Part shown: in pieces, positions 1-64,000 of the stretch | Numbering within the stretch: the stretch's first letter is position 1 | How the letters are laid out: every line of letters starts with the position of its first letter | NCBI GenBank assembly: GCA_964017155.1 | Contig: OZ024866.1 | Location: forward strand, 27,540,105 to 27,604,104 | Source: Oasisia sp. SBJ-2009 | Lineage: Eukaryota; Annelida; Polychaeta; Sabellida; Siboglinidae | Direction: 5' to 3' | Length of the DNA stretch: 64,000 nt | Notes under the pieces: model-generated | What the model was told of the DNA's origin: nothing | The model's database searches: none | What the model saw: the letters and a program-made list of their open reading frames with translations, nothing else | Position numbers and translations under genes: made by a program

Positions 1-616
1 TGTATATCCCAATGTTTGACGACTCCCAAACTGCAACATGTGCAGCTCATTCGAGAACAACTGTCAAAGCGTCAAATGTGTATCGTTTGCTGAATACCAT
101 ATAATACGCTGCACCCGACCCAACACGAACCATCCATAAACACGTCAAAGTTGGTCTTGTACTGAAAACCAGAAGAACTGCATTTCGAATACAACTGCAC
201 TTCGACGAATCCATGCTTTCGATCGAACGCTTAAGTCATTTGTTTGTAGCAACTCTCAGGTGCAACGCGACAGAGGTTACTAATCATACGTTGTCAATGT
301 GTGCGTTCTTGCGCGGGACCAAGAACATACCATTGTCGGAGGCCGCACGTCAGGCTAAGAATGTCCACGGCAGTGAAGCTTTGCATTGTCTGTGCTAATT
401 GACAATGAAACATGTCAGGTATTACCGACGGACAAAACCCGGTTGCCTTGCACAAGTAGTTTCATTCTTCTTGTCGAATGTGCAAATACCCATGACCGTA
501 CTGAACTGCGGCTTAATTAGAATGATGGGAGGGGTGAATAGGATTGGTGGATGAAAGTATGGAGGAAGAGGGGTGTAGAGGGAAAGTGATAAGGGAAATA
601 GTAGAGATTAAAGAAA
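1..616. other. intergenic, no feature seen
   Basis: No convincing coding exon, RNA gene or repeat is visible here. The one short plus-strand reading frame has no domain-like composition and no supporting splice signals. Confidence 0.5.
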
Positions 617-632
617 GTGAGGGAGAGGGAGG

Positions 633-936
633 GGGCAGGGTCAGGGTCAGGGTCAGGGGCAGGGGCTGGGGCAGGGGCAGGGGCAGGGGCAGGGGCAGGG
701 GCAGGGGCAGGGGCAGGGGCAGGGGCAGGGGCAGGGGCAGGGGCAGGGGCAGGGGCTGGGGCAGGGGCAGGGGCTGGGGCAGGGGCTGGGGCTGGGGCAG
801 GGTAAGGGGCTGGGGCTGGGGCAGGGGCAGGGGCAGGGGCAGGGGCAGGGGCAGGGGCAGGGGCAGGGGCAGGGGCAGGGGCAGGGGCAGGGGCAGGGGC
901 AGGGGCAGGGGCAGGGACAGGGACAGGGACAGGGAG
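633..936. repeat. (GGGGCA)n hexanucleotide microsatellite
   Basis: About 300 bp of GGGGCA units with scattered GGGGCT variants and one GGTAAG interruption near 800, flanked by GGGTCA and GGGACA variants. Every frame on both strands is open (Gly-Arg, Gly-Ala, Pro-Ala), so the apparent 155-169-residue proteins are repeat artefacts. Runs of four G every six bases could form G-quadruplexes on the plus strand. Confidence 0.95.
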
Positions 937-940
937 GGAG

Positions 941-1890
941 AGGGACGGCCAGGCAGGGAGGAAGGGAGAGAGAAAATGTTTAGTATGTTTAAAGGAAGGG
1001 AGGTAAATTAGCAGGGAGACAGACAACCAACTTGTTCACACTGACACATTGCTCATGAGAACGATAAGGGATTACAACGCCACTCATTTATTATTATGCA
1101 TTTCTTTCATCTATTTGCTAAAATGCAAAAGGAACAGTTTAAATAATAATCACAATGGTATTCTCTGTGTGCGTGTGTGCGTGCGTGCGTGCGTGTATGA
1201 GTGTGTATGTTGAAACATATCCCTTTCTACCAATACTGTGATGTGTAATTCATAACTGTTGTGGTTGAAAATAAAAAAATTACATCTTCGCAAGGGACAT
1301 GCTTCGCAGTAAATGGTTTACAGTGGTGGGAGGTAATGCAAGCTTTATGAAACTTGTCACAGCCTGAACCATTCTTACTGTTTATCGTGTAGACCTAGTC
1401 GGAAAGATAAACAGGCATTGGTGAAGTGCGAGTAGTGATGATGGCGGTGGCTGAGCGAGTTGGAATATGATCGACAAAAAAAGTTGCTGAACACCTGCAA
1501 GAGAGAGGGGAAGTTCACAGAGGAATGCTGGGGCTGATAGTCTGAATATAGAAACGAAACAGGCCCATGAAAAATAGAAGCACTGCGTTTCTAAGGCATG
1601 TGTTGAAGTTTCTGGAGAGAATCGTAGATGGCAGAATAAGAGCAGTAGTGTAAGGGGAATCGTTGAAGAACAGCTGGAGAGTAGAAAAGGAAGAGGAACA
1701 ACGGATGGTATGTTTGCCCTGAGTTAGCTAGTTGAGAAGAAACTGGAAGGACACGAGAATATGGCAATTAGATTCACAGACCAGGAAAAGGCCTAAGCCA
1801 CAATCCCAAGAGAAATGACAATGGGAACACTGATGTGGATGTGGGTCCCGGGGGGGGGGTCAGATTGGTGGAGGGCAGGGGCGTCGATCC
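941..1890. other. unique intergenic sequence with short simple repeats
   Basis: Purine-rich flank of the microsatellite, then mostly unremarkable sequence. A short TGCG/TGTG run lies at 1165-1200. The 1430-1830 stretch is purine-rich without a convincing reading frame. No gene is supported. Confidence 0.4.
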
Positions 1891-1917
1891 GGTTTTAAAT
1901 GTGGGGGGGACGGGGGA

Positions 1918-2032
1918 CCAATTTATATACACATATATGTATGCATAATATATATATATATATTATATGTCATATATTATATTATGTCATATATATATAT
2001 GGCATGTATAATATATATATACAGTATACATA

Positions 2033-2087
<55 letters not shown>
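1918..2087. repeat. AT-rich tract with (TA)n
   Basis: A degenerate ATATAT region ending in a pure (TA)n run at about 2039-2085. It starts just after a G-rich segment carrying the words GGGCGTCGATC and GGGGGACGGGG, which recur inverted near 2750-2790 and 3425-3475. This looks like the boundary of a dispersed repeat. Confidence 0.8.
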
Positions 2088-2325
2088 CCTGAAATACACA
2101 TAATTATTTTTTAAATATAAAACATAATTCATTGTTGGTCTGGTGCTAATTCTAAACTAAAAAAGCCTTTATCTTATGCTATTTATAATAGTTACGTTGG
2201 CAACATATATTTGAAGAGGGGCCATGGCCTACCCCAATCACTGAACATTTGGGGGGTAAACTTTGGACCCAACACTGCTTGCCTGATTCATAGAGTGACA
2301 AGATGCAGAGCTTACAGGGGTGCCT

Positions 2326-3478
2326 GTCATCACTAAAATGAGATCAAATTACACAAAGTGCATAAATCCTAGTAGTAGGCGATATCAATATCCACCAGGG
2401 CGACCAGGCTGCAATCCAAGGGATGACAGGGCAAACAAAAATTAATAATCTATTATGTACTTGATGGCTATATATCAATACAAGGGTGCAAAATGACAGA
2501 GCCTGGCATGATGAATATTTACTGGACTTAGATCAAGTTGCGGGCTGCTGCCAACCAAGCAGTTTATCTAGTGATTTTCCACTAGGTAGTCGGAAGTTTA
2601 GTTCTTATTAATTTTACTACTAGACCGATGTAGGGTTTTTAGGAGATAGGAGTGATCAGTCTCGCTATATATGCCTATAAATTTGTTTTATGAACTGAAA
2701 AAGTATGAGGACATTTCTTATACTGACTCCCTTAGGCCGTGGGGTGGTCAGCGTCCCCCTCGTCCCCCACTGATCGACGCCCATGCTGTGCCAGTGACAG
2801 TGTAGAACTTCCCAATCCAACATTTTGGCAAAGAAATTTGTCATCATTCAAATGGGAATATGTTACACAAAGTGCAGGAATCCGCCGCTTCTGCCGTAGG
2901 CGATAAGCATCAAGCAGGCGAGGGGTGAAAGTGCAACACAAATGTCATCATTTAAAATGTGCCATCAAGGCTAGAGCCTATTAATAATATCAACACAAGG
3001 TTGAAAGAGCCTGGCAGCGGCTTACATTTGTCCGGTAGTTATAAACTTTCCGATTGGTCTTTCAGCGTATGCGCGACAAATTTAAAATTATCAATGTGCA
3101 GCGAAATAACATAATTTTTTTTATAGATGCCACAGGCTGTTCGATAATTCTCCTGTGATGAAAATACATTAAAATATTACGATTGTTTAAATAACTATCA
3201 CGGATTATGGCGCACTAACAGCAAAACATGCCTCAAAACTTGTTTGCCTCGTGTTAATTTGCGATAAATAACTTTGCTGAACTTCATATCGCGAGTTCAT
3301 TGTCTAGCTAGTCCATAGTCTTTTAAGAGAGAGGAGTGTTGAGTCAGGCTAAATGCCTCGCAATTTTTCTGAACTGAAAAGTGGGGGGGACAATTCCTAT
3401 GCTGTCCCCCGACCCTGAAAAGTGGGGGGGGGGGAACGCGTCCCCCCCCCCGTCCCCCACCGATCGACGCCCGTGGTG
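2326..3478. repeat. diverged two-copy direct repeat, about 0.6 kb per copy
   Basis: Copy 1 runs from about 2326 to 2795 and copy 2 from about 2840 to 3478. Shared landmarks in order are ACACAAAGTGCA (2353 and 2866), TAGGCGATA (about 2377 and 2897), AGAGCCTGGCA (about 2499 and 3007), TGAACTGAAAA (about 2692 and 3371) and CCCCCACYGATCGACGCCC at the end. The copies are clearly diverged. This is probably an old tandem non-autonomous element. No transposase is seen. Confidence 0.6.
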
Positions 3479-3810
3479 GAGGGGACACGAAGATCAGGGA
3501 GCTGTGTGGACCGGGAGTGTCAGGAGAGTCCAAAGTAAATGTTGGTCTGACACAGGGGAGCGCCTTGAGCCCATTGTTGTTTATCGCTGTTGTGGAACTG
3601 ATAAGCAGAAAGATTTGTATAAAAGTCGTACTCCAAAAACTATATATTGTACGCAGGTGGCCTGGCAGTGGTAGAGGACGGGGAAGCAAATCTCCAATAA
3701 CAGTTGATTGAGTGGAAAGATATTTTCAGCAGACAGGATTGAGAGTACGCTTGGTTAAGACGGAGGTAATGTGAGTGGGATATAGAAGGAAAGAGCTATA
3801 AATAAACCAG
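3479..3810. other. no gene supported; possible repeat remnant
   Basis: Two short overlapping plus frames exist. A phrase of the type 'GLTQGSALSPLLF' near 3545-3580 resembles the reverse-transcriptase motif before the catalytic box, so this may be a very short decayed LINE fragment. The region is otherwise unrecognised. Confidence 0.3.
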
Positions 3811-3958
3811 GAGCCGTATTCACGTCGCCCGTTTAAGCCTTCCTACCCGGATTTAACGCTATCCGCCGGATGACGGCACGTGATTATGTGTTCTTTTACT
3901 ATCGGCGGTTACGTCATTTACCTCTGGGTAGATTATCTGCTCGACATGAATACGGCTC
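3811..3958. mobile_element. short fold-back / MITE-like element
   Basis: The ends are inverted copies of GAGCCGTATTCA-GTCG: 3811-3828 reads GAGCCGTATTCACGTCG and 3941-3958 reads CGACATGAATACGGCTC. The 148-bp interior is weakly self-complementary and carries no frame. A clean target-site duplication was not found. A short non-autonomous DNA element is the best guess. Confidence 0.55.
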
Positions 3959-4930
3959 TTGGATGGGAAGAAGCTTAAGCAAAGAGACAATTTTGCCTAC
4001 CTGGGTGGAGCGATATGTGGGGTTAACAGTTCGCCAATCTCAAAAACGGTAAAAACCTTTAGGGTGTGGCTCAGACGTTGGCGTGGGTGTTCAGTTAACA
4101 AAAGGTAAAGGTAACTTCTTATATAGCGTAGTATCAATTCCTCAGAAAAAATTGTCCACTTATAAAGTATCACCCTGCAATCTGTGCTGTGCGGCTCCAT
4201 TTGGTACACAGGGCGTCTTACCTCATTACCAAACAATTAAAAAAAGGTTGAAAAATTGAAAACAATGGCATATCCATTTCTTTGGAACAGTAAACCCGTG
4301 GCTTTGTATAGAGAATCACTATTAAACACATTATGCTGACGGAGGTCTTAACATTGTAGATATTAGAACTAAAATATAATCTCTATCTGTCAAACAAGTT
4401 CTGCAATTAATTAAAGAGCATAGAGCCAAGTGGACCTTCTTAGCAGTGTATTGGCTGGGTATACACCTTAAAGAGTATGTAGTTCTGCACCGCCTTTACC
4501 CACCTTAAATGTCATGGTGCTGGTTCACGTCCGGGTAATCTAGTCGGAGAGACAAGCCGTCAATCGATGCCTTTTCGAAAACTTTCAATGTTATTAGTAA
4601 TCTAATTTCTTTCAAATTAAAACATTGCTTAGAACTGTATCAGCTTAGAACATGTTAAATGCGCTTCTTTCGAGTTTGACTTGCTCCCCGCAACATAATC
4701 GGCACATCCCATGATCGTTCGACAGACAGTCACACGTGCGTGGACAGCCAGTCTCTGCCGCGCCCCATGACCGTCGCCCGGTACAAAATTACGCAACATG
4801 TACTGGAGCGCCAGCGACCGATGTCGCTTCGATCAGCGCAGCAAGTTGTCTCTTGTTTCGGCCGGCCGCATCTATTCACACCACACTCATTCAAACGGAT
4901 CGTGTTTACAAACACGCCGAACGCTGATAT
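3959..4930. other. intergenic, possible SINE-tail fragment
   Basis: The stretch AACTTCTTATATAGCGTAGTATCAATTCCTCAG near 4110-4145 resembles the tail of the SINE found at 16765-17090, in the orientation of that tail. Nothing else is recognisable. Confidence 0.3.
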
Positions 4931-4939
4931 AACCATGCG

Positions 4940-5622
<683 letters not shown>

Positions 5623-5624
5623 AC

Positions 5625-5690
5625 TTGTTACAACCGATAATGTAATAATCGCCTGTTAATGTAATAACTTGCCATTAACAGGCGATTGCA
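5625..5690. repeat. left half of a split ~22-bp minisatellite, with hairpin
   Basis: Units of the form CCGATAATGTAATAA / CCTGTTAATGTAATAA. A perfect 15-bp inverted repeat (5647-5661 with 5673-5687, arms AATCGCCTGTTAATG) lies inside. The same unit family resumes at 7306 after the intervening retrotransposon. Confidence 0.7.
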
Positions 5691-5699
5691 TGCCTTGAC

Positions 5700-7308
5700 C
5701 TTTTAATTAAACCAATAACAGATATAATAAATGCATCACTCTGCTCCGGCTTATTCCCTGAAGACTTTAAATGTGCACATGTAAATCCAATTCTTAAGAA
5801 GACAACTCTGTCAAAAGAAGATCTAAACAGCTACAGACCTATTTCTAACCTTAGCTTCATTTCCAAAATACTCGAAAAGGTTGTTGCAAATCGACTTACT
5901 TCTCACATCAACATAAATGGTTTAACCAATGCATCACAGTCTGCGTACAAACAATTTCACTCAACAGAAACTGCTCTTTTAAAAGTACACAATGACATAA
6001 ACCTTAACATTGATAATGGCAAAGTTACTGCACTGACCCTGCTTGACCTATCCGCCGCTTTCGACACCATTGACCACGACATTCTCATTACACGCTTATC
6101 AACGTGGTACGGGATATCTGGCACAGCCTTGAGCTGGTTTACTTCATACCTTACTGACAGACGGCAAGCCATTAAAATAGGTAACTGCTTCTCAGACATG
6201 CTGCCCACCTCTTGTGGTGTCCCCCAAGGTTCTGTTTTGGGTCCGTTGCTTTTCACTCTGTACACAACACCATTAAGCTCAGTTATCCAGAGTCACAACG
6301 TGGATCATCACCTTTATGCAGATGACACACAAATCTATGTTTCTCTTACCACACCAGATACTTGTCGCTCCCTAAACCAGCTCAGGGATTGTCTCCAAGA
6401 TGTCTCCCTCTGGATGAAAAATAGTAAATTAAAACTAAATGCAGATAAGACTGAATTTCTCATCATTGGTACCTCAACGCAGCGGGCAAAACTCAATGGC
6501 TTTTTCCCGACACATATTCTGAGTTAGAGTATCACACCAGCCGCCTCAGTTTTAAATCTCGGAGTAACGTTTGATGAAAACTTCAATTTCAAACAACACA
6601 TCTCGAAAACATGCCGTTGCTGTTTCTACCATATCCGTGATCTTCGCCGTATCCGCCGGTTTTTATCACTTTCCGTTGCTAAAACCATCGCCACAGCTCT
6701 AGTAAGCAGCAGACTCGACTACTGCAATTCCCTCCTTTACAATACCGCAAACAAGGACATAGCAAAACTTCAGCGTGTCCAAAATTGTTTAGCAAGGGTA
6801 GTCACGCGTTCTCCTCGTTTTTCTCGCTCAGTGCCGCTTCTAAAATCACTGCATTGGCTACCTGTGCACTATCGCATCATTTTCAAAATTTGTACAATAG
6901 CCTATCAAGCACTCTCATCTACACAACCAGCATATCTAAATTCAATGCTAACTCCAACAAGAAATTCCAGACAGCTACGCTCAACCAGTAGTAACCCTCT
7001 TTACATCCCTCGGGTGAAAACGAAAGCCGGGACCCGAGCTTTCTCAGTTGCCGCACCAACGGTGTGGAATTCGCTTCCTGCCAGCGTTAAATCACAAGGT
7101 AATATAGTTTCATTCCGCCGACATCTAAAAACCTATCTCTTTAATGCTGCCTATCCTCCTTAGCCTCCTAGCTTTTCCATCCATCCGTTGACGACTCACG
7201 CATTGCTTTCGATTATGAGATTGATTAATCCCCTGGTTTTGTCGCGCCACTGAGCTTGATTTTCGAGGATATTGGCGCAAAAGAAGTTACTATTATTATT
7301 ATTATTAT
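5700..7308 (+). mobile_element. 5'-truncated CR1/L2-like non-LTR retrotransposon
   Basis: Frame 3 stays open from about 5700 to 6527 and, after a single TAG at 6525-6527, continues to 7163. The translation carries reverse-transcriptase landmarks: NSYRPISNLSFISKILE (about 5830), LLDLSAAFDTIDHD (about 6040), GVPQGSVLGPLLF (about 6216) and the catalytic YADDTQIY (about 6317). Conserved C-terminal words follow: LDYCNSLLY, LKSLHWLPVHYRI and FRRHLKTYLF. The endonuclease domain and 5' end are missing. The 3' end is an (ATT)n tail at about 7290-7308. This is a dead but quite young copy of the CR1/L2 superfamily; the exact clade is not assigned. Confidence 0.88.
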
Positions 7309-7466
7309 GTAATAAAATCGCCCGTTAATAACCGCCTGATAATGTAATAACATCAACCGATAATGTAATCAACTTGCTAACCGATAATGTAATAATTTTC
7401 AACCGATAATGTAATAAACTCCTCTTGCCTGATAATGTAATAACTTTCGCCTGATAATGTAATAAC
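7306..7466. repeat. right half of the split ~22-bp minisatellite
   Basis: Five or six irregular units end in CCGATAATGTAATAA or CCTGATAATGTAATAA with variable spacers, and match the repeat at 5625-5690. The LINE at 5700-7308 sits between the two halves. Confidence 0.75.
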
Positions 7467-7737
7467 GTACACATTTCTCGTAGGACTTATTGTTTTCGAG
7501 GATTTCATGTTGATTTCTTGCACTTATTATATATTAGTCCAATTCGTATATTTCGTTTCTTTCGCAATACACCTTTTGCTAGTAGTGGAATGTTTTTAGA
7601 TTAAATCCAATATGCTGGTTCAGAATCTGAAGTCAGATATGTCCAAGCAAATCAGGATTTTGGGTTATACATGCTCGCACCATGTGTTAAGCATTATCGC
7701 CCTAATTACGAATGACGGGTTCCCTTCCCGTGATATA

Positions 7738-9745
<2,008 letters not shown>

Positions 9746-9755
9746 GAAATTGAGA

Positions 9756-10013
9756 ATGAGAGGAGAGAGAGAGAGAGAAAGAGAGAGGGAGGGAGGGAGG
9801 GAGGGAGGGAAGGAGGGAGGGAGGGAGGGTGGGAGGGAGAGAGAGACATACAGACATACAGGCGGGCGGGCGGGCGGGCGGGCGGGCGGGCGGGCGGGCG
9901 GGCGGGCGGGCGGGCGGGCGGGCGGGCGGGCAGACATATGCATACATGCGGGCGGGCGGGCGGGCGGGCGGGCGGGCGGGCGGGCGGGCGGGCGGGCGGG
10001 CGGGCGGGCGGGC
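9756..10013. repeat. compound (GAGA)n-(GGGA)n-(GGGC)n tetranucleotide tract
   Basis: GAGA/GGGA repeats (about 9756-9845) run into (GGGC)n at 9861-9930. A short CAGACATATGCATACATG interruption follows, then a second (GGGC)n run at 9949-10013. Both strands are open in all frames, so the Gly-Arg-Ala and Pro-Ala-Arg proteins are artefacts. The plus strand has strong G-quadruplex potential. Confidence 0.95.
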
Positions 10014-10158
10014 AGACAGACAGGTAGGCAGACAGATATACTCATAAACAGACGCACAGAGAGACTCTAAATGATAAAAGTTCCAACAATAACGTAAGCA
10101 TTTTGATTAATTCTAGCCACATTAGCCTACCAAAACACAAAGGTCATTACACCATTCT

Positions 10159-10583
10159 TTGGATATGTTCTCAGAGACCCTTGCCATCCGACGTCTTTGG
10201 CTTGGCACCTACAGAAGATCGCAAGCCACTTCCGGTCGGACCGAAGGATGTGATGAGACGACCTTTGACGATGGCACGGCGGTTCAGCAGCTCGCTCTAA
10301 CATCACCAGGAACAACGAGTGCCCGCCAGCCAACACAACAGCACGACCAACAACTGCCGAGCTTGGACCACACAACACGCCACGTGATGTCGCTTAGCAA
10401 CGTCGCGCGGCAAGGTGAAGTTTCTAAGCTCGTCAGACGGAAAGTCAACACGAACAGAACTTCTGGTCGGAACAGGGAGACGGCGTCAGCTCCGATTCGT
10501 CCATTGCTTCCAGACATTGACCGGAAGCGGGACCATAGAAAACAGCACGAGATTAAAGGCGCGCGCCAGATGAATACATACAG
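10159..10583 (+). CDS. possible isolated exon, unknown product
   Basis: An open frame of about 141 codons runs into a textbook donor, ACATACAG|GTAAGT (donor begins at 10584), and base composition is more GC-rich than the flanks. The Arg/Thr/Gln-rich translation has no domain I recognise. No matching acceptor exon is identifiable nearby. It could be the first exon of an unseen plus-strand gene, a non-coding exon, or chance. Confidence 0.22.
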
Positions 10584-10840
10584 GTAAGTTTAATGAAAAC
10601 ATGGGATCTTCTTATAATTACATTATTGAATATTATGGTAATTGCGTCTCTTAATTAATTAAAATAGTTGAAACTAGATGTCCTAATAAAATGCATGTAA
10701 GTAACTTCCTGAACTGTGTGTCTATCATATCTGCCGATCAGTGATGTTTTGGGCTTGGGATCTTAATTAATGCATGATGTCATATTTCCAATTTGTTTCG
10801 GTTGGTACAGGCCATACGTATATAATTATATATGTACATA

Positions 10841-10982
10841 TTATTACATGTCTTGTTCTATATCACGCCCTGTATCATGCCCCGATGTATCTGTATCAGC
10901 CCGAGTCCTTCGGACTCGGGCTGATACGTACAGGTACGAGGGGCATGATACAGGGCGTGATATAGAACAAGACATGTAATAA
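10841..10982. repeat. 142-bp near-perfect palindrome
   Basis: The left arm starts TTATTACATGTCTTG and the right arm ends CAAGACATGTAATAA. The outer 42 bp match exactly, a short mismatched segment follows (GATGTATCT against GTACAGGTACGA), then the inner arms CTGTATCAGCCCGAGTCC / GGACTCGGGCTGATAC meet at a TTC loop (10909-10911). It is a fold-back element or a MITE reduced to its inverted repeats. Confidence 0.9.
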
Positions 10983-13600
10983 TTTATTTATCACATATAT
11001 ACAACAAAAAGCTGTCTCATACACGCAACTGGGCACACATAAAGATAAGATAAACTTTATGTATATTCAGAAACCGACAAGGTCCCGTGTCCAGATTTAA
11101 AGGGCGCGAAATAAATTCCGCCTGACAACCCAATCACCCCTTTACTAAGTTACTACGTAGACTAAGCCGTCTCCCCTACTTCCAAAATGCACTCGTTACG
11201 TAAATATGTAGGTCACTTCACAAAGTTTCAGACAACGCTTGAACCATTGAGTGTGAAGTAGAGAATTGTGACTTATTATTTCATGTTTTTCTGCATAAAT
11301 CAGTGATAATAATCTCCCAAATTGTATGGATCATGGATTACAAGAGTCATGGATACTAATTAATAAGGTATTTAATGGAGACATGTATCTTTATGCAGCG
11401 AAAAGGTGATTCAATCAGTTAATATTTTTCATTCGAGCGTAGAAAAAATAACGTGGAACTTGGTTGGCACGATACCAATATCGACTAGCGCCAAGGGCGC
11501 TCTTGTCAAACGCTCAAGAATCAAAACAAATAAAGTGATCTTCGCCACAGATTTACAAATCCGATGCATACTTTTGAAGCAAAGTGATAACATATAAATA
11601 GCCATACACACCTAGAGATAGTTCCTTGCTTGCCCCATGCCAGGAGTTGCCATGACAACATCACATGTCTTTTTCTCATTGGCTAAGACACTGCAGGGAG
11701 CCATCTTATTGGCTCCCAGAACAGGGCGATACGGATCAAGACTATTTGATTTTTCCTGTATCGCCCTGTAAATATGTTTGTATTGCTCTAGAAATCTAGT
11801 AAATGACTTATTTTCAAATGACACCTATGTTAAAGCAATATTTTATCAGCCCTGAGAAAATTTGTATCACACACGTGCTCATTTGCATGGGGCAGTTTTT
11901 GTTGTAGATGTGTGATAAATATATATATATATAATCACAAATGTAACATTTGGTAGGAATTAATTGACCATAGATATGCCTATGTGAAGAAGTATTACCA
12001 ATAGCCCGGAGCATATTCCTATATTACACTCTATAGCAAGTCTTGCAGACAGAACAATTGCTAGGTGACATACAGTAGGTCTAGGATACCGAACATGGAA
12101 ATCTTTTCATGCGCATCATTTCAGATTTCTACCTTCGCGCTCGAGACCTTGTCGCACCTTGGCGACGCGTGGCACCGCAACTGTGACGCCGGAAATAAAG
12201 ACCACCAGTAGATCTGCGCGCAGTGTGTTCACGACGTCCGAGGACGTGCAGCCGACACCCCACGTGACATTGGCATTAGTGCCGTGTAAAAACATTGTCA
12301 TTGACGAGAGATGGGACAGAGGCGACTACAGGAAAACACGCAGAGGGGCTTTGCACATGGGCTGGTGCTGACGTCAAACAGAAGGGTTTTTCAGAGTTAT
12401 CTTCAAGGCAAACATTTAAATAACTTTGGCCGCCATGTTGGATTTTCAATTGGCTTGCCAACGGGATTTGAAAAATGGCCCATTAGGAATGTTCATGCCA
12501 AGTTTCATGCTTGTGTAAGTTGTATCACAAATTGATCCAAAATCTGTTTTACTACGTGGTAATTTTGGCGTCATACTCGTATGTGTCATCAGATGTTTAT
12601 GACGTCATGGAGGAAAGGCATGCTGCATTTATTGTGGCGCGGGTTTATGCCACAGGAAGCAAGTTAACCTTTTGAGTTTTAACATCGCGAATGTTCAACC
12701 TTGCGCACTATATCTGTGCTGCGCATAAGTATTGGCGATGTTCAAACGGCAATAGGGCGTGCAAGTCTCGCGCGCGAAAACGAGGCTGGGAACAATTGGG
12801 GGCAGGAAGTCCATATTCTCCATGTTAACGTATAGGTCTTCGTTTTGTTTTTGGTTGTAATAATCGAAGTGTTCCAGTCTAACTATTTCAGTTACACTGT
12901 CTGAAGGATTATTACAAGCCGGTGACAATGCTAACGGAAATCATGAATTTTAATCGATTATTATGATGGTTGCCATGGCATCGCCGGCTTGTACTTGTGT
13001 TTGGCGATCATGACTAATAATGAAAAGTGCCATTTTTCGCGCAGTACAACCTGTTTGGGGCAAACGTATACATGTGTTATGATTATGTGCATTTAGACAA
13101 CTTGTCAGATATAAGTGCTTATCGAAACCACAACGTACAGCTATGTAAAATGCAAGTCCCGTTAACGACACATACGACCTATAATTGTGGGGAGTGTCTA
13201 TAATCTGCACTACATAAATCGCTATGTCTATGATTGTGTGGTAAACTCAATATTGAATCGGACATTTTAGATAAGTAAGGTATAACACAAGATATTTATG
13301 TCCTGATTTTCCTAGTATTCATCAGTCAGAAGTTAAACTGATATCCATCGAATATTATTCTTGTGACCAGTCCCCAAATCAGCTCCAGTCGCGCGGAGTC
13401 TCGCCATGTATCGTGACCGACTTACAGGCCCTTTAACTCTACGTAAACTCTGCGGCGTTGTTGTTTATACGATTACCTTTATCTTGTATTTTGTGGTATC
13501 GTAAAATCGCATTGCAAGTTTAGGGATCCACGGTGTACAGGAAAACACGACCAAAGAAGAAGATATAATTTACATTATTTGAATAGCAAGACACTATTCT
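10983..13600. other. intergenic; small inverted repeat at 11721-11769
   Basis: A perfect 12-bp inverted repeat (ACAGGGCGATAC at 11721-11732, GTATCGCCCTGT at 11758-11769) flanks 25 bp and is probably a decayed fold-back element. 12110-12300 is CpG-richer. 12430-12540 resembles mid-repetitive sequence (GGCCGCCATGTTGG, CCAAGTTTCATGCTTGT). No exon is supported. Confidence 0.4.
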
Positions 13601-13615
13601 TTGAGTATATTAAAG

Positions 13616-13621
13616 TTTAAT
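13616..13621 (-). terminator. candidate ATTAAA poly(A) signal for the last locus A exon
   Basis: ATTAAA on the minus strand, about 256 nt downstream of the stop codon at 13877. The region is AT-rich, so the assignment is tentative. Confidence 0.35.
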
Positions 13622-13876
13622 TTAAAATGGAAATAAAAACAGTTAATATCACTTAACAAGTTCGACATATCTGTAAACACTGTCGTCATTTCACTGCTCG
13701 TTCTGGTAAACTATAGTAGAGTTTCTCGATGATGATGCTGGTAAAATTGGTGTAGTAATTTCCGACACATATGGCAGATGGACGCATTCACAACTACAGG
13801 CGATTAAAATAAACACGTTTTCATTGGTTAACTGCTGGTGCAGTCGACTTCGTGGAATGTTCCGATTAGTTACCAA

Positions 13877-14326
13877 CTAGTCTGGTTCAGCAAGATTACT
13901 CGCCAGTCCGGACGACACGGCAAAAGGTTCTGACTGAGACTGGTTACCGGCTAACACCGAGAACGGCTCACTTTGGTTACTAGCTGGTCCGGACGACACA
14001 GACGTAGGCTGGGCTGGTTGTGCCGCCGACGCCGACGCCGCCAGGGTACACTTCTTGCGGTGGCCGCTGAGTAGGGAGCGCCACTTGAAGGCTTTGCCAC
14101 ACATGCGACACTTGAAGCGCTTGCTGTCGAGGTGCTTGCCGTTGACGTGGTCGTCGAGATTCTGCTGACACTTGAAGCACTTCAGGCAGAGTTTGCACGT
14201 GAAGTCGGCCGATCCGCCATGGCCCGGGTCGGCGAACGACTCCGTCCAGGTGGCGCCACTGCCGAATGGCGGCACCCCGCTGCCAACTGGCGTGTGCTGT
14301 GGTCGGACGGACCCCGTCTGTTGCAC
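13877..14326 (-). CDS. locus A alternative terminal exon 3: two-finger zinc-finger cassette
   Basis: The acceptor is TTATGTCCAG|GTGCAA (first exon base 14326) and the frame is phase 0, matching the phase-0 donor of the shared exon at 25363. About 30 Gln/Pro/Ser residues precede finger 1 (FTCKLCLKCFKCQQNLDDH, closing H-x4-H) and finger 2 (CRMCGKAFKWRSLLSGH, closing H-x3-C, so C2HC). Helix residues -1 to 6 are CQQNLDD and WRSLLSG. An Ala/Pro/Ser-rich tail with two similar 'NQSEPF' type phrases ends at the stop. Expected role: sequence-specific DNA binding as the C-terminus of the locus A protein. Confidence 0.85.
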   Translation of the reverse strand: MQQTGSVRPQHTPVGSGVPPFGSGATWTESFADPGHGGSADFTCKLCLKCFKCQQNLDDHVNGKHLDSKRFKCRMCGKAFKWRSLLSGHRKKCTLAASASAAQPAQPTSVSSGPASNQSEPFSVLAGNQSQSEPFAVSSGLASNLAEPD

Positions 14327-14365
14327 CTGGACATAAGGATGGATTGATAAATTAGTTATTAACAT

Positions 14366-15540
14366 CCAGGAATACAGTGAACTAAATGTACTAAAAGAAA
14401 GATGTGCACTGCAGTTCGTGCAAACTTTAAAAAATGATGCTTTCCAAAATAATGAAAAATTTATGAGCAGTGCCAGTGTTGTCTGTTGAGTATGTAAAAA
14501 AAATGAACATCAAATAGCAATTCATTTGCAGTTCCAAAATGTTCCAAAGGCTTTTACATGTGGGTCCCCCATGAGAGAACTGGGAAGCTTTGAAGCTGAA
14601 CTTCCTGTCCAGCCCATCACATATTAAATTAATTTTGTTTCCGTTCCCATGACAGTGGGCTCTGCAAAACAGCAACATTATTGTAGAACATCCTCACGTG
14701 CCAGGGTCACTGTACCAGTTAATCTCTACCCCTGCCATATATCCCTTTCAAAAAGTCTTGCTTTAACGTCAGCCAATGAAATATATATATATATAATATA
14801 TTGGAATTCCTAGAAAGTGTGAACACATCTTCAAATTGGGGTGGATATTAGCACTGTTTTCACGACTGAAGCATCACAATTAGCTAATATAATATTAAAC
14901 TTCAACTTGACTAAATCAAGCGCATTTCATAGGGGATTTGTCAGTAGTTTGCATGGCAAACAGCCCCGACTTTCTGTGATGTTGTAGAATGGCACACATT
15001 GTCTGAAACACAATACTGATGGACCTCAGTTGGATGGTGGAAATGTAAGGAGGGCACGTACAGACTCAAGTGAGGTTTGGGAATCTCTTCTCAGGCTAGC
15101 CTCGATTACCCAGTCTCCATGAGGTGGCAGCACTGTTTAGCCCCTCGCATCTTTTCGGTGAAGTTACGCAGTTGAGCGAGACTGTGCTCAGAGTTAGAGA
15201 TACTCACTAATACACTTTCTACACTAAGTATGTTTTTCTGATGTTATATCAGTGCCAATGGGTCTAAACATAAATATAGGGCCCGATGTGTTGTACTTGT
15301 TTTAGAACCTGATATTTCAACTGCGCTATTGTGGCTGGCAAGTTTACAGATATAATGTGTTTGCTCAAGATAATCTTGTTGAACATTTTATTGTGCCAAA
15401 TATTTACATAAATTACATCATGATTATCAAAATATCATACAAGCATGTATGCTTGCAGTGTTTAGGGAATCAGTGTGTTTACATTATTACAAACAAGATT
15501 CCTCATAACGAGCAAAACCAACATAATTAGTTTAGTGTTA
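14366..15540. other. intron of locus A, no further feature
   Basis: AT-rich sequence between two terminal exons. A short (AT)n run lies at about 14780-14802. No additional cassette-like frame is present. Confidence 0.4.
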
Positions 15541-15544
15541 TTTG

Positions 15545-15965
15545 CACCAAACAGTTAATCCCATAACCAGTGACTTTTGTGAGAAGCAATTATGTAATGC
15601 TACATGTAGCACTAAACAATCACGTGACCAGTACTAATTGTGAGAAACAATTAGGTAATTTTTAATGTACCATGTAGCATTAAACAATTAATCATGTGAC
15701 CAGTAGTATTTATGAAAACATTAGGTCATGTTCCATGTAGAATTAAACAATTAATCATGTGACCGTAGTATTTGTGAGAAACAATTAGGTAATGTTCAAT
15801 GTAGCATTAAACAATTAATCATGTGACCAGTACTATTTGTGACAAATAATTAGGTAATGTCTCATGTTGCACTAAACAGTTAATCAGGTAATGTATCAAG
15901 TAACACTAAACAGTTAATCATGTGATTAATGGTATTTGTGAGAAGCAATTAGTTAATGTCTCATG
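15545..15965. repeat. degenerate ~70-80-bp tandem repeat
   Basis: About six imperfect copies of a unit with landmarks ACAATTAATCATGTGACCAGTA, TTTGTGAGAAACAATTAGGTAATG and TGTAGCAYTAAAC. Copies differ by substitutions and small deletions. It lies in a locus A intron. Confidence 0.8.
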
Positions 15966-16293
15966 GATGTTGGCATGACGTTCAACGATTCCACAGATAT
16001 TCCTGACACTGTTAGCCATTGCATTGACAGTACTACTAAGCTATCAGTATTCCAGCACAGTCCAGCAGCCATGAAACAAACTGTGTTCACTTTCGTTATG
16101 GGGAACACTTTCGTTATGGTGACACTTCAACCCTGCAATAATCCTTTGTAGTTGTCCATTCACAACACATCACTGCCACAGTGGGGCTAACCATCAACAA
16201 CAATTACACAACCAGAAAGATCTATCTGATAGTAATAATCACGTCTGACGTAATCCACCTGCTTATTGCCACATGATAGAGAAGACTAAGTGA

Positions 16294-16680
16294 TCAGCTG
16301 GTCCCCTCCGTGTGATCTGATATCTCTGCCGCGTCAGAGGTGAAGCTGGTGTGTCCAGTTGTGACGGGTGGGTCAGAGACAGTAACCGGGGGTTCAGTCT
16401 GTTGGGTCTCGGTGTACTCATGTGTCGTGAACCTACACCACCTCTTGCGGTGGTTGCTCAGGGCTGACCGCCAGCGGAAGCTCTGACCGCACATGACACA
16501 GCGGTATGTCTGACGGGCCTGGTGTAACCCACGTACGTGGTCATCGAGGTTTCGCTGGGACTTGAAGACGCCATTGCACATGGTACAGGCGAACATCGCT
16601 GAGGTGGTCGAGTCATTCGCTGTGACATCCACGCAGACAGCCTGGGCAGGAGAGGAGGGGCTGAGGGCACAGTCGACCAT
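16294..16680 (-). CDS. locus A alternative terminal exon 2: two-finger zinc-finger cassette
   Basis: The acceptor TATGTCTGTCAG|ATGGTC puts the first codon (16680) in phase 0. A linker of about 28 residues precedes finger 1 (FACTMCNGVFKSQRNLDDH, closing H-x4-H) and finger 2 (CVMCGQSFRWRSALSNH, closing H-x4-C). Helices -1 to 6 are SQRNLDD and WRSALSN, so this is a paralogue of the exon at 13877-14326 (shared NLDDHV and FRWRS/FKWRS). A Thr/Pro-rich tail ends at TGA. It would compete with the other two exons for the single upstream donor. Confidence 0.85.
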   Translation of the reverse strand: MVDCALSPSSPAQAVCVDVTANDSTTSAMFACTMCNGVFKSQRNLDDHVRGLHQARQTYRCVMCGQSFRWRSALSNHRKRWCRFTTHEYTETQQTEPPVTVSDPPVTTGHTSFTSDAAEISDHTEGTS

Positions 16681-16764
16681 CTGACAGACATAAGACGCAC
16701 ATCATTACGGTCCAGCAGCAATCGACGCTCACAGGCGGCTGCATTGTGAAGCACTGCAGGTGTA

Positions 16765-17090
16765 TTGCGTTGTAAAGGCAAGTTCTTATATATCGCAGTA
16801 TCCAATCTTCAGGATTGCGCAAAGCGCTTAACACTTTACTTCCCCAACAGACCTGTTCAATCAGACCCCATCTCGGCTTCTCTGGGAAGCATCCAGCCAT
16901 ACGCTACAACTAATGCGCAAAAGCTACTCGTACATATATCCACCAGTGTCTATAGCCAGGTACTCTTTTATACAGAGTAAAAAAACTTGCCCAAGGTTTT
17001 AACACCGCAGCACAAGATTCGAACCCGGGTTCTCGTAGTCAAGAGCCCAAAGCTCTACCCCAAGCCATTCCGCTCTACGGCAGCTTTGTC
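16765..17090 (-). mobile_element. tRNA-derived SINE, minus orientation
   Basis: Read on the minus strand, the head has a tRNA-like segment with a good B box (GGTTCGAATC, 17016-17025) and an A-box-like TGGCTTGGGGTAG. A body with landmarks GTACCTGGCTATAGACA and GGCTGGATGCTTCCCAGAGAAGCC follows, then a tail GCGCTTTGCGCAATCCTGAAGATTGGATACTGCGATATATAAGAA. The body matches the copy at 17417-17690. The locus A exon at 16294-16680 starts 85 bp beyond its 3' end. Confidence 0.75.
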
Positions 17091-17416
17091 TTGAAGAAAC
17101 GTAAATAAACAATTTCTTTCCTGATCCATAATAAATCTACTAAGACATATTGGCCCAAACCACTAAAAATTGAAATTGGTCATGTTCTGCCATATAACAA
17201 TGTATATTATCGTTTGAACCATAGAACAGATCTGATGATAATAATAATATGACAGATAGGGAGACTCCAGCTGCTCAGATGGGTGATACTGAGTTTCAGT
17301 TCCGCTTTACAATCTGACACTGATTTTCTGACATTTCAATATATTGCATACACTGCTTCAAAGAAGACTAACACAGATTATTAACACGATCGAAGATGTT
17401 TCTACATAAAGCTGTC

Positions 17417-17690
17417 TGTAGTGGACCAGTGATCAGAGCTTGGAACTCTACTAAAACAATCCAGGTTTGCATCCTGTGCTGCATTATTGTACCTTGGATA
17501 AGTTCGTTCTCTCTCTAATTTGCCTCAGTTCACTCAGTTGTATGAATAAGTACCTGGCTACAGACAGTGGTTGATATTTGTGTACAAACTGACTTTGTAC
17601 ATTAATTGCTGCCTGGCTGGATACTTCTCAGAGAAGTTGACATGAGGTTTGATTAAACAGGCAAAGAAGATGCGCTTATCGTATATGCCA
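17417..17690 (+). mobile_element. older copy of the same SINE, plus orientation
   Basis: Contains a degenerate B box (GGTTTGCATC, 17464-17473), then GTACCTGGCTACAGACAGTGGTTGATAT and GGCTGGATACTTCTCAGAGAAGTTGACATG. These align with the 16765-17090 copy but with many substitutions. The two copies are inverted relative to each other, about 330 bp apart. Confidence 0.7.
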
Positions 17691-19370
17691 ACTCAGCGTT
17701 TGTCAGTGTGATTGACAGTCTACATGTTGCTGTTGTGTTTAATTTGTGTAATTTTGCTGCTGTGTTGTTAGTTTGTTTACTGCTCAACCTGATATTGTCT
17801 ATTTGAGATGATAAAGCTAGAATAATCTGAATGCAAATGATAAGGGTTTGAGAGAAGTTATGCTATCACAGACAATCATTTGCTTTTATGTATGATAGAA
17901 GTGCTGATTTTCAGCATTGTTTGAAACATCGCAGTAATGGTGCAGTAACAAATCACACAACAAACACCTCCAATATAATTTGAAAGGTGTTTTGAAATTT
18001 GAGTGTCTGACTGGTCTGTAGACATTAGTTAGGCGTTTTTTTTAGAAGAACAGGCATGATCACCATTTGATGTGTTGTTTTTATATGCCATTTAAATAGT
18101 TTAGTGTAATATTTTATCAAAACAAAATTTAGTTCACACCTAACACATTTGTGGAGCACTGCAGTAAGAGATAATAATTTCACTCTCTTACTATGAGACA
18201 TTCAATTCATTATCTCACTCTCTCACTAAGAGACTTGCAGCTCACTATTTCATGAAAGAACATGTACTCATGTATTGGCTTGTTGGCTTTGTTGCACAGA
18301 TAACACTCAAGTTATGCATTAATATGCACGATTCTGAAGTAGCAGAGAATATACTTACAAAGAATCCCTTTAATATTGAAAGAGCATCACCAAGTTTGGG
18401 GGTTAGACTACCACGTTAAGACGCTGCAAAGTTGTCAGGTTGACAAACACTACACTGGAACCTTCTACAGATCAACAGAAGAAAGTAACAATGGACCTGG
18501 TCACCTGGTGCCCTTGCACAAAAGTCAGTGACACAAACATCGTGGAAAGAATCATGAAAAAAGCCAGAAAATTACAGACAACAGCCTAAGATTTGCAGAT
18601 GATATATATATATATATATATATATATGCGCTGGAAATGTCCTGGCAAAAGCTGAATGAGTCAAGGATGACCTTGTGTTTCAAGTTCCTGCCACAGGGAA
18701 GGGAAATGTACGCTCATAAGGCAAGGACGAGGCAAACAAAGTGTTTCTTTGTGCAATCAGCTATAGCAGCCAGTAAGTGTCGAGACAATCAAAAGGGACA
18801 ATATTAAATTAATGATGTATGTCATGTGTCATCATCTCTGTCATGTCTTTGTGTCGCATTCCCATGAAGTGGACATCAAATTCATTTGCAAACTATTTTA
18901 TCTTAGTATCTTTTCTTATAAAATTATCTCTTGGAATAAAATAAGTTATGGAATTCTGTAATTGATCATTTAAAAACTACTAACCACATGTAAATGCAAA
19001 TACAAAAGCCTTTTATTCAAGAAATATACAGAACATTGTGAAAATTGTATATAACATCTACATAATACTCATTGCTTTAATATGCTATGTATACCTTTCA
19101 GGGGTTACATTTACATCAAAATCAAGTAATCAACATATTTGTATTTAACCTTTTTAAACATTGCATGTTTTACTTGTATTATATTTATAGTGTTTTGAAT
19201 AAACATTCAATCATTTGTTCATTGTAATAAAACTACACTTTTGAACATTAACTTAACTCTATTTAAGGACTGTTTAAAAACGTTTATTATGTTTAAGTAT
19301 CCAAATACATTTTAACAGTACCGTAAGAAATGATTGCTACATGTTTCAGGGTGATGAGAGTATGCAATAT
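17691..19370. other. intron of locus A, AT-rich, no exon seen
   Basis: Contains a short (AT)n run at 18601-18627 and a two-copy CTCACTCTCTYACTAWGAGAC direct repeat around 18180-18240. No coding frame of note. Confidence 0.4.
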
Positions 19371-19377
19371 GTCACTG

Positions 19378-19383
19378 TTTATT
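19378..19383 (-). terminator. AATAAA poly(A) signal, locus A terminal exon 1
   Basis: AATAAA on the minus strand 40 nt past the stop at 19423. The spacing is good for a short 3' UTR belonging to the exon 19423-19923. Confidence 0.6.
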
Positions 19384-19422
19384 TACCCTGTCATTATGTG
19401 GTGGATGCGGAACAAGTTTCTC

Positions 19423-19923
19423 CTAGCTGGCGTCCATATGTGGTGCGTCAAAGAAAGCAGTGTATTCTCCACTTGTGAACGCTTTCACCATGGACTCGAC
19501 CCCATGCGACACTCTGGCTGGAACTGGTTGGTTATAGCAAGACTCATAGCACTGCACCGATATGTTGAACTGTTCGAGCTGTGATGTTATCTGGTGCACT
19601 GGCACTTTGATAAACACCTTCGCACCACCCTGCTCCAGGTACGTGCCAAGACCGTCCTGATGAAGCGTCTCCATCACTTCGATCACCTGAGCAGTGTTAG
19701 GCCGAGTGCGTCGTGTTAGGCTACGGTTGACAATACGGGGGGTTGTATAAGGCCCCGGTGATTTCAGTATCTTTTCGACGACTTTGTTCTTTGATGTGTC
19801 ATCATTGAGGGCGTCGAGGGGCACGTCTGCGTCCACATCCGCGTCCACAGGCCACTGCAAGTAGAGGCGGGTTGCACCAGCTTGAGTCAGTTCTACCAGA
19901 GTGTCACTCTGTGGTGTCAGTGT
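19423..19923 (-). CDS. locus A alternative terminal exon 1: unrecognised ~166-residue domain
   Basis: A single long frame whose best acceptor is AAATAAAGCAG|ACACTG (first base 19923), which is phase 0 like the other cassettes although its pyrimidine tract is poor. No zinc finger is present. Roughly the first 60 residues are acidic. From about residue 60 the pattern is helix-rich, with RPNTAQVIEVMETL then GLGTY and AKVFIKVP, which could be a small winged-helix fold; that is only an impression from residue pattern. An AATAAA follows 40 nt after the stop. By position it should supply an alternative C-terminus to the locus A protein. The function is not recognised. Confidence 0.6.
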   Translation of the reverse strand, partial: TLTPQSDTLVELTQAGATRLYLQWPVDADVDADVPLDALNDDTSKNKVVEKILKSPGPYTTPRIVNRSLTRRTRPNTAQVIEVMETLHQDGLGTYLEQGGAKVFIKVPVHQITSQLEQFNISVQCYESCYNQPVPARVSHGVESMVKAFTSGEYTAFFDAPHMDAS

Positions 19924-20204
19924 CTGCTTTATTTGCAATACTGTGTAGCCTTCTTACTCTGCTTTCTCACATCATTAGTCTCCTCTCCTGTCAGTGACAG
20001 TTTCACAACTGTCTCTGAAGTCTGAGTAGCCACGAGAAAGAGGCACAACATTTAATATGAATGTGCTGTAAATGCTATGAATGCTATGGTGGAGTCAGAC
20101 AGTTTCAGAAATCACTGACTAACATAGCTTTATGGTGCCACCTGTCCACCTGTATTGGGGAGGGCTCTTACAGTTACCATTCTACTTCCAGTTTGTACGT
20201 TCCT

Positions 20205-20222
20205 CCCCCCCCCCCCCCCCCC
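20205..20222. repeat. poly(C) run of 18
   Basis: An uninterrupted homopolymer inside a locus A intron, likely length-variable. Confidence 0.95.
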
Positions 20223-20299
20223 AACCTGGTAAATCCTGTCCTGGCATAGCTTTATGCAGAGTCTGCAGCAGAGATCAATCCACCCGTCATTGGGGCAGG

Positions 20300-20825
20300 T
20301 AAAACTGTTGTGGACGGGTAGAAATATGAGTGGATGGCTGGTGGACAGGTAAAAAAGTCCTGAGCAAGAAAAGGTGTTCCAAAACCATAGATATTGTCAG
20401 TCATGCCTCAAAAGTGAGTGTAAATGTTGTCACATGTGTGTTTGCAGTCCATTTCAGGTCACCAAACATATTTTAAAGTTTGTAAACTGGCTTAACAGTT
20501 AACATCCATGTATGTTATCCATCAAAACATGTGACTAGCAATAATTTGGTCCTGCATAAAGCCCTGACAGGTAGAAAAATAACACTGGACAGGTAAAAAA
20601 GAAGGAGCAAAAAAGGTCTTAAAAATCATAGATTTAGCCATATAGATAGCAATTATGCCTTTAACAATGGATGTAAATATTCTTCACACACACGTTTGTA
20701 GTTTATTTCAGGTCATAAAACACATCTCAACTGGCTTGTAAGTAATTATGTATGAGTTCCATGCATCCACTAAAAAATGTGTGAATGACAACATTTGTAT
20801 CCTGCATAAAGCCCTGCCCAGAGGT
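20300..20825. repeat. two-copy direct repeat, about 255 bp per copy
   Basis: Copy 1 (about 20300-20565) and copy 2 (about 20566-20825) share, in order, GGACAGGTAAAAAAG, GAGCAARAAAAGGT, ATAGAT, CAGGTCAYMAAACA, AACTGGCTT and a closing CCTGCATAAAGCCCTG. The copies are diverged. They lie in an intron of locus A. Confidence 0.7.
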
Positions 20826-21178
20826 GTCCCTAGAAATGTACAATCAAATGTAAAATTACAGAAAAAAACAGTTAACAGTTAAAAAAATAGGCCACCTGAT
20901 AAGTATAAGTTTTGGCTGCAGGGTATCTTTACAATGATTCAATCAAATATAAATTGATTGTGCAGAGTGACAGTGCCCTAACATACATCTGTGCCAAACT
21001 AGAATAGTAGATCCCAAATGGTTTCTGATATATATATATAGCAGCGAGGCGCATTGAACAAGATGCTGTGGGACACAAGAGCCTTAAGTCCATCAATTGG
21101 ACTATATATTTAGTTTGTATTATGAATGAAATGTGTTTGAATGAATCATGGTCACTGGCTAGTTCTTCACCAATCACC

Positions 21179-23036
21179 ATAATCGCTTACTTACTTACTT
21201 ATGCCTTTTCGCTCGCTCGGAGCATAGGCCATCGACTAAGGAACGCCACTGTTTTCTGTCTGTGGCCATCTTCTCCATTTCTTTCCAGGTGTACCCCATC
21301 TCTTTTGTATCTTTTTCTGTGTCTCTCTGCCAGGTGTTTCGTGGCCTACCTCTTCTTCTCTTCCCTGGGGGGTTCCATGTGATGGCTTGACGGGTGATTG
21401 ATTCTGGTGGTTTCCTTAGTGTATGTCCTATCCACCTCCATTTTCTCTTCTTTATTTCATTTTCTATGGGTAGTTGCTTGGTTGTTTTCCAGAGTGTGGT
21501 GTTCGGTACCTTGTCTGTCCACTTCAAGTGTAGTATTCTGCGCAGGCATTTGTTGATGAAGGTCTGTATTTTCTTTAGTGTCTTCTGTGTGGTTCGCCAT
21601 GTCTCCGCTCCGTAGAGCAAAACTGCCTTCACATTTGAGTTAAACAATCTCAGCTTGGTGTTAATTTTGATTCGTTTTGCTCTCCAAATTTTTCTCAACA
21701 TGATGAATGCCACTCTTGCTTTCTGGATTCTTGCTTTGACGTCTTCTTCTGTCCCTCCAGTTTTGTTTATTGTACTGCCCAGGTATGTGAATGCATCTGT
21801 CTCTTCCAGTGGCTCTCCGTTCAATGTAATGGGGTTGTTGTTCTTTGTGTTGGCTTTCATAGTCTTTGTCTTGCTTCTGTTGATGTTGAGTCCAAGCTGT
21901 GTTGACACTGTGTTTAGCTGCTCTGTTTTTTCCTGCATCTGTTTATGGCTGTGTGAGAGGAGAGCGAGGTCATCCGCAAAGTCCAGGTCCTCCAATTGGC
22001 TCCATGGTGTCCACTGGATCCCATTTCTTCTATTTTTTGTAGTCTTTTTCATGATCCAGTCTATGGCGAGCAGGAATAGGAACGGTGACAGAAGACATCC
22101 TTGCCTCACTCCTGTCTTCACCATGAAGGAGTCCGTTAGTTGTCCTGCATGAATGACCCTGCATGCCATGTCTTCATAACTACTTCTTATCAGAGATATA
22201 AATTTCTCAGGTATGCCGTAGTGCTGTAGGAGTTTCCACAGCGTGTCTCTGTCAAGGCTATCAAATGCTTTCTCGTAGTCAACGAAGTTTATATACAGTG
22301 ATGAGTCCCATTCCATGGATTGTTCGACAATGATTCTCAGTGTTGCAATTTGGTCGGTGCAGGATCTGTCTTTCCGGAAGCCAGCTTGGTGGTCTCTGAG
22401 CTTGGCATCTACACCTGTTTTCAGTCTGTCCAAGATTATTCTGTTGAGGACCTTTCCGGGTACTGATAGGAGCATTATCCCTCTATAGTTCTTACATTCT
22501 TGCATATCGCCTTTCTTTGGGAGCTTCACAAGGTACCCTTCTTTCCATTCCGTTGGTATTTCTTCTTGTTCCCATATCTTCCCGAATAGGTCATGCAGTA
22601 TCTCGGTGGAGGTCTCTATGTCAGCCTTGATTGCCTCTGCAGGAATTTTGTCTGGGCCGGAAGCTTTCCCTCTCTTCATGTGCTGAATGGCTTTTTCAAT
22701 TTCTGCCTTACTTGGTCTTTCGCAGTTTATCTGGAGTACTTCTTCCGCTGGTGCGATGTCTGGAGGGTTCTGAGGTGGTGGCCGGTTTAGCAGTTCTTCA
22801 AAATGTTCCCTCCATCTCTTCAACTGGTCTTCATCACTGGTAAGTACATTGCCATTCTTATCTTTGATGGGTCTGTCTGTGTTCTTGTACTTTCCTGCTA
22901 ATTTTCTTGTTACATCATACAGTTGTTTCATGTTTCCTTGGGCTGATGCATCCTCTGCTTCTTTGGCTAAGTCTTCAATGAAGTTTGCCTTGTCTGTTTT
23001 TACGCTGTTCTTGACAGTCAAGAACATAATCGCTTA
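21179..23036 (-). mobile_element. young 5'-truncated non-LTR retrotransposon with target-site duplication
   Basis: An 11-bp direct repeat ATAATCGCTTA flanks the insert (21179-21189 and 23026-23036). On the minus strand the insert is one uninterrupted reverse-transcriptase frame of about 600 codons ending at 21195. It has KNYRGIMLLSVPGKV, FVDYEKAFDSLDR, GVRQGCLLSPFLF and the catalytic FADDLALLSH, then a C-terminal part with RWIGHTLRKPPES and GRRRRGRPRNTW. The 3' end is a (TAAG)n-like tetranucleotide tail instead of poly(A). The endonuclease is missing through 5' truncation, and the first apparent Met lies in the flanking duplication. The clade is not assigned. It lies in a locus A intron on the same strand as the gene. 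Confidence 0.92.
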
Positions 23037-23329
23037 ACTGGCATCAATTTTCTTTGGTTACCCACATGAGATGACAAGAAACATAGCAAAATTGTGTGAA
23101 TGCAGCAGACAACACTATCAATAAGTGCACGATATTTCATCCTATTATTTTCCTATAGCTGTCCCGAATATAAATTAATGTTCTATGTTTGTCACCTACA
23201 GGTGACAAACTGACAATATATTTAACCAGTGTCCAGTTGACACAACAGCCATATAATTTTAAAGATAATTAAAGAAACATCAAAATAAACACAACTTGTA
23301 ATTATAGAAAATCAATAGTTTTGAAGCTA
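23037..23329. other. intron of locus A
   Basis: AT-rich with a small hairpin at about 23190-23210 (TTTGTCACCTACAGGTGACAAA, 10-bp arms). No exon is supported. Confidence 0.4.
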
Positions 23330-23332
23330 TAG

Positions 23333-23536
23333 TTTCTTTTGTTGCATATACATGAAGTATACTATTATATATAACATTTGAGTGTGTTTAAAAAATACAT
23401 AAAAATATCTATATGTTTAGAATGTTATATTAAACACGGCTACCCCGCAGATCCCGCGGAATTTTCAGATTTAATTAGCTAAGCGTTTTACCAACTATGA
23501 CGTCATCCCAGCATCCGTAAAAGCGCGGCAAAAATA
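23333..23536. repeat. partial copy of the adjacent TIR element
   Basis: About 200 bp aligning well with 23577-23782. Shared words include TTCTTTTGTTGCATATACATGAAG, CCCGCAGATCCCGCGGAATTTTC and TTTTACCAACTATGACGTCA. It has only the left-end sequence of the inverted terminal repeat, so it is a truncated copy. Confidence 0.8.
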
Positions 23537-23568
23537 GATTTGTAGTTAAAGGGAATAACAACAAGGCA

Positions 23569-24027
23569 TTATATAAATTTCTTTTGTTGCATATACATGA
23601 AGTATACTATTATATGTAACATTTGTGTGTGTTTAAAAAATAATAAAAATATCTGTATGTTTAAAATGTTATATTAAATACGCATACCCGCAGATCCCGC
23701 GGAATTTTCAAATTTAATGAACTAAGCGTTTTACCAACTATGACGTCACATCCCAGCATCCGTATAAGCGCGGCAAAAATATGCATGTTTCAAAAAACCA
23801 CTAGCATTGCATAAAGTGTGGAATTTCTAATTAATTTGTTGTTGTTGTTGCTTGGTGGGTATGACTATACATATAAGGATGTAATAGTACACACTGTTAG
23901 AAATGTTAGTGGGCTTTTTGAAACATGCATAATTATGCCAGATATTTTTTATGTATTTTTTAAACACACTCAAATGTTACATATAATAGTATACTTCATG
24001 TATATGCAACAAAAGAAATTTATATAA
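23569..24027. mobile_element. 459-bp non-autonomous DNA transposon with ~65-bp TIRs
   Basis: The left end TTATATAAATTTCTTTTGTTGCATATACATG (23569 onward) and right end (to 24027) are inverted copies extending about 65 bp to the TGTTTAAAAAAT word, with one or two mismatches. No transposase frame is present. The target-site duplication is not clear; TA is possible. Confidence 0.78.
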
Positions 24028-25270
24028 CACAGGGTCCCTACATTCCCGAGAGCAGATACAAGTCCAGGCAGAAACAGGTAAAATTTCAACATTTTGCATT
24101 TTGGGGAGGCCCTGAGATTCCCTTACAAAAGACCAGTCGACTACAAATTCCTTGTGTATGTGAAAATACACTACGATATGTCTATGCAAAAATACAGGAA
24201 CAGCTATGGAATATTTTTAAAATAAAAATCAGGAAAACTGAAAAATTACTACCCGGTAGTTTTTAGGCCCTAGAGGACACTAGGAGGATTTAGTATTAAT
24301 TATAATAGTCAATCAAATGTATCGTATAAAGCAACTAGTGACATAACCCTAAGAAATGTCTTTTTGAAGCAATATTTGAAAAGTAGACCTTCAATGGTTT
24401 CTAAGAGCTAACAGCAGATATTGCGAGACAGTGCCCAGCACACACACAGAGTGATGCAATAAGTCTGTTGGACCTTCAGCCTAAAGGACTAAAAAGCACA
24501 GGATACAGGCAATGGAACTGGGTTGGCCACTTCGCCTCCCAATATTTGTTGTGGGGATATGCTGTGTCCTCCAATATACAGCCAAGGAGTGAAGACGGAG
24601 ATTTTTGGTGAGTTGCTTTGCCGAGCCTCAATGGCAATGCAGTTGATGGGTTTTATTGATCCTCTGCAGACTTTGATTTACTTTGGAAATTTTAATGGGA
24701 ACCTATTCAACCTAGTGGACCCTACTTTGCTCATATTTGGGAGTATGAAGAAAAGTTGGTGTTGCTACTTTTTCAAGAAATCACGTAATAATTTAAGAAA
24801 CTTTTTTTACACCATTTGCCCTGTTAACTTTTCTTACATCTTTCAAGTACCGCAAGATATTTGCCATATTTAATGATTCATTTATGACGTAATTTTACGT
24901 ACTATGCTCCAATCTCTCATGCACATATTATGCCTCTTGCTAATAACATTTCTGATTTGACCAATCATAAACAAACATCTCAGATCAACCCTAAACCTAA
25001 GATGGCTGTGCCAATGCTGGATCCAAAGCAATGTAATACGCTGTACTTATAATTATTTTCACATTAATACAAGCATGTTGATTGTTGAGAGATCGTAAAC
25101 TTCAGCCACTTTAACATTGGGTTTATAATTGTTTTAATCTAGGGAGTCATACACACATACTACGGGACATTACAATAAATCTTTAGATGAACCAATGTGT
25201 CTGGTACTCCCAGACTCCCATAAAAATTGAACCTTGCTCAACTCCCAATATCCCTCAGGTTCCAATGCAA
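24028..25270. other. intron of locus A, no exon seen
   Basis: A plus-strand frame at 24523-24873 has no domain character. Nothing else is supported. Confidence 0.4.
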
Positions 25271-25320
25271 TGCAGAGATGTTTGCACAGGTCTATCTATA
25301 CCTGTGCAAACATCTCTGCA
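25271..25320. repeat. perfect 20-21-bp stem inverted repeat next to the locus A donor
   Basis: TGCAGAGATGTTTGCACAGG (25271-25290) is fully complementary to 25301-25320 around a short TCTATCTATA loop, and weaker pairing extends outward (GGTTC / GAACC). In the locus A transcript the hairpin would begin about 37 nt after the donor of the shared exon. Confidence 0.9.
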
Positions 25321-25362
25321 TAAGATAGAACCAGATAGAAAATACAAACTGTTTATACATAC

Positions 25363-26313
25363 GTTTAACTGATTGTTGGAAAACGACGGCAATCCATAGC
25401 CACCTGTTGATTGGTTAGCTGCATGTGAAGGCGGCATCGACAGTTCTGGTAATGCTTGAGCAAGTGACGATGAAGAATTGAGCATGTCACCTCCGAATAT
25501 ATCCATAACATTGCTGCTACCTGGTGCAGTTGATGGTACTCCATGCGGCGTCTGAAGTATGTCTGAGCCAGCACTGTAGGCACTATAAATTTCTGCTGAA
25601 GAAACAGCAACCGCTGAAGAAGTTGTTGGTATTGAAAACGCCTCTGGGTCTTTTATATCATCTTCAAGTTCTGTGTCACTTGGATCTATAATTTCAAAAA
25701 TGTCAGGTTCCTGTTTGATGTAGGTTTGTGTATCACTGTCCCAGTCACGCATCTGCCTTTTGCGAGGCGGTGACTCTAGCTTGGAGTCTACAGACACACT
25801 GTAACTGTGGGCGAAGTCATTGTCAATGTCCGTCTGATTCACCTGCTGCCTTTCTGAACTTCTTCTGTCATTGTAACACCTTTCGAATGTTTTGTCTTCA
25901 GAAATACTGCTTCTGTGGCTGCGTGCTTTATTTCTAGAATGTGTCGCCTCTTTATGGAATGTCCTCCCTGATGCAATTCTAAACTGCTGACTGGTCTTAA
26001 CCTTGCTGTTTCCATCACTATCAGATACGGAGTCTGACAAGTCAACAGATTCAGCATCACCACGACCTCCACAATCAACTTGTTCTTCTTCGGGGAAAGC
26101 CGACGTAGTAGATGTTTCAGCCGAACACACTCTCTCATTAATGTTCACAAGAAATACATCATTCTGATCTAGCGTGATGCCAATTAATGCTTCAATGCAG
26201 AATTCCGACTGATATGACAACCCATTCTTGCAGAGTAGAGGGATTGCTTCTTGTAATAATGTCTTAATTCGCTGTTGGTCTGACTTCAATACCATCTCTA
26301 CGTGTCACACAAT
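25363..26313 (-). CDS. locus A shared 5' coding exon: N-terminal module plus acidic linker
   Basis: The acceptor is TTTATTTACAG|ATTGTG (26313); an in-frame TGA precedes the ATG at 26295, which fixes the start. The donor is AAAC|GTATGT after 25363. Coding length is 933 nt (311 codons), so the exon ends in phase 0. Residues 1-56 (LLCKNGL, YQSEF, IEALIGITLDQ, VFLV) are about 75% identical to locus B. The rest is low-complexity Ser/Asp/Glu-rich with a basic patch PPRKRQ (about residue 177) and YIKQEPD followed by FEIIDPSD (about 192-206), which resemble a sumoylation site and a SUMO-interacting motif. I do not recognise the N-terminal module; by analogy it may mediate self-association or cofactor contact. 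Confidence 0.88.
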
Positions 26314-27051
26314 CTGTAAATAAAAATTACACATTGTTAGAAATGTCAAGTTCAAACGTAAGTAAAATACAACCTTTAAGTAATATTTATCCTCAATTTG
26401 ATACTTTCTATTGCACGACTGCGAACACATTAAATTAGTAAACAAAACAGAGTTTGAACAGATCAATGAGTTTTAAAACAAGTTATAATGGAGAAGCTGC
26501 TGAAGTGAGCCGTGTTAACCAGTGTCACATCAATTGATGTTCAACATTCCTACATTCAAGTTTGCAGTTTCCCTGTTACAAATTACTATGAAGACTAATT
26601 CTGGTTCAGACACTTTTATAAAAAATCATAAATATTGACTTTTCTCTCAATAAATATTGCAATGTGATGTGCTAACCGCTCACGCCCTGTGACATCGAAC
26701 ATATTACATACATTCTGAACATATACACATTGAAAAAAGGTGGTAAGCTTTTTTGAAAAGGCCCTAGTAATAACTTAGGCCAGTTAATTGGCCGATAACT
26801 GGATAAGGAATGTTGTTTTCTACTTTTAGCAGGGTTTGGGTGTGTTTTGGGGAGTTTGCATTGTTATGTGGCGGTTGTTTGTATATATGTTTACTATGTG
26901 TGGTATAACATTGCATAACATTAAACAATGCAAGTCTACAAGTTCACCCACAACCCTGTGTTACTTTATTCGTTGCAAACCTGACGGAGTGTCAGGGCGG
27001 TTTGCTGTGAACAGACAGGATTAAGAATGCGTTTACATGTATAAGGTACTG
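26314..27051 (-). other. first intron of locus A (inferred)
   Basis: Lies between the predicted first exon donor (27052-27057) and the shared exon acceptor. An unrelated short plus-strand frame (26836-27024) is not supported as a gene. Confidence 0.4.
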
Positions 27052-27057
27052 ACTCAC

Positions 27058-27235
27058 TTTCTGTTTCGACTTCCACTATTGTCAGTCGGTTACTGGCAGT
27101 GTAGTCTGTCGATGTAGCAGCCGTAGTCAAGAACAACGAAGACGCTTACAGTCACAGAGAGTGACACACTGAATCTGTGAGTGTGACAGTGATAGGGCAG
27201 ACCAGAGAGGCAGAGCCCGGAGCCGAGAAGGGACG
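27058..27235 (-). other. probable 5' non-coding first exon of locus A
   Basis: Begins about 25-30 nt downstream of a TATA box and ends at CAGAAA|GTGAGT (donor 27057-27052 on the minus strand). It has no long frame and would be 5' UTR joined to the exon at 26313. The exact start is inferred from the TATA position. Confidence 0.42.
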
Positions 27236-27257
27236 CTAGACAGATTTGATACCGAGA

Positions 27258-27266
27258 CTTTATATA
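27258..27266 (-). promoter_or_regulatory. TATA box, candidate locus A promoter
   Basis: TATATAAAG on the minus strand. Together with a downstream donor and the shared coding exon further downstream on the same strand, it makes a coherent promoter, but the motif alone is weak evidence in AT-rich DNA. Confidence 0.42.
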
Positions 27267-27785
27267 AAGTATTCAGGGCAGTATATAATATACGGTAACC
27301 TTAGGTGACTTCGTTGTATTGAATTGACGTGAAACTACGAAACGTGCTACAGTTAAATGTGTGCGGGTATTTTGTACGGTGAAAACATTGAAAAAGAGCC
27401 TCATACTAACAAAACCGGAAGTTCATGGTTTCGATGATGAGGGTCCGCCGAAATAGTTTCCCTGAAATATTTACGACGATAGCGACGGTTGCACTCAAAG
27501 GGAAGGGGCAACCTTGGCTTGGGTGAAAAGGCTGGCAAAGTTCGGCATGCTTTGCCAGGATTCACACAGTCATTACTCTCCCGCTGTTGCACCCGTCACC
27601 CATGGTAAGCCCCATGGACACCCAATGACATGTAGTTTATTATGCAGTCAAATCGCCAACCGCACCCTCCTTGTCAGACCTTGACATTTCCCGACAAATG
27701 TGCACGTGCGTGAAACCGCTATCCCATATATTATATTTTTTATATATTATATTATATTATAGCAACAGATGATAGTTAGTAGGTA
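27267..27785. other. spacer between loci A and B, promoter-proximal
   Basis: Moderately GC-rich, probably upstream regulatory sequence of locus A. An AT-rich run (TATATTATAT) at 27726-27760 leads into the satellite. No gene is supported. Confidence 0.35.
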
Positions 27786-28985
27786 CATGCCATGCCATGC
27801 CATGCCATGCCATGCCATGCCATGCCATGCCATGCCATGCCATGCCATGCCATGCCATGCCATGCCATGCCATGCCATGCCATGCCATGCCATGCCATGC
27901 CATGCCATGCCATGCCATGCCATGCCATGCCATGCCATGCCATGCCATGCCATGCCATGCCATGCCATGCCATGCCATGCCATGCCATGCCATGCCATGC
28001 CATGCCATGCCATGCCATGCCATGCCATGCCATGCCATGCCATGCCATGCCATGCCATGCCATGCCATGCCATGCCATGCCATGCCATGCCATGCCATGC
28101 CATGCCATGCCATGCCATGCCATGCCATGCCATGCCATGCCATGCCATGCCATGCCATGCCATGCCATGCCATGCCATGCCATGCCATGCCATGCCATGC
28201 CATGCCATGCCATGTTATGTGATATCAGTTATGTGATATCAGTTATGTGATATCATATCATATCATATCATATCATATCATATCATATCATATCATATCA
28301 TATCATATCATATCATATCATATCATATCATATCATATCATATCATATCATATCATAATTATTATATTATATTATATTATATTATATTATATTATATTAT
28401 ATTATATTATATTATATTATATTATATTATATTATATTATATTATATTATATTATTATATTATTATATTATTATATTATTATATTATTATATTTTATATT
28501 TTATATTATTATATTATTATATTATTATATTATTATATTATTATATTTTATATTTTATATTTTATATTTTATATTTTATTTTATATTTTATATTTTATAT
28601 TTTATATTTTATATTTTATATTTTATATTTTATATTTTATATTATTATATTATTATATTATTATATTATATTACACTATTACACTATTACACTATCCTTA
28701 CCTTACCTTACCTTACCTTACCTTACCTTACCTTACCTTACCTTACCTTACCTTACCTTACCTTACCTTACCTTACCTTACCTTACCTTACCTTACATTA
28801 CATTACATTACATTACATTACATTACATTACATTACATTACAACATTACACTACACTACACTACACTACACTACACTACACTACACTACACTACACTACA
28901 CTACACTACACTACACTACACTACACTACACTACACTACACTACACTACACTACACTACACTACACTACACTACATTACATTATA
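27786..28985. repeat. 1.2-kb serial pentanucleotide satellite
   Basis: Successive blocks, mostly with period 5: (CATGC) about 86 copies at 27786-28214; a transition with ATGTGATATCAGTT repeats; (ATATC) at about 28248-28355; (ATATT) at about 28362-28455; period 7-8 variants such as TTATTATA and TTTTATA to about 28670; (CACTATTA); (CTTAC) at about 28697-28797; (ATTAC) to about 28842; (CTACA) to about 28972. All frames are open and the Met-Ala-Trp-His type proteins are artefacts. Confidence 0.97.
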
Positions 28986-31130
28986 TGCTTTTCTTTGCTA
29001 TTTATCAAGTCAGAATGATGTGTTTTTCTATTTGAACAAATGGTATACATGCGTTGAATGTTCAGCTACTCGGTTTTAGTTTGATATGGCACATGCAATG
29101 ATACAACAAATAAACAAGTGCTTAATTTCTATTCATTAATATTGATGCATTATAATTAATTAAATGCCATTATTTCGATGTCATGTCTACAAGCAATGAT
29201 AAACACATTTCAAATGCTATAAGTACGTGTATATGCGTGGATACCAAATATTTATAAATATATTGTTTAATTACTAAACACCTTTGAAAACCATACACAT
29301 ATATTTAGGTAAGGCTATCTAGCTATTTCATCGATCATTGTTGAAAAGAACGGTTGTTTTGTTGTTTTACTAAAATACCATCATATGCTACAGATTCGAT
29401 CGGTGCCACTCAACAGTTCGCCGGTGCATATATATAGAATCTGAAAAACAATAATAACGAATTCTTTCTAAAAAAATACCTTTTCAAAGATCATGTCCAA
29501 AGTTTTAATTTGGGTTTACATCTTGCCTTCTTGTGGCTTGAACCATATCATAAAATATAAAACAAAACATCAGCAATTTGAAATTTCAAATGACATCCCT
29601 ATTATATGGGTCAATATATAGGCTTTTACATTAGACCAACACAGCTAAAAATAACACCGCAGCTTTAATGTTATGTTTATTACTTTTTAATAAATCTTCA
29701 ATGAAAAAGAAATAGTAATAATTCTGGAATTTCACGCATTCTGGATAGCATTGATAAGACGTATTGTCTCGTATGAAATTTGGATTATGCTGATATATTT
29801 TTTTAGCTTGTTTGCGAAAAATACGGATTCATCATTAAAAATTTATCCCATAAATATCTTGCGAAAGAATGAGAGTGAGCACTGACGCTACCAACGGGCG
29901 AAAACTAATTAACATTTTATAAGTCCGAATATGTTCTGTGACACCAACATCCGGGCAATTCAGACCAAGCTGAACAAAGAGGCGTTGGTATTTAAACGGA
30001 CGTCGTTTTATAACTTTTTATGCAATATATTTGCATCATTTACGCTAATAATTGATGCTTATGTTGTGGTGCATATCCAGGACCAACTAGAACGCGTTCA
30101 TGAAAGGTAGTATTTAGATTTTAGAGTATACAATAGGAAAATGATCAAGCGAGGTGTGCATAAATTTGAGGTGCTTGAACGGTTAAAAGATCGCAGCGCC
30201 ACCAGTGGCAGTTTGGTTTGGCGCGTTTTTAAACATTCGTTGCAATTCTTCGCATTTCGTGATGCTACCGTTTTAGATAAAATACTTTCTGTCATCTGAT
30301 ATTATAATTACGCCGTTGTTACAGTAAAATCAAGTTTAGTTCTAGTTGGTTGTATTCGTATAAAAAACCTTTAATCGATGCGGTAACACGTGATTCACAG
30401 ATTTTGCTACTGGGCATTGGCAGCCACTAGCGTCGATGTTGTTGACACGTGTTAAACGGACATATTCCACTAAAGCGCTGGACCATTGTATCAAATTCTA
30501 GGCATGCTTATGAGTAGTAATAAATGGATCAGTGTATGCGTACAATATAACTCACTGTATAGTCCAAAGGACTCCAGAACCTCTTGGCCTATTTTTCTGG
30601 TCCAATGCTAGGGTGGTCGGACCAAATTTTTCTTACGAAACAAAAAATAAACAAAAAATGTTCCCTGATAGTAGTTACTATAAGAAGTATAACGGTAGTT
30701 GTTTCATGTATTTATGTGAAATATTAAGCAAACTACAGGTGTTTAAAGTTAGAGATTTCATGACATTTTCTGACGGTTTGCTAATAATGTGTAATTTTGC
30801 TTATAAACCACACACATTAATTTTTTTCTATTTTCCCCTGGTCATAATCACTAATTGAAGTGTAACTGTGCTTGCTTCGTGTATGTAGATGAAATATTAA
30901 GGAAACTGCAATTTTATGAAATTTGAAATTAAAAAAAATTCCGCCGATTTTCTGACAGATTTAACGTATGCCGCGGGTCGGGAATTGCAGGAAAATGACA
31001 AAACGGTCGAATTTTAATAAACTTGATTTTCAGAACGAACGATGTCTTGCGCACGTGTTGCTAACTTTATTTCACTGAATTCGTCCTAAAAGTACCAATA
31101 AAAGGATTAACTATGTCGTTACCCAACTAG
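28986..31130. other. AT-rich spacer between loci A and B
   Basis: No exon or RNA gene is seen. The short frame at 30532-30858 is low-complexity and unsupported. Confidence 0.4.
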
Positions 31131-31139
31131 CTGCTAATG

Positions 31140-31790
31140 TCGTTATGGCGGCTGGCCTTTAAAATCGACGAAAACGGGCCAACTTTCAGCGCGCTCAAAC
31201 GTAAACATTGCTCCATGCAACGCGGCCATGTTTGGTATCCTCGTGTTCGAAATGATCCCTTCCGTACGCTACCGAAGTCAAAAATCGGCGACATCCGTAC
31301 ATAAATTAGTTATCGGCGCCGAAAGTGCCGCGAAACTATCCAATCACAAACAGTTTCAGCTGTTGCTTGGCAGCCCGACCTCACGCGAACCATATATGGT
31401 GATCGCGGCCACGTAGCTAATTAAAATTGACCTTATGCAACGACGCCAGCCAATCACGGTGCGGCTTCAAGATGAATGACCTGTATGTGTCATGGCGTCG
31501 GATCGACGAAAGATCCGTACGGTTTACCAATTTGAAAGAAAGAAACGATATAATAAACGCAAATAAGCTGAATGCGCGAGAGATAGCATGAACAGCCTGC
31601 ATGATGCTGTTCAGTCGCGCAACGGACTCGCGGAAGCGGCAGCGAACGGGGAAAGAAATGCCGACGGCGACGTCGGGCTGGCCTTGCTACGCGGTTACGG
31701 CCGCCGGCCGCCGATCACCCGGACTGTCACTGACAGCGGCGCTGGCGCTGCCGAAGTTTGTCGCTCTATCAGTATCAGTCGGAAGTTACA
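31140..31790. other. CpG-richer segment in the inter-locus spacer
   Basis: Stands out by many CG dinucleotides, especially 31600-31760 (for example ACGGCCGCCGGCCGCCGATC). Short frames on both strands lack domains. The phrase TTAGTTATCGGCGCCGA near 31307 recurs as ATCAGTTATCGGCGCAGA near 34340. This could be an alternative promoter or first exon for either locus, or a repeat. Confidence 0.3.
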
Positions 31791-31799
31791 TTTATTTAT

Positions 31800-32081
31800 T
31801 TATTACAGAAAATAATTTGACTGAATTTGTTTCATTCATATTAATCCAATGTGGAATTAACATAAAACGAAAGGTGGTACTGTTGTTGGATTTACTTTTC
31901 TAGCATTATTTTTTTCCTTATCAAATATGAAAAGTATTTTAGGTAATTAAATTTTTAAACAATTTATTTAACATTAAATAATTCATTAAACATTAATTGT
32001 GACAGAGTATGCTTATCATTTATGATATGTGTGCATGAAATTGACCAATTATTTAGTAATAGATGTTTGTGTGTGTATGTA

Positions 32082-32122
<41 letters not shown>

Positions 32123-33262
32123 GATATAAATATGTGTATATATATGTATAGGCCTTACATATATATATATATGTATATATATATATAATATACATATATA
32201 TCAAATTTTATTTCATAAAAGACAACATTACATAATACATATACAATGTATGAGTATGCTTGGCCAGTGATGAATTTATTCACTGCCGCCGCCGCCGCTT
32301 GTGTAAACTATAAACAAATTCCATATATATATATATATACTGAATATGGTTCACACACTTTCATTATATAGTTACCACATGCTTCTGGTATGGAAAACAG
32401 TCATAATGGTGACTTTACACTGGTGTTATTAAAAATATTTGATGTTCATTTGGTTTTTTGCCGTTTTCTCAAAATTTACTTTTCGACAATATTGCTATTT
32501 TGCGGGAGGTCTCCCGGAAAAAGTACAAAACCTAGGAGTCTGATTTTTTTACCATGTATTCCCAATGGTGCAGTGAGTGCAATGATGCTTTTTAAACATG
32601 ATAGCTTTTATATGAAGATTTTTATTGATGACTGAAGTTGTTATAATATTTGGAAAAACGAAAAAAATCTTTGCAATTTCTTTTTGATAATAAATATTGT
32701 AAGGAGTTGATCAAAAACAGCATCATTGCACTCTACAACACTTCAGTGGATCATAACAAACAAAAAAGAAAGAAACATATGCATAGTTTTACTGCAAGAC
32801 CTCCCGCAAAATCATGCGTACCTATTTTCACAGAAAAGTCGGTTGCCATGGTTACGGTTATGCAAATGAGATGAAATTTTACAATTGGTCATCTTTTCCC
32901 ACCAGAACCACATCCTGAAAGTTTTAGAAAGATTGCTGCTCTGGTTGTTGAGATATCATCAAAATCCATTTCCCGACCAGTGTCCTACCTTAATCTTGCC
33001 AATAAATCTTTAGAATTACTTTCATTTTTTCTTCTGATAATAGTAATTAATTAAAATGAAATGGTGCTGCCTTCAATTACATAGATTAAATATTAATGAA
33101 ACTGCAATTTTATTTTAAAATTGTTTAATTTTTTTCTGAATATTCTATTTTATTTTATACCTAAATCACAAGAAGATATCTTTTTATTATACTGATTTTT
33201 GTGTAAACTATGATAAAGGGCAATACATACCTATTTTTAATTCAATTAATATATGTATATAT
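31800..33262. other. AT-rich spacer with (TA)n and mid-repetitive sequence
   Basis: (TA)n runs lie at 32080-32125, 32155-32200 and 32320-32340. The segment around 32500-32960 (CGGGAGGTCTCCCGG palindrome, GCAAGACCTCCCGC, CAGAACCACATCCTGAAAGTTTTAGAAAG) reads like a dispersed repeat. No gene. Confidence 0.4.
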
Positions 33263-33267
33263 ATATA

Positions 33268-33657
33268 TAGGCTACATTAAATATACAATTTTTTATTAAA
33301 ATGGATAATTTATCATTAATGTTTATAAAATTATATTATACGTGACTTTTGTATGTCGTTACTGGGGTATTCTTTGATGACAGTTTTACATGAATTATTA
33401 TTTAGTTTTGAGAATATATGTAATTACAAATTACATATATTCTCAAAACTAAATAATAATTCAAATTATTATTTAGTTTTGAGAATATATGTAATTACAA
33501 ATTACATATATTCTCAAAACTAAATAATAATTCATGTAAAACTGTCATCAAAGAATACCCCAGTAACGACATACAAAAGTCACGTATAATATAATTTTAT
33601 AAACATTAATGATAAATTATCCATTTTAATAAAAAATTGTATATTTAATGTAGCCTA
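33268..33657. mobile_element. 390-bp nested near-perfect palindrome (fold-back element)
   Basis: The outer arms begin TAGGCTACATTAAATATAC (33268) and end with its complement at 33657. Arms of about 194 bp appear fully complementary and centre at 33462/33463. The inner part is two tandem copies of a roughly 65-70-bp palindrome containing TTTTGAGAATATATGTAATT (about 33398-33461 and 33464-33527). The ends sit at TA on both sides, fitting a TA target duplication. No coding frame. Confidence 0.92.
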
Positions 33658-35149
33658 ACCAACACACAAAAGTATGAATAGTATGGTAAAAAGGGGAAAT
33701 AATACAATAATACCAATAAACAAACTAATGTAAATTAGCTACATTAAACATGGCACTACTTAATTAGTTTAAACAGTTACATGTGCAAGCATAAGACACT
33801 TGCTAACTATTTATAATAGTATTAATCAAAAACACCCGCTATCGATCACGTCGATATCAGAGTGCTTTGCATACCACAATGCATCGCGCGCACGGGGAAT
33901 AAGGCAAAATGGCGATGTCTTTTGAGACAGGGGCTCCATAAACGGACTTTGTGGCAAAATGCGCTATCAATTAGTAAGCCATCACTGTAATCATATTATC
34001 GTCCACACAATTCTTTACACTTCTGCGTATGAAGCAAGTTGAAGCAACCAAAATAAATAGTCACAAAACATCGTTAAACATAGGCCATTTTAACTGACTA
34101 ATTACTACAACTTTTTATCGACGGATTATCATGATATTTATACGATCACGTTCATTTATCTTTCTTCTTTAATTACAACTTTTCAAAATGGCCGTACTCA
34201 TTACCATAATCTCGCAAACAATTTTTGAAGATGAGGCCTATCGACGTCATCCAATATGGCCGTGGATGTAAACAATGAAAACCGAAATACGACACCGAGA
34301 GGGAAAAAATCATTAACACCTTTTAAACACCGCCAAAAAATCAGTTATCGGCGCAGAATCATAGACTAACATTATAACAACATAAGAAACATTATACAAG
34401 AACTGGTATGTTGCGTGATAATAAATTACGGCGACTAAACCCGGACCCCTGTCTTCCCATGTTGTCAGAAGGGGCGGCAAATCGGTCTGACCTCCCTACC
34501 AATGCGCTTTTGTATCAGACAAGCATTACATTTCTCATTTTGGAAGTACACAAATGTCTATAAATTGCTTTTTGAAAGTCTGTTTCTCTGGGTTGTAACT
34601 TGAAAGTAATTTTGAATGCTGGAGACAAATTGTTCACATTGCTAGGCAATATAATGAAATAAATGTAGCCATGCATGCCAGTTTTAGCCTGGTAATACAT
34701 TTATTAAAATCTGATACACATTCACTCTTCAAATTATACAGATTTTTCAAGGGCAACGACTTGTAACATTATTTTCAAAATTAAACACTTAGAATCACTT
34801 ATATAATTTTTAATCTGTGCAATCATTAGGCTAGCTGCTGAGCCAACACATTTTTTAGTCAATTTGGCTAAATGTAAGAAATTTCAGATTTTTTTTACCC
34901 ATTTCACTTTTTTTTACCCCATTTACCCAAAACAAGACATAATATTAAGTAGAATAATATACATTATTCACAACAAAACACCTAATTTTAATTAACAAAA
35001 CATTGATGTGATTAGCATAAAAGAAAACTAAACACATGACATTTAAACACGCAATATAATTTAAAAGAACATTGTTTAAGCCATGGCCGATTAATCGACC
35101 CTAGACACCTTCCTGCATGACACATTTTTCGTTTGCGTAATCAGTAACC
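33658..35149. other. spacer upstream of locus B
   Basis: No gene is seen. The 33840-34360 part is less AT-rich and has a GGCCGT-type motif near 34255; 34700-35090 is strongly AT-rich with T-runs. Confidence 0.4.
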
Positions 35150-35560
35150 GACCCGTGCACATTTGGTATCATCGGATAGCTGACAGATTTTTTTAAATGG
35201 TGTATATTTATTCATGAGCAGTTTGAATGACAGCGAGTTACACGCGGCCGGACAAAACACGTGATACATTTTATGCCCAAATTTGGGTGGTTTACTACGC
35301 CTGCCGTGACGAATTTACGCACCCATTCATAAAGGCCCGACCCCCACATACGCGGTACCAATATAAAGCTCTGTTCTTGCCCAATCAGGGAAAAATAAAC
35401 ATGTGAATGAAACTGGTTCAGCGAATCAGAAGCAAGCTTTCAAACTCCGCGTCATCTTCCCGCCGGTGAAGTAGTAAACAACAAGATGGCGGCCAGTCGT
35501 GTCGAAGTAGTTTCCAGATCCAAACGTTTACTTCGGAATATCTCAAGTTACCGCATCTAT
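35150..35560 (+). repeat. copy 1 of a duplicated ~400-bp promoter-region segment
   Basis: Aligns over its length with 36178-36570. Shared words in order are ACATTTGGTATCATYGGATA-CTGACAGATTTTT, CACGTGATACAT, GATGAATTTA or GACGAATTTA, CCCCCATA, AAAGCTCTGTT, AATAAACAACA-type words and AATATCTCAA. The duplication is old. Confidence 0.65.
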
Positions 35561-35673
35561 GTTTCTACAAGACAACTAACAGTATTTAAGAATGTGTCTA
35601 TTATACTAGTTCAAATAGTTAGAACAACTTTGGATGCTTTTTGGTGTGAAACATCTCACCGGCCGCGCCGCGG
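35486..35673 (+). CDS. possible first exon of locus B (5' UTR or N-terminal extension)
   Basis: CAACAAGATGGCGGCC contains the AAGATGGCGGC core typical of YY1-type sites near animal promoters, with the ATG at 35486. The frame is open to a donor CGCGG|GTGAGC (donor from 35674). Joined to the acceptor at 36747, the frame would run without a stop into the ATG at 36784 (the split codon is GG|A), so an N-terminal extension of about 75 residues is possible. In locus A the equivalent upstream frame has a stop, so the exon may equally be non-coding in practice. Confidence 0.42.
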
Positions 35674-36746
35674 GTGAGCGCCGGCGGCGAATGTAGCAGC
35701 AATCGGCCGGCCTAAAATGGCCTACCGCGATGTCGAACAAAATTTGTAAAAATTAAAGTTCTCAACGGATTTGATTCATTTTTGTTTTATTTGGTAGCTA
35801 ATATATATGGCTATGTTTGTCTCACTGGAAGTAGGAAATGTGTCCGTTTAGTAATTATTTAGGAACGGGATAGTGCATTTATTTTTTTCATATTTTTTTG
35901 GATGACGTTCAGCTAATAATATCACTGTGACTGTCTGACATAATAGAGATAATATAATTTTATTATAATAAAGAATTCATTTGGCAGTAAAATGATATAT
36001 AATTCACATTTTTACGATAAGTATTTGCAGAGTTATGATTTTTATTGTAACAGCATGCAAAACTGAATTTTCGCTGGCTGGTCGCAGGGTTAACCCTAGA
36101 GGTGACCAGAGTTGAAAATCGGTCGAATGCCCCCCCGCCTCTGTTGTAACAATTTTCATTTCCATCACACGAATCTGACACGTGAACATTTGGTATCATT
36201 GGATATCTGACAGATTTTTCTAGATCATATATATATTTTCCTTGTGTAGATTCGGTGACAGATTCTTCACAATCGCATTTTCAAAGCACGTGATACATGT
36301 TTGGGAGATTTTACTATGCCCTGATGGATGAATTTATGCATCCAGTCATGCAGTCTACACCCCCCATACATGCAGTATCAAAGGAAAGCTCTGTTAGTGG
36401 TCAATTTGCCGCAAATAAGTCACATGTGTTCAGTAGTTTCAGTCAATCAAAACTGTGATTTCAAATGTAGCGCCATTGACCCCGCGAAACCAAAGTTGGA
36501 GACAAAATGATGTTTAGATAAACAACAGTTTATCCGTTTCGCAACTTTCCTTTAAAATATCTCAAACTATTTCGCAGATTTATGCATGCAAATTTACAGC
36601 TTATGCATGCAAGTGTTATGGAGCTGGTGTATTTTTGTATATTATATAATTTATGTTTTAAGCTACATTTTCAGTGTTTTGAGTGAAATGGTGATGTTGT
36701 TTTTTGGTGTGTTTTGTGTAGCTCGTTTATTTATTCTTTCTTACAG
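35674..36746 (+). other. first intron of locus B (inferred), includes promoter-segment copy 2
   Basis: 36178-36570 is the second copy of the 35150-35560 segment. An in-frame read-through upstream of 36747 (from about 36586) is intronic: it ends at a strong TTCTTTCTTACAG acceptor. Confidence 0.5.
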
Positions 36747-37767
36747 AAGTACCCAACACCTCGGAAAGAGAAAAGACGAAAACATGGTACTAAAAGCGGA
36801 TCAGATGCGTGTGAAAGCACTACTAACTGAGACAATTACACTTCTGTGCAAGAATGGGCTCAACTACCAGTCAGAGTTTGCCATTGAAGCGCTCATTGGC
36901 ATAACTCTTGACCAGGATGACGTGTTCCTGGTCAGCATTAAAGAGACGATACGCACCGACCTGGGTCTGGACAAAGACCTGGACTCGCCAGATGACCACA
37001 GGGAATTCCGCATAGAAGCAACACGGTCATCAGTGCATCAAGATATGAAAGATGGCCTGGACAGTGCACCTGATTTGAGTATTATGGTCCAGTTGGACAA
37101 GTCAGAGGACGATGGTCAGTTAGTGACAACTCCAAATGGCAGCAGCGCACCAGTGCCTCGAAAACTGTTTAGGTCAATGCATGGTGACAGCGGGTCCGTG
37201 GGTGATATGGGTGATACGCAAACAAGTTACTCGAGTGATTCCGCACCATCGTCAATGACATTTGCTATGCGTGATTTCGACACGGGCAGTTCAACCACAG
37301 GCGGCGGTGATACTTTGCATAGAGAACGCAGCATGGACTCATCAGACCACGTTCGTCAGCCTCCGTTAAAAAAGTCAAGGACTGTTGACGAATCCGGTGA
37401 TCGGTCGGTGAAAGAAGAGTCGGAATCGGACGACGATGTAGTTGTGATAAAAGAGGAAGCTGGTTTAGATACGTTATCGTGCCAAATGGATTCTTACAAT
37501 CGGACGGGTATGATGGACACCAGTGGCGCGTTAACGTCAAGTGGTGCTGCTACAGTGACTCAAGATACAATCAGCAGCATAGTGTCGTCAGCAGCAAACC
37601 TTCTTCCTCACTCGTTAACGTTATCCACATCGGCACCAGTGTTTCCTGGTTGTTCGACGTGGGACCAGTTGCCATCAATCAGCGCGCACTCACTACCTCA
37701 GACAACAGCAAGTCCAAGTGCATCAATGTCGGGCACACCAAGTCAACAAAGCCAGCAAATGTCACAG
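36747..37767 (+). CDS. locus B shared 5' coding exon: N-terminal module plus acidic linker
   Basis: Acceptor TTCTTTCTTACAG|AAGTAC, ATG at 36784 in a good context (AACATGG), donor GTCACAG|GTAAGG after 37767. The coding part is exactly 984 nt (328 codons), phase 0. Residues 1-56 carry the module shared with locus A (LLCKNGLNYQSEF, IEALIGITLDQDDVFLV). Beyond it the exon is Ser/Thr/Asp-rich and probably disordered, with a basic patch PPLKKSR (about residue 194), VKEE and DDDVVVIKEE (about 208-226; sumoylation-like KxE plus a hydrophobic patch flanked by acid) and a Ser/Thr/Gln-rich end. No BTB, KRAB or SCAN domain is visible. Probably a nuclear regulatory N-terminus used by all locus B isoforms. 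Confidence 0.9.
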
Positions 37768-40700
37768 GTAAGGTTATTTCATATTGTTGACTATGTAAAA
37801 GGACACCTGTGGTTAGACATATATCCTATTATTGGACAAGCATTTTGCATTAAAAATAAAAAAGTTGCTTTTGTCAAATTTGGAGAGAGAAAAAGTTAAA
37901 AGGACACCCTAGGTTAAATGGTTTTGAAAAAAAATACCCAAAATGGTTTATTACAATTTATTATTAATTGTATGTTTACTACCAATAAATGTAACTTTTA
38001 TAACAACTTATGTCTGAATGACTTATGAATCGAACATGTCATATCAAGTTATCATATGCAGTATGAAATCTTTGACTACCATTTTCTAAAACACTTTTTT
38101 ATTTTGATTTGTAAAAGTGGATTATCTCTGGAGTAATTATGCTATCTACGGTGCACAATTATCAAACACTTCAATAGTTCAAATGATTGGCCTGTATTTT
38201 GTATTTTTTTCGTATATTCACAGAAATATTTTTTTATTGATTTTTTCTCTCTAGAATTGTAAGTATTTATATCCTCATAAAAGAGTGGCAGCATTTCCAA
38301 ATTTGTCAATATTTGTTTTGAAAAGGCAGAATTTTTTTTTTTTACCATGAAAACAAGGGATCTGGCTAAAAAAAGTTCAACGTTTTTTATTTGACCCATT
38401 ATATATGTTGGAAAATAAAAATAAACTTTTTGGCACATTAAAAATATCCCTATCTACCTGCCTTTTATATTCTTAAATTTTACTTTGTCCAAGAAAGGAA
38501 AGTATGTCTTGACTGCAGGTGTGATGTTGAAAGCCAGGATGTAGGTTACTTTTCCTGTGTTTGGTTTATATCAACTCTGATGCTGGAATCCTAATTGAGT
38601 TAGATGTATAATTTTGTGTAGGTAATCATCTTGAAAAGAAGATCAATAGAAACTAGAAGAAAAGAAACTAGTGTAATCATGTAGAAGGACAACATTTCAG
38701 AAACAACATTTTTTTCAGTACTTTTTGGTACTTTCTTTTTATCTTAAATTTTTTTCTGCGTACATAACACAGTATGAAGTACTTACTAAAATAATTGGCC
38801 TTTCTTAGACTGAGAGAACATCTTGAATGCTTAAATTGGAAAATTGTAATGATTCTACAAGAAACATTTGGCAAACAATCTTATTGATATGTAAGGGCAT
38901 TCCTTCTGTCACCAATTCTTTTTTTGGAAGTTGTCACACACGTACAGTTGTGTTTCATAAAAATACGCATATTTTTCACTGAAATTGTTAGTTTAAAATT
39001 ACAATTTCTTGTACCTGGGCAGTGGTTATTTATTTTCAATCATGGATGATTTCTAGATGAAACAGTGATATTTAAAAAATAATTATAAAAAATATTTGTT
39101 CCACACTATTAAAGACTGCCCTTTCGCATCATCTATTTCCCCAGTTCTGGGCATAAGGTAAGTAGCAAAGTATCCTAGATCCTGGCTTTGTTAAAATGTT
39201 GCCATCTGTGTGCTTTTACTCATACTTTTGTTAGTTGATTGTGAATTTAGCTATTTTATTATGTGAAGTTTAAGGCCGATATTAACTTGGGAAGTGAACT
39301 GAACAAATTATTACAAAGATTTGAAAAAATAGCAACAGTTTCAGATGGTAACATTTGTAGTTCTTTTCATCAAAAATAATGTTTGGTTGCATATTATACG
39401 GGTATTAGAATAGTTACCTAATAAACTGTACTTTTACCTCTATTGTGACAATATGTACATAATCAGTTTATAACCCTTGCTGTGCATTGTTTGAAACAGT
39501 GTTTTCTGTGGTTCACACAGTGCCCCACATAAGACAGTATGCTAGACTAAAGAAAATATATAAAAGTACACTTTTACAGTTGTAAAAATATTGCATAAGT
39601 GTATGTATTGAGTTACCATCACATGTCTTAGGTAATCTCAAATAAGGATAGCCCAAATAGTATGCAACCAAACTGAAATTTTTGAATGAGTTACTATGAA
39701 TGACATTAATTTTATGTGTTTCATGGTGAACTGACAGTCAATGAAAACATGCCAAGAAAGTAATTTCATTAAGAAAATTATTATCGTAGAAAAATATTCC
39801 TTCAACAAATATGAGCCAACTATCAAAGTTAACAACTGTTTACGATATTATTATTAGGTCATTTTAAGGCTTAGAATAAATCAGTTTGAAGCAAAATTAA
39901 AAACAATCCTAGTTGTACACTAGTAGTCATTCTACAGTAGCAAGTTATTATTTTCAAAAAGCAGGTTGCTTTTCCCTAGCTGAGCCTACAAATTTGGTAG
40001 TGTGATTGGTATACATGTATAGTGACATTAGCTCAAAAGTTTTGATTCTAAACCTTTACATATCTACGTTACAAAGCATTTTTTCATCAGTTTTTGGCAT
40101 TTGGTTCATGTTATGCATGGTATGTTTTCTTGTGACTGTCGGTATACATGGAATACAACAGCTGCTTAATAATGCATTCACATCGTTTACATTGTACTGA
40201 AATGTGGTTTGGGCTTCATTAGTTTCTGGTTGTGTCTTCTGTGGTCTGGATATCATTCATTGACTTGCTAGTACAGTGGCCAGTTGAGTTTGTTGTCACA
40301 TGATACAGGTGTAGTTTCAAAAGAACAGAAAAGCAACTTCTTCAGATATAGTGTCTGTCTAGCTCTGAAGCTGATGCTTTATATTACTGTAGACAGGTCT
40401 GTGATACACCACAACCATGTGTGTGTGTGTTAGTGGTATGAATTTATAATATTGAATTTTAGCTGCATCTGGTTGGCAGTAGAATAGGATGCGTAACTTA
40501 CCTTTATCATCAGGAAATGTTCTGACACAGTGTAGTAGATGTGCAATTTAGCATTTTGCTTCGAGTGATATAGTCGATTTGTTGGTGGTCAAGTCGATAT
40601 TAGAAATCACCTTGCAGACCATACAGATAAGGTGACGCTGTAACTGCAGTTAGTATAAGTACTTGAAAAAGGAAACCAGTCTTTAGCATAGTGGTTCCTG

Positions 40701-41090
40701 GTGTTAGTGTGTGTCCGCGTGTCATGTATTTTGTAAAAGAGATCTCATATTTTGTATGGGGTGTGAAGTTTTATACATATTCCTCACGATTTCTTAGTAA
40801 CACAAGTTAAACACTTATTGTAAGCAAACAACATTTGTATGTCGCAGAGCTTTAATAGTACTGGGCTATATGGATAGTGGGCATCTTTTGTACTTTCTCT
40901 GTTTGCCATTTATGAGAATGTAAAACATCGCAGAACATTACTTCAAGGATATGCCGTTTGCTAACATTAACAAAGATCAACTGTATGGACTGAAAGATGG
41001 TTACTGTGGTAAAAGAAAAAGATATAGATTAACATTCAAGTACAGTATCGGTTACAGACATTGGTTACAGTGGATTTGCCTACATTTCAG
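37768..41090 (+). other. large intron of locus B before the terminal-exon array
   Basis: AT-rich, 3.3 kb. No cassette-like frame is seen. The word AAAAGGACACC recurs at 37797 and 37899 just after the donor. The start of a common regulated intron would lie here. Confidence 0.45.
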
Positions 41091-41405
41091 GGTGACTTGC
41101 CACTTACCACAACGCATTATGATCAACGAACCAAGCGAAAGCGGATGGTATTATATGATAAACTACAAATCATACAACGTCTGGAGAATGGTGAAAACCA
41201 CCAGAGAATTGCAAATGACTATGGGATTGGGCGATCAACTGTTACACAACTAGGGAGGAATAAAAGTCAGTTGTTGTCTTTTATGAGCATGGTTGATGCT
41301 CGAGAAACACTGTGGCGTAAAACTGTTAGACTGAAAGAGAACCCAAAAGATGTTACACCAAATAACCCATCTCGGTCTGAGCCTGATGACAGTCATAACT
41401 CATAA
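41091..41405 (+). CDS. locus B terminal exon T1: single CENP-B-type helix-turn-helix
   Basis: Acceptor CTACATTTCAG|GGTGAC, phase 0. The domain is recognisable as the CENP-B/pogo N-terminal HTH: KRKRMVLYDKLQIIQRLENG, then HQRIANDYGIGRSTVTQL. It is followed by LSFMSMVDARETLWRKTVRL as in T2 and T3. Where T2 and T3 continue into a second HTH (KDVAHEAAVYEW, KDIFHEQAVYQW), T1 reads KDVTPNNPSR and stops, so it keeps only one of two DNA-binding subdomains. ATTAAA occurs at 41510 and 41530. It would give a shorter isoform with weaker or different DNA contact. Confidence 0.85.
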   Translation, partial: GDLPLTTTHYDQRTKRKRMVLYDKLQIIQRLENGENHQRIANDYGIGRSTVTQLGRNKSQLLSFMSMVDARETLWRKTVRLKENPKDVTPNNPSRSEPDDSHNS

Positions 41406-41747
41406 CAGTTAGTGTGTTAATAAGAACAGGGCCAAACATTGAGAATGAAGTGGTGAATGGTGATGTTTTTTAACTGGAGACCTGTATTCGATTTTATATG
41501 AACTTTGATATTAAAATGAAGACTTTGATATTAAAGGCTTGTGTGAATCACAGGTGTTTTCACGTCTATTTTGCTGGTTGGCTGAGTAGTGTGAACTTAA
41601 AATGCACAGCTATGGTTATTGGCTGACCTAACATACATTGAGTCTTTTTGACTGGCTAGTTGCAGACTTGCAGAGAATTGATGTGGCTAGGGAACTCATA
41701 TTCTCATTAGATGAATTGCTGCTGTTCATACACTTCGTACATTTCAG

Positions 41748-42293
41748 AACCTAATGTCGAGTGTAAGGGCCTGGGATGTGAGGACACCTGTGGACATGAT
41801 GGTACCCATAGAAGGGATACCTTCCAGCAGTGAAGGAACGGTAAAACGACATCGCATTGCCCTGTGTATTCAGGACAAGTTGAGAATTATTGAGCGCCTC
41901 GAAGAAGGAGCATCACATGGTAAAGTTGCCAGGGAGTATGGAATTGGCAGATCAACAGTCGCAGACATTAAGAAAAAGAAAGACCGGGTTCGTTTGTTTG
42001 TGAGCACACTTGACACAAGAACGGCGCTAAAACGAAAGAATCTGCGTGGGGCGAAGGACGTTGCCCACGAGGCAGCAGTCTATGAATGGTATGTTGGGGA
42101 GATACTGAAGGGTACCTATGTGACTGGACCTGCTCTAGCTGAGAAGGCGAAACTCATCTATTGGCAAATGCACCACGACAAGCCGGACTTCAATCCTGAG
42201 GCATTCCGTGCAACCAATGGATGGTTGGCTTGTTTCAAAGAACGCCATGGGATTAACTTTGCGTCTAAACAACCCAGAAACACTGATGCATAG
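41748..42293 (+). CDS. locus B terminal exon T2: full CENP-B-type double HTH
   Basis: Acceptor TACATTTCAG|AACCTA, phase 0, 181 codons. A linker of about 30 residues precedes the first HTH (KLRIIERLEEGASHGKVAREYGIGRSTVADIKKKK). The basic connector KRKNLRGAKDV and the second HTH of CENP-B/Tc5 type follow (AVYEWYVGEIL, PALAEKAKLIYWQM, ATNGWLACFKERHGI). No catalytic DDE domain follows and the exon closes with a stop; AATAAA is at 42656. It looks like the DNA-binding half of a pogo/Tigger-type transposase used as a host exon. Confidence 0.9.
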   Translation, partial: NLMSSVRAWDVRTPVDMMVPIEGIPSSSEGTVKRHRIALCIQDKLRIIERLEEGASHGKVAREYGIGRSTVADIKKKKDRVRLFVSTLDTRTALKRKNLRGAKDVAHEAAVYEWYVGEILKGTYVTGPALAEKAKLIYWQMHHDKPDFNPEAFRATNGWLACFKERHGINFASKQPRNTDA

Positions 42294-43313
42294 AACAGGA
42301 CAAGCGACAACATACTATTTCTATAAACCAAACTGAATGCCATATTTATAGTTTAAAACATGTATCCTAATTTGAAAGATTTTTAATTGATTTCTGAAAG
42401 AGAAAATTAGAAGAATATTTGTCTTTGTTTATGCAGAAATGTTCTGTCAATTGAGGATTATATCGATCATTGCGTATGTGACTGCTATAAAAACAACTTA
42501 GCGATTTGAAATTTGATTCTGGCAGCTATCTAAGCTGTTTCATAGACTTTATAACTAACTAGGGAAAGCAGTATATTCTTGTGATACCAAAGTCAAGAGA
42601 AACTGTCTTGGTGTCTTGTGGATTTTAGAGCTTGGACTTGAGCAAGATTAAAACTAATAAAAAGTTGCAAGTGGATTCGTGTAATTTAACATAATTTTGT
42701 TGGGGTTATGTTGAGCTCTGTAGACATTGTTTCATGTTGTCAGAACGTGAGATGTGCATGTCAAGTGATGTTGAGCAAACAATCCTTTGTTGGCAACAAA
42801 GTGACATGTGTGCTGCTGATTCCAGTTTGATGATTGACAAGCAGGTTGACTTATGCACCATACTGAGACTGACTTAAAAACCATCTTGAATCCAGAACAT
42901 TCTACAGCTTGATAGTTGGCATCTTTTAACCATCTCTGAATTGCATAAATGCTGTGCAATACATGAGTTATGCCATGCATGCTTTGTAGAGGATGGGCTG
43001 TTTTTATGGCTAACAGTATTGTAGTTTTACTGGAAACCTGTTGTCATGTGACTAAAACAGTTCCTCTAATATTACTACCGTGCATACTTGCTGATATTAA
43101 ATTTTTTATGCAAATGATACACGCTGTGTTGAGAATGTTTACTGGGCATAGTAGCTTGTTATTTCTGATATTTTATCTCCCCAAAGCAGCGTGTTTGCTA
43201 TAAGATGGAATGTAATAATACATCAGCTTTTTCAGTGCCAGATGTGTTAAGAGGTTTTAGTTGTTAGCAAAATTGGTTCTCCACAGCACTGAATGGACTT
43301 GCATACGTTTCAG

Positions 43314-43775
43314 AATCGAAATAAACAGGCAAGGCTGACACCTAAAGAAAGGGGAAGCAAGCAGACGGTTCTGACAATTCATGATAAACTTGAGATCATC
43401 CGTCGTATTGAAAACGGGGAGAAGCAGTACAGAATTGCGAAAGAGTATGGCATTGCAAGATCGACCGTTAGTGATATTAAGAACATGAGAGCGAAGTTCC
43501 AATTGTTCTTGAGCAAGAATCACTCTCCTGATGTGTTGCAGCACAGGACAATGCGCCTGCCAAAGGACATATTTCATGAACAGGCAGTGTATCAGTGGTA
43601 CCTTGACCAAGTCAACACTGGAAATAGAGTGTCTAATGCATTTCTGCTCGCACAGGCTAAGGTCATCCATCAAGATCTTCATGGAAATGAGCCAGGCTAT
43701 GATCCAAACGTTTTCCAAATGACAACGGGATGGCTGACGCGCTTTAAAAGCCGACATGGGATTGTTACTTCCTGA
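43314..43775 (+). CDS. locus B terminal exon T3: full CENP-B-type double HTH
   Basis: Acceptor CATACGTTTCAG|AATCGA, phase 0, 153 codons. First HTH: KLEIIRRIENGEKQYRIAKEYG then IARSTVSDIKNMRAK. Connector TMRLPKDIFHEQAVYQW; second HTH with AFLLAQAKVIHQDL and MTTGWLTRFKSRHGI. The stop is TGA and AATAAA lies at 43907. It is clearly paralogous to T2, with the same domain boundaries, but much diverged, so recognition sequences may differ. Confidence 0.9.
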   Translation, partial: NRNKQARLTPKERGSKQTVLTIHDKLEIIRRIENGEKQYRIAKEYGIARSTVSDIKNMRAKFQLFLSKNHSPDVLQHRTMRLPKDIFHEQAVYQWYLDQVNTGNRVSNAFLLAQAKVIHQDLHGNEPGYDPNVFQMTTGWLTRFKSRHGIVTS

Positions 43776-44607
43776 TGCAGTAGTTGACATGTTGTCTTGT
43801 CTATAAACATACAAGTGGCACACTACTATCTATAACATGGTTTTAGTTGTTTTGATGAAGATTTATGTGTTGGTTTGGGACTGCAACTAAAATAAGACGG
43901 AACATGAATAAAACATTTCTTAGGAAATACCATCGAAGGAAATCTACCTGTAGAAATGCCAGTGAGATTCTTTGGTATAATAAGGATCATGTTTGAGATT
44001 ACTGCTTTATTTCTGTTGTCACTAGTCACCAAGAAATTATACCTGATTTCAGCATGATGCTGATCCATTACAAAATGCGGTGGGGTGACATAAATTGTTG
44101 TTTAGAGAGTTTGTTTTCAAAATAATCTTATTTTATGGGCATGCATTGACTTTGTTATCGTTCTGGTACTGTGATTCAGTCACAATTTAAAAAGTTTAAT
44201 GGTGATGTCAGTCACCTCCGTTATAGCATTGGCGTTTTCAGATGCTTATGCTGCTGTTCAAAACAGATGTGCTGATCATCAACTTTGTAAGACCCTGACA
44301 GATCTCCTGTGAAGACTGTTAAATACTATTGTGGATTTAATTTCTGATATAAAAAATTCCCACCCATTGTCTGTATGTACACACTGCCACGTGATTTAAT
44401 TTTTGGTTGAACATTTTGTGTGTACTAACCACAATGTATGAAAAATAAAAGGTATTTTTGTAAAATCTTTGGTGATTTTGATATACAGTACTATGAATGA
44501 GAGCTAATGAGTGAAAGGAGCAAAGAAAGCGACTGTGGGTCGGTGTAGCTGTCATTGATGCCAGCTGTGCTGTGCCCTATTCAGCAGCAGCCAAGTTTGT
44601 GTTGCAG

Positions 44608-44913
44608 GTTGCAATGGGGAGCATTCTGCACAGTGTCATGGCAGGAGCAGATTCACCAGTTATTGAAATTGATGGCAAAACTCACGTGCCCGACTTTGTG
44701 CCACCAACGCCAGCTAAAAGCAAGCCAACGAAACGCTGTCGTGTGTGTTATCGCAGTGGCGTGAGGAAGGAAACGAGAGTGCATTGTAGTACATGCAGCG
44801 CACACCCGGGGCTCTGTTACCCAGCATGCTATGCCCTCTATCACTCGAGACATTACTGGTCACGTGGTTATAAGATGAACCATGCTACGTCATGGGGAAC
44901 AAATATTAATTAA
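44608..44913 (+). CDS. locus B terminal exon T4: piggyBac-type cysteine-rich ribbon
   Basis: Acceptor TTTGTGTTGCAG|GTTGCA, phase 0, 101 codons. After a linker with VPPTPAKSKPTKR comes RCRVCYRSGVRKETRVHCS, then TCSAHPGLCYPACYALYHS. The spacing C-x2-C ... HC-x2-C ... PGLC-x3-C-x3-YH is that of the cysteine-rich ribbon found at the C-terminus of piggyBac transposases, which contacts terminal-repeat DNA. No piggyBac catalytic core is nearby. AATAAA is at 45120. Confidence 0.85.
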   Translation, partial: VAMGSILHSVMAGADSPVIEIDGKTHVPDFVPPTPAKSKPTKRCRVCYRSGVRKETRVHCSTCSAHPGLCYPACYALYHSRHYWSRGYKMNHATSWGTNIN

Positions 44914-45371
44914 ACTGCCAGTTAAGGTGCAAGTGTGTATTTAGGGATTTGTTAGCATTGGGACGAGAAAGCAGGTGGTTATCATTTTTTTAGGAGTTCA
45001 GTTTTTGATGAACATTGGTTAAATTGTTCGGTTGAGCTGAATTGTATCAACTTGCACACCAGGCTGAGTGAAGTTTTTAATCTGTGGACAGTTGTATGGT
45101 TATACGTGGGATTTAATTAAATAAAAAAAGTTGCAGAAATGATATTGTTGTTTTTTATTTTGTTGCAACATTCGTGATAGCATGTTAGGGCTGTGTATCC
45201 GAAGTGCTGAACATACCATGCGGTGAATAGTGGCTGTTGTACACCTGCGAGTGAAGTACCTTTTTGAGGTTAGGTACAGTGCACATACCATTACAAGTGT
45301 CTTCAGTTATTACTTCTATCAGTTGTATGTTAGGAATCTGATGGGATAACTGGCCTTCATTTTACTTGCAG

Positions 45372-45662
45372 GGAGCTGCAGGCAGTAGTACCCATAGAGG
45401 AGTCAGTGAAAAGAAACTCTACCAGTGTTCTCTCTGCTCCAAAACCGTACATACATCTTGGGGCTTGAAGGTGCACGAGCGCCTGCACCTTGGCTCGTAT
45501 CTGTACACGTGTCCGTACTGTGGTAAAGGATTCTCTGGACACAGCAATCTGCAGGGACATTTAGTGCAGCACACTGGAATACGACAGTTTAAGTGTGATC
45601 AGTGTTGGCGTGAGTTCCGATATGCGCAGGAATTGAGAAAGCACAAAGCAAAGGACCACTAG
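45372..45662 (+). CDS. locus B terminal exon Z1: three C2H2 fingers (class I)
   Basis: Acceptor TTTACTTGCAG|GGAGCT, phase 0. A linker of 15-16 residues, then three fingers joined by GSYLY and TGIRQF. Helix residues -1 to 6: TSWGLKV, GHSNLQG, YAQELRK. The third finger closes H-x4-H at the very C-terminus (KAKDH, stop). Finger 1 lacks the usual Phe (VHT in place of F-S/T). First of the zinc-finger series. Confidence 0.92.
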   Translation, partial: GAAGSSTHRGVSEKKLYQCSLCSKTVHTSWGLKVHERLHLGSYLYTCPYCGKGFSGHSNLQGHLVQHTGIRQFKCDQCWREFRYAQELRKHKAKDH

Positions 45663-45893
45663 ATACTTGGAGCCCACTTGTTGACAACTGCCGCTTCATG
45701 ACCTTGTTATGCTGGCGCCACCTAGTGACATTCAGCATAACTCAAGTTCATAGTGCACTCTAAAGCATGTCTGTGTACATTGGCATCTTTACTACCGAAC
45801 GGCTTCTAGTTTGCTACGCTGCGTCAAGCTGCAATGCTGCATTTGACTGGATGATGTAGACGCGAGGGTAATGTGGCCGTTATATTCTTGCAG

Positions 45894-46226
45894 GCACGCA
45901 GAACGCCACAACGTGCCTCTGATGGCCCGCCGAGCACAGGAAAGAAAGTCTACCAGTGTTCAATTTGTGCGAAGAGAGTGTTCAGTGCCTGCGGACTGCG
46001 CCTGCATGAACGCTTGCACAGTGGCAATTACCTGTACAGCTGTCCGTACTGTGGCAAAGGTTTCTCTGGGCATAGCAACCTGAAGGGGCATCTTGTTCAT
46101 CACACGGGAATTTTTGAGTTTAAATGCAACCTGTGTCTGCGTGAATTTCGATATGCGAAAGACTTGAAACACCACAAAGTGAAGGACCACCCAGAGTGCA
46201 AGAATGAAGCAAACGAAAAGAATTAG
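45894..46226 (+). CDS. locus B terminal exon Z2: three C2H2 fingers (class I)
   Basis: Acceptor TATTCTTGCAG|GCACGC, phase 0. An Arg/Pro/Ser linker with GKKVYQ precedes helices SACGLRL, GHSNLKG, YAKDLKH. Finger 2 is nearly the same as in Z1, so Z1 and Z2 are sisters. A charged tail ends NEKN. No clear poly(A) signal occurs before Z3, only 192 bp downstream. Confidence 0.92.
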   Translation, partial: ARRTPQRASDGPPSTGKKVYQCSICAKRVFSACGLRLHERLHSGNYLYSCPYCGKGFSGHSNLKGHLVHHTGIFEFKCNLCLREFRYAKDLKHHKVKDHPECKNEANEKN

Positions 46227-46417
46227 CTGTTGGACTTAAACTTGTGTGCGTAATGTGTCGTTTTATGCGTTGCCTATTTAGGATCGTTGTTCTTGAACTG
46301 TTGGTTGTAACATACTAAGAGGCTTATTTTATATGTGTGGTCACAGTTGTCTGCATAATAATCTGTCATTGTGACAAAACGATAACAAGATTCACACAAG
46401 GTAATTTTGTTTTGCAG

Positions 46418-46729
46418 AGCACTTCAAAGATTGCCAAACTGAGCTCGCAGTGTGGAAATCGGGCAAGCTTGAAGCGTTTTCAGTGCACTCTCTGCAGTAA
46501 AACATTTACCACCCATCTTGGGTTTAAGCTTCATGAAGGCTCACATCGCGGTGTCTTCCCGTACAAGTGTTCGTATTGTGGAAAGGGTTTCTTGGCATCG
46601 AGCAATCTACGAGGCCACCTGGTGGACCATACCGGTGTTATGGAGTTTTCGTGCTGTGTCTGTAAACGGGAGTTCCGCTATGCTAAAGACCTGAAACTCC
46701 ACCAGAAGCGCTGCAAGCAACAGGCTTAA
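46418..46729 (+). CDS. locus B terminal exon Z3: two C2H2 plus one C2HC finger (class I)
   Basis: Acceptor TTTTGTTTTGCAG|AGCACT, phase 0. Ser/Lys-rich linker; helices THLGFKL, ASSNLRG, YAKDLKL. The third finger ends HQKRC, so the last ligand is Cys. A short Lys/Gln tail and TAA follow. Confidence 0.92.
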   Translation, partial: STSKIAKLSSQCGNRASLKRFQCTLCSKTFTTHLGFKLHEGSHRGVFPYKCSYCGKGFLASSNLRGHLVDHTGVMEFSCCVCKREFRYAKDLKLHQKRCKQQA

Positions 46730-47237
46730 ACAAGGTGCCGTGTTGACAATTGACACTTGCTGATGTTTGACTGCGCATATGGTCATGAAAATATTGATTA
46801 TATCTCTGCTGGTTATAGGCAAAAATATATATTGCTGTCGGCAGACTGTCCGTGTATCTTGTGGATGATTCATGTCGACTGTGTTGTGAACTTGTGACAA
46901 AGTACCTCACTTTGTGTTCTGCTAATATTGCTTGAGAAATGGTTATGAGAAATTTTAAGACTATAAATAGTCTCGACAATACTGATGCATTCCAAATTTA
47001 GTGCATGCCTAGGAGATTTGAACTTGATTTATTTGCTGAATCAACTATATTTTAACGGAGTGTAATCATAGAACATTATACAATTGTTGATTATACAATT
47101 AAAAGAAATTGACAATAAATGGTGTTGCTGCTTGCAGATATCAGCATAGATTTACCCCAGGGCATTATTGGGTAGATTCAAATTGTCCATCTTATCGCCA
47201 TGCCCAGTTTCTAACAGTGGCTTTAAATATTTTCCAG

Positions 47238-47561
47238 ACATGGCATCAAAACGTTACAAAGCAAAGTGGGAAAGCCATTTTGACTGCGGCAACGGAACGT
47301 GTCGACAATCGATGTTCAATTTGCAACAAGTCGTGTCGCACTGCTCGTGGTCTATTGCTGCACGAAGGGTTACATCGGGGTATTTACCCCTACACTTGTC
47401 CATATTGTGGTCGTGGCTTCTCTGGCAACAGCAATTTGCGAGGACATCTAGTGGTGCACACTGGCGTGAAGGAGTTTAAGTGTGACGTCTGTAAACGGGC
47501 GTTCAGATATGCAAAAGATCTGCGAAGACACCAGAGAATCGGCAAAACATGCCACACTTAG
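47238..47561 (+). CDS. locus B terminal exon Z4: three-finger cassette (class I)
   Basis: Acceptor TATTTTCCAG|ACATGG, phase 0; an alternative AG at 47137 would hit TAG after three codons and is rejected. Helices TARGLLL, GNSNLRG, YAKDLRR. Finger 1 has Cys-Arg (KSCRT) where Phe is usual. The third finger reads HQRIGKTCH, an unusual spacing for the last ligands. Confidence 0.9.
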   Translation, partial: TWHQNVTKQSGKAILTAATERVDNRCSICNKSCRTARGLLLHEGLHRGIYPYTCPYCGRGFSGNSNLRGHLVVHTGVKEFKCDVCKRAFRYAKDLRRHQRIGKTCHT

Positions 47562-48181
47562 ACAACCACTTGGACTTGTTGGATGTAACACATCCTGCAT
47601 GCATGAGACCAGACAGTATGCTGCAGGCCAGCAGTGGATTTATGACATCAGTAATCAGAAATTAGTTCTCTACCAGATGACATGTGATAATGCCATTTTG
47701 ACAAGTGAACATGATATCTGCATTAATCACCCGTACAGAAAAAAACTGAATGAAGTACATACTGCACATAATATTCAGTATCAAATTGATATAATAATTG
47801 GCTTACCTTGTTAGCCCTTTATCATATTGCAGCGAGTGCTGCTAAGTTAACTAAAGGCACTTGTGCAGCGTGTATGGCTGTAGATCATAGTCCATTAAAT
47901 TGATACCGAGTTTTGGAATAACTATAAATTATAGACGCAATGCCATGGCAATTATCAGTATGTACATGGGCAGTGGTACATATGTTCAAGTGAAATCGTA
48001 TATATGTGCGGATGGTAAGCACATTTTGTGCTGTTTTTTAGCCAGGCTAAACATGTGAAGTGAAGAAATCCTTTGTTCCATTCCGTAGTCGTAGTTTATC
48101 CGCTGACCGACCGACCCCGTGACGTTTGTGCTTGGTTGTGAGTGAGTGGCGACTAAACGCCGTCCCTGCTTGTTGTTACAG

Positions 48182-48526
48182 GGGGCAGCAGCAGTGGGCA
48201 GGCCGCGGGGCAGTGTGACGGTCCGCCCACATGTCTGCTCTGTTTGCAGTAGGCACTTTGTCAGCCGCAACGGGCTGCAGCTACACGAGGACCTGCACAA
48301 AGGTCGCTACCGCTACAAGTGTCGCTTCTGTGGCAAGGGCTTCTCGGGCAGCACAAACCTGCGGGGCCACCTCGTGCAACACACGGGCATCAAGGAATTC
48401 CCTTGTTCCTTCTGCGGCCAGGAGTTCCGCTACGCGCGCCAGCTGCGACGGCATGTGGAGGCGCACCATGCCAGTGCCCCGCCGCCCACGCACCATGCCA
48501 TTGCCATGCCACCAAGTTTCATGTGA
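48182..48526 (+). CDS. locus B terminal exon Z5: three C2H2 fingers (class I), GC-rich
   Basis: Acceptor CTTGTTGTTACAG|GGGGCA, phase 0. Ala/Gly/Arg linker; helices SRNGLQL, GSTNLRG, YARQLRR. A Pro/His-rich tail of about 25 residues ends PPSFM. GC content is well above the neighbouring cassettes, which opens long false frames on both strands. Confidence 0.92.
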   Translation, partial: GAAAVGRPRGSVTVRPHVCSVCSRHFVSRNGLQLHEDLHKGRYRYKCRFCGKGFSGSTNLRGHLVQHTGIKEFPCSFCGQEFRYARQLRRHVEAHHASAPPPTHHAIAMPPSFM

Positions 48527-49409
48527 ATGTGGTGTCGGCGTAAATCTGCTGGATTTTACTAACGCATGCATGATATCGAGTGGCCCGATATCCAAACATT
48601 TGTCATTGCACAGTCGGTTTGCTATGTGTATGCAGCACCACTACATAGACATGAAGGCATTGATAAAGTGCCACGTTGAATTCTTCCGTGAAGTGGATAA
48701 TTTATGGCTGACATTAAGTATCTTGAGTAGCTACCTAGGATTTTGTGTCATTAAAAACTTATGTTTGCCATGCTATTTTGGGCAGTTAGTAGTTGTATTT
48801 TGTAATTGGCAAGGCAGTGTTTTAATCTATACCATGTTGAACTATATAGATGAATTAAAACGTGTAAAACAACTGCCTGCACTTGTTATTTTGCCTTAAC
48901 TGCCTGTACTTGAAGTAATGCAGACATGTTGGTCTAGTCCAGAGCTGTAGTCAATGTTTAGAATGAAGAATCACTCATTAGAGATTGCAACAGCACTTTG
49001 GCATCAAACAGGAGGTTAGATTTAACTTTGGACATATCAGTATATGGGATTTAATCAAGTACAACCACTACCATACAAAGACATTGCATACTAATAGATT
49101 GAACAATTTAATACACTTGAGTTACCTTTTAGGTATTATGATAGTAAATCAGTTAAGTTACTGCTTTCATTGAGTCTTTCTTGTGCAATATGTGCGCTTT
49201 GGGTCGGTTGACACCTGTGTTGTAGTTTTTTACCCACTCTGTGCATAAAGAGAACATATCCAATGTAATGTATTTTGTCCACACATTTCGGCATGTAAAA
49301 CTAGGTTTATACAGTTTGTAGGGATCCAATTTTCACATGGCACTAGAAACTGGCAGGCCTAGAATATGGGAAGCTGCATCTCTAATAAACATCCCTTGTG
49401 TGCTTCCAG

Positions 49410-49724
49410 AGGGGTCAAGCACCTGGTGTCCGTTGGCAGGCTGTAGACCTCTCGGCACAAGTGTCTGCTTGCGATAAGAAATACAAATGTTCTCTCTGCC
49501 CTAAACTCTTTGCGACTCTGGTTGGGTTACGACTGCATGAGAACTTGCATAGAGGGCGCTACCGCTATCATTGCGAAATCTGTGGAAAGGGGTTTTCGGG
49601 AACAACGAATCTTAGAGGTCACATGGCGAAACACACGGGTGTCAACGAGTTCAAGTGTTCACACTGTGGCCGGGAATTCCGCTATTTTAGTAGTTTGAAA
49701 AATCACGCCCGATCATGCCATTAA
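49410..49724 (+). CDS. locus B terminal exon Z6: three C2H2 fingers (class I, duplicated unit 1)
   Basis: Acceptor TGTGCTTCCAG|AGGGGT, phase 0, starting RGQAPGV. Helices TLVGLRL, GTTNLRG, YFSSLKN; the third finger closes HARSCH. Exon and upstream intron match Z8 and Z10 closely, including the lead-in GATCCAATTTTCACATGG. Confidence 0.92.
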   Translation, partial: RGQAPGVRWQAVDLSAQVSACDKKYKCSLCPKLFATLVGLRLHENLHRGRYRYHCEICGKGFSGTTNLRGHMAKHTGVNEFKCSHCGREFRYFSSLKNHARSCH

Positions 49725-50012
49725 AATGGGAGTACATCTGGTGGATTCTAGTCTTATATCGTCAGTATTGTGTCACCATTAATAAGCATCTGAGACTGCT
49801 TCTTCTTGGGCCACTAAGACATTAAACCATGTTTGAATTGGTGCTAGTGTATTGGGGGTCTTTGTTGGGGCTGGTGAGTGGACACAGAAAAGGGATTACT
49901 GGAAGTGGACACAGCGTAGGTGACGTGGTTGAGCAATAAGCACAGGAAGCTGCCACTGCCAGTGAGTCAGTCAGTCGGACAAATGATGCAGTCTGTTCTT
50001 GTTTACTTGCAG

Positions 50013-50360
50013 ATGCCTGGTCAGGCAGCGTTGGTGGCCAGAGCTGTCACTGCTGCACTAATCACTCGGGATGTCCCCAGTTCTGTGGTTAAGTCTCGCT
50101 ACGGCTGCAGCCATTGCTCTAAGCGGTTCACAACGTTATCGGGTCTGAAATTGCATGAGGATGGCCACCTAGGACGGTATCGCTACCACTGTGAGATCTG
50201 TGGCAAGGGCTTTGCTGCCACGAGTAACTTGCGTGGACATATGTCAGTCCACACTGGCGTTATCAAGTTCAAGTGTGCTAAGTGTGGTCGCAAAATCCGA
50301 TATGAAGGAGATTATCGACGTCACTTGTCAGTGTGCCAGCAAGTTAATCCAAACCTTTAA
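50013..50360 (+). CDS. locus B terminal exon Z7: three-finger cassette (class I, duplicated unit 1)
   Basis: Acceptor TTGTTTACTTGCAG|ATGCCT, phase 0. Helices TLSGLKL, ATSNLRG, YEGDYRR. The third finger (CAKCGRKIRYEGDY) lacks the usual Phe and Leu core residues and ends HLSVC (C2HC), so its fold may be altered. AATAAA at 50378 is only 18 nt past the stop. Confidence 0.92.
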   Translation: MPGQAALVARAVTAALITRDVPSSVVKSRYGCSHCSKRFTTLSGLKLHEDGHLGRYRYHCEICGKGFAATSNLRGHMSVHTGVIKFKCAKCGRKIRYEGDYRRHLSVCQQVNPNL

Positions 50361-50908
50361 GATGTTTTTGATTGCACAATAAAGTCGTTTTATCAAGACA
50401 GTAGTTTCAGTTGTCTTATTTATCTTATAGAGTTGGGTAGCTCGCCAGTTCCTCAAAGTTTACGTAATAGAAGTACCGTGGCAGAGCCGTACTGGTAGTT
50501 TGGCATAATCTGTGAACACATCACATTGTGGGACTTTGCAGGCATGTCAGTAGGGATATAAACTTTTCCTTATTTGTCTTCCTCAAACCAACAATTGTTG
50601 ATCGTAGCAGCATGTACAGGATTTGTTTATGCATTTATTAATTCAGGAACATTCATTCATGACAACTGTTAATACTTATGGTTTAGGTATGCTAGTCCTC
50701 TGTATGTACTATAATACTTATCATACTATTGGAACAAATTCCCAATAGTCAACCTGGGTTACTTTGTACTGTATATTCATTGCAATGCTGTTTTCTTAAA
50801 ACGTAATATCTATACAATATATAACAATTTGCAGGGGTCCAGTTTTCACATGGCTGCAGAAATTGGAAGTCCTGTTATCTCTAATACGCATCCCTTGTGT
50901 GCTTCCAG

Positions 50909-51226
50909 CCGTGTCAAGCTCCTGGTGTCCATGGGCAGGCTGTAGACCTCTCGACAAAAGTGTCAGCTAACCATAAGAAACACCGGTGTTCTCTGTGTAC
51001 TAAGCACTTTGCAACTGCGTTTGGGCTACGACTGCACGAAGACTTACATAGAGGGCGCTACCGCTATCATTGCGAATACTGTGGAAAGGGGTTTTCGGGA
51101 ACAACGAATCTTAGAGGACACTTAGCGAAACACACGGGTGTCAACGAATACAAGTGTTCACACTGTGACCGTGAATTTAGCCATTTTATGAGTTTAAAAA
51201 ATCATATCCGGTCATGCCATTTATGA
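50909..51226 (+). CDS. locus B terminal exon Z8: three C2H2 fingers (class I, duplicated unit 2)
   Basis: Acceptor TGTGCTTCCAG|CCGTGT, phase 0. Helices TAFGLRL, GTTNLRG, HFMSLKN. A close paralogue of Z6, with changes concentrated in fingers 1 and 3 while finger 2 is the same in its helix. Confidence 0.92.
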   Translation, partial: PCQAPGVHGQAVDLSTKVSANHKKHRCSLCTKHFATAFGLRLHEDLHRGRYRYHCEYCGKGFSGTTNLRGHLAKHTGVNEYKCSHCDREFSHFMSLKNHIRSCHL

Positions 51227-51570
51227 TTAATTAAGACAGCCCTAAGCTGTTCTGGCTGTGCATCAGAACTGCAGTAATGCAATGAGTACTTTTGAAATTT
51301 GTTATTTTTTTGAGTTTATGTAATGGATTGAAGTCAGTCTTTTGTTGTCAGTTTTGTTTAACCATTAACAAGCGTCTAAGACTGGATCTTGACACACCAT
51401 AAAACAACAGAATGAGTTTGGTAAAGGTGGGTGTGAAATGGGGCAAGCGAGTGGTCACAGGAAAGGGTTTGCTAAGAGTGGACGCTGTTGGGGTCACGTG
51501 CTTGAGCAGTCGAGTAATAAGCACAGGCAGTTGGACAAGTGATGCAGAGTCTGTTCTTGTTTACTTGCAG

Positions 51571-51924
51571 ATGTCTGGTCTTGCACCATTGGTGGATAGA
51601 GCTGTCACTGGCCCATCTACAGTAATCCCTCAGGATGTCCCCAGTTCTGTGGTTAAATCTCAGTATCGCTGCAGCCATTGCTCAAAGCGGTTCACAACGA
51701 TATCAGGTCTGAAAATGCATGAGGATGGCCACCTAGGACGATATCGCTACCACTGTGAGATCTGTGGCAAGGGCTTTGCTGCCACGAGTAACTTGCGTGG
51801 ACATATGTCAGTCCACACTGGCGTTTTCAAGTTCAAGTGTGCTAAGTGTGGTCGCAAAATCCGATATGAAGGAGATTATCGACGTCACTTGTCAGTGTGT
51901 CAGCAAGTTAATCCCATACTATAA
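51571..51924 (+). CDS. locus B terminal exon Z9: three-finger cassette (class I, duplicated unit 2)
   Basis: Acceptor TTGTTTACTTGCAG|ATGTCT, phase 0. Helices TISGLKM, ATSNLRG, YEGDYRR. Fingers 2 and 3 are almost identical to Z7, pointing to recent duplication or gene conversion. Third finger C2HC as in Z7. Confidence 0.92.
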   Translation: MSGLAPLVDRAVTGPSTVIPQDVPSSVVKSQYRCSHCSKRFTTISGLKMHEDGHLGRYRYHCEICGKGFAATSNLRGHMSVHTGVFKFKCAKCGRKIRYEGDYRRHLSVCQQVNPIL

Positions 51925-52126
51925 GGTGTCAGTGTGACTAGAGGCTGGACCTTGATGGCTGACTCTTTGTTAACCAACAAGGTAATCCCAAACTGTCAGG
52001 TGTTTCTGTTTATTTGATCAAGCCCATAGTTTTAGTTGTTTGCATGGATCCAAATTTTGTGTGACCCTGAAACTGGAAGGAAATGGGGAGCTGCATCCCT
52101 AATACTGATATCTTGTGTGCTTCCAG

Positions 52127-52492
52127 AGGGGTCAAGCACCTGGTGTCCGTGGGCAGGCTGTAGACCTCTCGGCGACAGTTTCAGCTAGCCATAAGAAATA
52201 CAAATGTTCCGTGTGCGTTAGACACTTTGCAAGCATTGACGGGCTGCGACTGCACGAGGACCTGCATAGAGGGCGCTACCGCTATCATTGCGTGTACTGT
52301 GGAAAGGGGTTTTCGGGGACAACAAATCTCAAAGGACACATGGAGAAACACACGGGTGTCAACGAGTACAAGTGTTCCTATTGTACTCGTGAATTTAGCT
52401 ATGCGTCTAGTTGGAAATACCATGTCAGGTCGTGCCCGTTAAAACCATCCTATGGAGCTGCTTCAACTGTGCAAAAATACAGTAACATGTGA
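52127..52492 (+). CDS. locus B terminal exon Z10: three-finger cassette (class I, duplicated unit 3)
   Basis: Acceptor TGTGCTTCCAG|AGGGGT, phase 0. Helices SIDGLRL, GTTNLKG, YASSWKY. The third finger ends HVRSCP, so the last His of Z6 and Z8 is gone and Cys is the likely ligand. A 20-residue tail not found in Z6 or Z8 ends YSNM. AATAAA at 52554. Confidence 0.92.
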   Translation, partial: RGQAPGVRGQAVDLSATVSASHKKYKCSVCVRHFASIDGLRLHEDLHRGRYRYHCVYCGKGFSGTTNLKGHMEKHTGVNEYKCSYCTREFSYASSWKYHVRSCPLKPSYGAASTVQKYSNM

Positions 52493-52853
52493 GTTGAGTT
52501 GCCTGTTCTGTCATTATTGTCAGTTTCACTTGACACATAGTTTTCAAATATAAAATAAAAATTGTGAAGTAACTGGTGTGGTAATTGTTGCCATATTAAT
52601 GTTTCCTTTTCGGTGCAAGTATTCACAGTAAGTGTTATGCACTTTGAACATGGTACCACAACATGATGTGCCTAGATGAGCAAGGTTGTCAGATTGAATG
52701 TATATGTTAGGGGTTGGTGAAGGGAGTATTGGAGCTAGTAGTAGACACAGGAAAGTGGTTCCTATGAGTGGACTCCTCACGTGCTGGAGGACTTGAGTAA
52801 TAAGCAGCGAGTGAATTGGACAAATGATGCAGTCTGTTCTTGCTTACTTGCAG

Positions 52854-53051
52854 AAGTCTAGTCAGGCACCACTGGTGGCCATAGCTCTCACCGCTACACT
52901 AAACCCTCACAATGTTCCCCATTCTGTGTGGATGCAAAATCCAATATTAATATGAATAGTAGTTTTATAAATATATTAATATGTATAGTTTTGTACAAAA
53001 TGTTATATGAAGAAGATTATCAACGTCACTTGTCGGTGTGTCAGCATGACT
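52854..53051 (+). pseudogene. dead copy of the Z7/Z9 cassette (duplicated unit 3)
   Basis: The acceptor (TTGCTTACTTGCAG|AAGTCT) and first ~27 codons are preserved (SSQAPLVA..., matching Z7). The frame then jumps from the VPxSV codons directly to the end of finger 3: GTGTGGATGCAAAATCC joins TGTGG of both places, suggesting a microhomology deletion of all zinc ligands. An AT-rich insertion of about 60 bp brings an in-frame TGA. The distal GATTATCRACGTCACTTGTC and the AATAAA (53134) survive. The splice site looks usable, so it could still produce a protein without fingers. Confidence 0.88.
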
Positions 53052-53139
53052 AGAGGTGGAACCTTGATGTGTAACTTTTCATTAACCGTTAAATGCCATA
53101 TTCAAATTACTTCTGTTCGTCCCTAGGTTGAACAATAAA

Positions 53140-53735
53140 GTCATTTTGATCAAGCCAGTAGTTGTAGTTATTACAGAGTAAAAAAATACAAAACGAAGTC
53201 ATTATATTGGATGTTCTGCCGCATGTAAACGTTGTCACATACACGACACTGTTGGTAGTTGAGTAGCTTTGAAGCTGTTGAACAGTGAAAGTGTTATTTG
53301 ATTGTCATTTAGAGTAGAGATAGAGTGATTATTATACAAACATAATTTTCTAAAATGTACAATTACTAAAAACATTCTGTCGATATTAATTATTTTAGGG
53401 AATGATCTTAACAAAAAAGAAACAATATTTTTGTATTATTAAATAATTGAGAAAAAGACAGGTTTTAGCCTATAGGAAACATCAAAAGATGTATCTTAAC
53501 ACTCGTTTTGTAATTCAGATTTATTGCTCAGTGTTAAGACATACATATTCTGCTAATAGAACAAGGTGCAAAACATGTAGGATAAGATCAAGTGTCTGCA
53601 CTGAGTTGATGCCACTAAACTGCTGCGGTTCAGCAAAGATGGTCATTAGGAACCAGGTTGTTGGACTGCTCATAGCAATAAGCCGAGCCCGGGGCAGACT
53701 TTCCGCGAGCACTCACACTGGCTGTTTTCTTCCAG
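53140..53735 (+). other. intron between class I and class II zinc-finger exons
   Basis: AT-rich to 53460, then ordinary sequence. A frame crossing 53447-54127 is a shadow of the minisatellite in Z12. No separate exon is supported. Confidence 0.4.
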
Positions 53736-54362
53736 GCACTACTTCCACAAGCATTGTTGCAGCCTTCTACTCGGCTTGCTGTAGCAGCCAGGCAGCCTTC
53801 TACTCAGCTTGCTGTACCAGCCAGGCAGCCAACTACACAGCTTGCTGTAGCGGCCAGGCAGCCAACTACACAGCTTGCTGTAGCAGCCAGGCAGCCAACT
53901 ACACAGCTTGCTGTAGCAGCCAGGCAGCCTCCTACACAGCTTGCTGTAGCAGCCAGGCAGCCAACTACACAGCTTGCTGGAGCAGCCAGGCAGCCAACTA
54001 CACAGCTTGCTGTAGCAGCCAGGCAGCCAACTACACAGCTTGCTGTAGCAGCCAGGCAGCCAACTACACAGCTTGCTGTAGCAGCCAGGCAGCCAAGCAG
54101 GAAACACTTGAAGTGTTCGAGCTGTGACAAGCACTTCTCCACCATGTGTGGCCTGGAGCTGCACCAGAACCTGCACCGAGGCCACTACCCCTACCACTGT
54201 CACTTCTGTGGCAAGGGCAGTCTGTCCACCACCAACCTTAGGCGACACCTGGCAAAGCACACGGGTGTGCGCGACTACAAGTGCACGTTTTGCTCGAAAG
54301 AGTTCAGCTGTTCTTGGGATCTCAAAAGACACGTTACTCTTCTACACAGGGAACGTGTTTGA
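53736..54362 (+). CDS. locus B terminal exon Z12: in-frame 33-bp minisatellite plus three C2H2 fingers (class II)
   Basis: Acceptor GTTTTCTTCCAG|GCACTA, phase 0. After eight residues come ten tandem 11-residue units of the type QPTTQLAVAAR (53760-54089), then QPSRKHLKC and three fingers with helices TMCGLEL, STTNLRR, CSWDLKR. The unit length is a multiple of three and the three plus frames all stay open, so only the frame continuous with both acceptor and fingers is taken as coding. The repeat would make a long Gln/Thr/Ala/Arg spacer between the N-terminal part and the fingers. AATAAA at 54803. First of the class II exons. Confidence 0.9.
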   Translation, partial: ALLPQALLQPSTRLAVAARQPSTQLAVPARQPTTQLAVAARQPTTQLAVAARQPTTQLAVAARQPPTQLAVAARQPTTQLAGAARQPTTQLAVAARQPTTQLAVAARQPTTQLAVAARQPSRKHLKCSSCDKHFSTMCGLELHQNLHRGHYPYHCHFCGKGSLSTTNLRRHLAKHTGVRDYKCTFCSKEFSCSWDLKRHVTLLHRERV

Positions 54363-55261
54363 GTGAAAGAATGTTGTCGAACTTCAGAAGTGCTGTTTTG
54401 TATTGGCATCCTCACTCGGCTTCAATGGTCGTGTACGGTTAAAGATAGTTGCGGGAGCAATAGTGTGAAAGACTTGCATCTCATAATTGTTATGAGAGAG
54501 CAGTGCTACGTTACACAGGATTTTAATGTGTTCATTAGATTCTCTCTTCCGACAAGCACATGGTGCATTAGTACTATGACAGGAGACCAGCAATAGCAGA
54601 AGTTCCAACTCTGTTCACACACTCGTATTAGGAGGTTTGGATTGGGTGTCATGAAAGTTTTCTGTACAGGGGGTCATGCTCTGATACTGTACATATGACA
54701 ATATAAATTGTGGTTACCAGTATTTTGTTATGACGTTTAATGTTTTGTGATGTTATTTTGTAAGTTTGAATGCCTAACTACCCAGGTAGTATACAAATAC
54801 TAAATAAAACAGTTTGAAACTCTAGCAGTTGTGTTTTGTGAGCATTGATGGGAGAGGTATAATGTATAATTTTCACGTCGGCTGTACACTTTTCAGAATG
54901 TGAGTTGCTACAACCGTTGTTCTTGCCTAGTAAGAACTAAGAAGTTACATTTTGTACCTGGTGTGTGGCACACAGTGCATATCATTTCCACTTCTGAATA
55001 GCCCTAAGTCAGCAGACTGAGTTAGATTAACGTGGTGTACATCACCGTCATAGCTGACTGTCACATAAATATAGAGCATTACATTACGTACTTTAAATAT
55101 AATGATTAATGCTAGTCCAGAAATACCAACCGACTAGCTCCCTGTACACGTCATTGGTGAGAAGAGCTGCTCTCTAGTCCAAGATGAGCCTTGGGTCTAG
55201 AGAAAGTTGCGTGAAGCTTTCGCTGGCTCTCACCCAACTGTGTGTGTGTTTGTGTTTCCAG

Positions 55262-55597
55262 ACCGCAACATCCCGTTACTACCCGTACTGGGGCTCTGTC
55301 GTCCAGGCTCCCCGTAAACACACGTGTTCCCTGTGTGGTAGGAGCTTTTCCCGGGCACACGGGCTGCATCAACACCAGGCCGTCCACAGCGGAAACTATC
55401 CTTACGCGTGTCAGTTCTGTGGCAAGGGGTTTATCTCGACCACTAACCGTAGACGTCACGTCGCTAAGCACACGGGCATACGTGACCACAAGTGCACATT
55501 GTGTGTGTGCGAGTTTAGCTGTCTTTGGGACCTGAAGAGACACATAATTCGTCACCACCAAGACCGTCATCTGAATGATGAATCGGGCAGACAGTAG
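55262..55597 (+). CDS. locus B terminal exon Z13: three C2H2 fingers (class II)
   Basis: Acceptor TTTGTGTTTCCAG|ACCGCA, phase 0, starting TATSR. Helices RAHGLHQ, STTNRRR (Leu at +4 replaced by Arg), CLWDLKR. The third finger closes HIIRHH. A basic/acidic tail ends SGRQ. AATAAA at 55729. The loss of the helix Leu in finger 2 may weaken its fold. Confidence 0.92.
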   Translation, partial: TATSRYYPYWGSVVQAPRKHTCSLCGRSFSRAHGLHQHQAVHSGNYPYACQFCGKGFISTTNRRRHVAKHTGIRDHKCTLCVCEFSCLWDLKRHIIRHHQDRHLNDESGRQ

Positions 55598-55734
55598 TGT
55601 GTGGCACCTACACCTATTTTTCTGTTCTGTCCCAGGATGACTTGACCGTGGACATATTATTACAAAGTCACAGTACAGCACAGTTGTCATTTCGGTAGTC
55701 TTGAGAAGAGCGTTTTTGGGTAGCTGTTAATAAA

Positions 55735-56930
55735 CAAAATGTATACAACAAAACAGCTAAGCCAGCACTATAAGTGTAATCAGCACCAAATTGAAGAGAT
55801 TAAGTCATGTTGCTTCTGAGATACACTGTCCTTTTTTCTTTTTATCCAAACTTTGATATACATTATGAAAAATGTACCTTGGTAGTTAAGTTTATACTCA
55901 GGAAGTTGTACTTATAATATTGGACAACAGTTAACAACTCAGTTTTATCAATATCTCTTCATTATTTTATCAAGAATCAAGAAACTACTATGACTGCTCC
56001 AAAATGGATTAGTTTTGTTTCAACCTGGTTTGCGTGGCAGTAGCATCCATAGGCAACATCAGCAATTATGAAATATGATTGTTCGGTTTGATACTTGTTT
56101 TATATATTAGTATCTGTGTTGTATGGTTTCATCGAAAAATGACATACCCTTGAAAACAGCTTTAGCATCTTTACATTTCATACCAGAAAACTGAACTGTA
56201 TATGCAATGGTGTGTTGTATGTTTTTAAATGGTTTACAAATGTGTAATTTACACACATATTTACCTTCAAAGTGATACCATATTTGTACAAATAAACCTA
56301 GTTTGAAAATGTTCTGGTGATGTTGGACATTTCACAGAACTGCCCTTTGATTATTACTGACTGGAGAAGTCAAATATTAAAAAAGTTCAATACACGTGTT
56401 TTTGACTTATGTTCTGTAGTTCATAAGTCTATAGTCTTGCATTGATTGCAATGTTAATGATAGCACCAGTTAACTGTCACATTAGCTACACTGGAAAGAT
56501 AATGACATCACATGACTTTATCACAAGTTCCAGCCACATAACAATTAGATAACAGTTAGTATGGTTTGCCATATATATGAAAATTGCAGTTTTTTCTGTA
56601 AAACTAGTGTTTTTTCTTTACAGATTTTCTTGCGGATTTGGTTAAACACATTGATTTTTAAAGGTAATTTAGCTGTTTGAATCATGGTCATTCAACAGAA
56701 CTTAATCTTTCCAGTAATTTCTTCCACATTGTACTGTGATGGTTATAAGTACAATGCAGAAGGTAACACCCGGAACGTGTCGAAAGTTCTGCTCAGCAGA
56801 CACAATTCTGACATCTAACAGCATTTCCAAATCAATAATGCCTTGTTGTTAAACCAGCACTGCCCTGTAGCTGACACTCACATATGGCAGCCAGCTTGGA
56901 TGACTGGAAGGTGTGTGTTTGTGTTTGCAG
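55735..56930 (+). other. spacer between Z13 and Z14
   Basis: About 1.2 kb of AT-rich sequence without cassette-like frames. It is one of the longest gaps in the array and could hide a decayed exon, but I see none. Confidence 0.4.
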
Positions 56931-57236
56931 ACTGCAACACCTCGTAGGTCAGACTCTTTCGCCGCCTCGTCTCGGGACCACACTTGTTCGCTGTGTGGTC
57001 ACAGCTTTTCGAGTGCCCACTCTCTGCGCCTGCATGAACCTATACACAGTGGCCGCTACCCCTACCGCTGCGAGATCTGTGGGCAGGGCATTGTGTCGAC
57101 CAGTAACTATAGGCGTCACCTGGCGACCCACACAGGCACACGGGACTACAAGTGCACGTTGTGTACGCAAGCCTACACGTGCTCGTGGAGTCTGAAGAGA
57201 CATCTTCGACACGTTCATAAACAGCCATATGATTGA
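56931..57236 (+). CDS. locus B terminal exon Z14: three C2H2 fingers (class II)
   Basis: Acceptor TTTGTGTTTGCAG|ACTGCA, phase 0, starting TATPRRSDS. Helices SAHSLRL, STSNYRR, CSWSLKR. Finger 2 reads CGQGIV instead of CGKGxL. The stop is TGA and AATAAA is at 57778, giving a 3' UTR of about 0.55 kb. Confidence 0.92.
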   Translation, partial: TATPRRSDSFAASSRDHTCSLCGHSFSSAHSLRLHEPIHSGRYPYRCEICGQGIVSTSNYRRHLATHTGTRDYKCTLCTQAYTCSWSLKRHLRHVHKQPYD

Positions 57237-57955
57237 GGAACAGCAATTCAGCATGACCAGTTCATTGGTGGAGACAAACGTAGCTCAGCACGTCATAGAT
57301 TGTATTAGAGTGCACGTTCTAAGCTCTTTACACTGAACACAATGTACATGTCTGCAGGTGACACCAGTCATTTTTGCAAAGTCTTTACCATGGTCTAAAT
57401 TGACCTGACTACATTTTATATATTTATGATTGACTTTATTGTATGTAAAAGTGTCGAGCAGTGGCACATAATTGTATTAGTATACAATGAAGTGTATTTA
57501 GAGATTTTAATGTGAAATTATAATATTTTAGCGACAAACTGGAAGTACAGTCAGGCAGCATATTTACCATTTAAAGAATTATGTCAGCTAACGGATACAG
57601 AGAAGCCACCAACCGAAATGTTGGTTGATATATCTTCATTGTGCGAGTGATACTTGTAAAGTTTCTGTGGAATAGTTGCACGAGCTCTTATAAGATGATA
57701 ACGTTTAATTGTCATCATTCAGTGTATCAACCATCTGGTGTGTTATAGTTCCACACTGCTTTTATCATATGAAGGGAAATAAATAATGGAAATGTGTTTG
57801 TTATTGAGGATGTGTGTGTTTTACTCGAAGATACAGAACTTGCCTTTGGTTTCACTTTCACATTCAAGACACATAGAGGAGTACTTTAGGTCTCAGTTAG
57901 GAGGTTGAGTGATTCTTGCGCTGGCTCTCACCCGGCTGTGTGTTTGTGTTTGCAG

Positions 57956-58282
57956 ACTGTCTCGCCCCCTAGGTCAGGCTCTGTCCAACGGGCAGCCAGT
58001 AGACACACATGCTCACAGTGCGGTAGCAGCTTTTCCAGACTCCACTTCCTGCGTCTGCACGAGGCTGCTCACAAAGGCTGCTACCCGTACCGCTGTGAGA
58101 TCTGTGGCAAGGGCAGTCTGAACACGAGCAATCTTAGACGGCACATGGCCGTGCACACGGGCAGGGTCGACCACAAATGCCATCTGTGTATTCGCACGTT
58201 CCGTTATATCTCGAGTCTGAGGAGGCACATTGAAAACTGTCACACAGACAATATACCAGCCGGAGGACATCGACTTGTGTAG
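57956..58282 (+). CDS. locus B terminal exon Z15: three C2H2 fingers (class II)
   Basis: Acceptor TTTGTGTTTGCAG|ACTGTC, phase 0, starting TVSPPRS. Helices RLHFLRL, NTSNLRR, YISSLRR. The third finger is of the class I style (FRYISSL) rather than CxWxL, so the exon is a class II/class I mosaic. Tail GGHRLV. A 31-bp minisatellite follows the stop directly. Confidence 0.92.
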   Translation, partial: TVSPPRSGSVQRAASRHTCSQCGSSFSRLHFLRLHEAAHKGCYPYRCEICGKGSLNTSNLRRHMAVHTGRVDHKCHLCIRTFRYISSLRRHIENCHTDNIPAGGHRLV

Positions 58283-58291
58283 TTGAGCTGC

Positions 58292-58470
58292 AGTAGAGAG
58301 AGAGAGAGAGAGGTGGCAAGAACAGGATAGAGACTAGAGAGAGGTGGCAAGAACAGGATAGAGACTAGAGAGAGGTGGCAAAAACAGAATAGAGACTAGA
58401 GAGAGGTGGCGAAAACGTGAGAGAGACTAGAGAGAGGTGGCGAAAACGGGATAGAGACTAGAGACAGGTG
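58292..58470. repeat. 31-bp minisatellite between Z15 and Z16
   Basis: About five units of AGGTGGCAAGAACAGGATAG + AGACTAGAGAG, preceded by (AG)n. It fills nearly all of the 230-bp gap between the Z15 stop and the Z16 acceptor, so no room remains for a normal 3' UTR and poly(A) signal. Confidence 0.9.
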
Positions 58471-58511
58471 GTGAGGAACGCTCACCCAACTGTGTGTGTT
58501 TGTGTTTGCAG

Positions 58512-58829
58512 ACTGCAGCATTCCGTAGCTCGGGCTCTGTCATCCAGGTGCAGGCCTCTCGTAGGCACACGTGTTCGCAGTGTGGTAAGAAGTTCTCGGG
58601 CGTGCAGTTCCTGCAGGTGCACGAGGCGGCCCACCGCGGCCACTACCCGCACTGGTGTGAGATCTGTGGCAAGGGCTGTCTCTCCTCCAGTAACCTCAAA
58701 CGGCACATGCTCGCACATGCCGGTGTCCGTGCCTACAAATGCAAGTTGTGTACGCAAGTGTTCACCTGTGCGTGGAATCTGAAGAGACATGTTCTTACAA
58801 TTCATCGGCAGCAAGACGTTACTGACTGA
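58512..58829 (+). CDS. locus B terminal exon Z16: three C2H2 fingers (class II)
   Basis: Acceptor TTTGTGTTTGCAG|ACTGCA, phase 0, starting TAAFRSSGS. Helices GVQFLQV, SSSNLKR, CAWNLKR. The linker after finger 2 is HAGVRAY, not the usual HTG. AATAAA at 59195. Confidence 0.92.
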   Translation, partial: TAAFRSSGSVIQVQASRRHTCSQCGKKFSGVQFLQVHEAAHRGHYPHWCEICGKGCLSSSNLKRHMLAHAGVRAYKCKLCTQVFTCAWNLKRHVLTIHRQQDVTD

Positions 58830-59668
58830 TACTGACAGTTTGACAGGTGTCGTGTTGATACCACTGGAACTTGTTTATGTTAGAGAACAGTGCAGTCAGT
58901 TAATAATAATGACGTTTGACCACAGTGCAGCATAAAAAAACAGTTACTTTTGGACATTTGCCAGACATACCGAATGTCACGTTGATGAATTGGAGAGCAG
59001 GAATTGTTAGTTGAGCTATGGTGCTATAGTGGCACCATACCATGTTGCTCGTGCCATGAAACAGAGTGGACTGTAAGAGGCCCCTTGGTCAGTTTGCCTT
59101 GTGGTCTGGTCAGCATTTGGTTCAAATGACATTGAACCTGTTCATTCTGTTTGTCTTTATTCTGTTCTATGATGTTTAATATTTCTGATATGTGAATAAA
59201 ATATGTTTTGCTACTTGCTGTTTTTTGTAATATAGAAAAGCGGTTACTGCTAGAAGCTTACGGCTACTTGGTATTCATACATATAACCTTTTACTTTCTC
59301 CTCTGTTTTTGTGTACATGAAATAGGAATGATGGAAGTGTAGCTTTCATAGTTGATGACTCCACATTATAATTGGAAAAAGGGTTACCAGTGCAAACAAA
59401 TATTTGTAACTGGTTTACAATTATTTAGTGCTTACTCCGTGATTAGATTGTCTTGTTCTGTCATATTAAACCAGTGGTACCCTTGAAAAAAAGAGCAATA
59501 TGTTGTGTGAGAAAGCAACCAATGCACTGAGTGTGTTCTAGGTACTTGTATGCGAGTCAGGACATCTCTTCTACCTGCCAGGTGTGTAGTAAACGTAGCC
59601 AAAGTAGAAGAGCCGTGTTGAGCAGTTGTGGTTGTCTATTTACCCACACCGTTGTGTTTTGTTTGCAG

Positions 59669-59983
59669 ACTGCACTGCCTGTTAGCTCTGGCTCAGACCC
59701 ACACTCAGTCTTCCCACCACCCGCTAAACACACGTGTCTCCAGTGTGGTAGGAGCTTTGCGAGACTCTACATCCTCCGTCGTCACGAGGCCGCGCACAGG
59801 GGCCACTACCCCTTCTGGTGCAAGATCTGTGGCAAGGGGTGCCTCTCCACCAATAACCTTAGACGCCACTTGGCGACTCACACAGGCGTACGCGACCACC
59901 AGTGCAGGTGGTGTTCGCAAAAGTTCACCTGCCCCTGGAGTCTCAAGAGGCATATGCGTAACTTCCATCAAGACAAAGCTTGA
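59669..59983 (+). CDS. locus B terminal exon Z17: three C2H2 fingers (class II)
   Basis: Acceptor TTTTGTTTGCAG|ACTGCA, phase 0, starting TALPVSSGS with a Pro-rich linker. Helices RLYILRR, STNNLRR, CPWSLKR. Finger 3 reads CRWCSQKF. AATAAA at 60279. Confidence 0.92.
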   Translation, partial: TALPVSSGSDPHSVFPPPAKHTCLQCGRSFARLYILRRHEAAHRGHYPFWCKICGKGCLSTNNLRRHLATHTGVRDHQCRWCSQKFTCPWSLKRHMRNFHQDKA

Positions 59984-60890
59984 GTGTGTATACAGACAGA
60001 CAGGCTGTGACAGTGACATTCGTGTCGGTAAACTTGGGAGTTCCTTCAGTGAGGTGTCAATGTTTGACACGAGTCAGTGCATTCATTGCCTCTCAACTTG
60101 ACAGATTTGACATAACTCCTCGTGATGTCCGAGGTTAGCCTGGCTTAACGCCAAACAGCTGAGGATGTACATAAAAACGATGCCGCTGTGGTGTTATTTT
60201 CTTTGTACATGTCAGCCGTGGTGTCATTGTGGCTTGCATTTTCCGTCTGCATGTCACGATGCATCAGTGATCTGTATGAATAAATTCACTTTAGTTTGAC
60301 GCAAAGCAAGTTGAACATGTCTGGGTTACTGCAGTGTAGACTAGTGTTTCGTGAGGCCATATTTGAAATTGAAAAGGTTTATTTGGTGCTCATAAGGAAT
60401 ACTGCCTACTCAACATGACCATACTACCCACTGGTGTCAGGAAGACCTCAAGCATATTTCAGCAGAGTCACTTAGGTAGAAGCTGCTGAGTGAAGCTATT
60501 GACATCAACAGCTCTCTCACCCAACTGAGGTGTTTCCTCTGGGTAAATGGTGAGCTAGGTGGTAGGGTAAGCTGAACAGGCACTGACGGTGGACTGTCAA
60601 GCTATGGTGTATGCCCCAAGCAACTGTTTTTAAAACTAGCTTCTAAATGGTGCATTGTGAAGTGAGTTTGATTTTATTACCTTAGTGGGGAAAGAAATTG
60701 CAAGTTAGTACGAAAACGTGTGTGTAGTATTACAGTACTTCTAATTTTGTAAATTGTCACCAGGGACAGGAATTAGCTGTGAGGTGGCAACTTGGGTATA
60801 TTTTGAGTTAGAAAAGTAGCAAGGTGGCCCACCTTGCTTAATATCATACAGCAGGGGAAACACTGCAACTGTGTGTGTTTGTGTTTGCAG
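59984..60890 (+). other. spacer between Z17 and Z18
   Basis: Holds the Z17 3' UTR. The word CTCTCACCCAACTG near 60513, usually found just before class II acceptors, occurs here without an exon after it, so it may be a relic of a lost cassette. Confidence 0.35.
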
Positions 60891-61208
60891 ACTGCAGCGT
60901 GCCGTAGTAGTGCAGGCTGGCTCCTGCAGTCACCTCCACCTCGTAAACAACACTCATGTGCACAGTGTGGTCGCACCTATACAACAGCTCATGGCCTCCA
61001 CCAGCACGAGGCCATTCACCGTGGCCACTACCCCTACCACTGCGAGGTGTGTGGCAAGGGTAGTTTGTCAACCACTAACCTTAGGCGCCACATGGCGAAG
61101 CACACAGGCATTCGAGAAAACAAGTGTCCGTATTGTGTGAAGGACTTTGGCTGTCCCTGGAGCTTGGGAAGACATATCCGTCATTGTCATAAGGACATTA
61201 CGCGGTGA
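60891..61208 (+). CDS. locus B terminal exon Z18: three C2H2 fingers (class II)
   Basis: Acceptor TTTGTGTTTGCAG|ACTGCA, phase 0, starting TAACRSSAG. Helices TAHGLHQ, STTNLRR, CPWSLGR. Finger 2 equals Z12 in its helix; finger 3 matches Z17 except Gly for Lys at +5. ATTAAA at 61876 is the nearest poly(A)-like signal. Confidence 0.92.
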   Translation, partial: TAACRSSAGWLLQSPPPRKQHSCAQCGRTYTTAHGLHQHEAIHRGHYPYHCEVCGKGSLSTTNLRRHMAKHTGIRENKCPYCVKDFGCPWSLGRHIRHCHKDITR

Positions 61209-62637
61209 CACCAGTAGTGTCATAAGTTCTGTCCTTGGCATAGCACTGAGTCCTTGTCATATCGGATGTCAATTTTGCAGCTATGATGGACATTATTGGT
61301 CAGTGTTGACACCTTGATAGCTGCCCAATGATAGTGTTTGATTGTGTGCCGTTCATGCATTGCCTATGGCAGTATGCTGAGATGATCTGTATCGTGCTAA
61401 CTGGTTCTCAGTGGCATTTTGGAACAATCAAATTTGAAGACAGTAATTGTTATGGGTAATCGGTTATTATATGAAATGGAATGTTCAGTCTAGCAGCAAA
61501 GTAATTACTAGGCAGAGTTGTAAGCAGCGTCTGATTATTTGTGCTGCCTTGCCGCCAATGAGGTTGTTTTATTAATATGTATGCATAATTAACTTGATCA
61601 GATTGAAAGTTGACACTTGTTTTCACTCAATGAAGCCAGTTTTATGTTGTTGCTGCTGTTCCATTGATGAACTCTGCCTCTCATACTGCCAAAGAGGACA
61701 GGGCAGTACTACTGTTGTTGCAATTCCATGACCTACGAAGCCTGGAACCTACAAGACTGCAACTGTTCTGGCGCTGGCGCGTCAGATAACTTTTAAACTT
61801 CCTGATGTGTCTGGTTATTAGTTTTGCATTTGTGTGATATGACAAAATGATCTGAAAAATAATGTTTATTTTTGCATTAAAATTTCTACTGAAGATCTGT
61901 CTTGGATTGTTGAGAAATATAGATTTGATGAGATGCAGCAGAAAAAACCTGTTTTAATTGACCTCATACGGGGTGGAATCTTTAGTGCTGTTTTTGCCAT
62001 GGTGGTGTTGGAAAACATAACAAAGTTGAGTAAGCTTAGGCTTCTGTAATGCTGTGTATTTCAGTAACAGTAATAAGCTGTCTTGTTGACAGAATAGACA
62101 TGCACAAACGTATGCACTCATATACATGACAACTTTCTCACATAAAAGAGATCTGCTATGATTGTGAATTAGCAAAGGTCCATGTGGCATGAATCAAGGA
62201 TTGCATCAACTGGTGTCGTGTCTGATGAGCACCACGAGTGACCCACCAGATTTATACATGTAGGCAACTGTTTAAAAGGGCCACGTAGACATATGAACTG
62301 AGCAACTTTTGTTCATAGACCTCACCAGTTAGCCATGGGAGCAGCAGATAGTAGCCATATACATGGCCATATAGGCCAACAGCAGAGATGTATATACTCA
62401 TGTCGGCCATGTTGTGGTAATACTTGATTACACTTACAGTGGCAATTGAATATGCATGCTTAAAGTTACTAACCCACAATCTGCAGCATACAATCAGTGG
62501 ACATTTAAAATATATCAAATCACAGCCTGTATTTTGTAGTTGGAGAATATTGGTGTTGATAACATGCTTGCTGTAGGAAAGAAAACACCCGATTACCAGT
62601 TTAGTTGTCGGCCAACAGTGTGTGTTTGTGTTTGCAG
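61209..62637 (+). other. spacer between Z18 and Z19
   Basis: 1.4 kb, the longest gap in the array. No cassette or other gene is seen. A minus-strand frame at 62252-62698 overlaps Z19 and is a shadow. Confidence 0.4.
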
Positions 62638-62958
62638 ACTGCAGCGTCTCGTAGGTCAGACTCTGTCGTCCAGGTCCAGACCTCTCGTAGTCACACATGT
62701 TCCCAGTGTGGTAGGAGCTTTGCGAGGGCGTATGTCCTCCACCAGCACGAGGCGACCCACCGGGGCCTCTACCCCTACCACTGCCAGTACTGTGGCAAGG
62801 GTTACCTGTGTACCACCAGCCTTAGGCGCCACCTCTCCACTCACACCGGTGTGCGAGACCACAAGTGCAGGCTGTGCACGCAGGCGTTTAGCTGTGCCTG
62901 GGGTCTGAAGAGACATGTCTCTCACTGTCACAAAGACGCTGGCAAGTCAGCTCTGTGA
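62638..62958 (+). CDS. locus B terminal exon Z19: three C2H2 fingers (class II)
   Basis: Acceptor TTTGTGTTTGCAG|ACTGCA, phase 0, starting TAASRRSDS. Helices RAYVLHQ, CTTSLRR, CAWGLKR. It is the only cassette whose middle finger has Ser instead of Asn at helix position 3. Tail KDAGKSAL. Last exon recognised before the window end. Confidence 0.92.
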   Translation, partial: TAASRRSDSVVQVQTSRSHTCSQCGRSFARAYVLHQHEATHRGLYPYHCQYCGKGYLCTTSLRRHLSTHTGVRDHKCRLCTQAFSCAWGLKRHVSHCHKDAGKSAL

Positions 62959-62999
62959 TCCTGTATGTGACTGCCAGGTTTGACAGGTCTGGAATCCGA

Positions 63000-63700
63000 C
63001 TGAAGAGTAATAGTTTTTATAAATGTTGGTTGATGACGAAATCTGTCTGAAGAATAATAGTTTGTATAAATGAGCAATGTTGGTCAATGACGACACTGTT
63101 GGTTTATCTCTTCACATGGATGAAATCTGGCCGAATACTAATAGTTTGTATAAATGAGCAATGTTGGTCAATGACGACACTGTTGGTTTGTCTCTTCACA
63201 TGGATGAAATCTGGCCGAAGACTAATAGTTTGTATAAATGAGCAATGTTGGTCAATGACGACACTGTTGGTTTGTCTCTTCACATGGATGAAATCTGGCC
63301 GAAGAATAATAGTTTGTATAAATGATCAATGTTGGTCAATGACGACACTGTTGGTTTGTCTCTTCACATGGATGAAATCTGGCCGAAGAATAATAGTTTG
63401 TATAAATGAGCAATGTTGGTCAATGACGACACTGTTGGTTTGTCTCTTCACATGGATGAAATCTGGCCGGAAAATAATAGTTTGTATAAATGAGCAATGT
63501 TGGTCAATGACGACACTGTTGGTTTGTCTCTTCACATGGATGAAATCTGGCCGAAGAATAATAGTTTGTATAAATGAGCAATGTTGGTCAATGACGACAC
63601 TGTTGGTTTGTCTCTTCACATGGATGAAATCTGGCCGAAGACTAATAGTTTGTATAAATGAGCAATGTTGGTCAATGACGACACTTTGTTGGATGGTGTC
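63000..63700. repeat. 84-bp minisatellite, about seven full copies plus partial ends
   Basis: Unit landmarks: TGAAATCTGGCCGAAGAATA, ATAGTTTGTATAAATGAGCA, ATGTTGGTCAATGACGACAC and TGTTGGTTTGTCTCTTCACA. Copies start at 63121, 63205, 63289 and so on. A shortened copy leads in at about 63030-63090. Because 84 is a multiple of three and the unit has no stop in one frame, a false 231-codon frame appears (63087-63782). Confidence 0.95.
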
Positions 63701-64000
63701 TTCACTAATGACTAATGAGAGGTTTTGTACAACTGTGGGAACTGATGAAACGTTTCAGAGTTTGCCGTCAAACACATGGTGACTGTGATACTGTAATCTT
63801 TGCACATGTTGAGTTTGTTGCTGTCTTTGTGTGCGAATGTTGCCTTTGTAATGATGAACAGCAGCAAAAGAACGATGCCATATTTTCTGTTGTTAAGAAC
63901 CGATTAAAAATTGTGTGTATTATCTTTCAACGTGTACCGTAGTTACAGTTGGATTGAAGTTAGTCTTTACTTTGATGTCGGGGCGTTGTAAGCGCTGTGG
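63701..64000 (+). other. end of window, no exon recognised
   Basis: Ordinary sequence after the minisatellite, with ATTAAA at 63903. The zinc-finger array may continue beyond the edge. Confidence 0.35.

Follow-up and report, generated by a model that had tools for sequence, protein, structure and literature searches.

In Drosophila, lola (longitudinals lacking) is described as an N-terminal common region that can be followed by any of at least 20 C-terminal ends; zinc fingers occur in most of these but are lacking in three isoforms, and splicing is both cis and trans (PMC1947980). The mod(mdg4) gene is reported to have a common 5′ exon and many variable 3′ exons, giving at least 31 isoforms in the fly and at least 40 isoforms from 24 acceptor genes in Danaus, with 3′ exons on both strands in the fly and on one strand in Anopheles (PMC4667647). 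In Lophotrochozoa, transposase DNA-binding domains, including CENPB, have been co-opted, and neither "isoform" nor "alternative splicing" occurs in the main text of that report (PMC10027918).

We analyzed a locus of the annelid Oasisia within a stretch of 64,000 nucleotides (the window); a first-pass annotation had proposed that this locus is a lola-like gene whose 3′ terminal DNA-binding exons are alternatives. Our data support this as the best reading of the sequence, based on exon phase, exon intactness, and joins of this kind in proteins of relatives. It is very probable that one gene encodes a large set of transcription factors through choice of terminal exon, with the donor at 37767 spliced to any one of 45 or more exons. 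As in lola, the gene anatomy shows many alternative C-terminal exons, mostly encoding zinc fingers, after one common region. Unlike lola, whose common region contains a BTB domain, this locus has an unnamed alpha-beta-beta domain, and its 45 or more exons include CENP-B/Tc5, piggyBac-type, and probably bZIP_Maf domains. The arrangement of a common 5′ exon with many variable 3′ exons also resembles mod(mdg4) of Drosophila and Lepidoptera, but mod(mdg4) combines BTB with mostly FLYWCH ends and is trans-spliced, whereas here BTB is missing and most ends are C2H2. The 3′ exons here lie on one strand, in contrast to Drosophila mod(mdg4), whose two-strand layout is not universal, as Anopheles illustrates. 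Like transposon-derived metazoan transcription factors (CENPB, HTH-Psq, FLYWCH, and others), the locus uses co-opted transposase DNA-binding domains; in contrast to those described in PMC10027918, these domains are exons inside a larger splice array. The array would work like lola and mod(mdg4) but is a member of neither.

The shared coding exon spans 36747 to 37767 on the forward strand, with a start codon at 36784, 328 codons, and, as first annotated, a phase-0 donor (CACAG|GTAAGG) after 37767; by sequence reading, an AG acceptor lies immediately 5′ of 36747. Homologues of this exon were found, and the donor is conserved among them, with QV at the same place in all 33 of P0002 to P0034 and also in P0001. 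Its front part is an unnamed domain of about 58 residues (36784 to 36957), confidently predicted to adopt an alpha-beta-beta fold, and its linker carries a conserved IKEE motif. The shared exon had no Pfam match at E ≤ 0.1, and BTB was absent from the four Pfam families that 60 family members matched between them at E ≤ 0.01, in agreement with the earlier view that the N-terminus is something other than BTB. The domain likely provides a dimerization or cofactor surface. There are 28 matches to it in the Oasisia genome, 27 of them on the same 45.6-Mb contig as the array; of the 26 that lie outside the window, five were retrieved together with their downstream flank.

All 22 downstream exons proposed for the window proved to be intact, on the same strand, and preceded by an AG acceptor in phase 0, each with a DNA-binding domain and a single terminal stop. 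The four that had been set apart as not being zinc fingers carry transposase-type DNA-binding domains, identified with Pfam: CENP-B_N in exon 1 (41091 to 41405), CENP-B_N with HTH_Tnp_Tc5 in exons 2 (41748 to 42293) and 3 (43314 to 43775), and zf-Tnp_2, a piggyBac-type zinc ribbon, in exon 4 (44608 to 44913). E-values for CENP-B_N in exons 1 to 3 ranged from 8e-12 to 1e-13, and the best solved chain for exon 2 was CENP-B (1hlv, E 4e-5). No DDE catalytic domain was listed for these three exons at E ≤ 0.1, leaving only the DNA-binding part. Exon 4 matched zf-Tnp_2 above the cut-off (E 1.1e-6) and also the piggyBat transposase (9c0f, E 0.005).

The remaining 18 exons each encode three C2H2 fingers. 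They are exons 5 (45372 to 45662), 6 (45894 to 46226), 7 (46418 to 46729), 8 (47238 to 47561, where the choice of acceptor is less certain), 9 (48182 to 48526), 10 (49410 to 49724), 11 (50013 to 50360), 12 (50909 to 51226), 13 (51571 to 51924), 14 (52127 to 52492), 15 (53736 to 54362, with a 33-bp tandem repeat before the fingers), 16 (55262 to 55597), 17 (56931 to 57236), 18 (57956 to 58282), 19 (58512 to 58829), 20 (59669 to 59983), 21 (60891 to 61208), and 22 (62638 to 62958). Of the 26 Pfam families matching the 22 window cassettes, the 25 that were listed did not include FLYWCH. As a crude test of the claim that no donor follows the domain, we found GTRAG strings inside 7 of the 22 exons. 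Polyadenylation signals were not enriched after the stops, with 13 of 22 exons having one within 400 nt compared to 9.8 expected (p 0.12).

Phase was assessed with an acceptor matrix trained on other cassette families only, in which the best AG before each domain was scored in 240-nt and 450-nt runs. The best AG was in phase 0 for 18 of the 22 window exons (binomial 4e-6), a count to be read with caution since the cassettes are duplicates and therefore not independent. For 17 of the 22, the top-ranked AG of the 240-nt run was the acceptor already named; the three CENP-B acceptors ranked 8th, 12th, and 4th, 47238 ranked second, and 53736 lay outside the scored stretch. With 450 nt, 53736 ranked first and 50909 second. 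Control open reading frames showed no phase bias (99/118/120 on the forward strand and 118/118/150 on the reverse), with the top AG in phase 0 for 99 of 337 and 118 of 386, respectively.

The count of 22 was an undercount, as the array does not stop at 62958. Past the window end there are 28 more domain exons, an out-of-sample set in which the best acceptor is in phase 0 for 23, including all of the first 21. The array therefore holds at least 45 in-frame terminal exons, and the earlier argument that phase agreement exceeds chance holds. For a bZIP_Maf exon beyond the window, the top-scoring AG is out of phase and the runner-up in phase. For four finger open reading frames near the far end (109651, 113095, 116355, and 120558, in coordinates continued from the window), the best acceptor falls in a different phase, so that each would require an additional exon or a different partner. 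All of the in-frame exons precede a TIG-domain gene.

Zinc-finger clusters in tandem are common in animals, and the cassettes could be separate genes with their own starts, lying beside an unrelated single-exon gene. A Met does precede finger 1 in 11 of 39 finger exons, but in the other 28 (15 of 18 in the window, 13 of 21 beyond) the stretch that separates finger 1 from the in-frame stop before it holds none; counted from the acceptor, 15 of the 21 beyond the window lack one. Gaps from a stop to the next acceptor are as short as 95, 106, and 160 nt, although the 95-nt gap depends on a low-scoring acceptor (-4.9). The missing Met codons and these three gaps argue against separate genes, as do the phase common to the cassettes and the absence of any other N-domain from the array, the forward strand holding a single one across the 154 kb scanned.

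Proteins of relatives also weigh against separate genes, an explanation that we regard as highly improbable. In relatives, homologous front parts continue in frame into DNA-binding domains of various kinds, and one relative of the front part, P0117, carries FLYWCH. In 7 of 12 fused-domain proteins, the fused and related read-through forms diverge exactly at the V (GTN) of the read-through form, indicating a phase-0 donor. One more of the 12 is consistent with such a donor, and the tally counts five that give no clear junction test. These fused proteins, mostly from short contigs, would represent spliced transcripts. Front exon and cassettes are linked in relatives, with contigs of identical length bearing a CENP-B cassette as well as a front exon in 10 cases.

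A decayed cassette similar to exons 11 and 13 lies at 52854 to 53046 on the forward strand (start placed by eye; 52996 to 53046 aligned), which would fit a scenario in which only a few proximal exons are used, the remaining copies being in decay or not expressed. However, the other 22 window cassettes are intact, and synonymous change exceeded non-synonymous change per site in five cassette pairs tested. Four young cassette pairs (five exons) had dN/dS values of 0.25 to 0.42, with Fisher p from 0.016 to 1e-6. Young cassette copies are thus under purifying selection, and we consider the scenario improbable. No two of the 39 finger cassettes examined have the same set of predicted base-contact residues.

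A second, divergent locus with the same N-domain was also observed in the window, on the opposite strand. Its shared exon (25363 to 26313, ATG at 26295) ends in phase 0 (AAC|GTATGT). Candidate terminal exons lie at 19423 to 19953 (open reading frame coordinates; an unnamed domain with an uncertain acceptor) and at 16294 to 16680 and 13877 to 14326, the latter two each with two C2H2 fingers and a phase-0 AG.

Given that mod(mdg4) and lola are known to undergo trans-splicing (PMC4667647; PMC12692577), front exon and 3′ exons could instead be transcribed apart and joined between transcripts. Exons of the second locus share the same phase, so that exchange between loci would be in frame. However, every array cassette found, including all 45 in-frame exons, lies on the strand of the front exon, in contrast to the two strands of fly mod(mdg4), and the minus-strand exons come with their own front exon. 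Gaps of 95 to 160 nt also offer little space for each exon to have its own promoter, although a shared 3′ precursor would still be compatible. We regard trans-splicing as unlikely, if the least unlikely of the three alternatives, and infer that in Oasisia donor 37767 would be spliced mostly in cis.

In the cis-splicing model, a primary transcript beginning upstream of 36747 would carry one N-terminal coding exon, whose donor at 37767 would be spliced to one of the 45 or more downstream exons. Each would open in the common phase, add its own DNA-binding domain, and end translation, limiting each protein to at most one domain. The constant part would supply the alpha-beta-beta domain and IKEE linker, and the variable part would set the DNA target.

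To our knowledge this is the largest such array, with at least 45 exons encoding C2H2, CENP-B, piggyBac-type, probably Maf-type, and one unnamed domain. On balance, we lean slightly toward viewing the locus as the founding member of an independently arisen spiralian counterpart of lola and mod(mdg4). This would comprise a new N-domain family, nearly all on one chromosome-size contig and several in divergent pairs, whose copies act as hubs for terminal DNA-binding exons, with trans-splicing exchange between loci possible in frame. Transposase DNA-binding domains would have been captured as ready-made terminal exons, and capture in phase 0 would make a new promoter and start codon unnecessary. 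With dozens of collinear exons behind a single donor, the array would offer a good natural test of splice-site choice among many terminal exons. If this view is correct, the lola/mod(mdg4) strategy arose two or more times from N-termini that are not related, on a bigger scale in spiralians, and there is a clear path from transposase DNA-binding domains to host regulators.

The first-pass annotation proposed that a single front exon with a phase-0 donor serves 22 intact terminal exons on the same strand, and this exon anatomy held on inspection. An AG acceptor precedes the front exon (36747-37767, + strand), in which translation from the ATG at 36784 would give 328 residues before the phase-0 CACAG/GTAAGG donor. 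All 22 terminal exons, or cassettes (41091-62958), open at a phase-0 AG and run to a single stop. Using Pfam, we detected C2H2 fingers in 18 of the 22; the four previously described as something other than zinc fingers matched CENP-B_N in three cases (two with HTH_Tnp_Tc5) and zf-Tnp_2 in one. Exon 2 aligned to CENP-B, and the zf-Tnp_2 exon to the C-terminal part of piggyBat transposase. A decayed cassette lies within the array at ~52854-53046. Terminal exon 15 contains an in-frame 33-bp repeat in 10 copies (53759-54096), and eight copies of an 84-bp unit (63038-63705) lie 3' of terminal exon 22.

While the annotated minimum of 22 exons was correct, the array does not end at 62958. We located the window in a 764-Mb assembly of 33 contigs (contig C13:27540105-27604104) and examined the 90 kb 3' of it, with coordinates running on from the window. 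Another 21 finger exons, every one on the + strand, occupy 64040-100767. They are followed by seven domain ORFs reaching 123492, of which five encode fingers, one an unnamed domain and one a bZIP_Maf domain (E 5.5e-9; L029:2347-2856, on a piece of this 3' DNA) that is likely a terminal exon. No second copy of the N-terminal domain was found over the fetched stretch 3' of the window, where another gene is marked by a TIG-domain ORF at 135355.

The exons past the window were then scored with an acceptor matrix built from the 22 window exons. In all 21 new finger exons, the top-scoring AG ahead of the first finger was in phase 0. This was the case for two of the seven far-end ORFs (103860, score 7.4; 123073, score 14.9), giving 23 of 28 beyond the window and 45 in-frame exons with the 22 inside it. 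Only the second-choice AG of the bZIP_Maf exon was in phase 0, and the best AG of finger ORFs 109651, 113095, 116355 and 120558 (L029-L031) was in a phase other than that of the shared donor. Control ORFs without fingers, scored under the same kind of rule, had no phase bias (99, 118 and 120 on the + strand; 118, 118 and 150 on the - strand). Within the window, scoring with a matrix built solely from other families put 18 of 22 exons in phase 0, with poor scores for the CENP-B acceptors. Fourteen ORFs of relatives continue into the CENP-B exon from sequence upstream of it; FQ directly precedes the exon in 13 of them and LQ in the 14th (read by eye, leaving out an internal chance match in P0162), as expected if a CAG acceptor were conserved in the same phase. 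Judged by sequence, the terminal-exon array is real and large.

Starts missing before finger 1 in most finger exons, together with short gaps, argue against the cassettes being separate genes. Between finger 1 and the stop before it, 15 of 18 window finger exons have no in-frame ATG, nor do 13 of 21 beyond the window (15 of 21 if counted from the acceptor). The shortest gaps from a stop to the next acceptor were 95, 106 and 160 nt, the 95-nt case having a poorly scoring acceptor. Four recent cassette pairs (five exons) had dN/dS of 0.25-0.42, and the excess of synonymous change was significant (p 0.016 to 1e-6). C2H2 fingers contact bases through positions -1, 2, 3 and 6, and the residues predicted there formed 39 different sets in the 39 finger cassettes examined.

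A search at E<=1e-3 gave 218 homologues of the shared exon, the listing covering 120 of them. The donor position reads Q then V in all of P0002-P0034. Among 12 relatives' proteins with a domain after the N-terminal part, seven diverge from a related read-through protein exactly at its V (P0046/P0041, P0051/P0042, P0082/P0076, P0089/P0091, P0093/P0120, P0096/P0108 and P0129/P0137), the residue that read-through of a phase-0 GT donor would give. The pair P0063/P0038 is consistent with this, and P0084, P0101, P0115 and P0117 have no close read-through partner for comparison. Domains added in the 12 are C2H2, the unnamed domain, a TALE-type homeobox (P0115, Homeobox_KN) and FLYWCH (P0117); P0115 and P0129 are annotated in the annelid Paralvinella palmiformis. 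Among the matches listed, a front exon and a relative's CENP-B cassette fell on contigs of equal size in 10 cases (31 front-exon versus 26 cassette sizes), paired by that size and not by name. One such contig, of size 374106, has a front exon 97% identical and may represent another assembly of Oasisia sp. SBJ-2009 or a sister species.

The N-terminal domain (~58 residues) has no Pfam match. The structure prediction (mean pLDDT 90, pTM 0.72) has a helix at 3-25 and strands at 31-42 and 46-57; no related solved structure was found, which does not in itself make the fold new. An IKEE motif in the linker, whose K and E are nearly invariant, resembles a SUMO site. Of 28 genomic matches to the domain, 27 lie on C13 (45.6 Mb), several in divergent pairs, and one weak match lies on C10 (E 8e-4). 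One such locus, divergent from the first, lies in the window at 13877-26313 (-), with its front exon at 25363-26313 and three candidate terminal exons (two with two fingers, one with the unnamed domain), two of which have a clear phase-0 AG. The unnamed domain is common to 19426-19953 (-) and the array's L030:9025-9492, and is C-terminal in P0063 and P0082 at ~25% identity. By eye, reverse-transcriptase-like ORFs lie between the minus-strand front exon and its cassettes (21195-23033, -) and at about 5700-7160 (+). A CATGC x86 tandem repeat and AT-rich arrays (27786-28983) lie between the two loci. Five further loci were examined with downstream flank, named by position and strand. At 40.372+, the top-ranked AG was in phase 0 for one finger exon and the second-ranked AG for another; the best AG was narrowly in phase at 33.13- (4.5 vs 4.4) and out of phase at 37.02+. 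No multi-finger exon was found over ~28 kb downstream of 0.32+, which gave two weak hits only, or over ~18 kb downstream of 40.366-. The large array is therefore untypical of the few loci seen.

Co-option of CENPB-type sequences is known in Lophotrochozoa, and their use as alternative terminal exons was not found in the portion of that source consulted (PMC10027918). In Drosophila, at least 20 lola isoforms derive from a single BTB region (PMC1947980), and mod(mdg4) produces at least 31 isoforms from 3' exons on both strands, with trans-splicing (PMC4667647). Although the Oasisia array follows the same logic, the N-terminus of both fly genes is a BTB domain while that of the Oasisia gene is not, so it is a member of neither.
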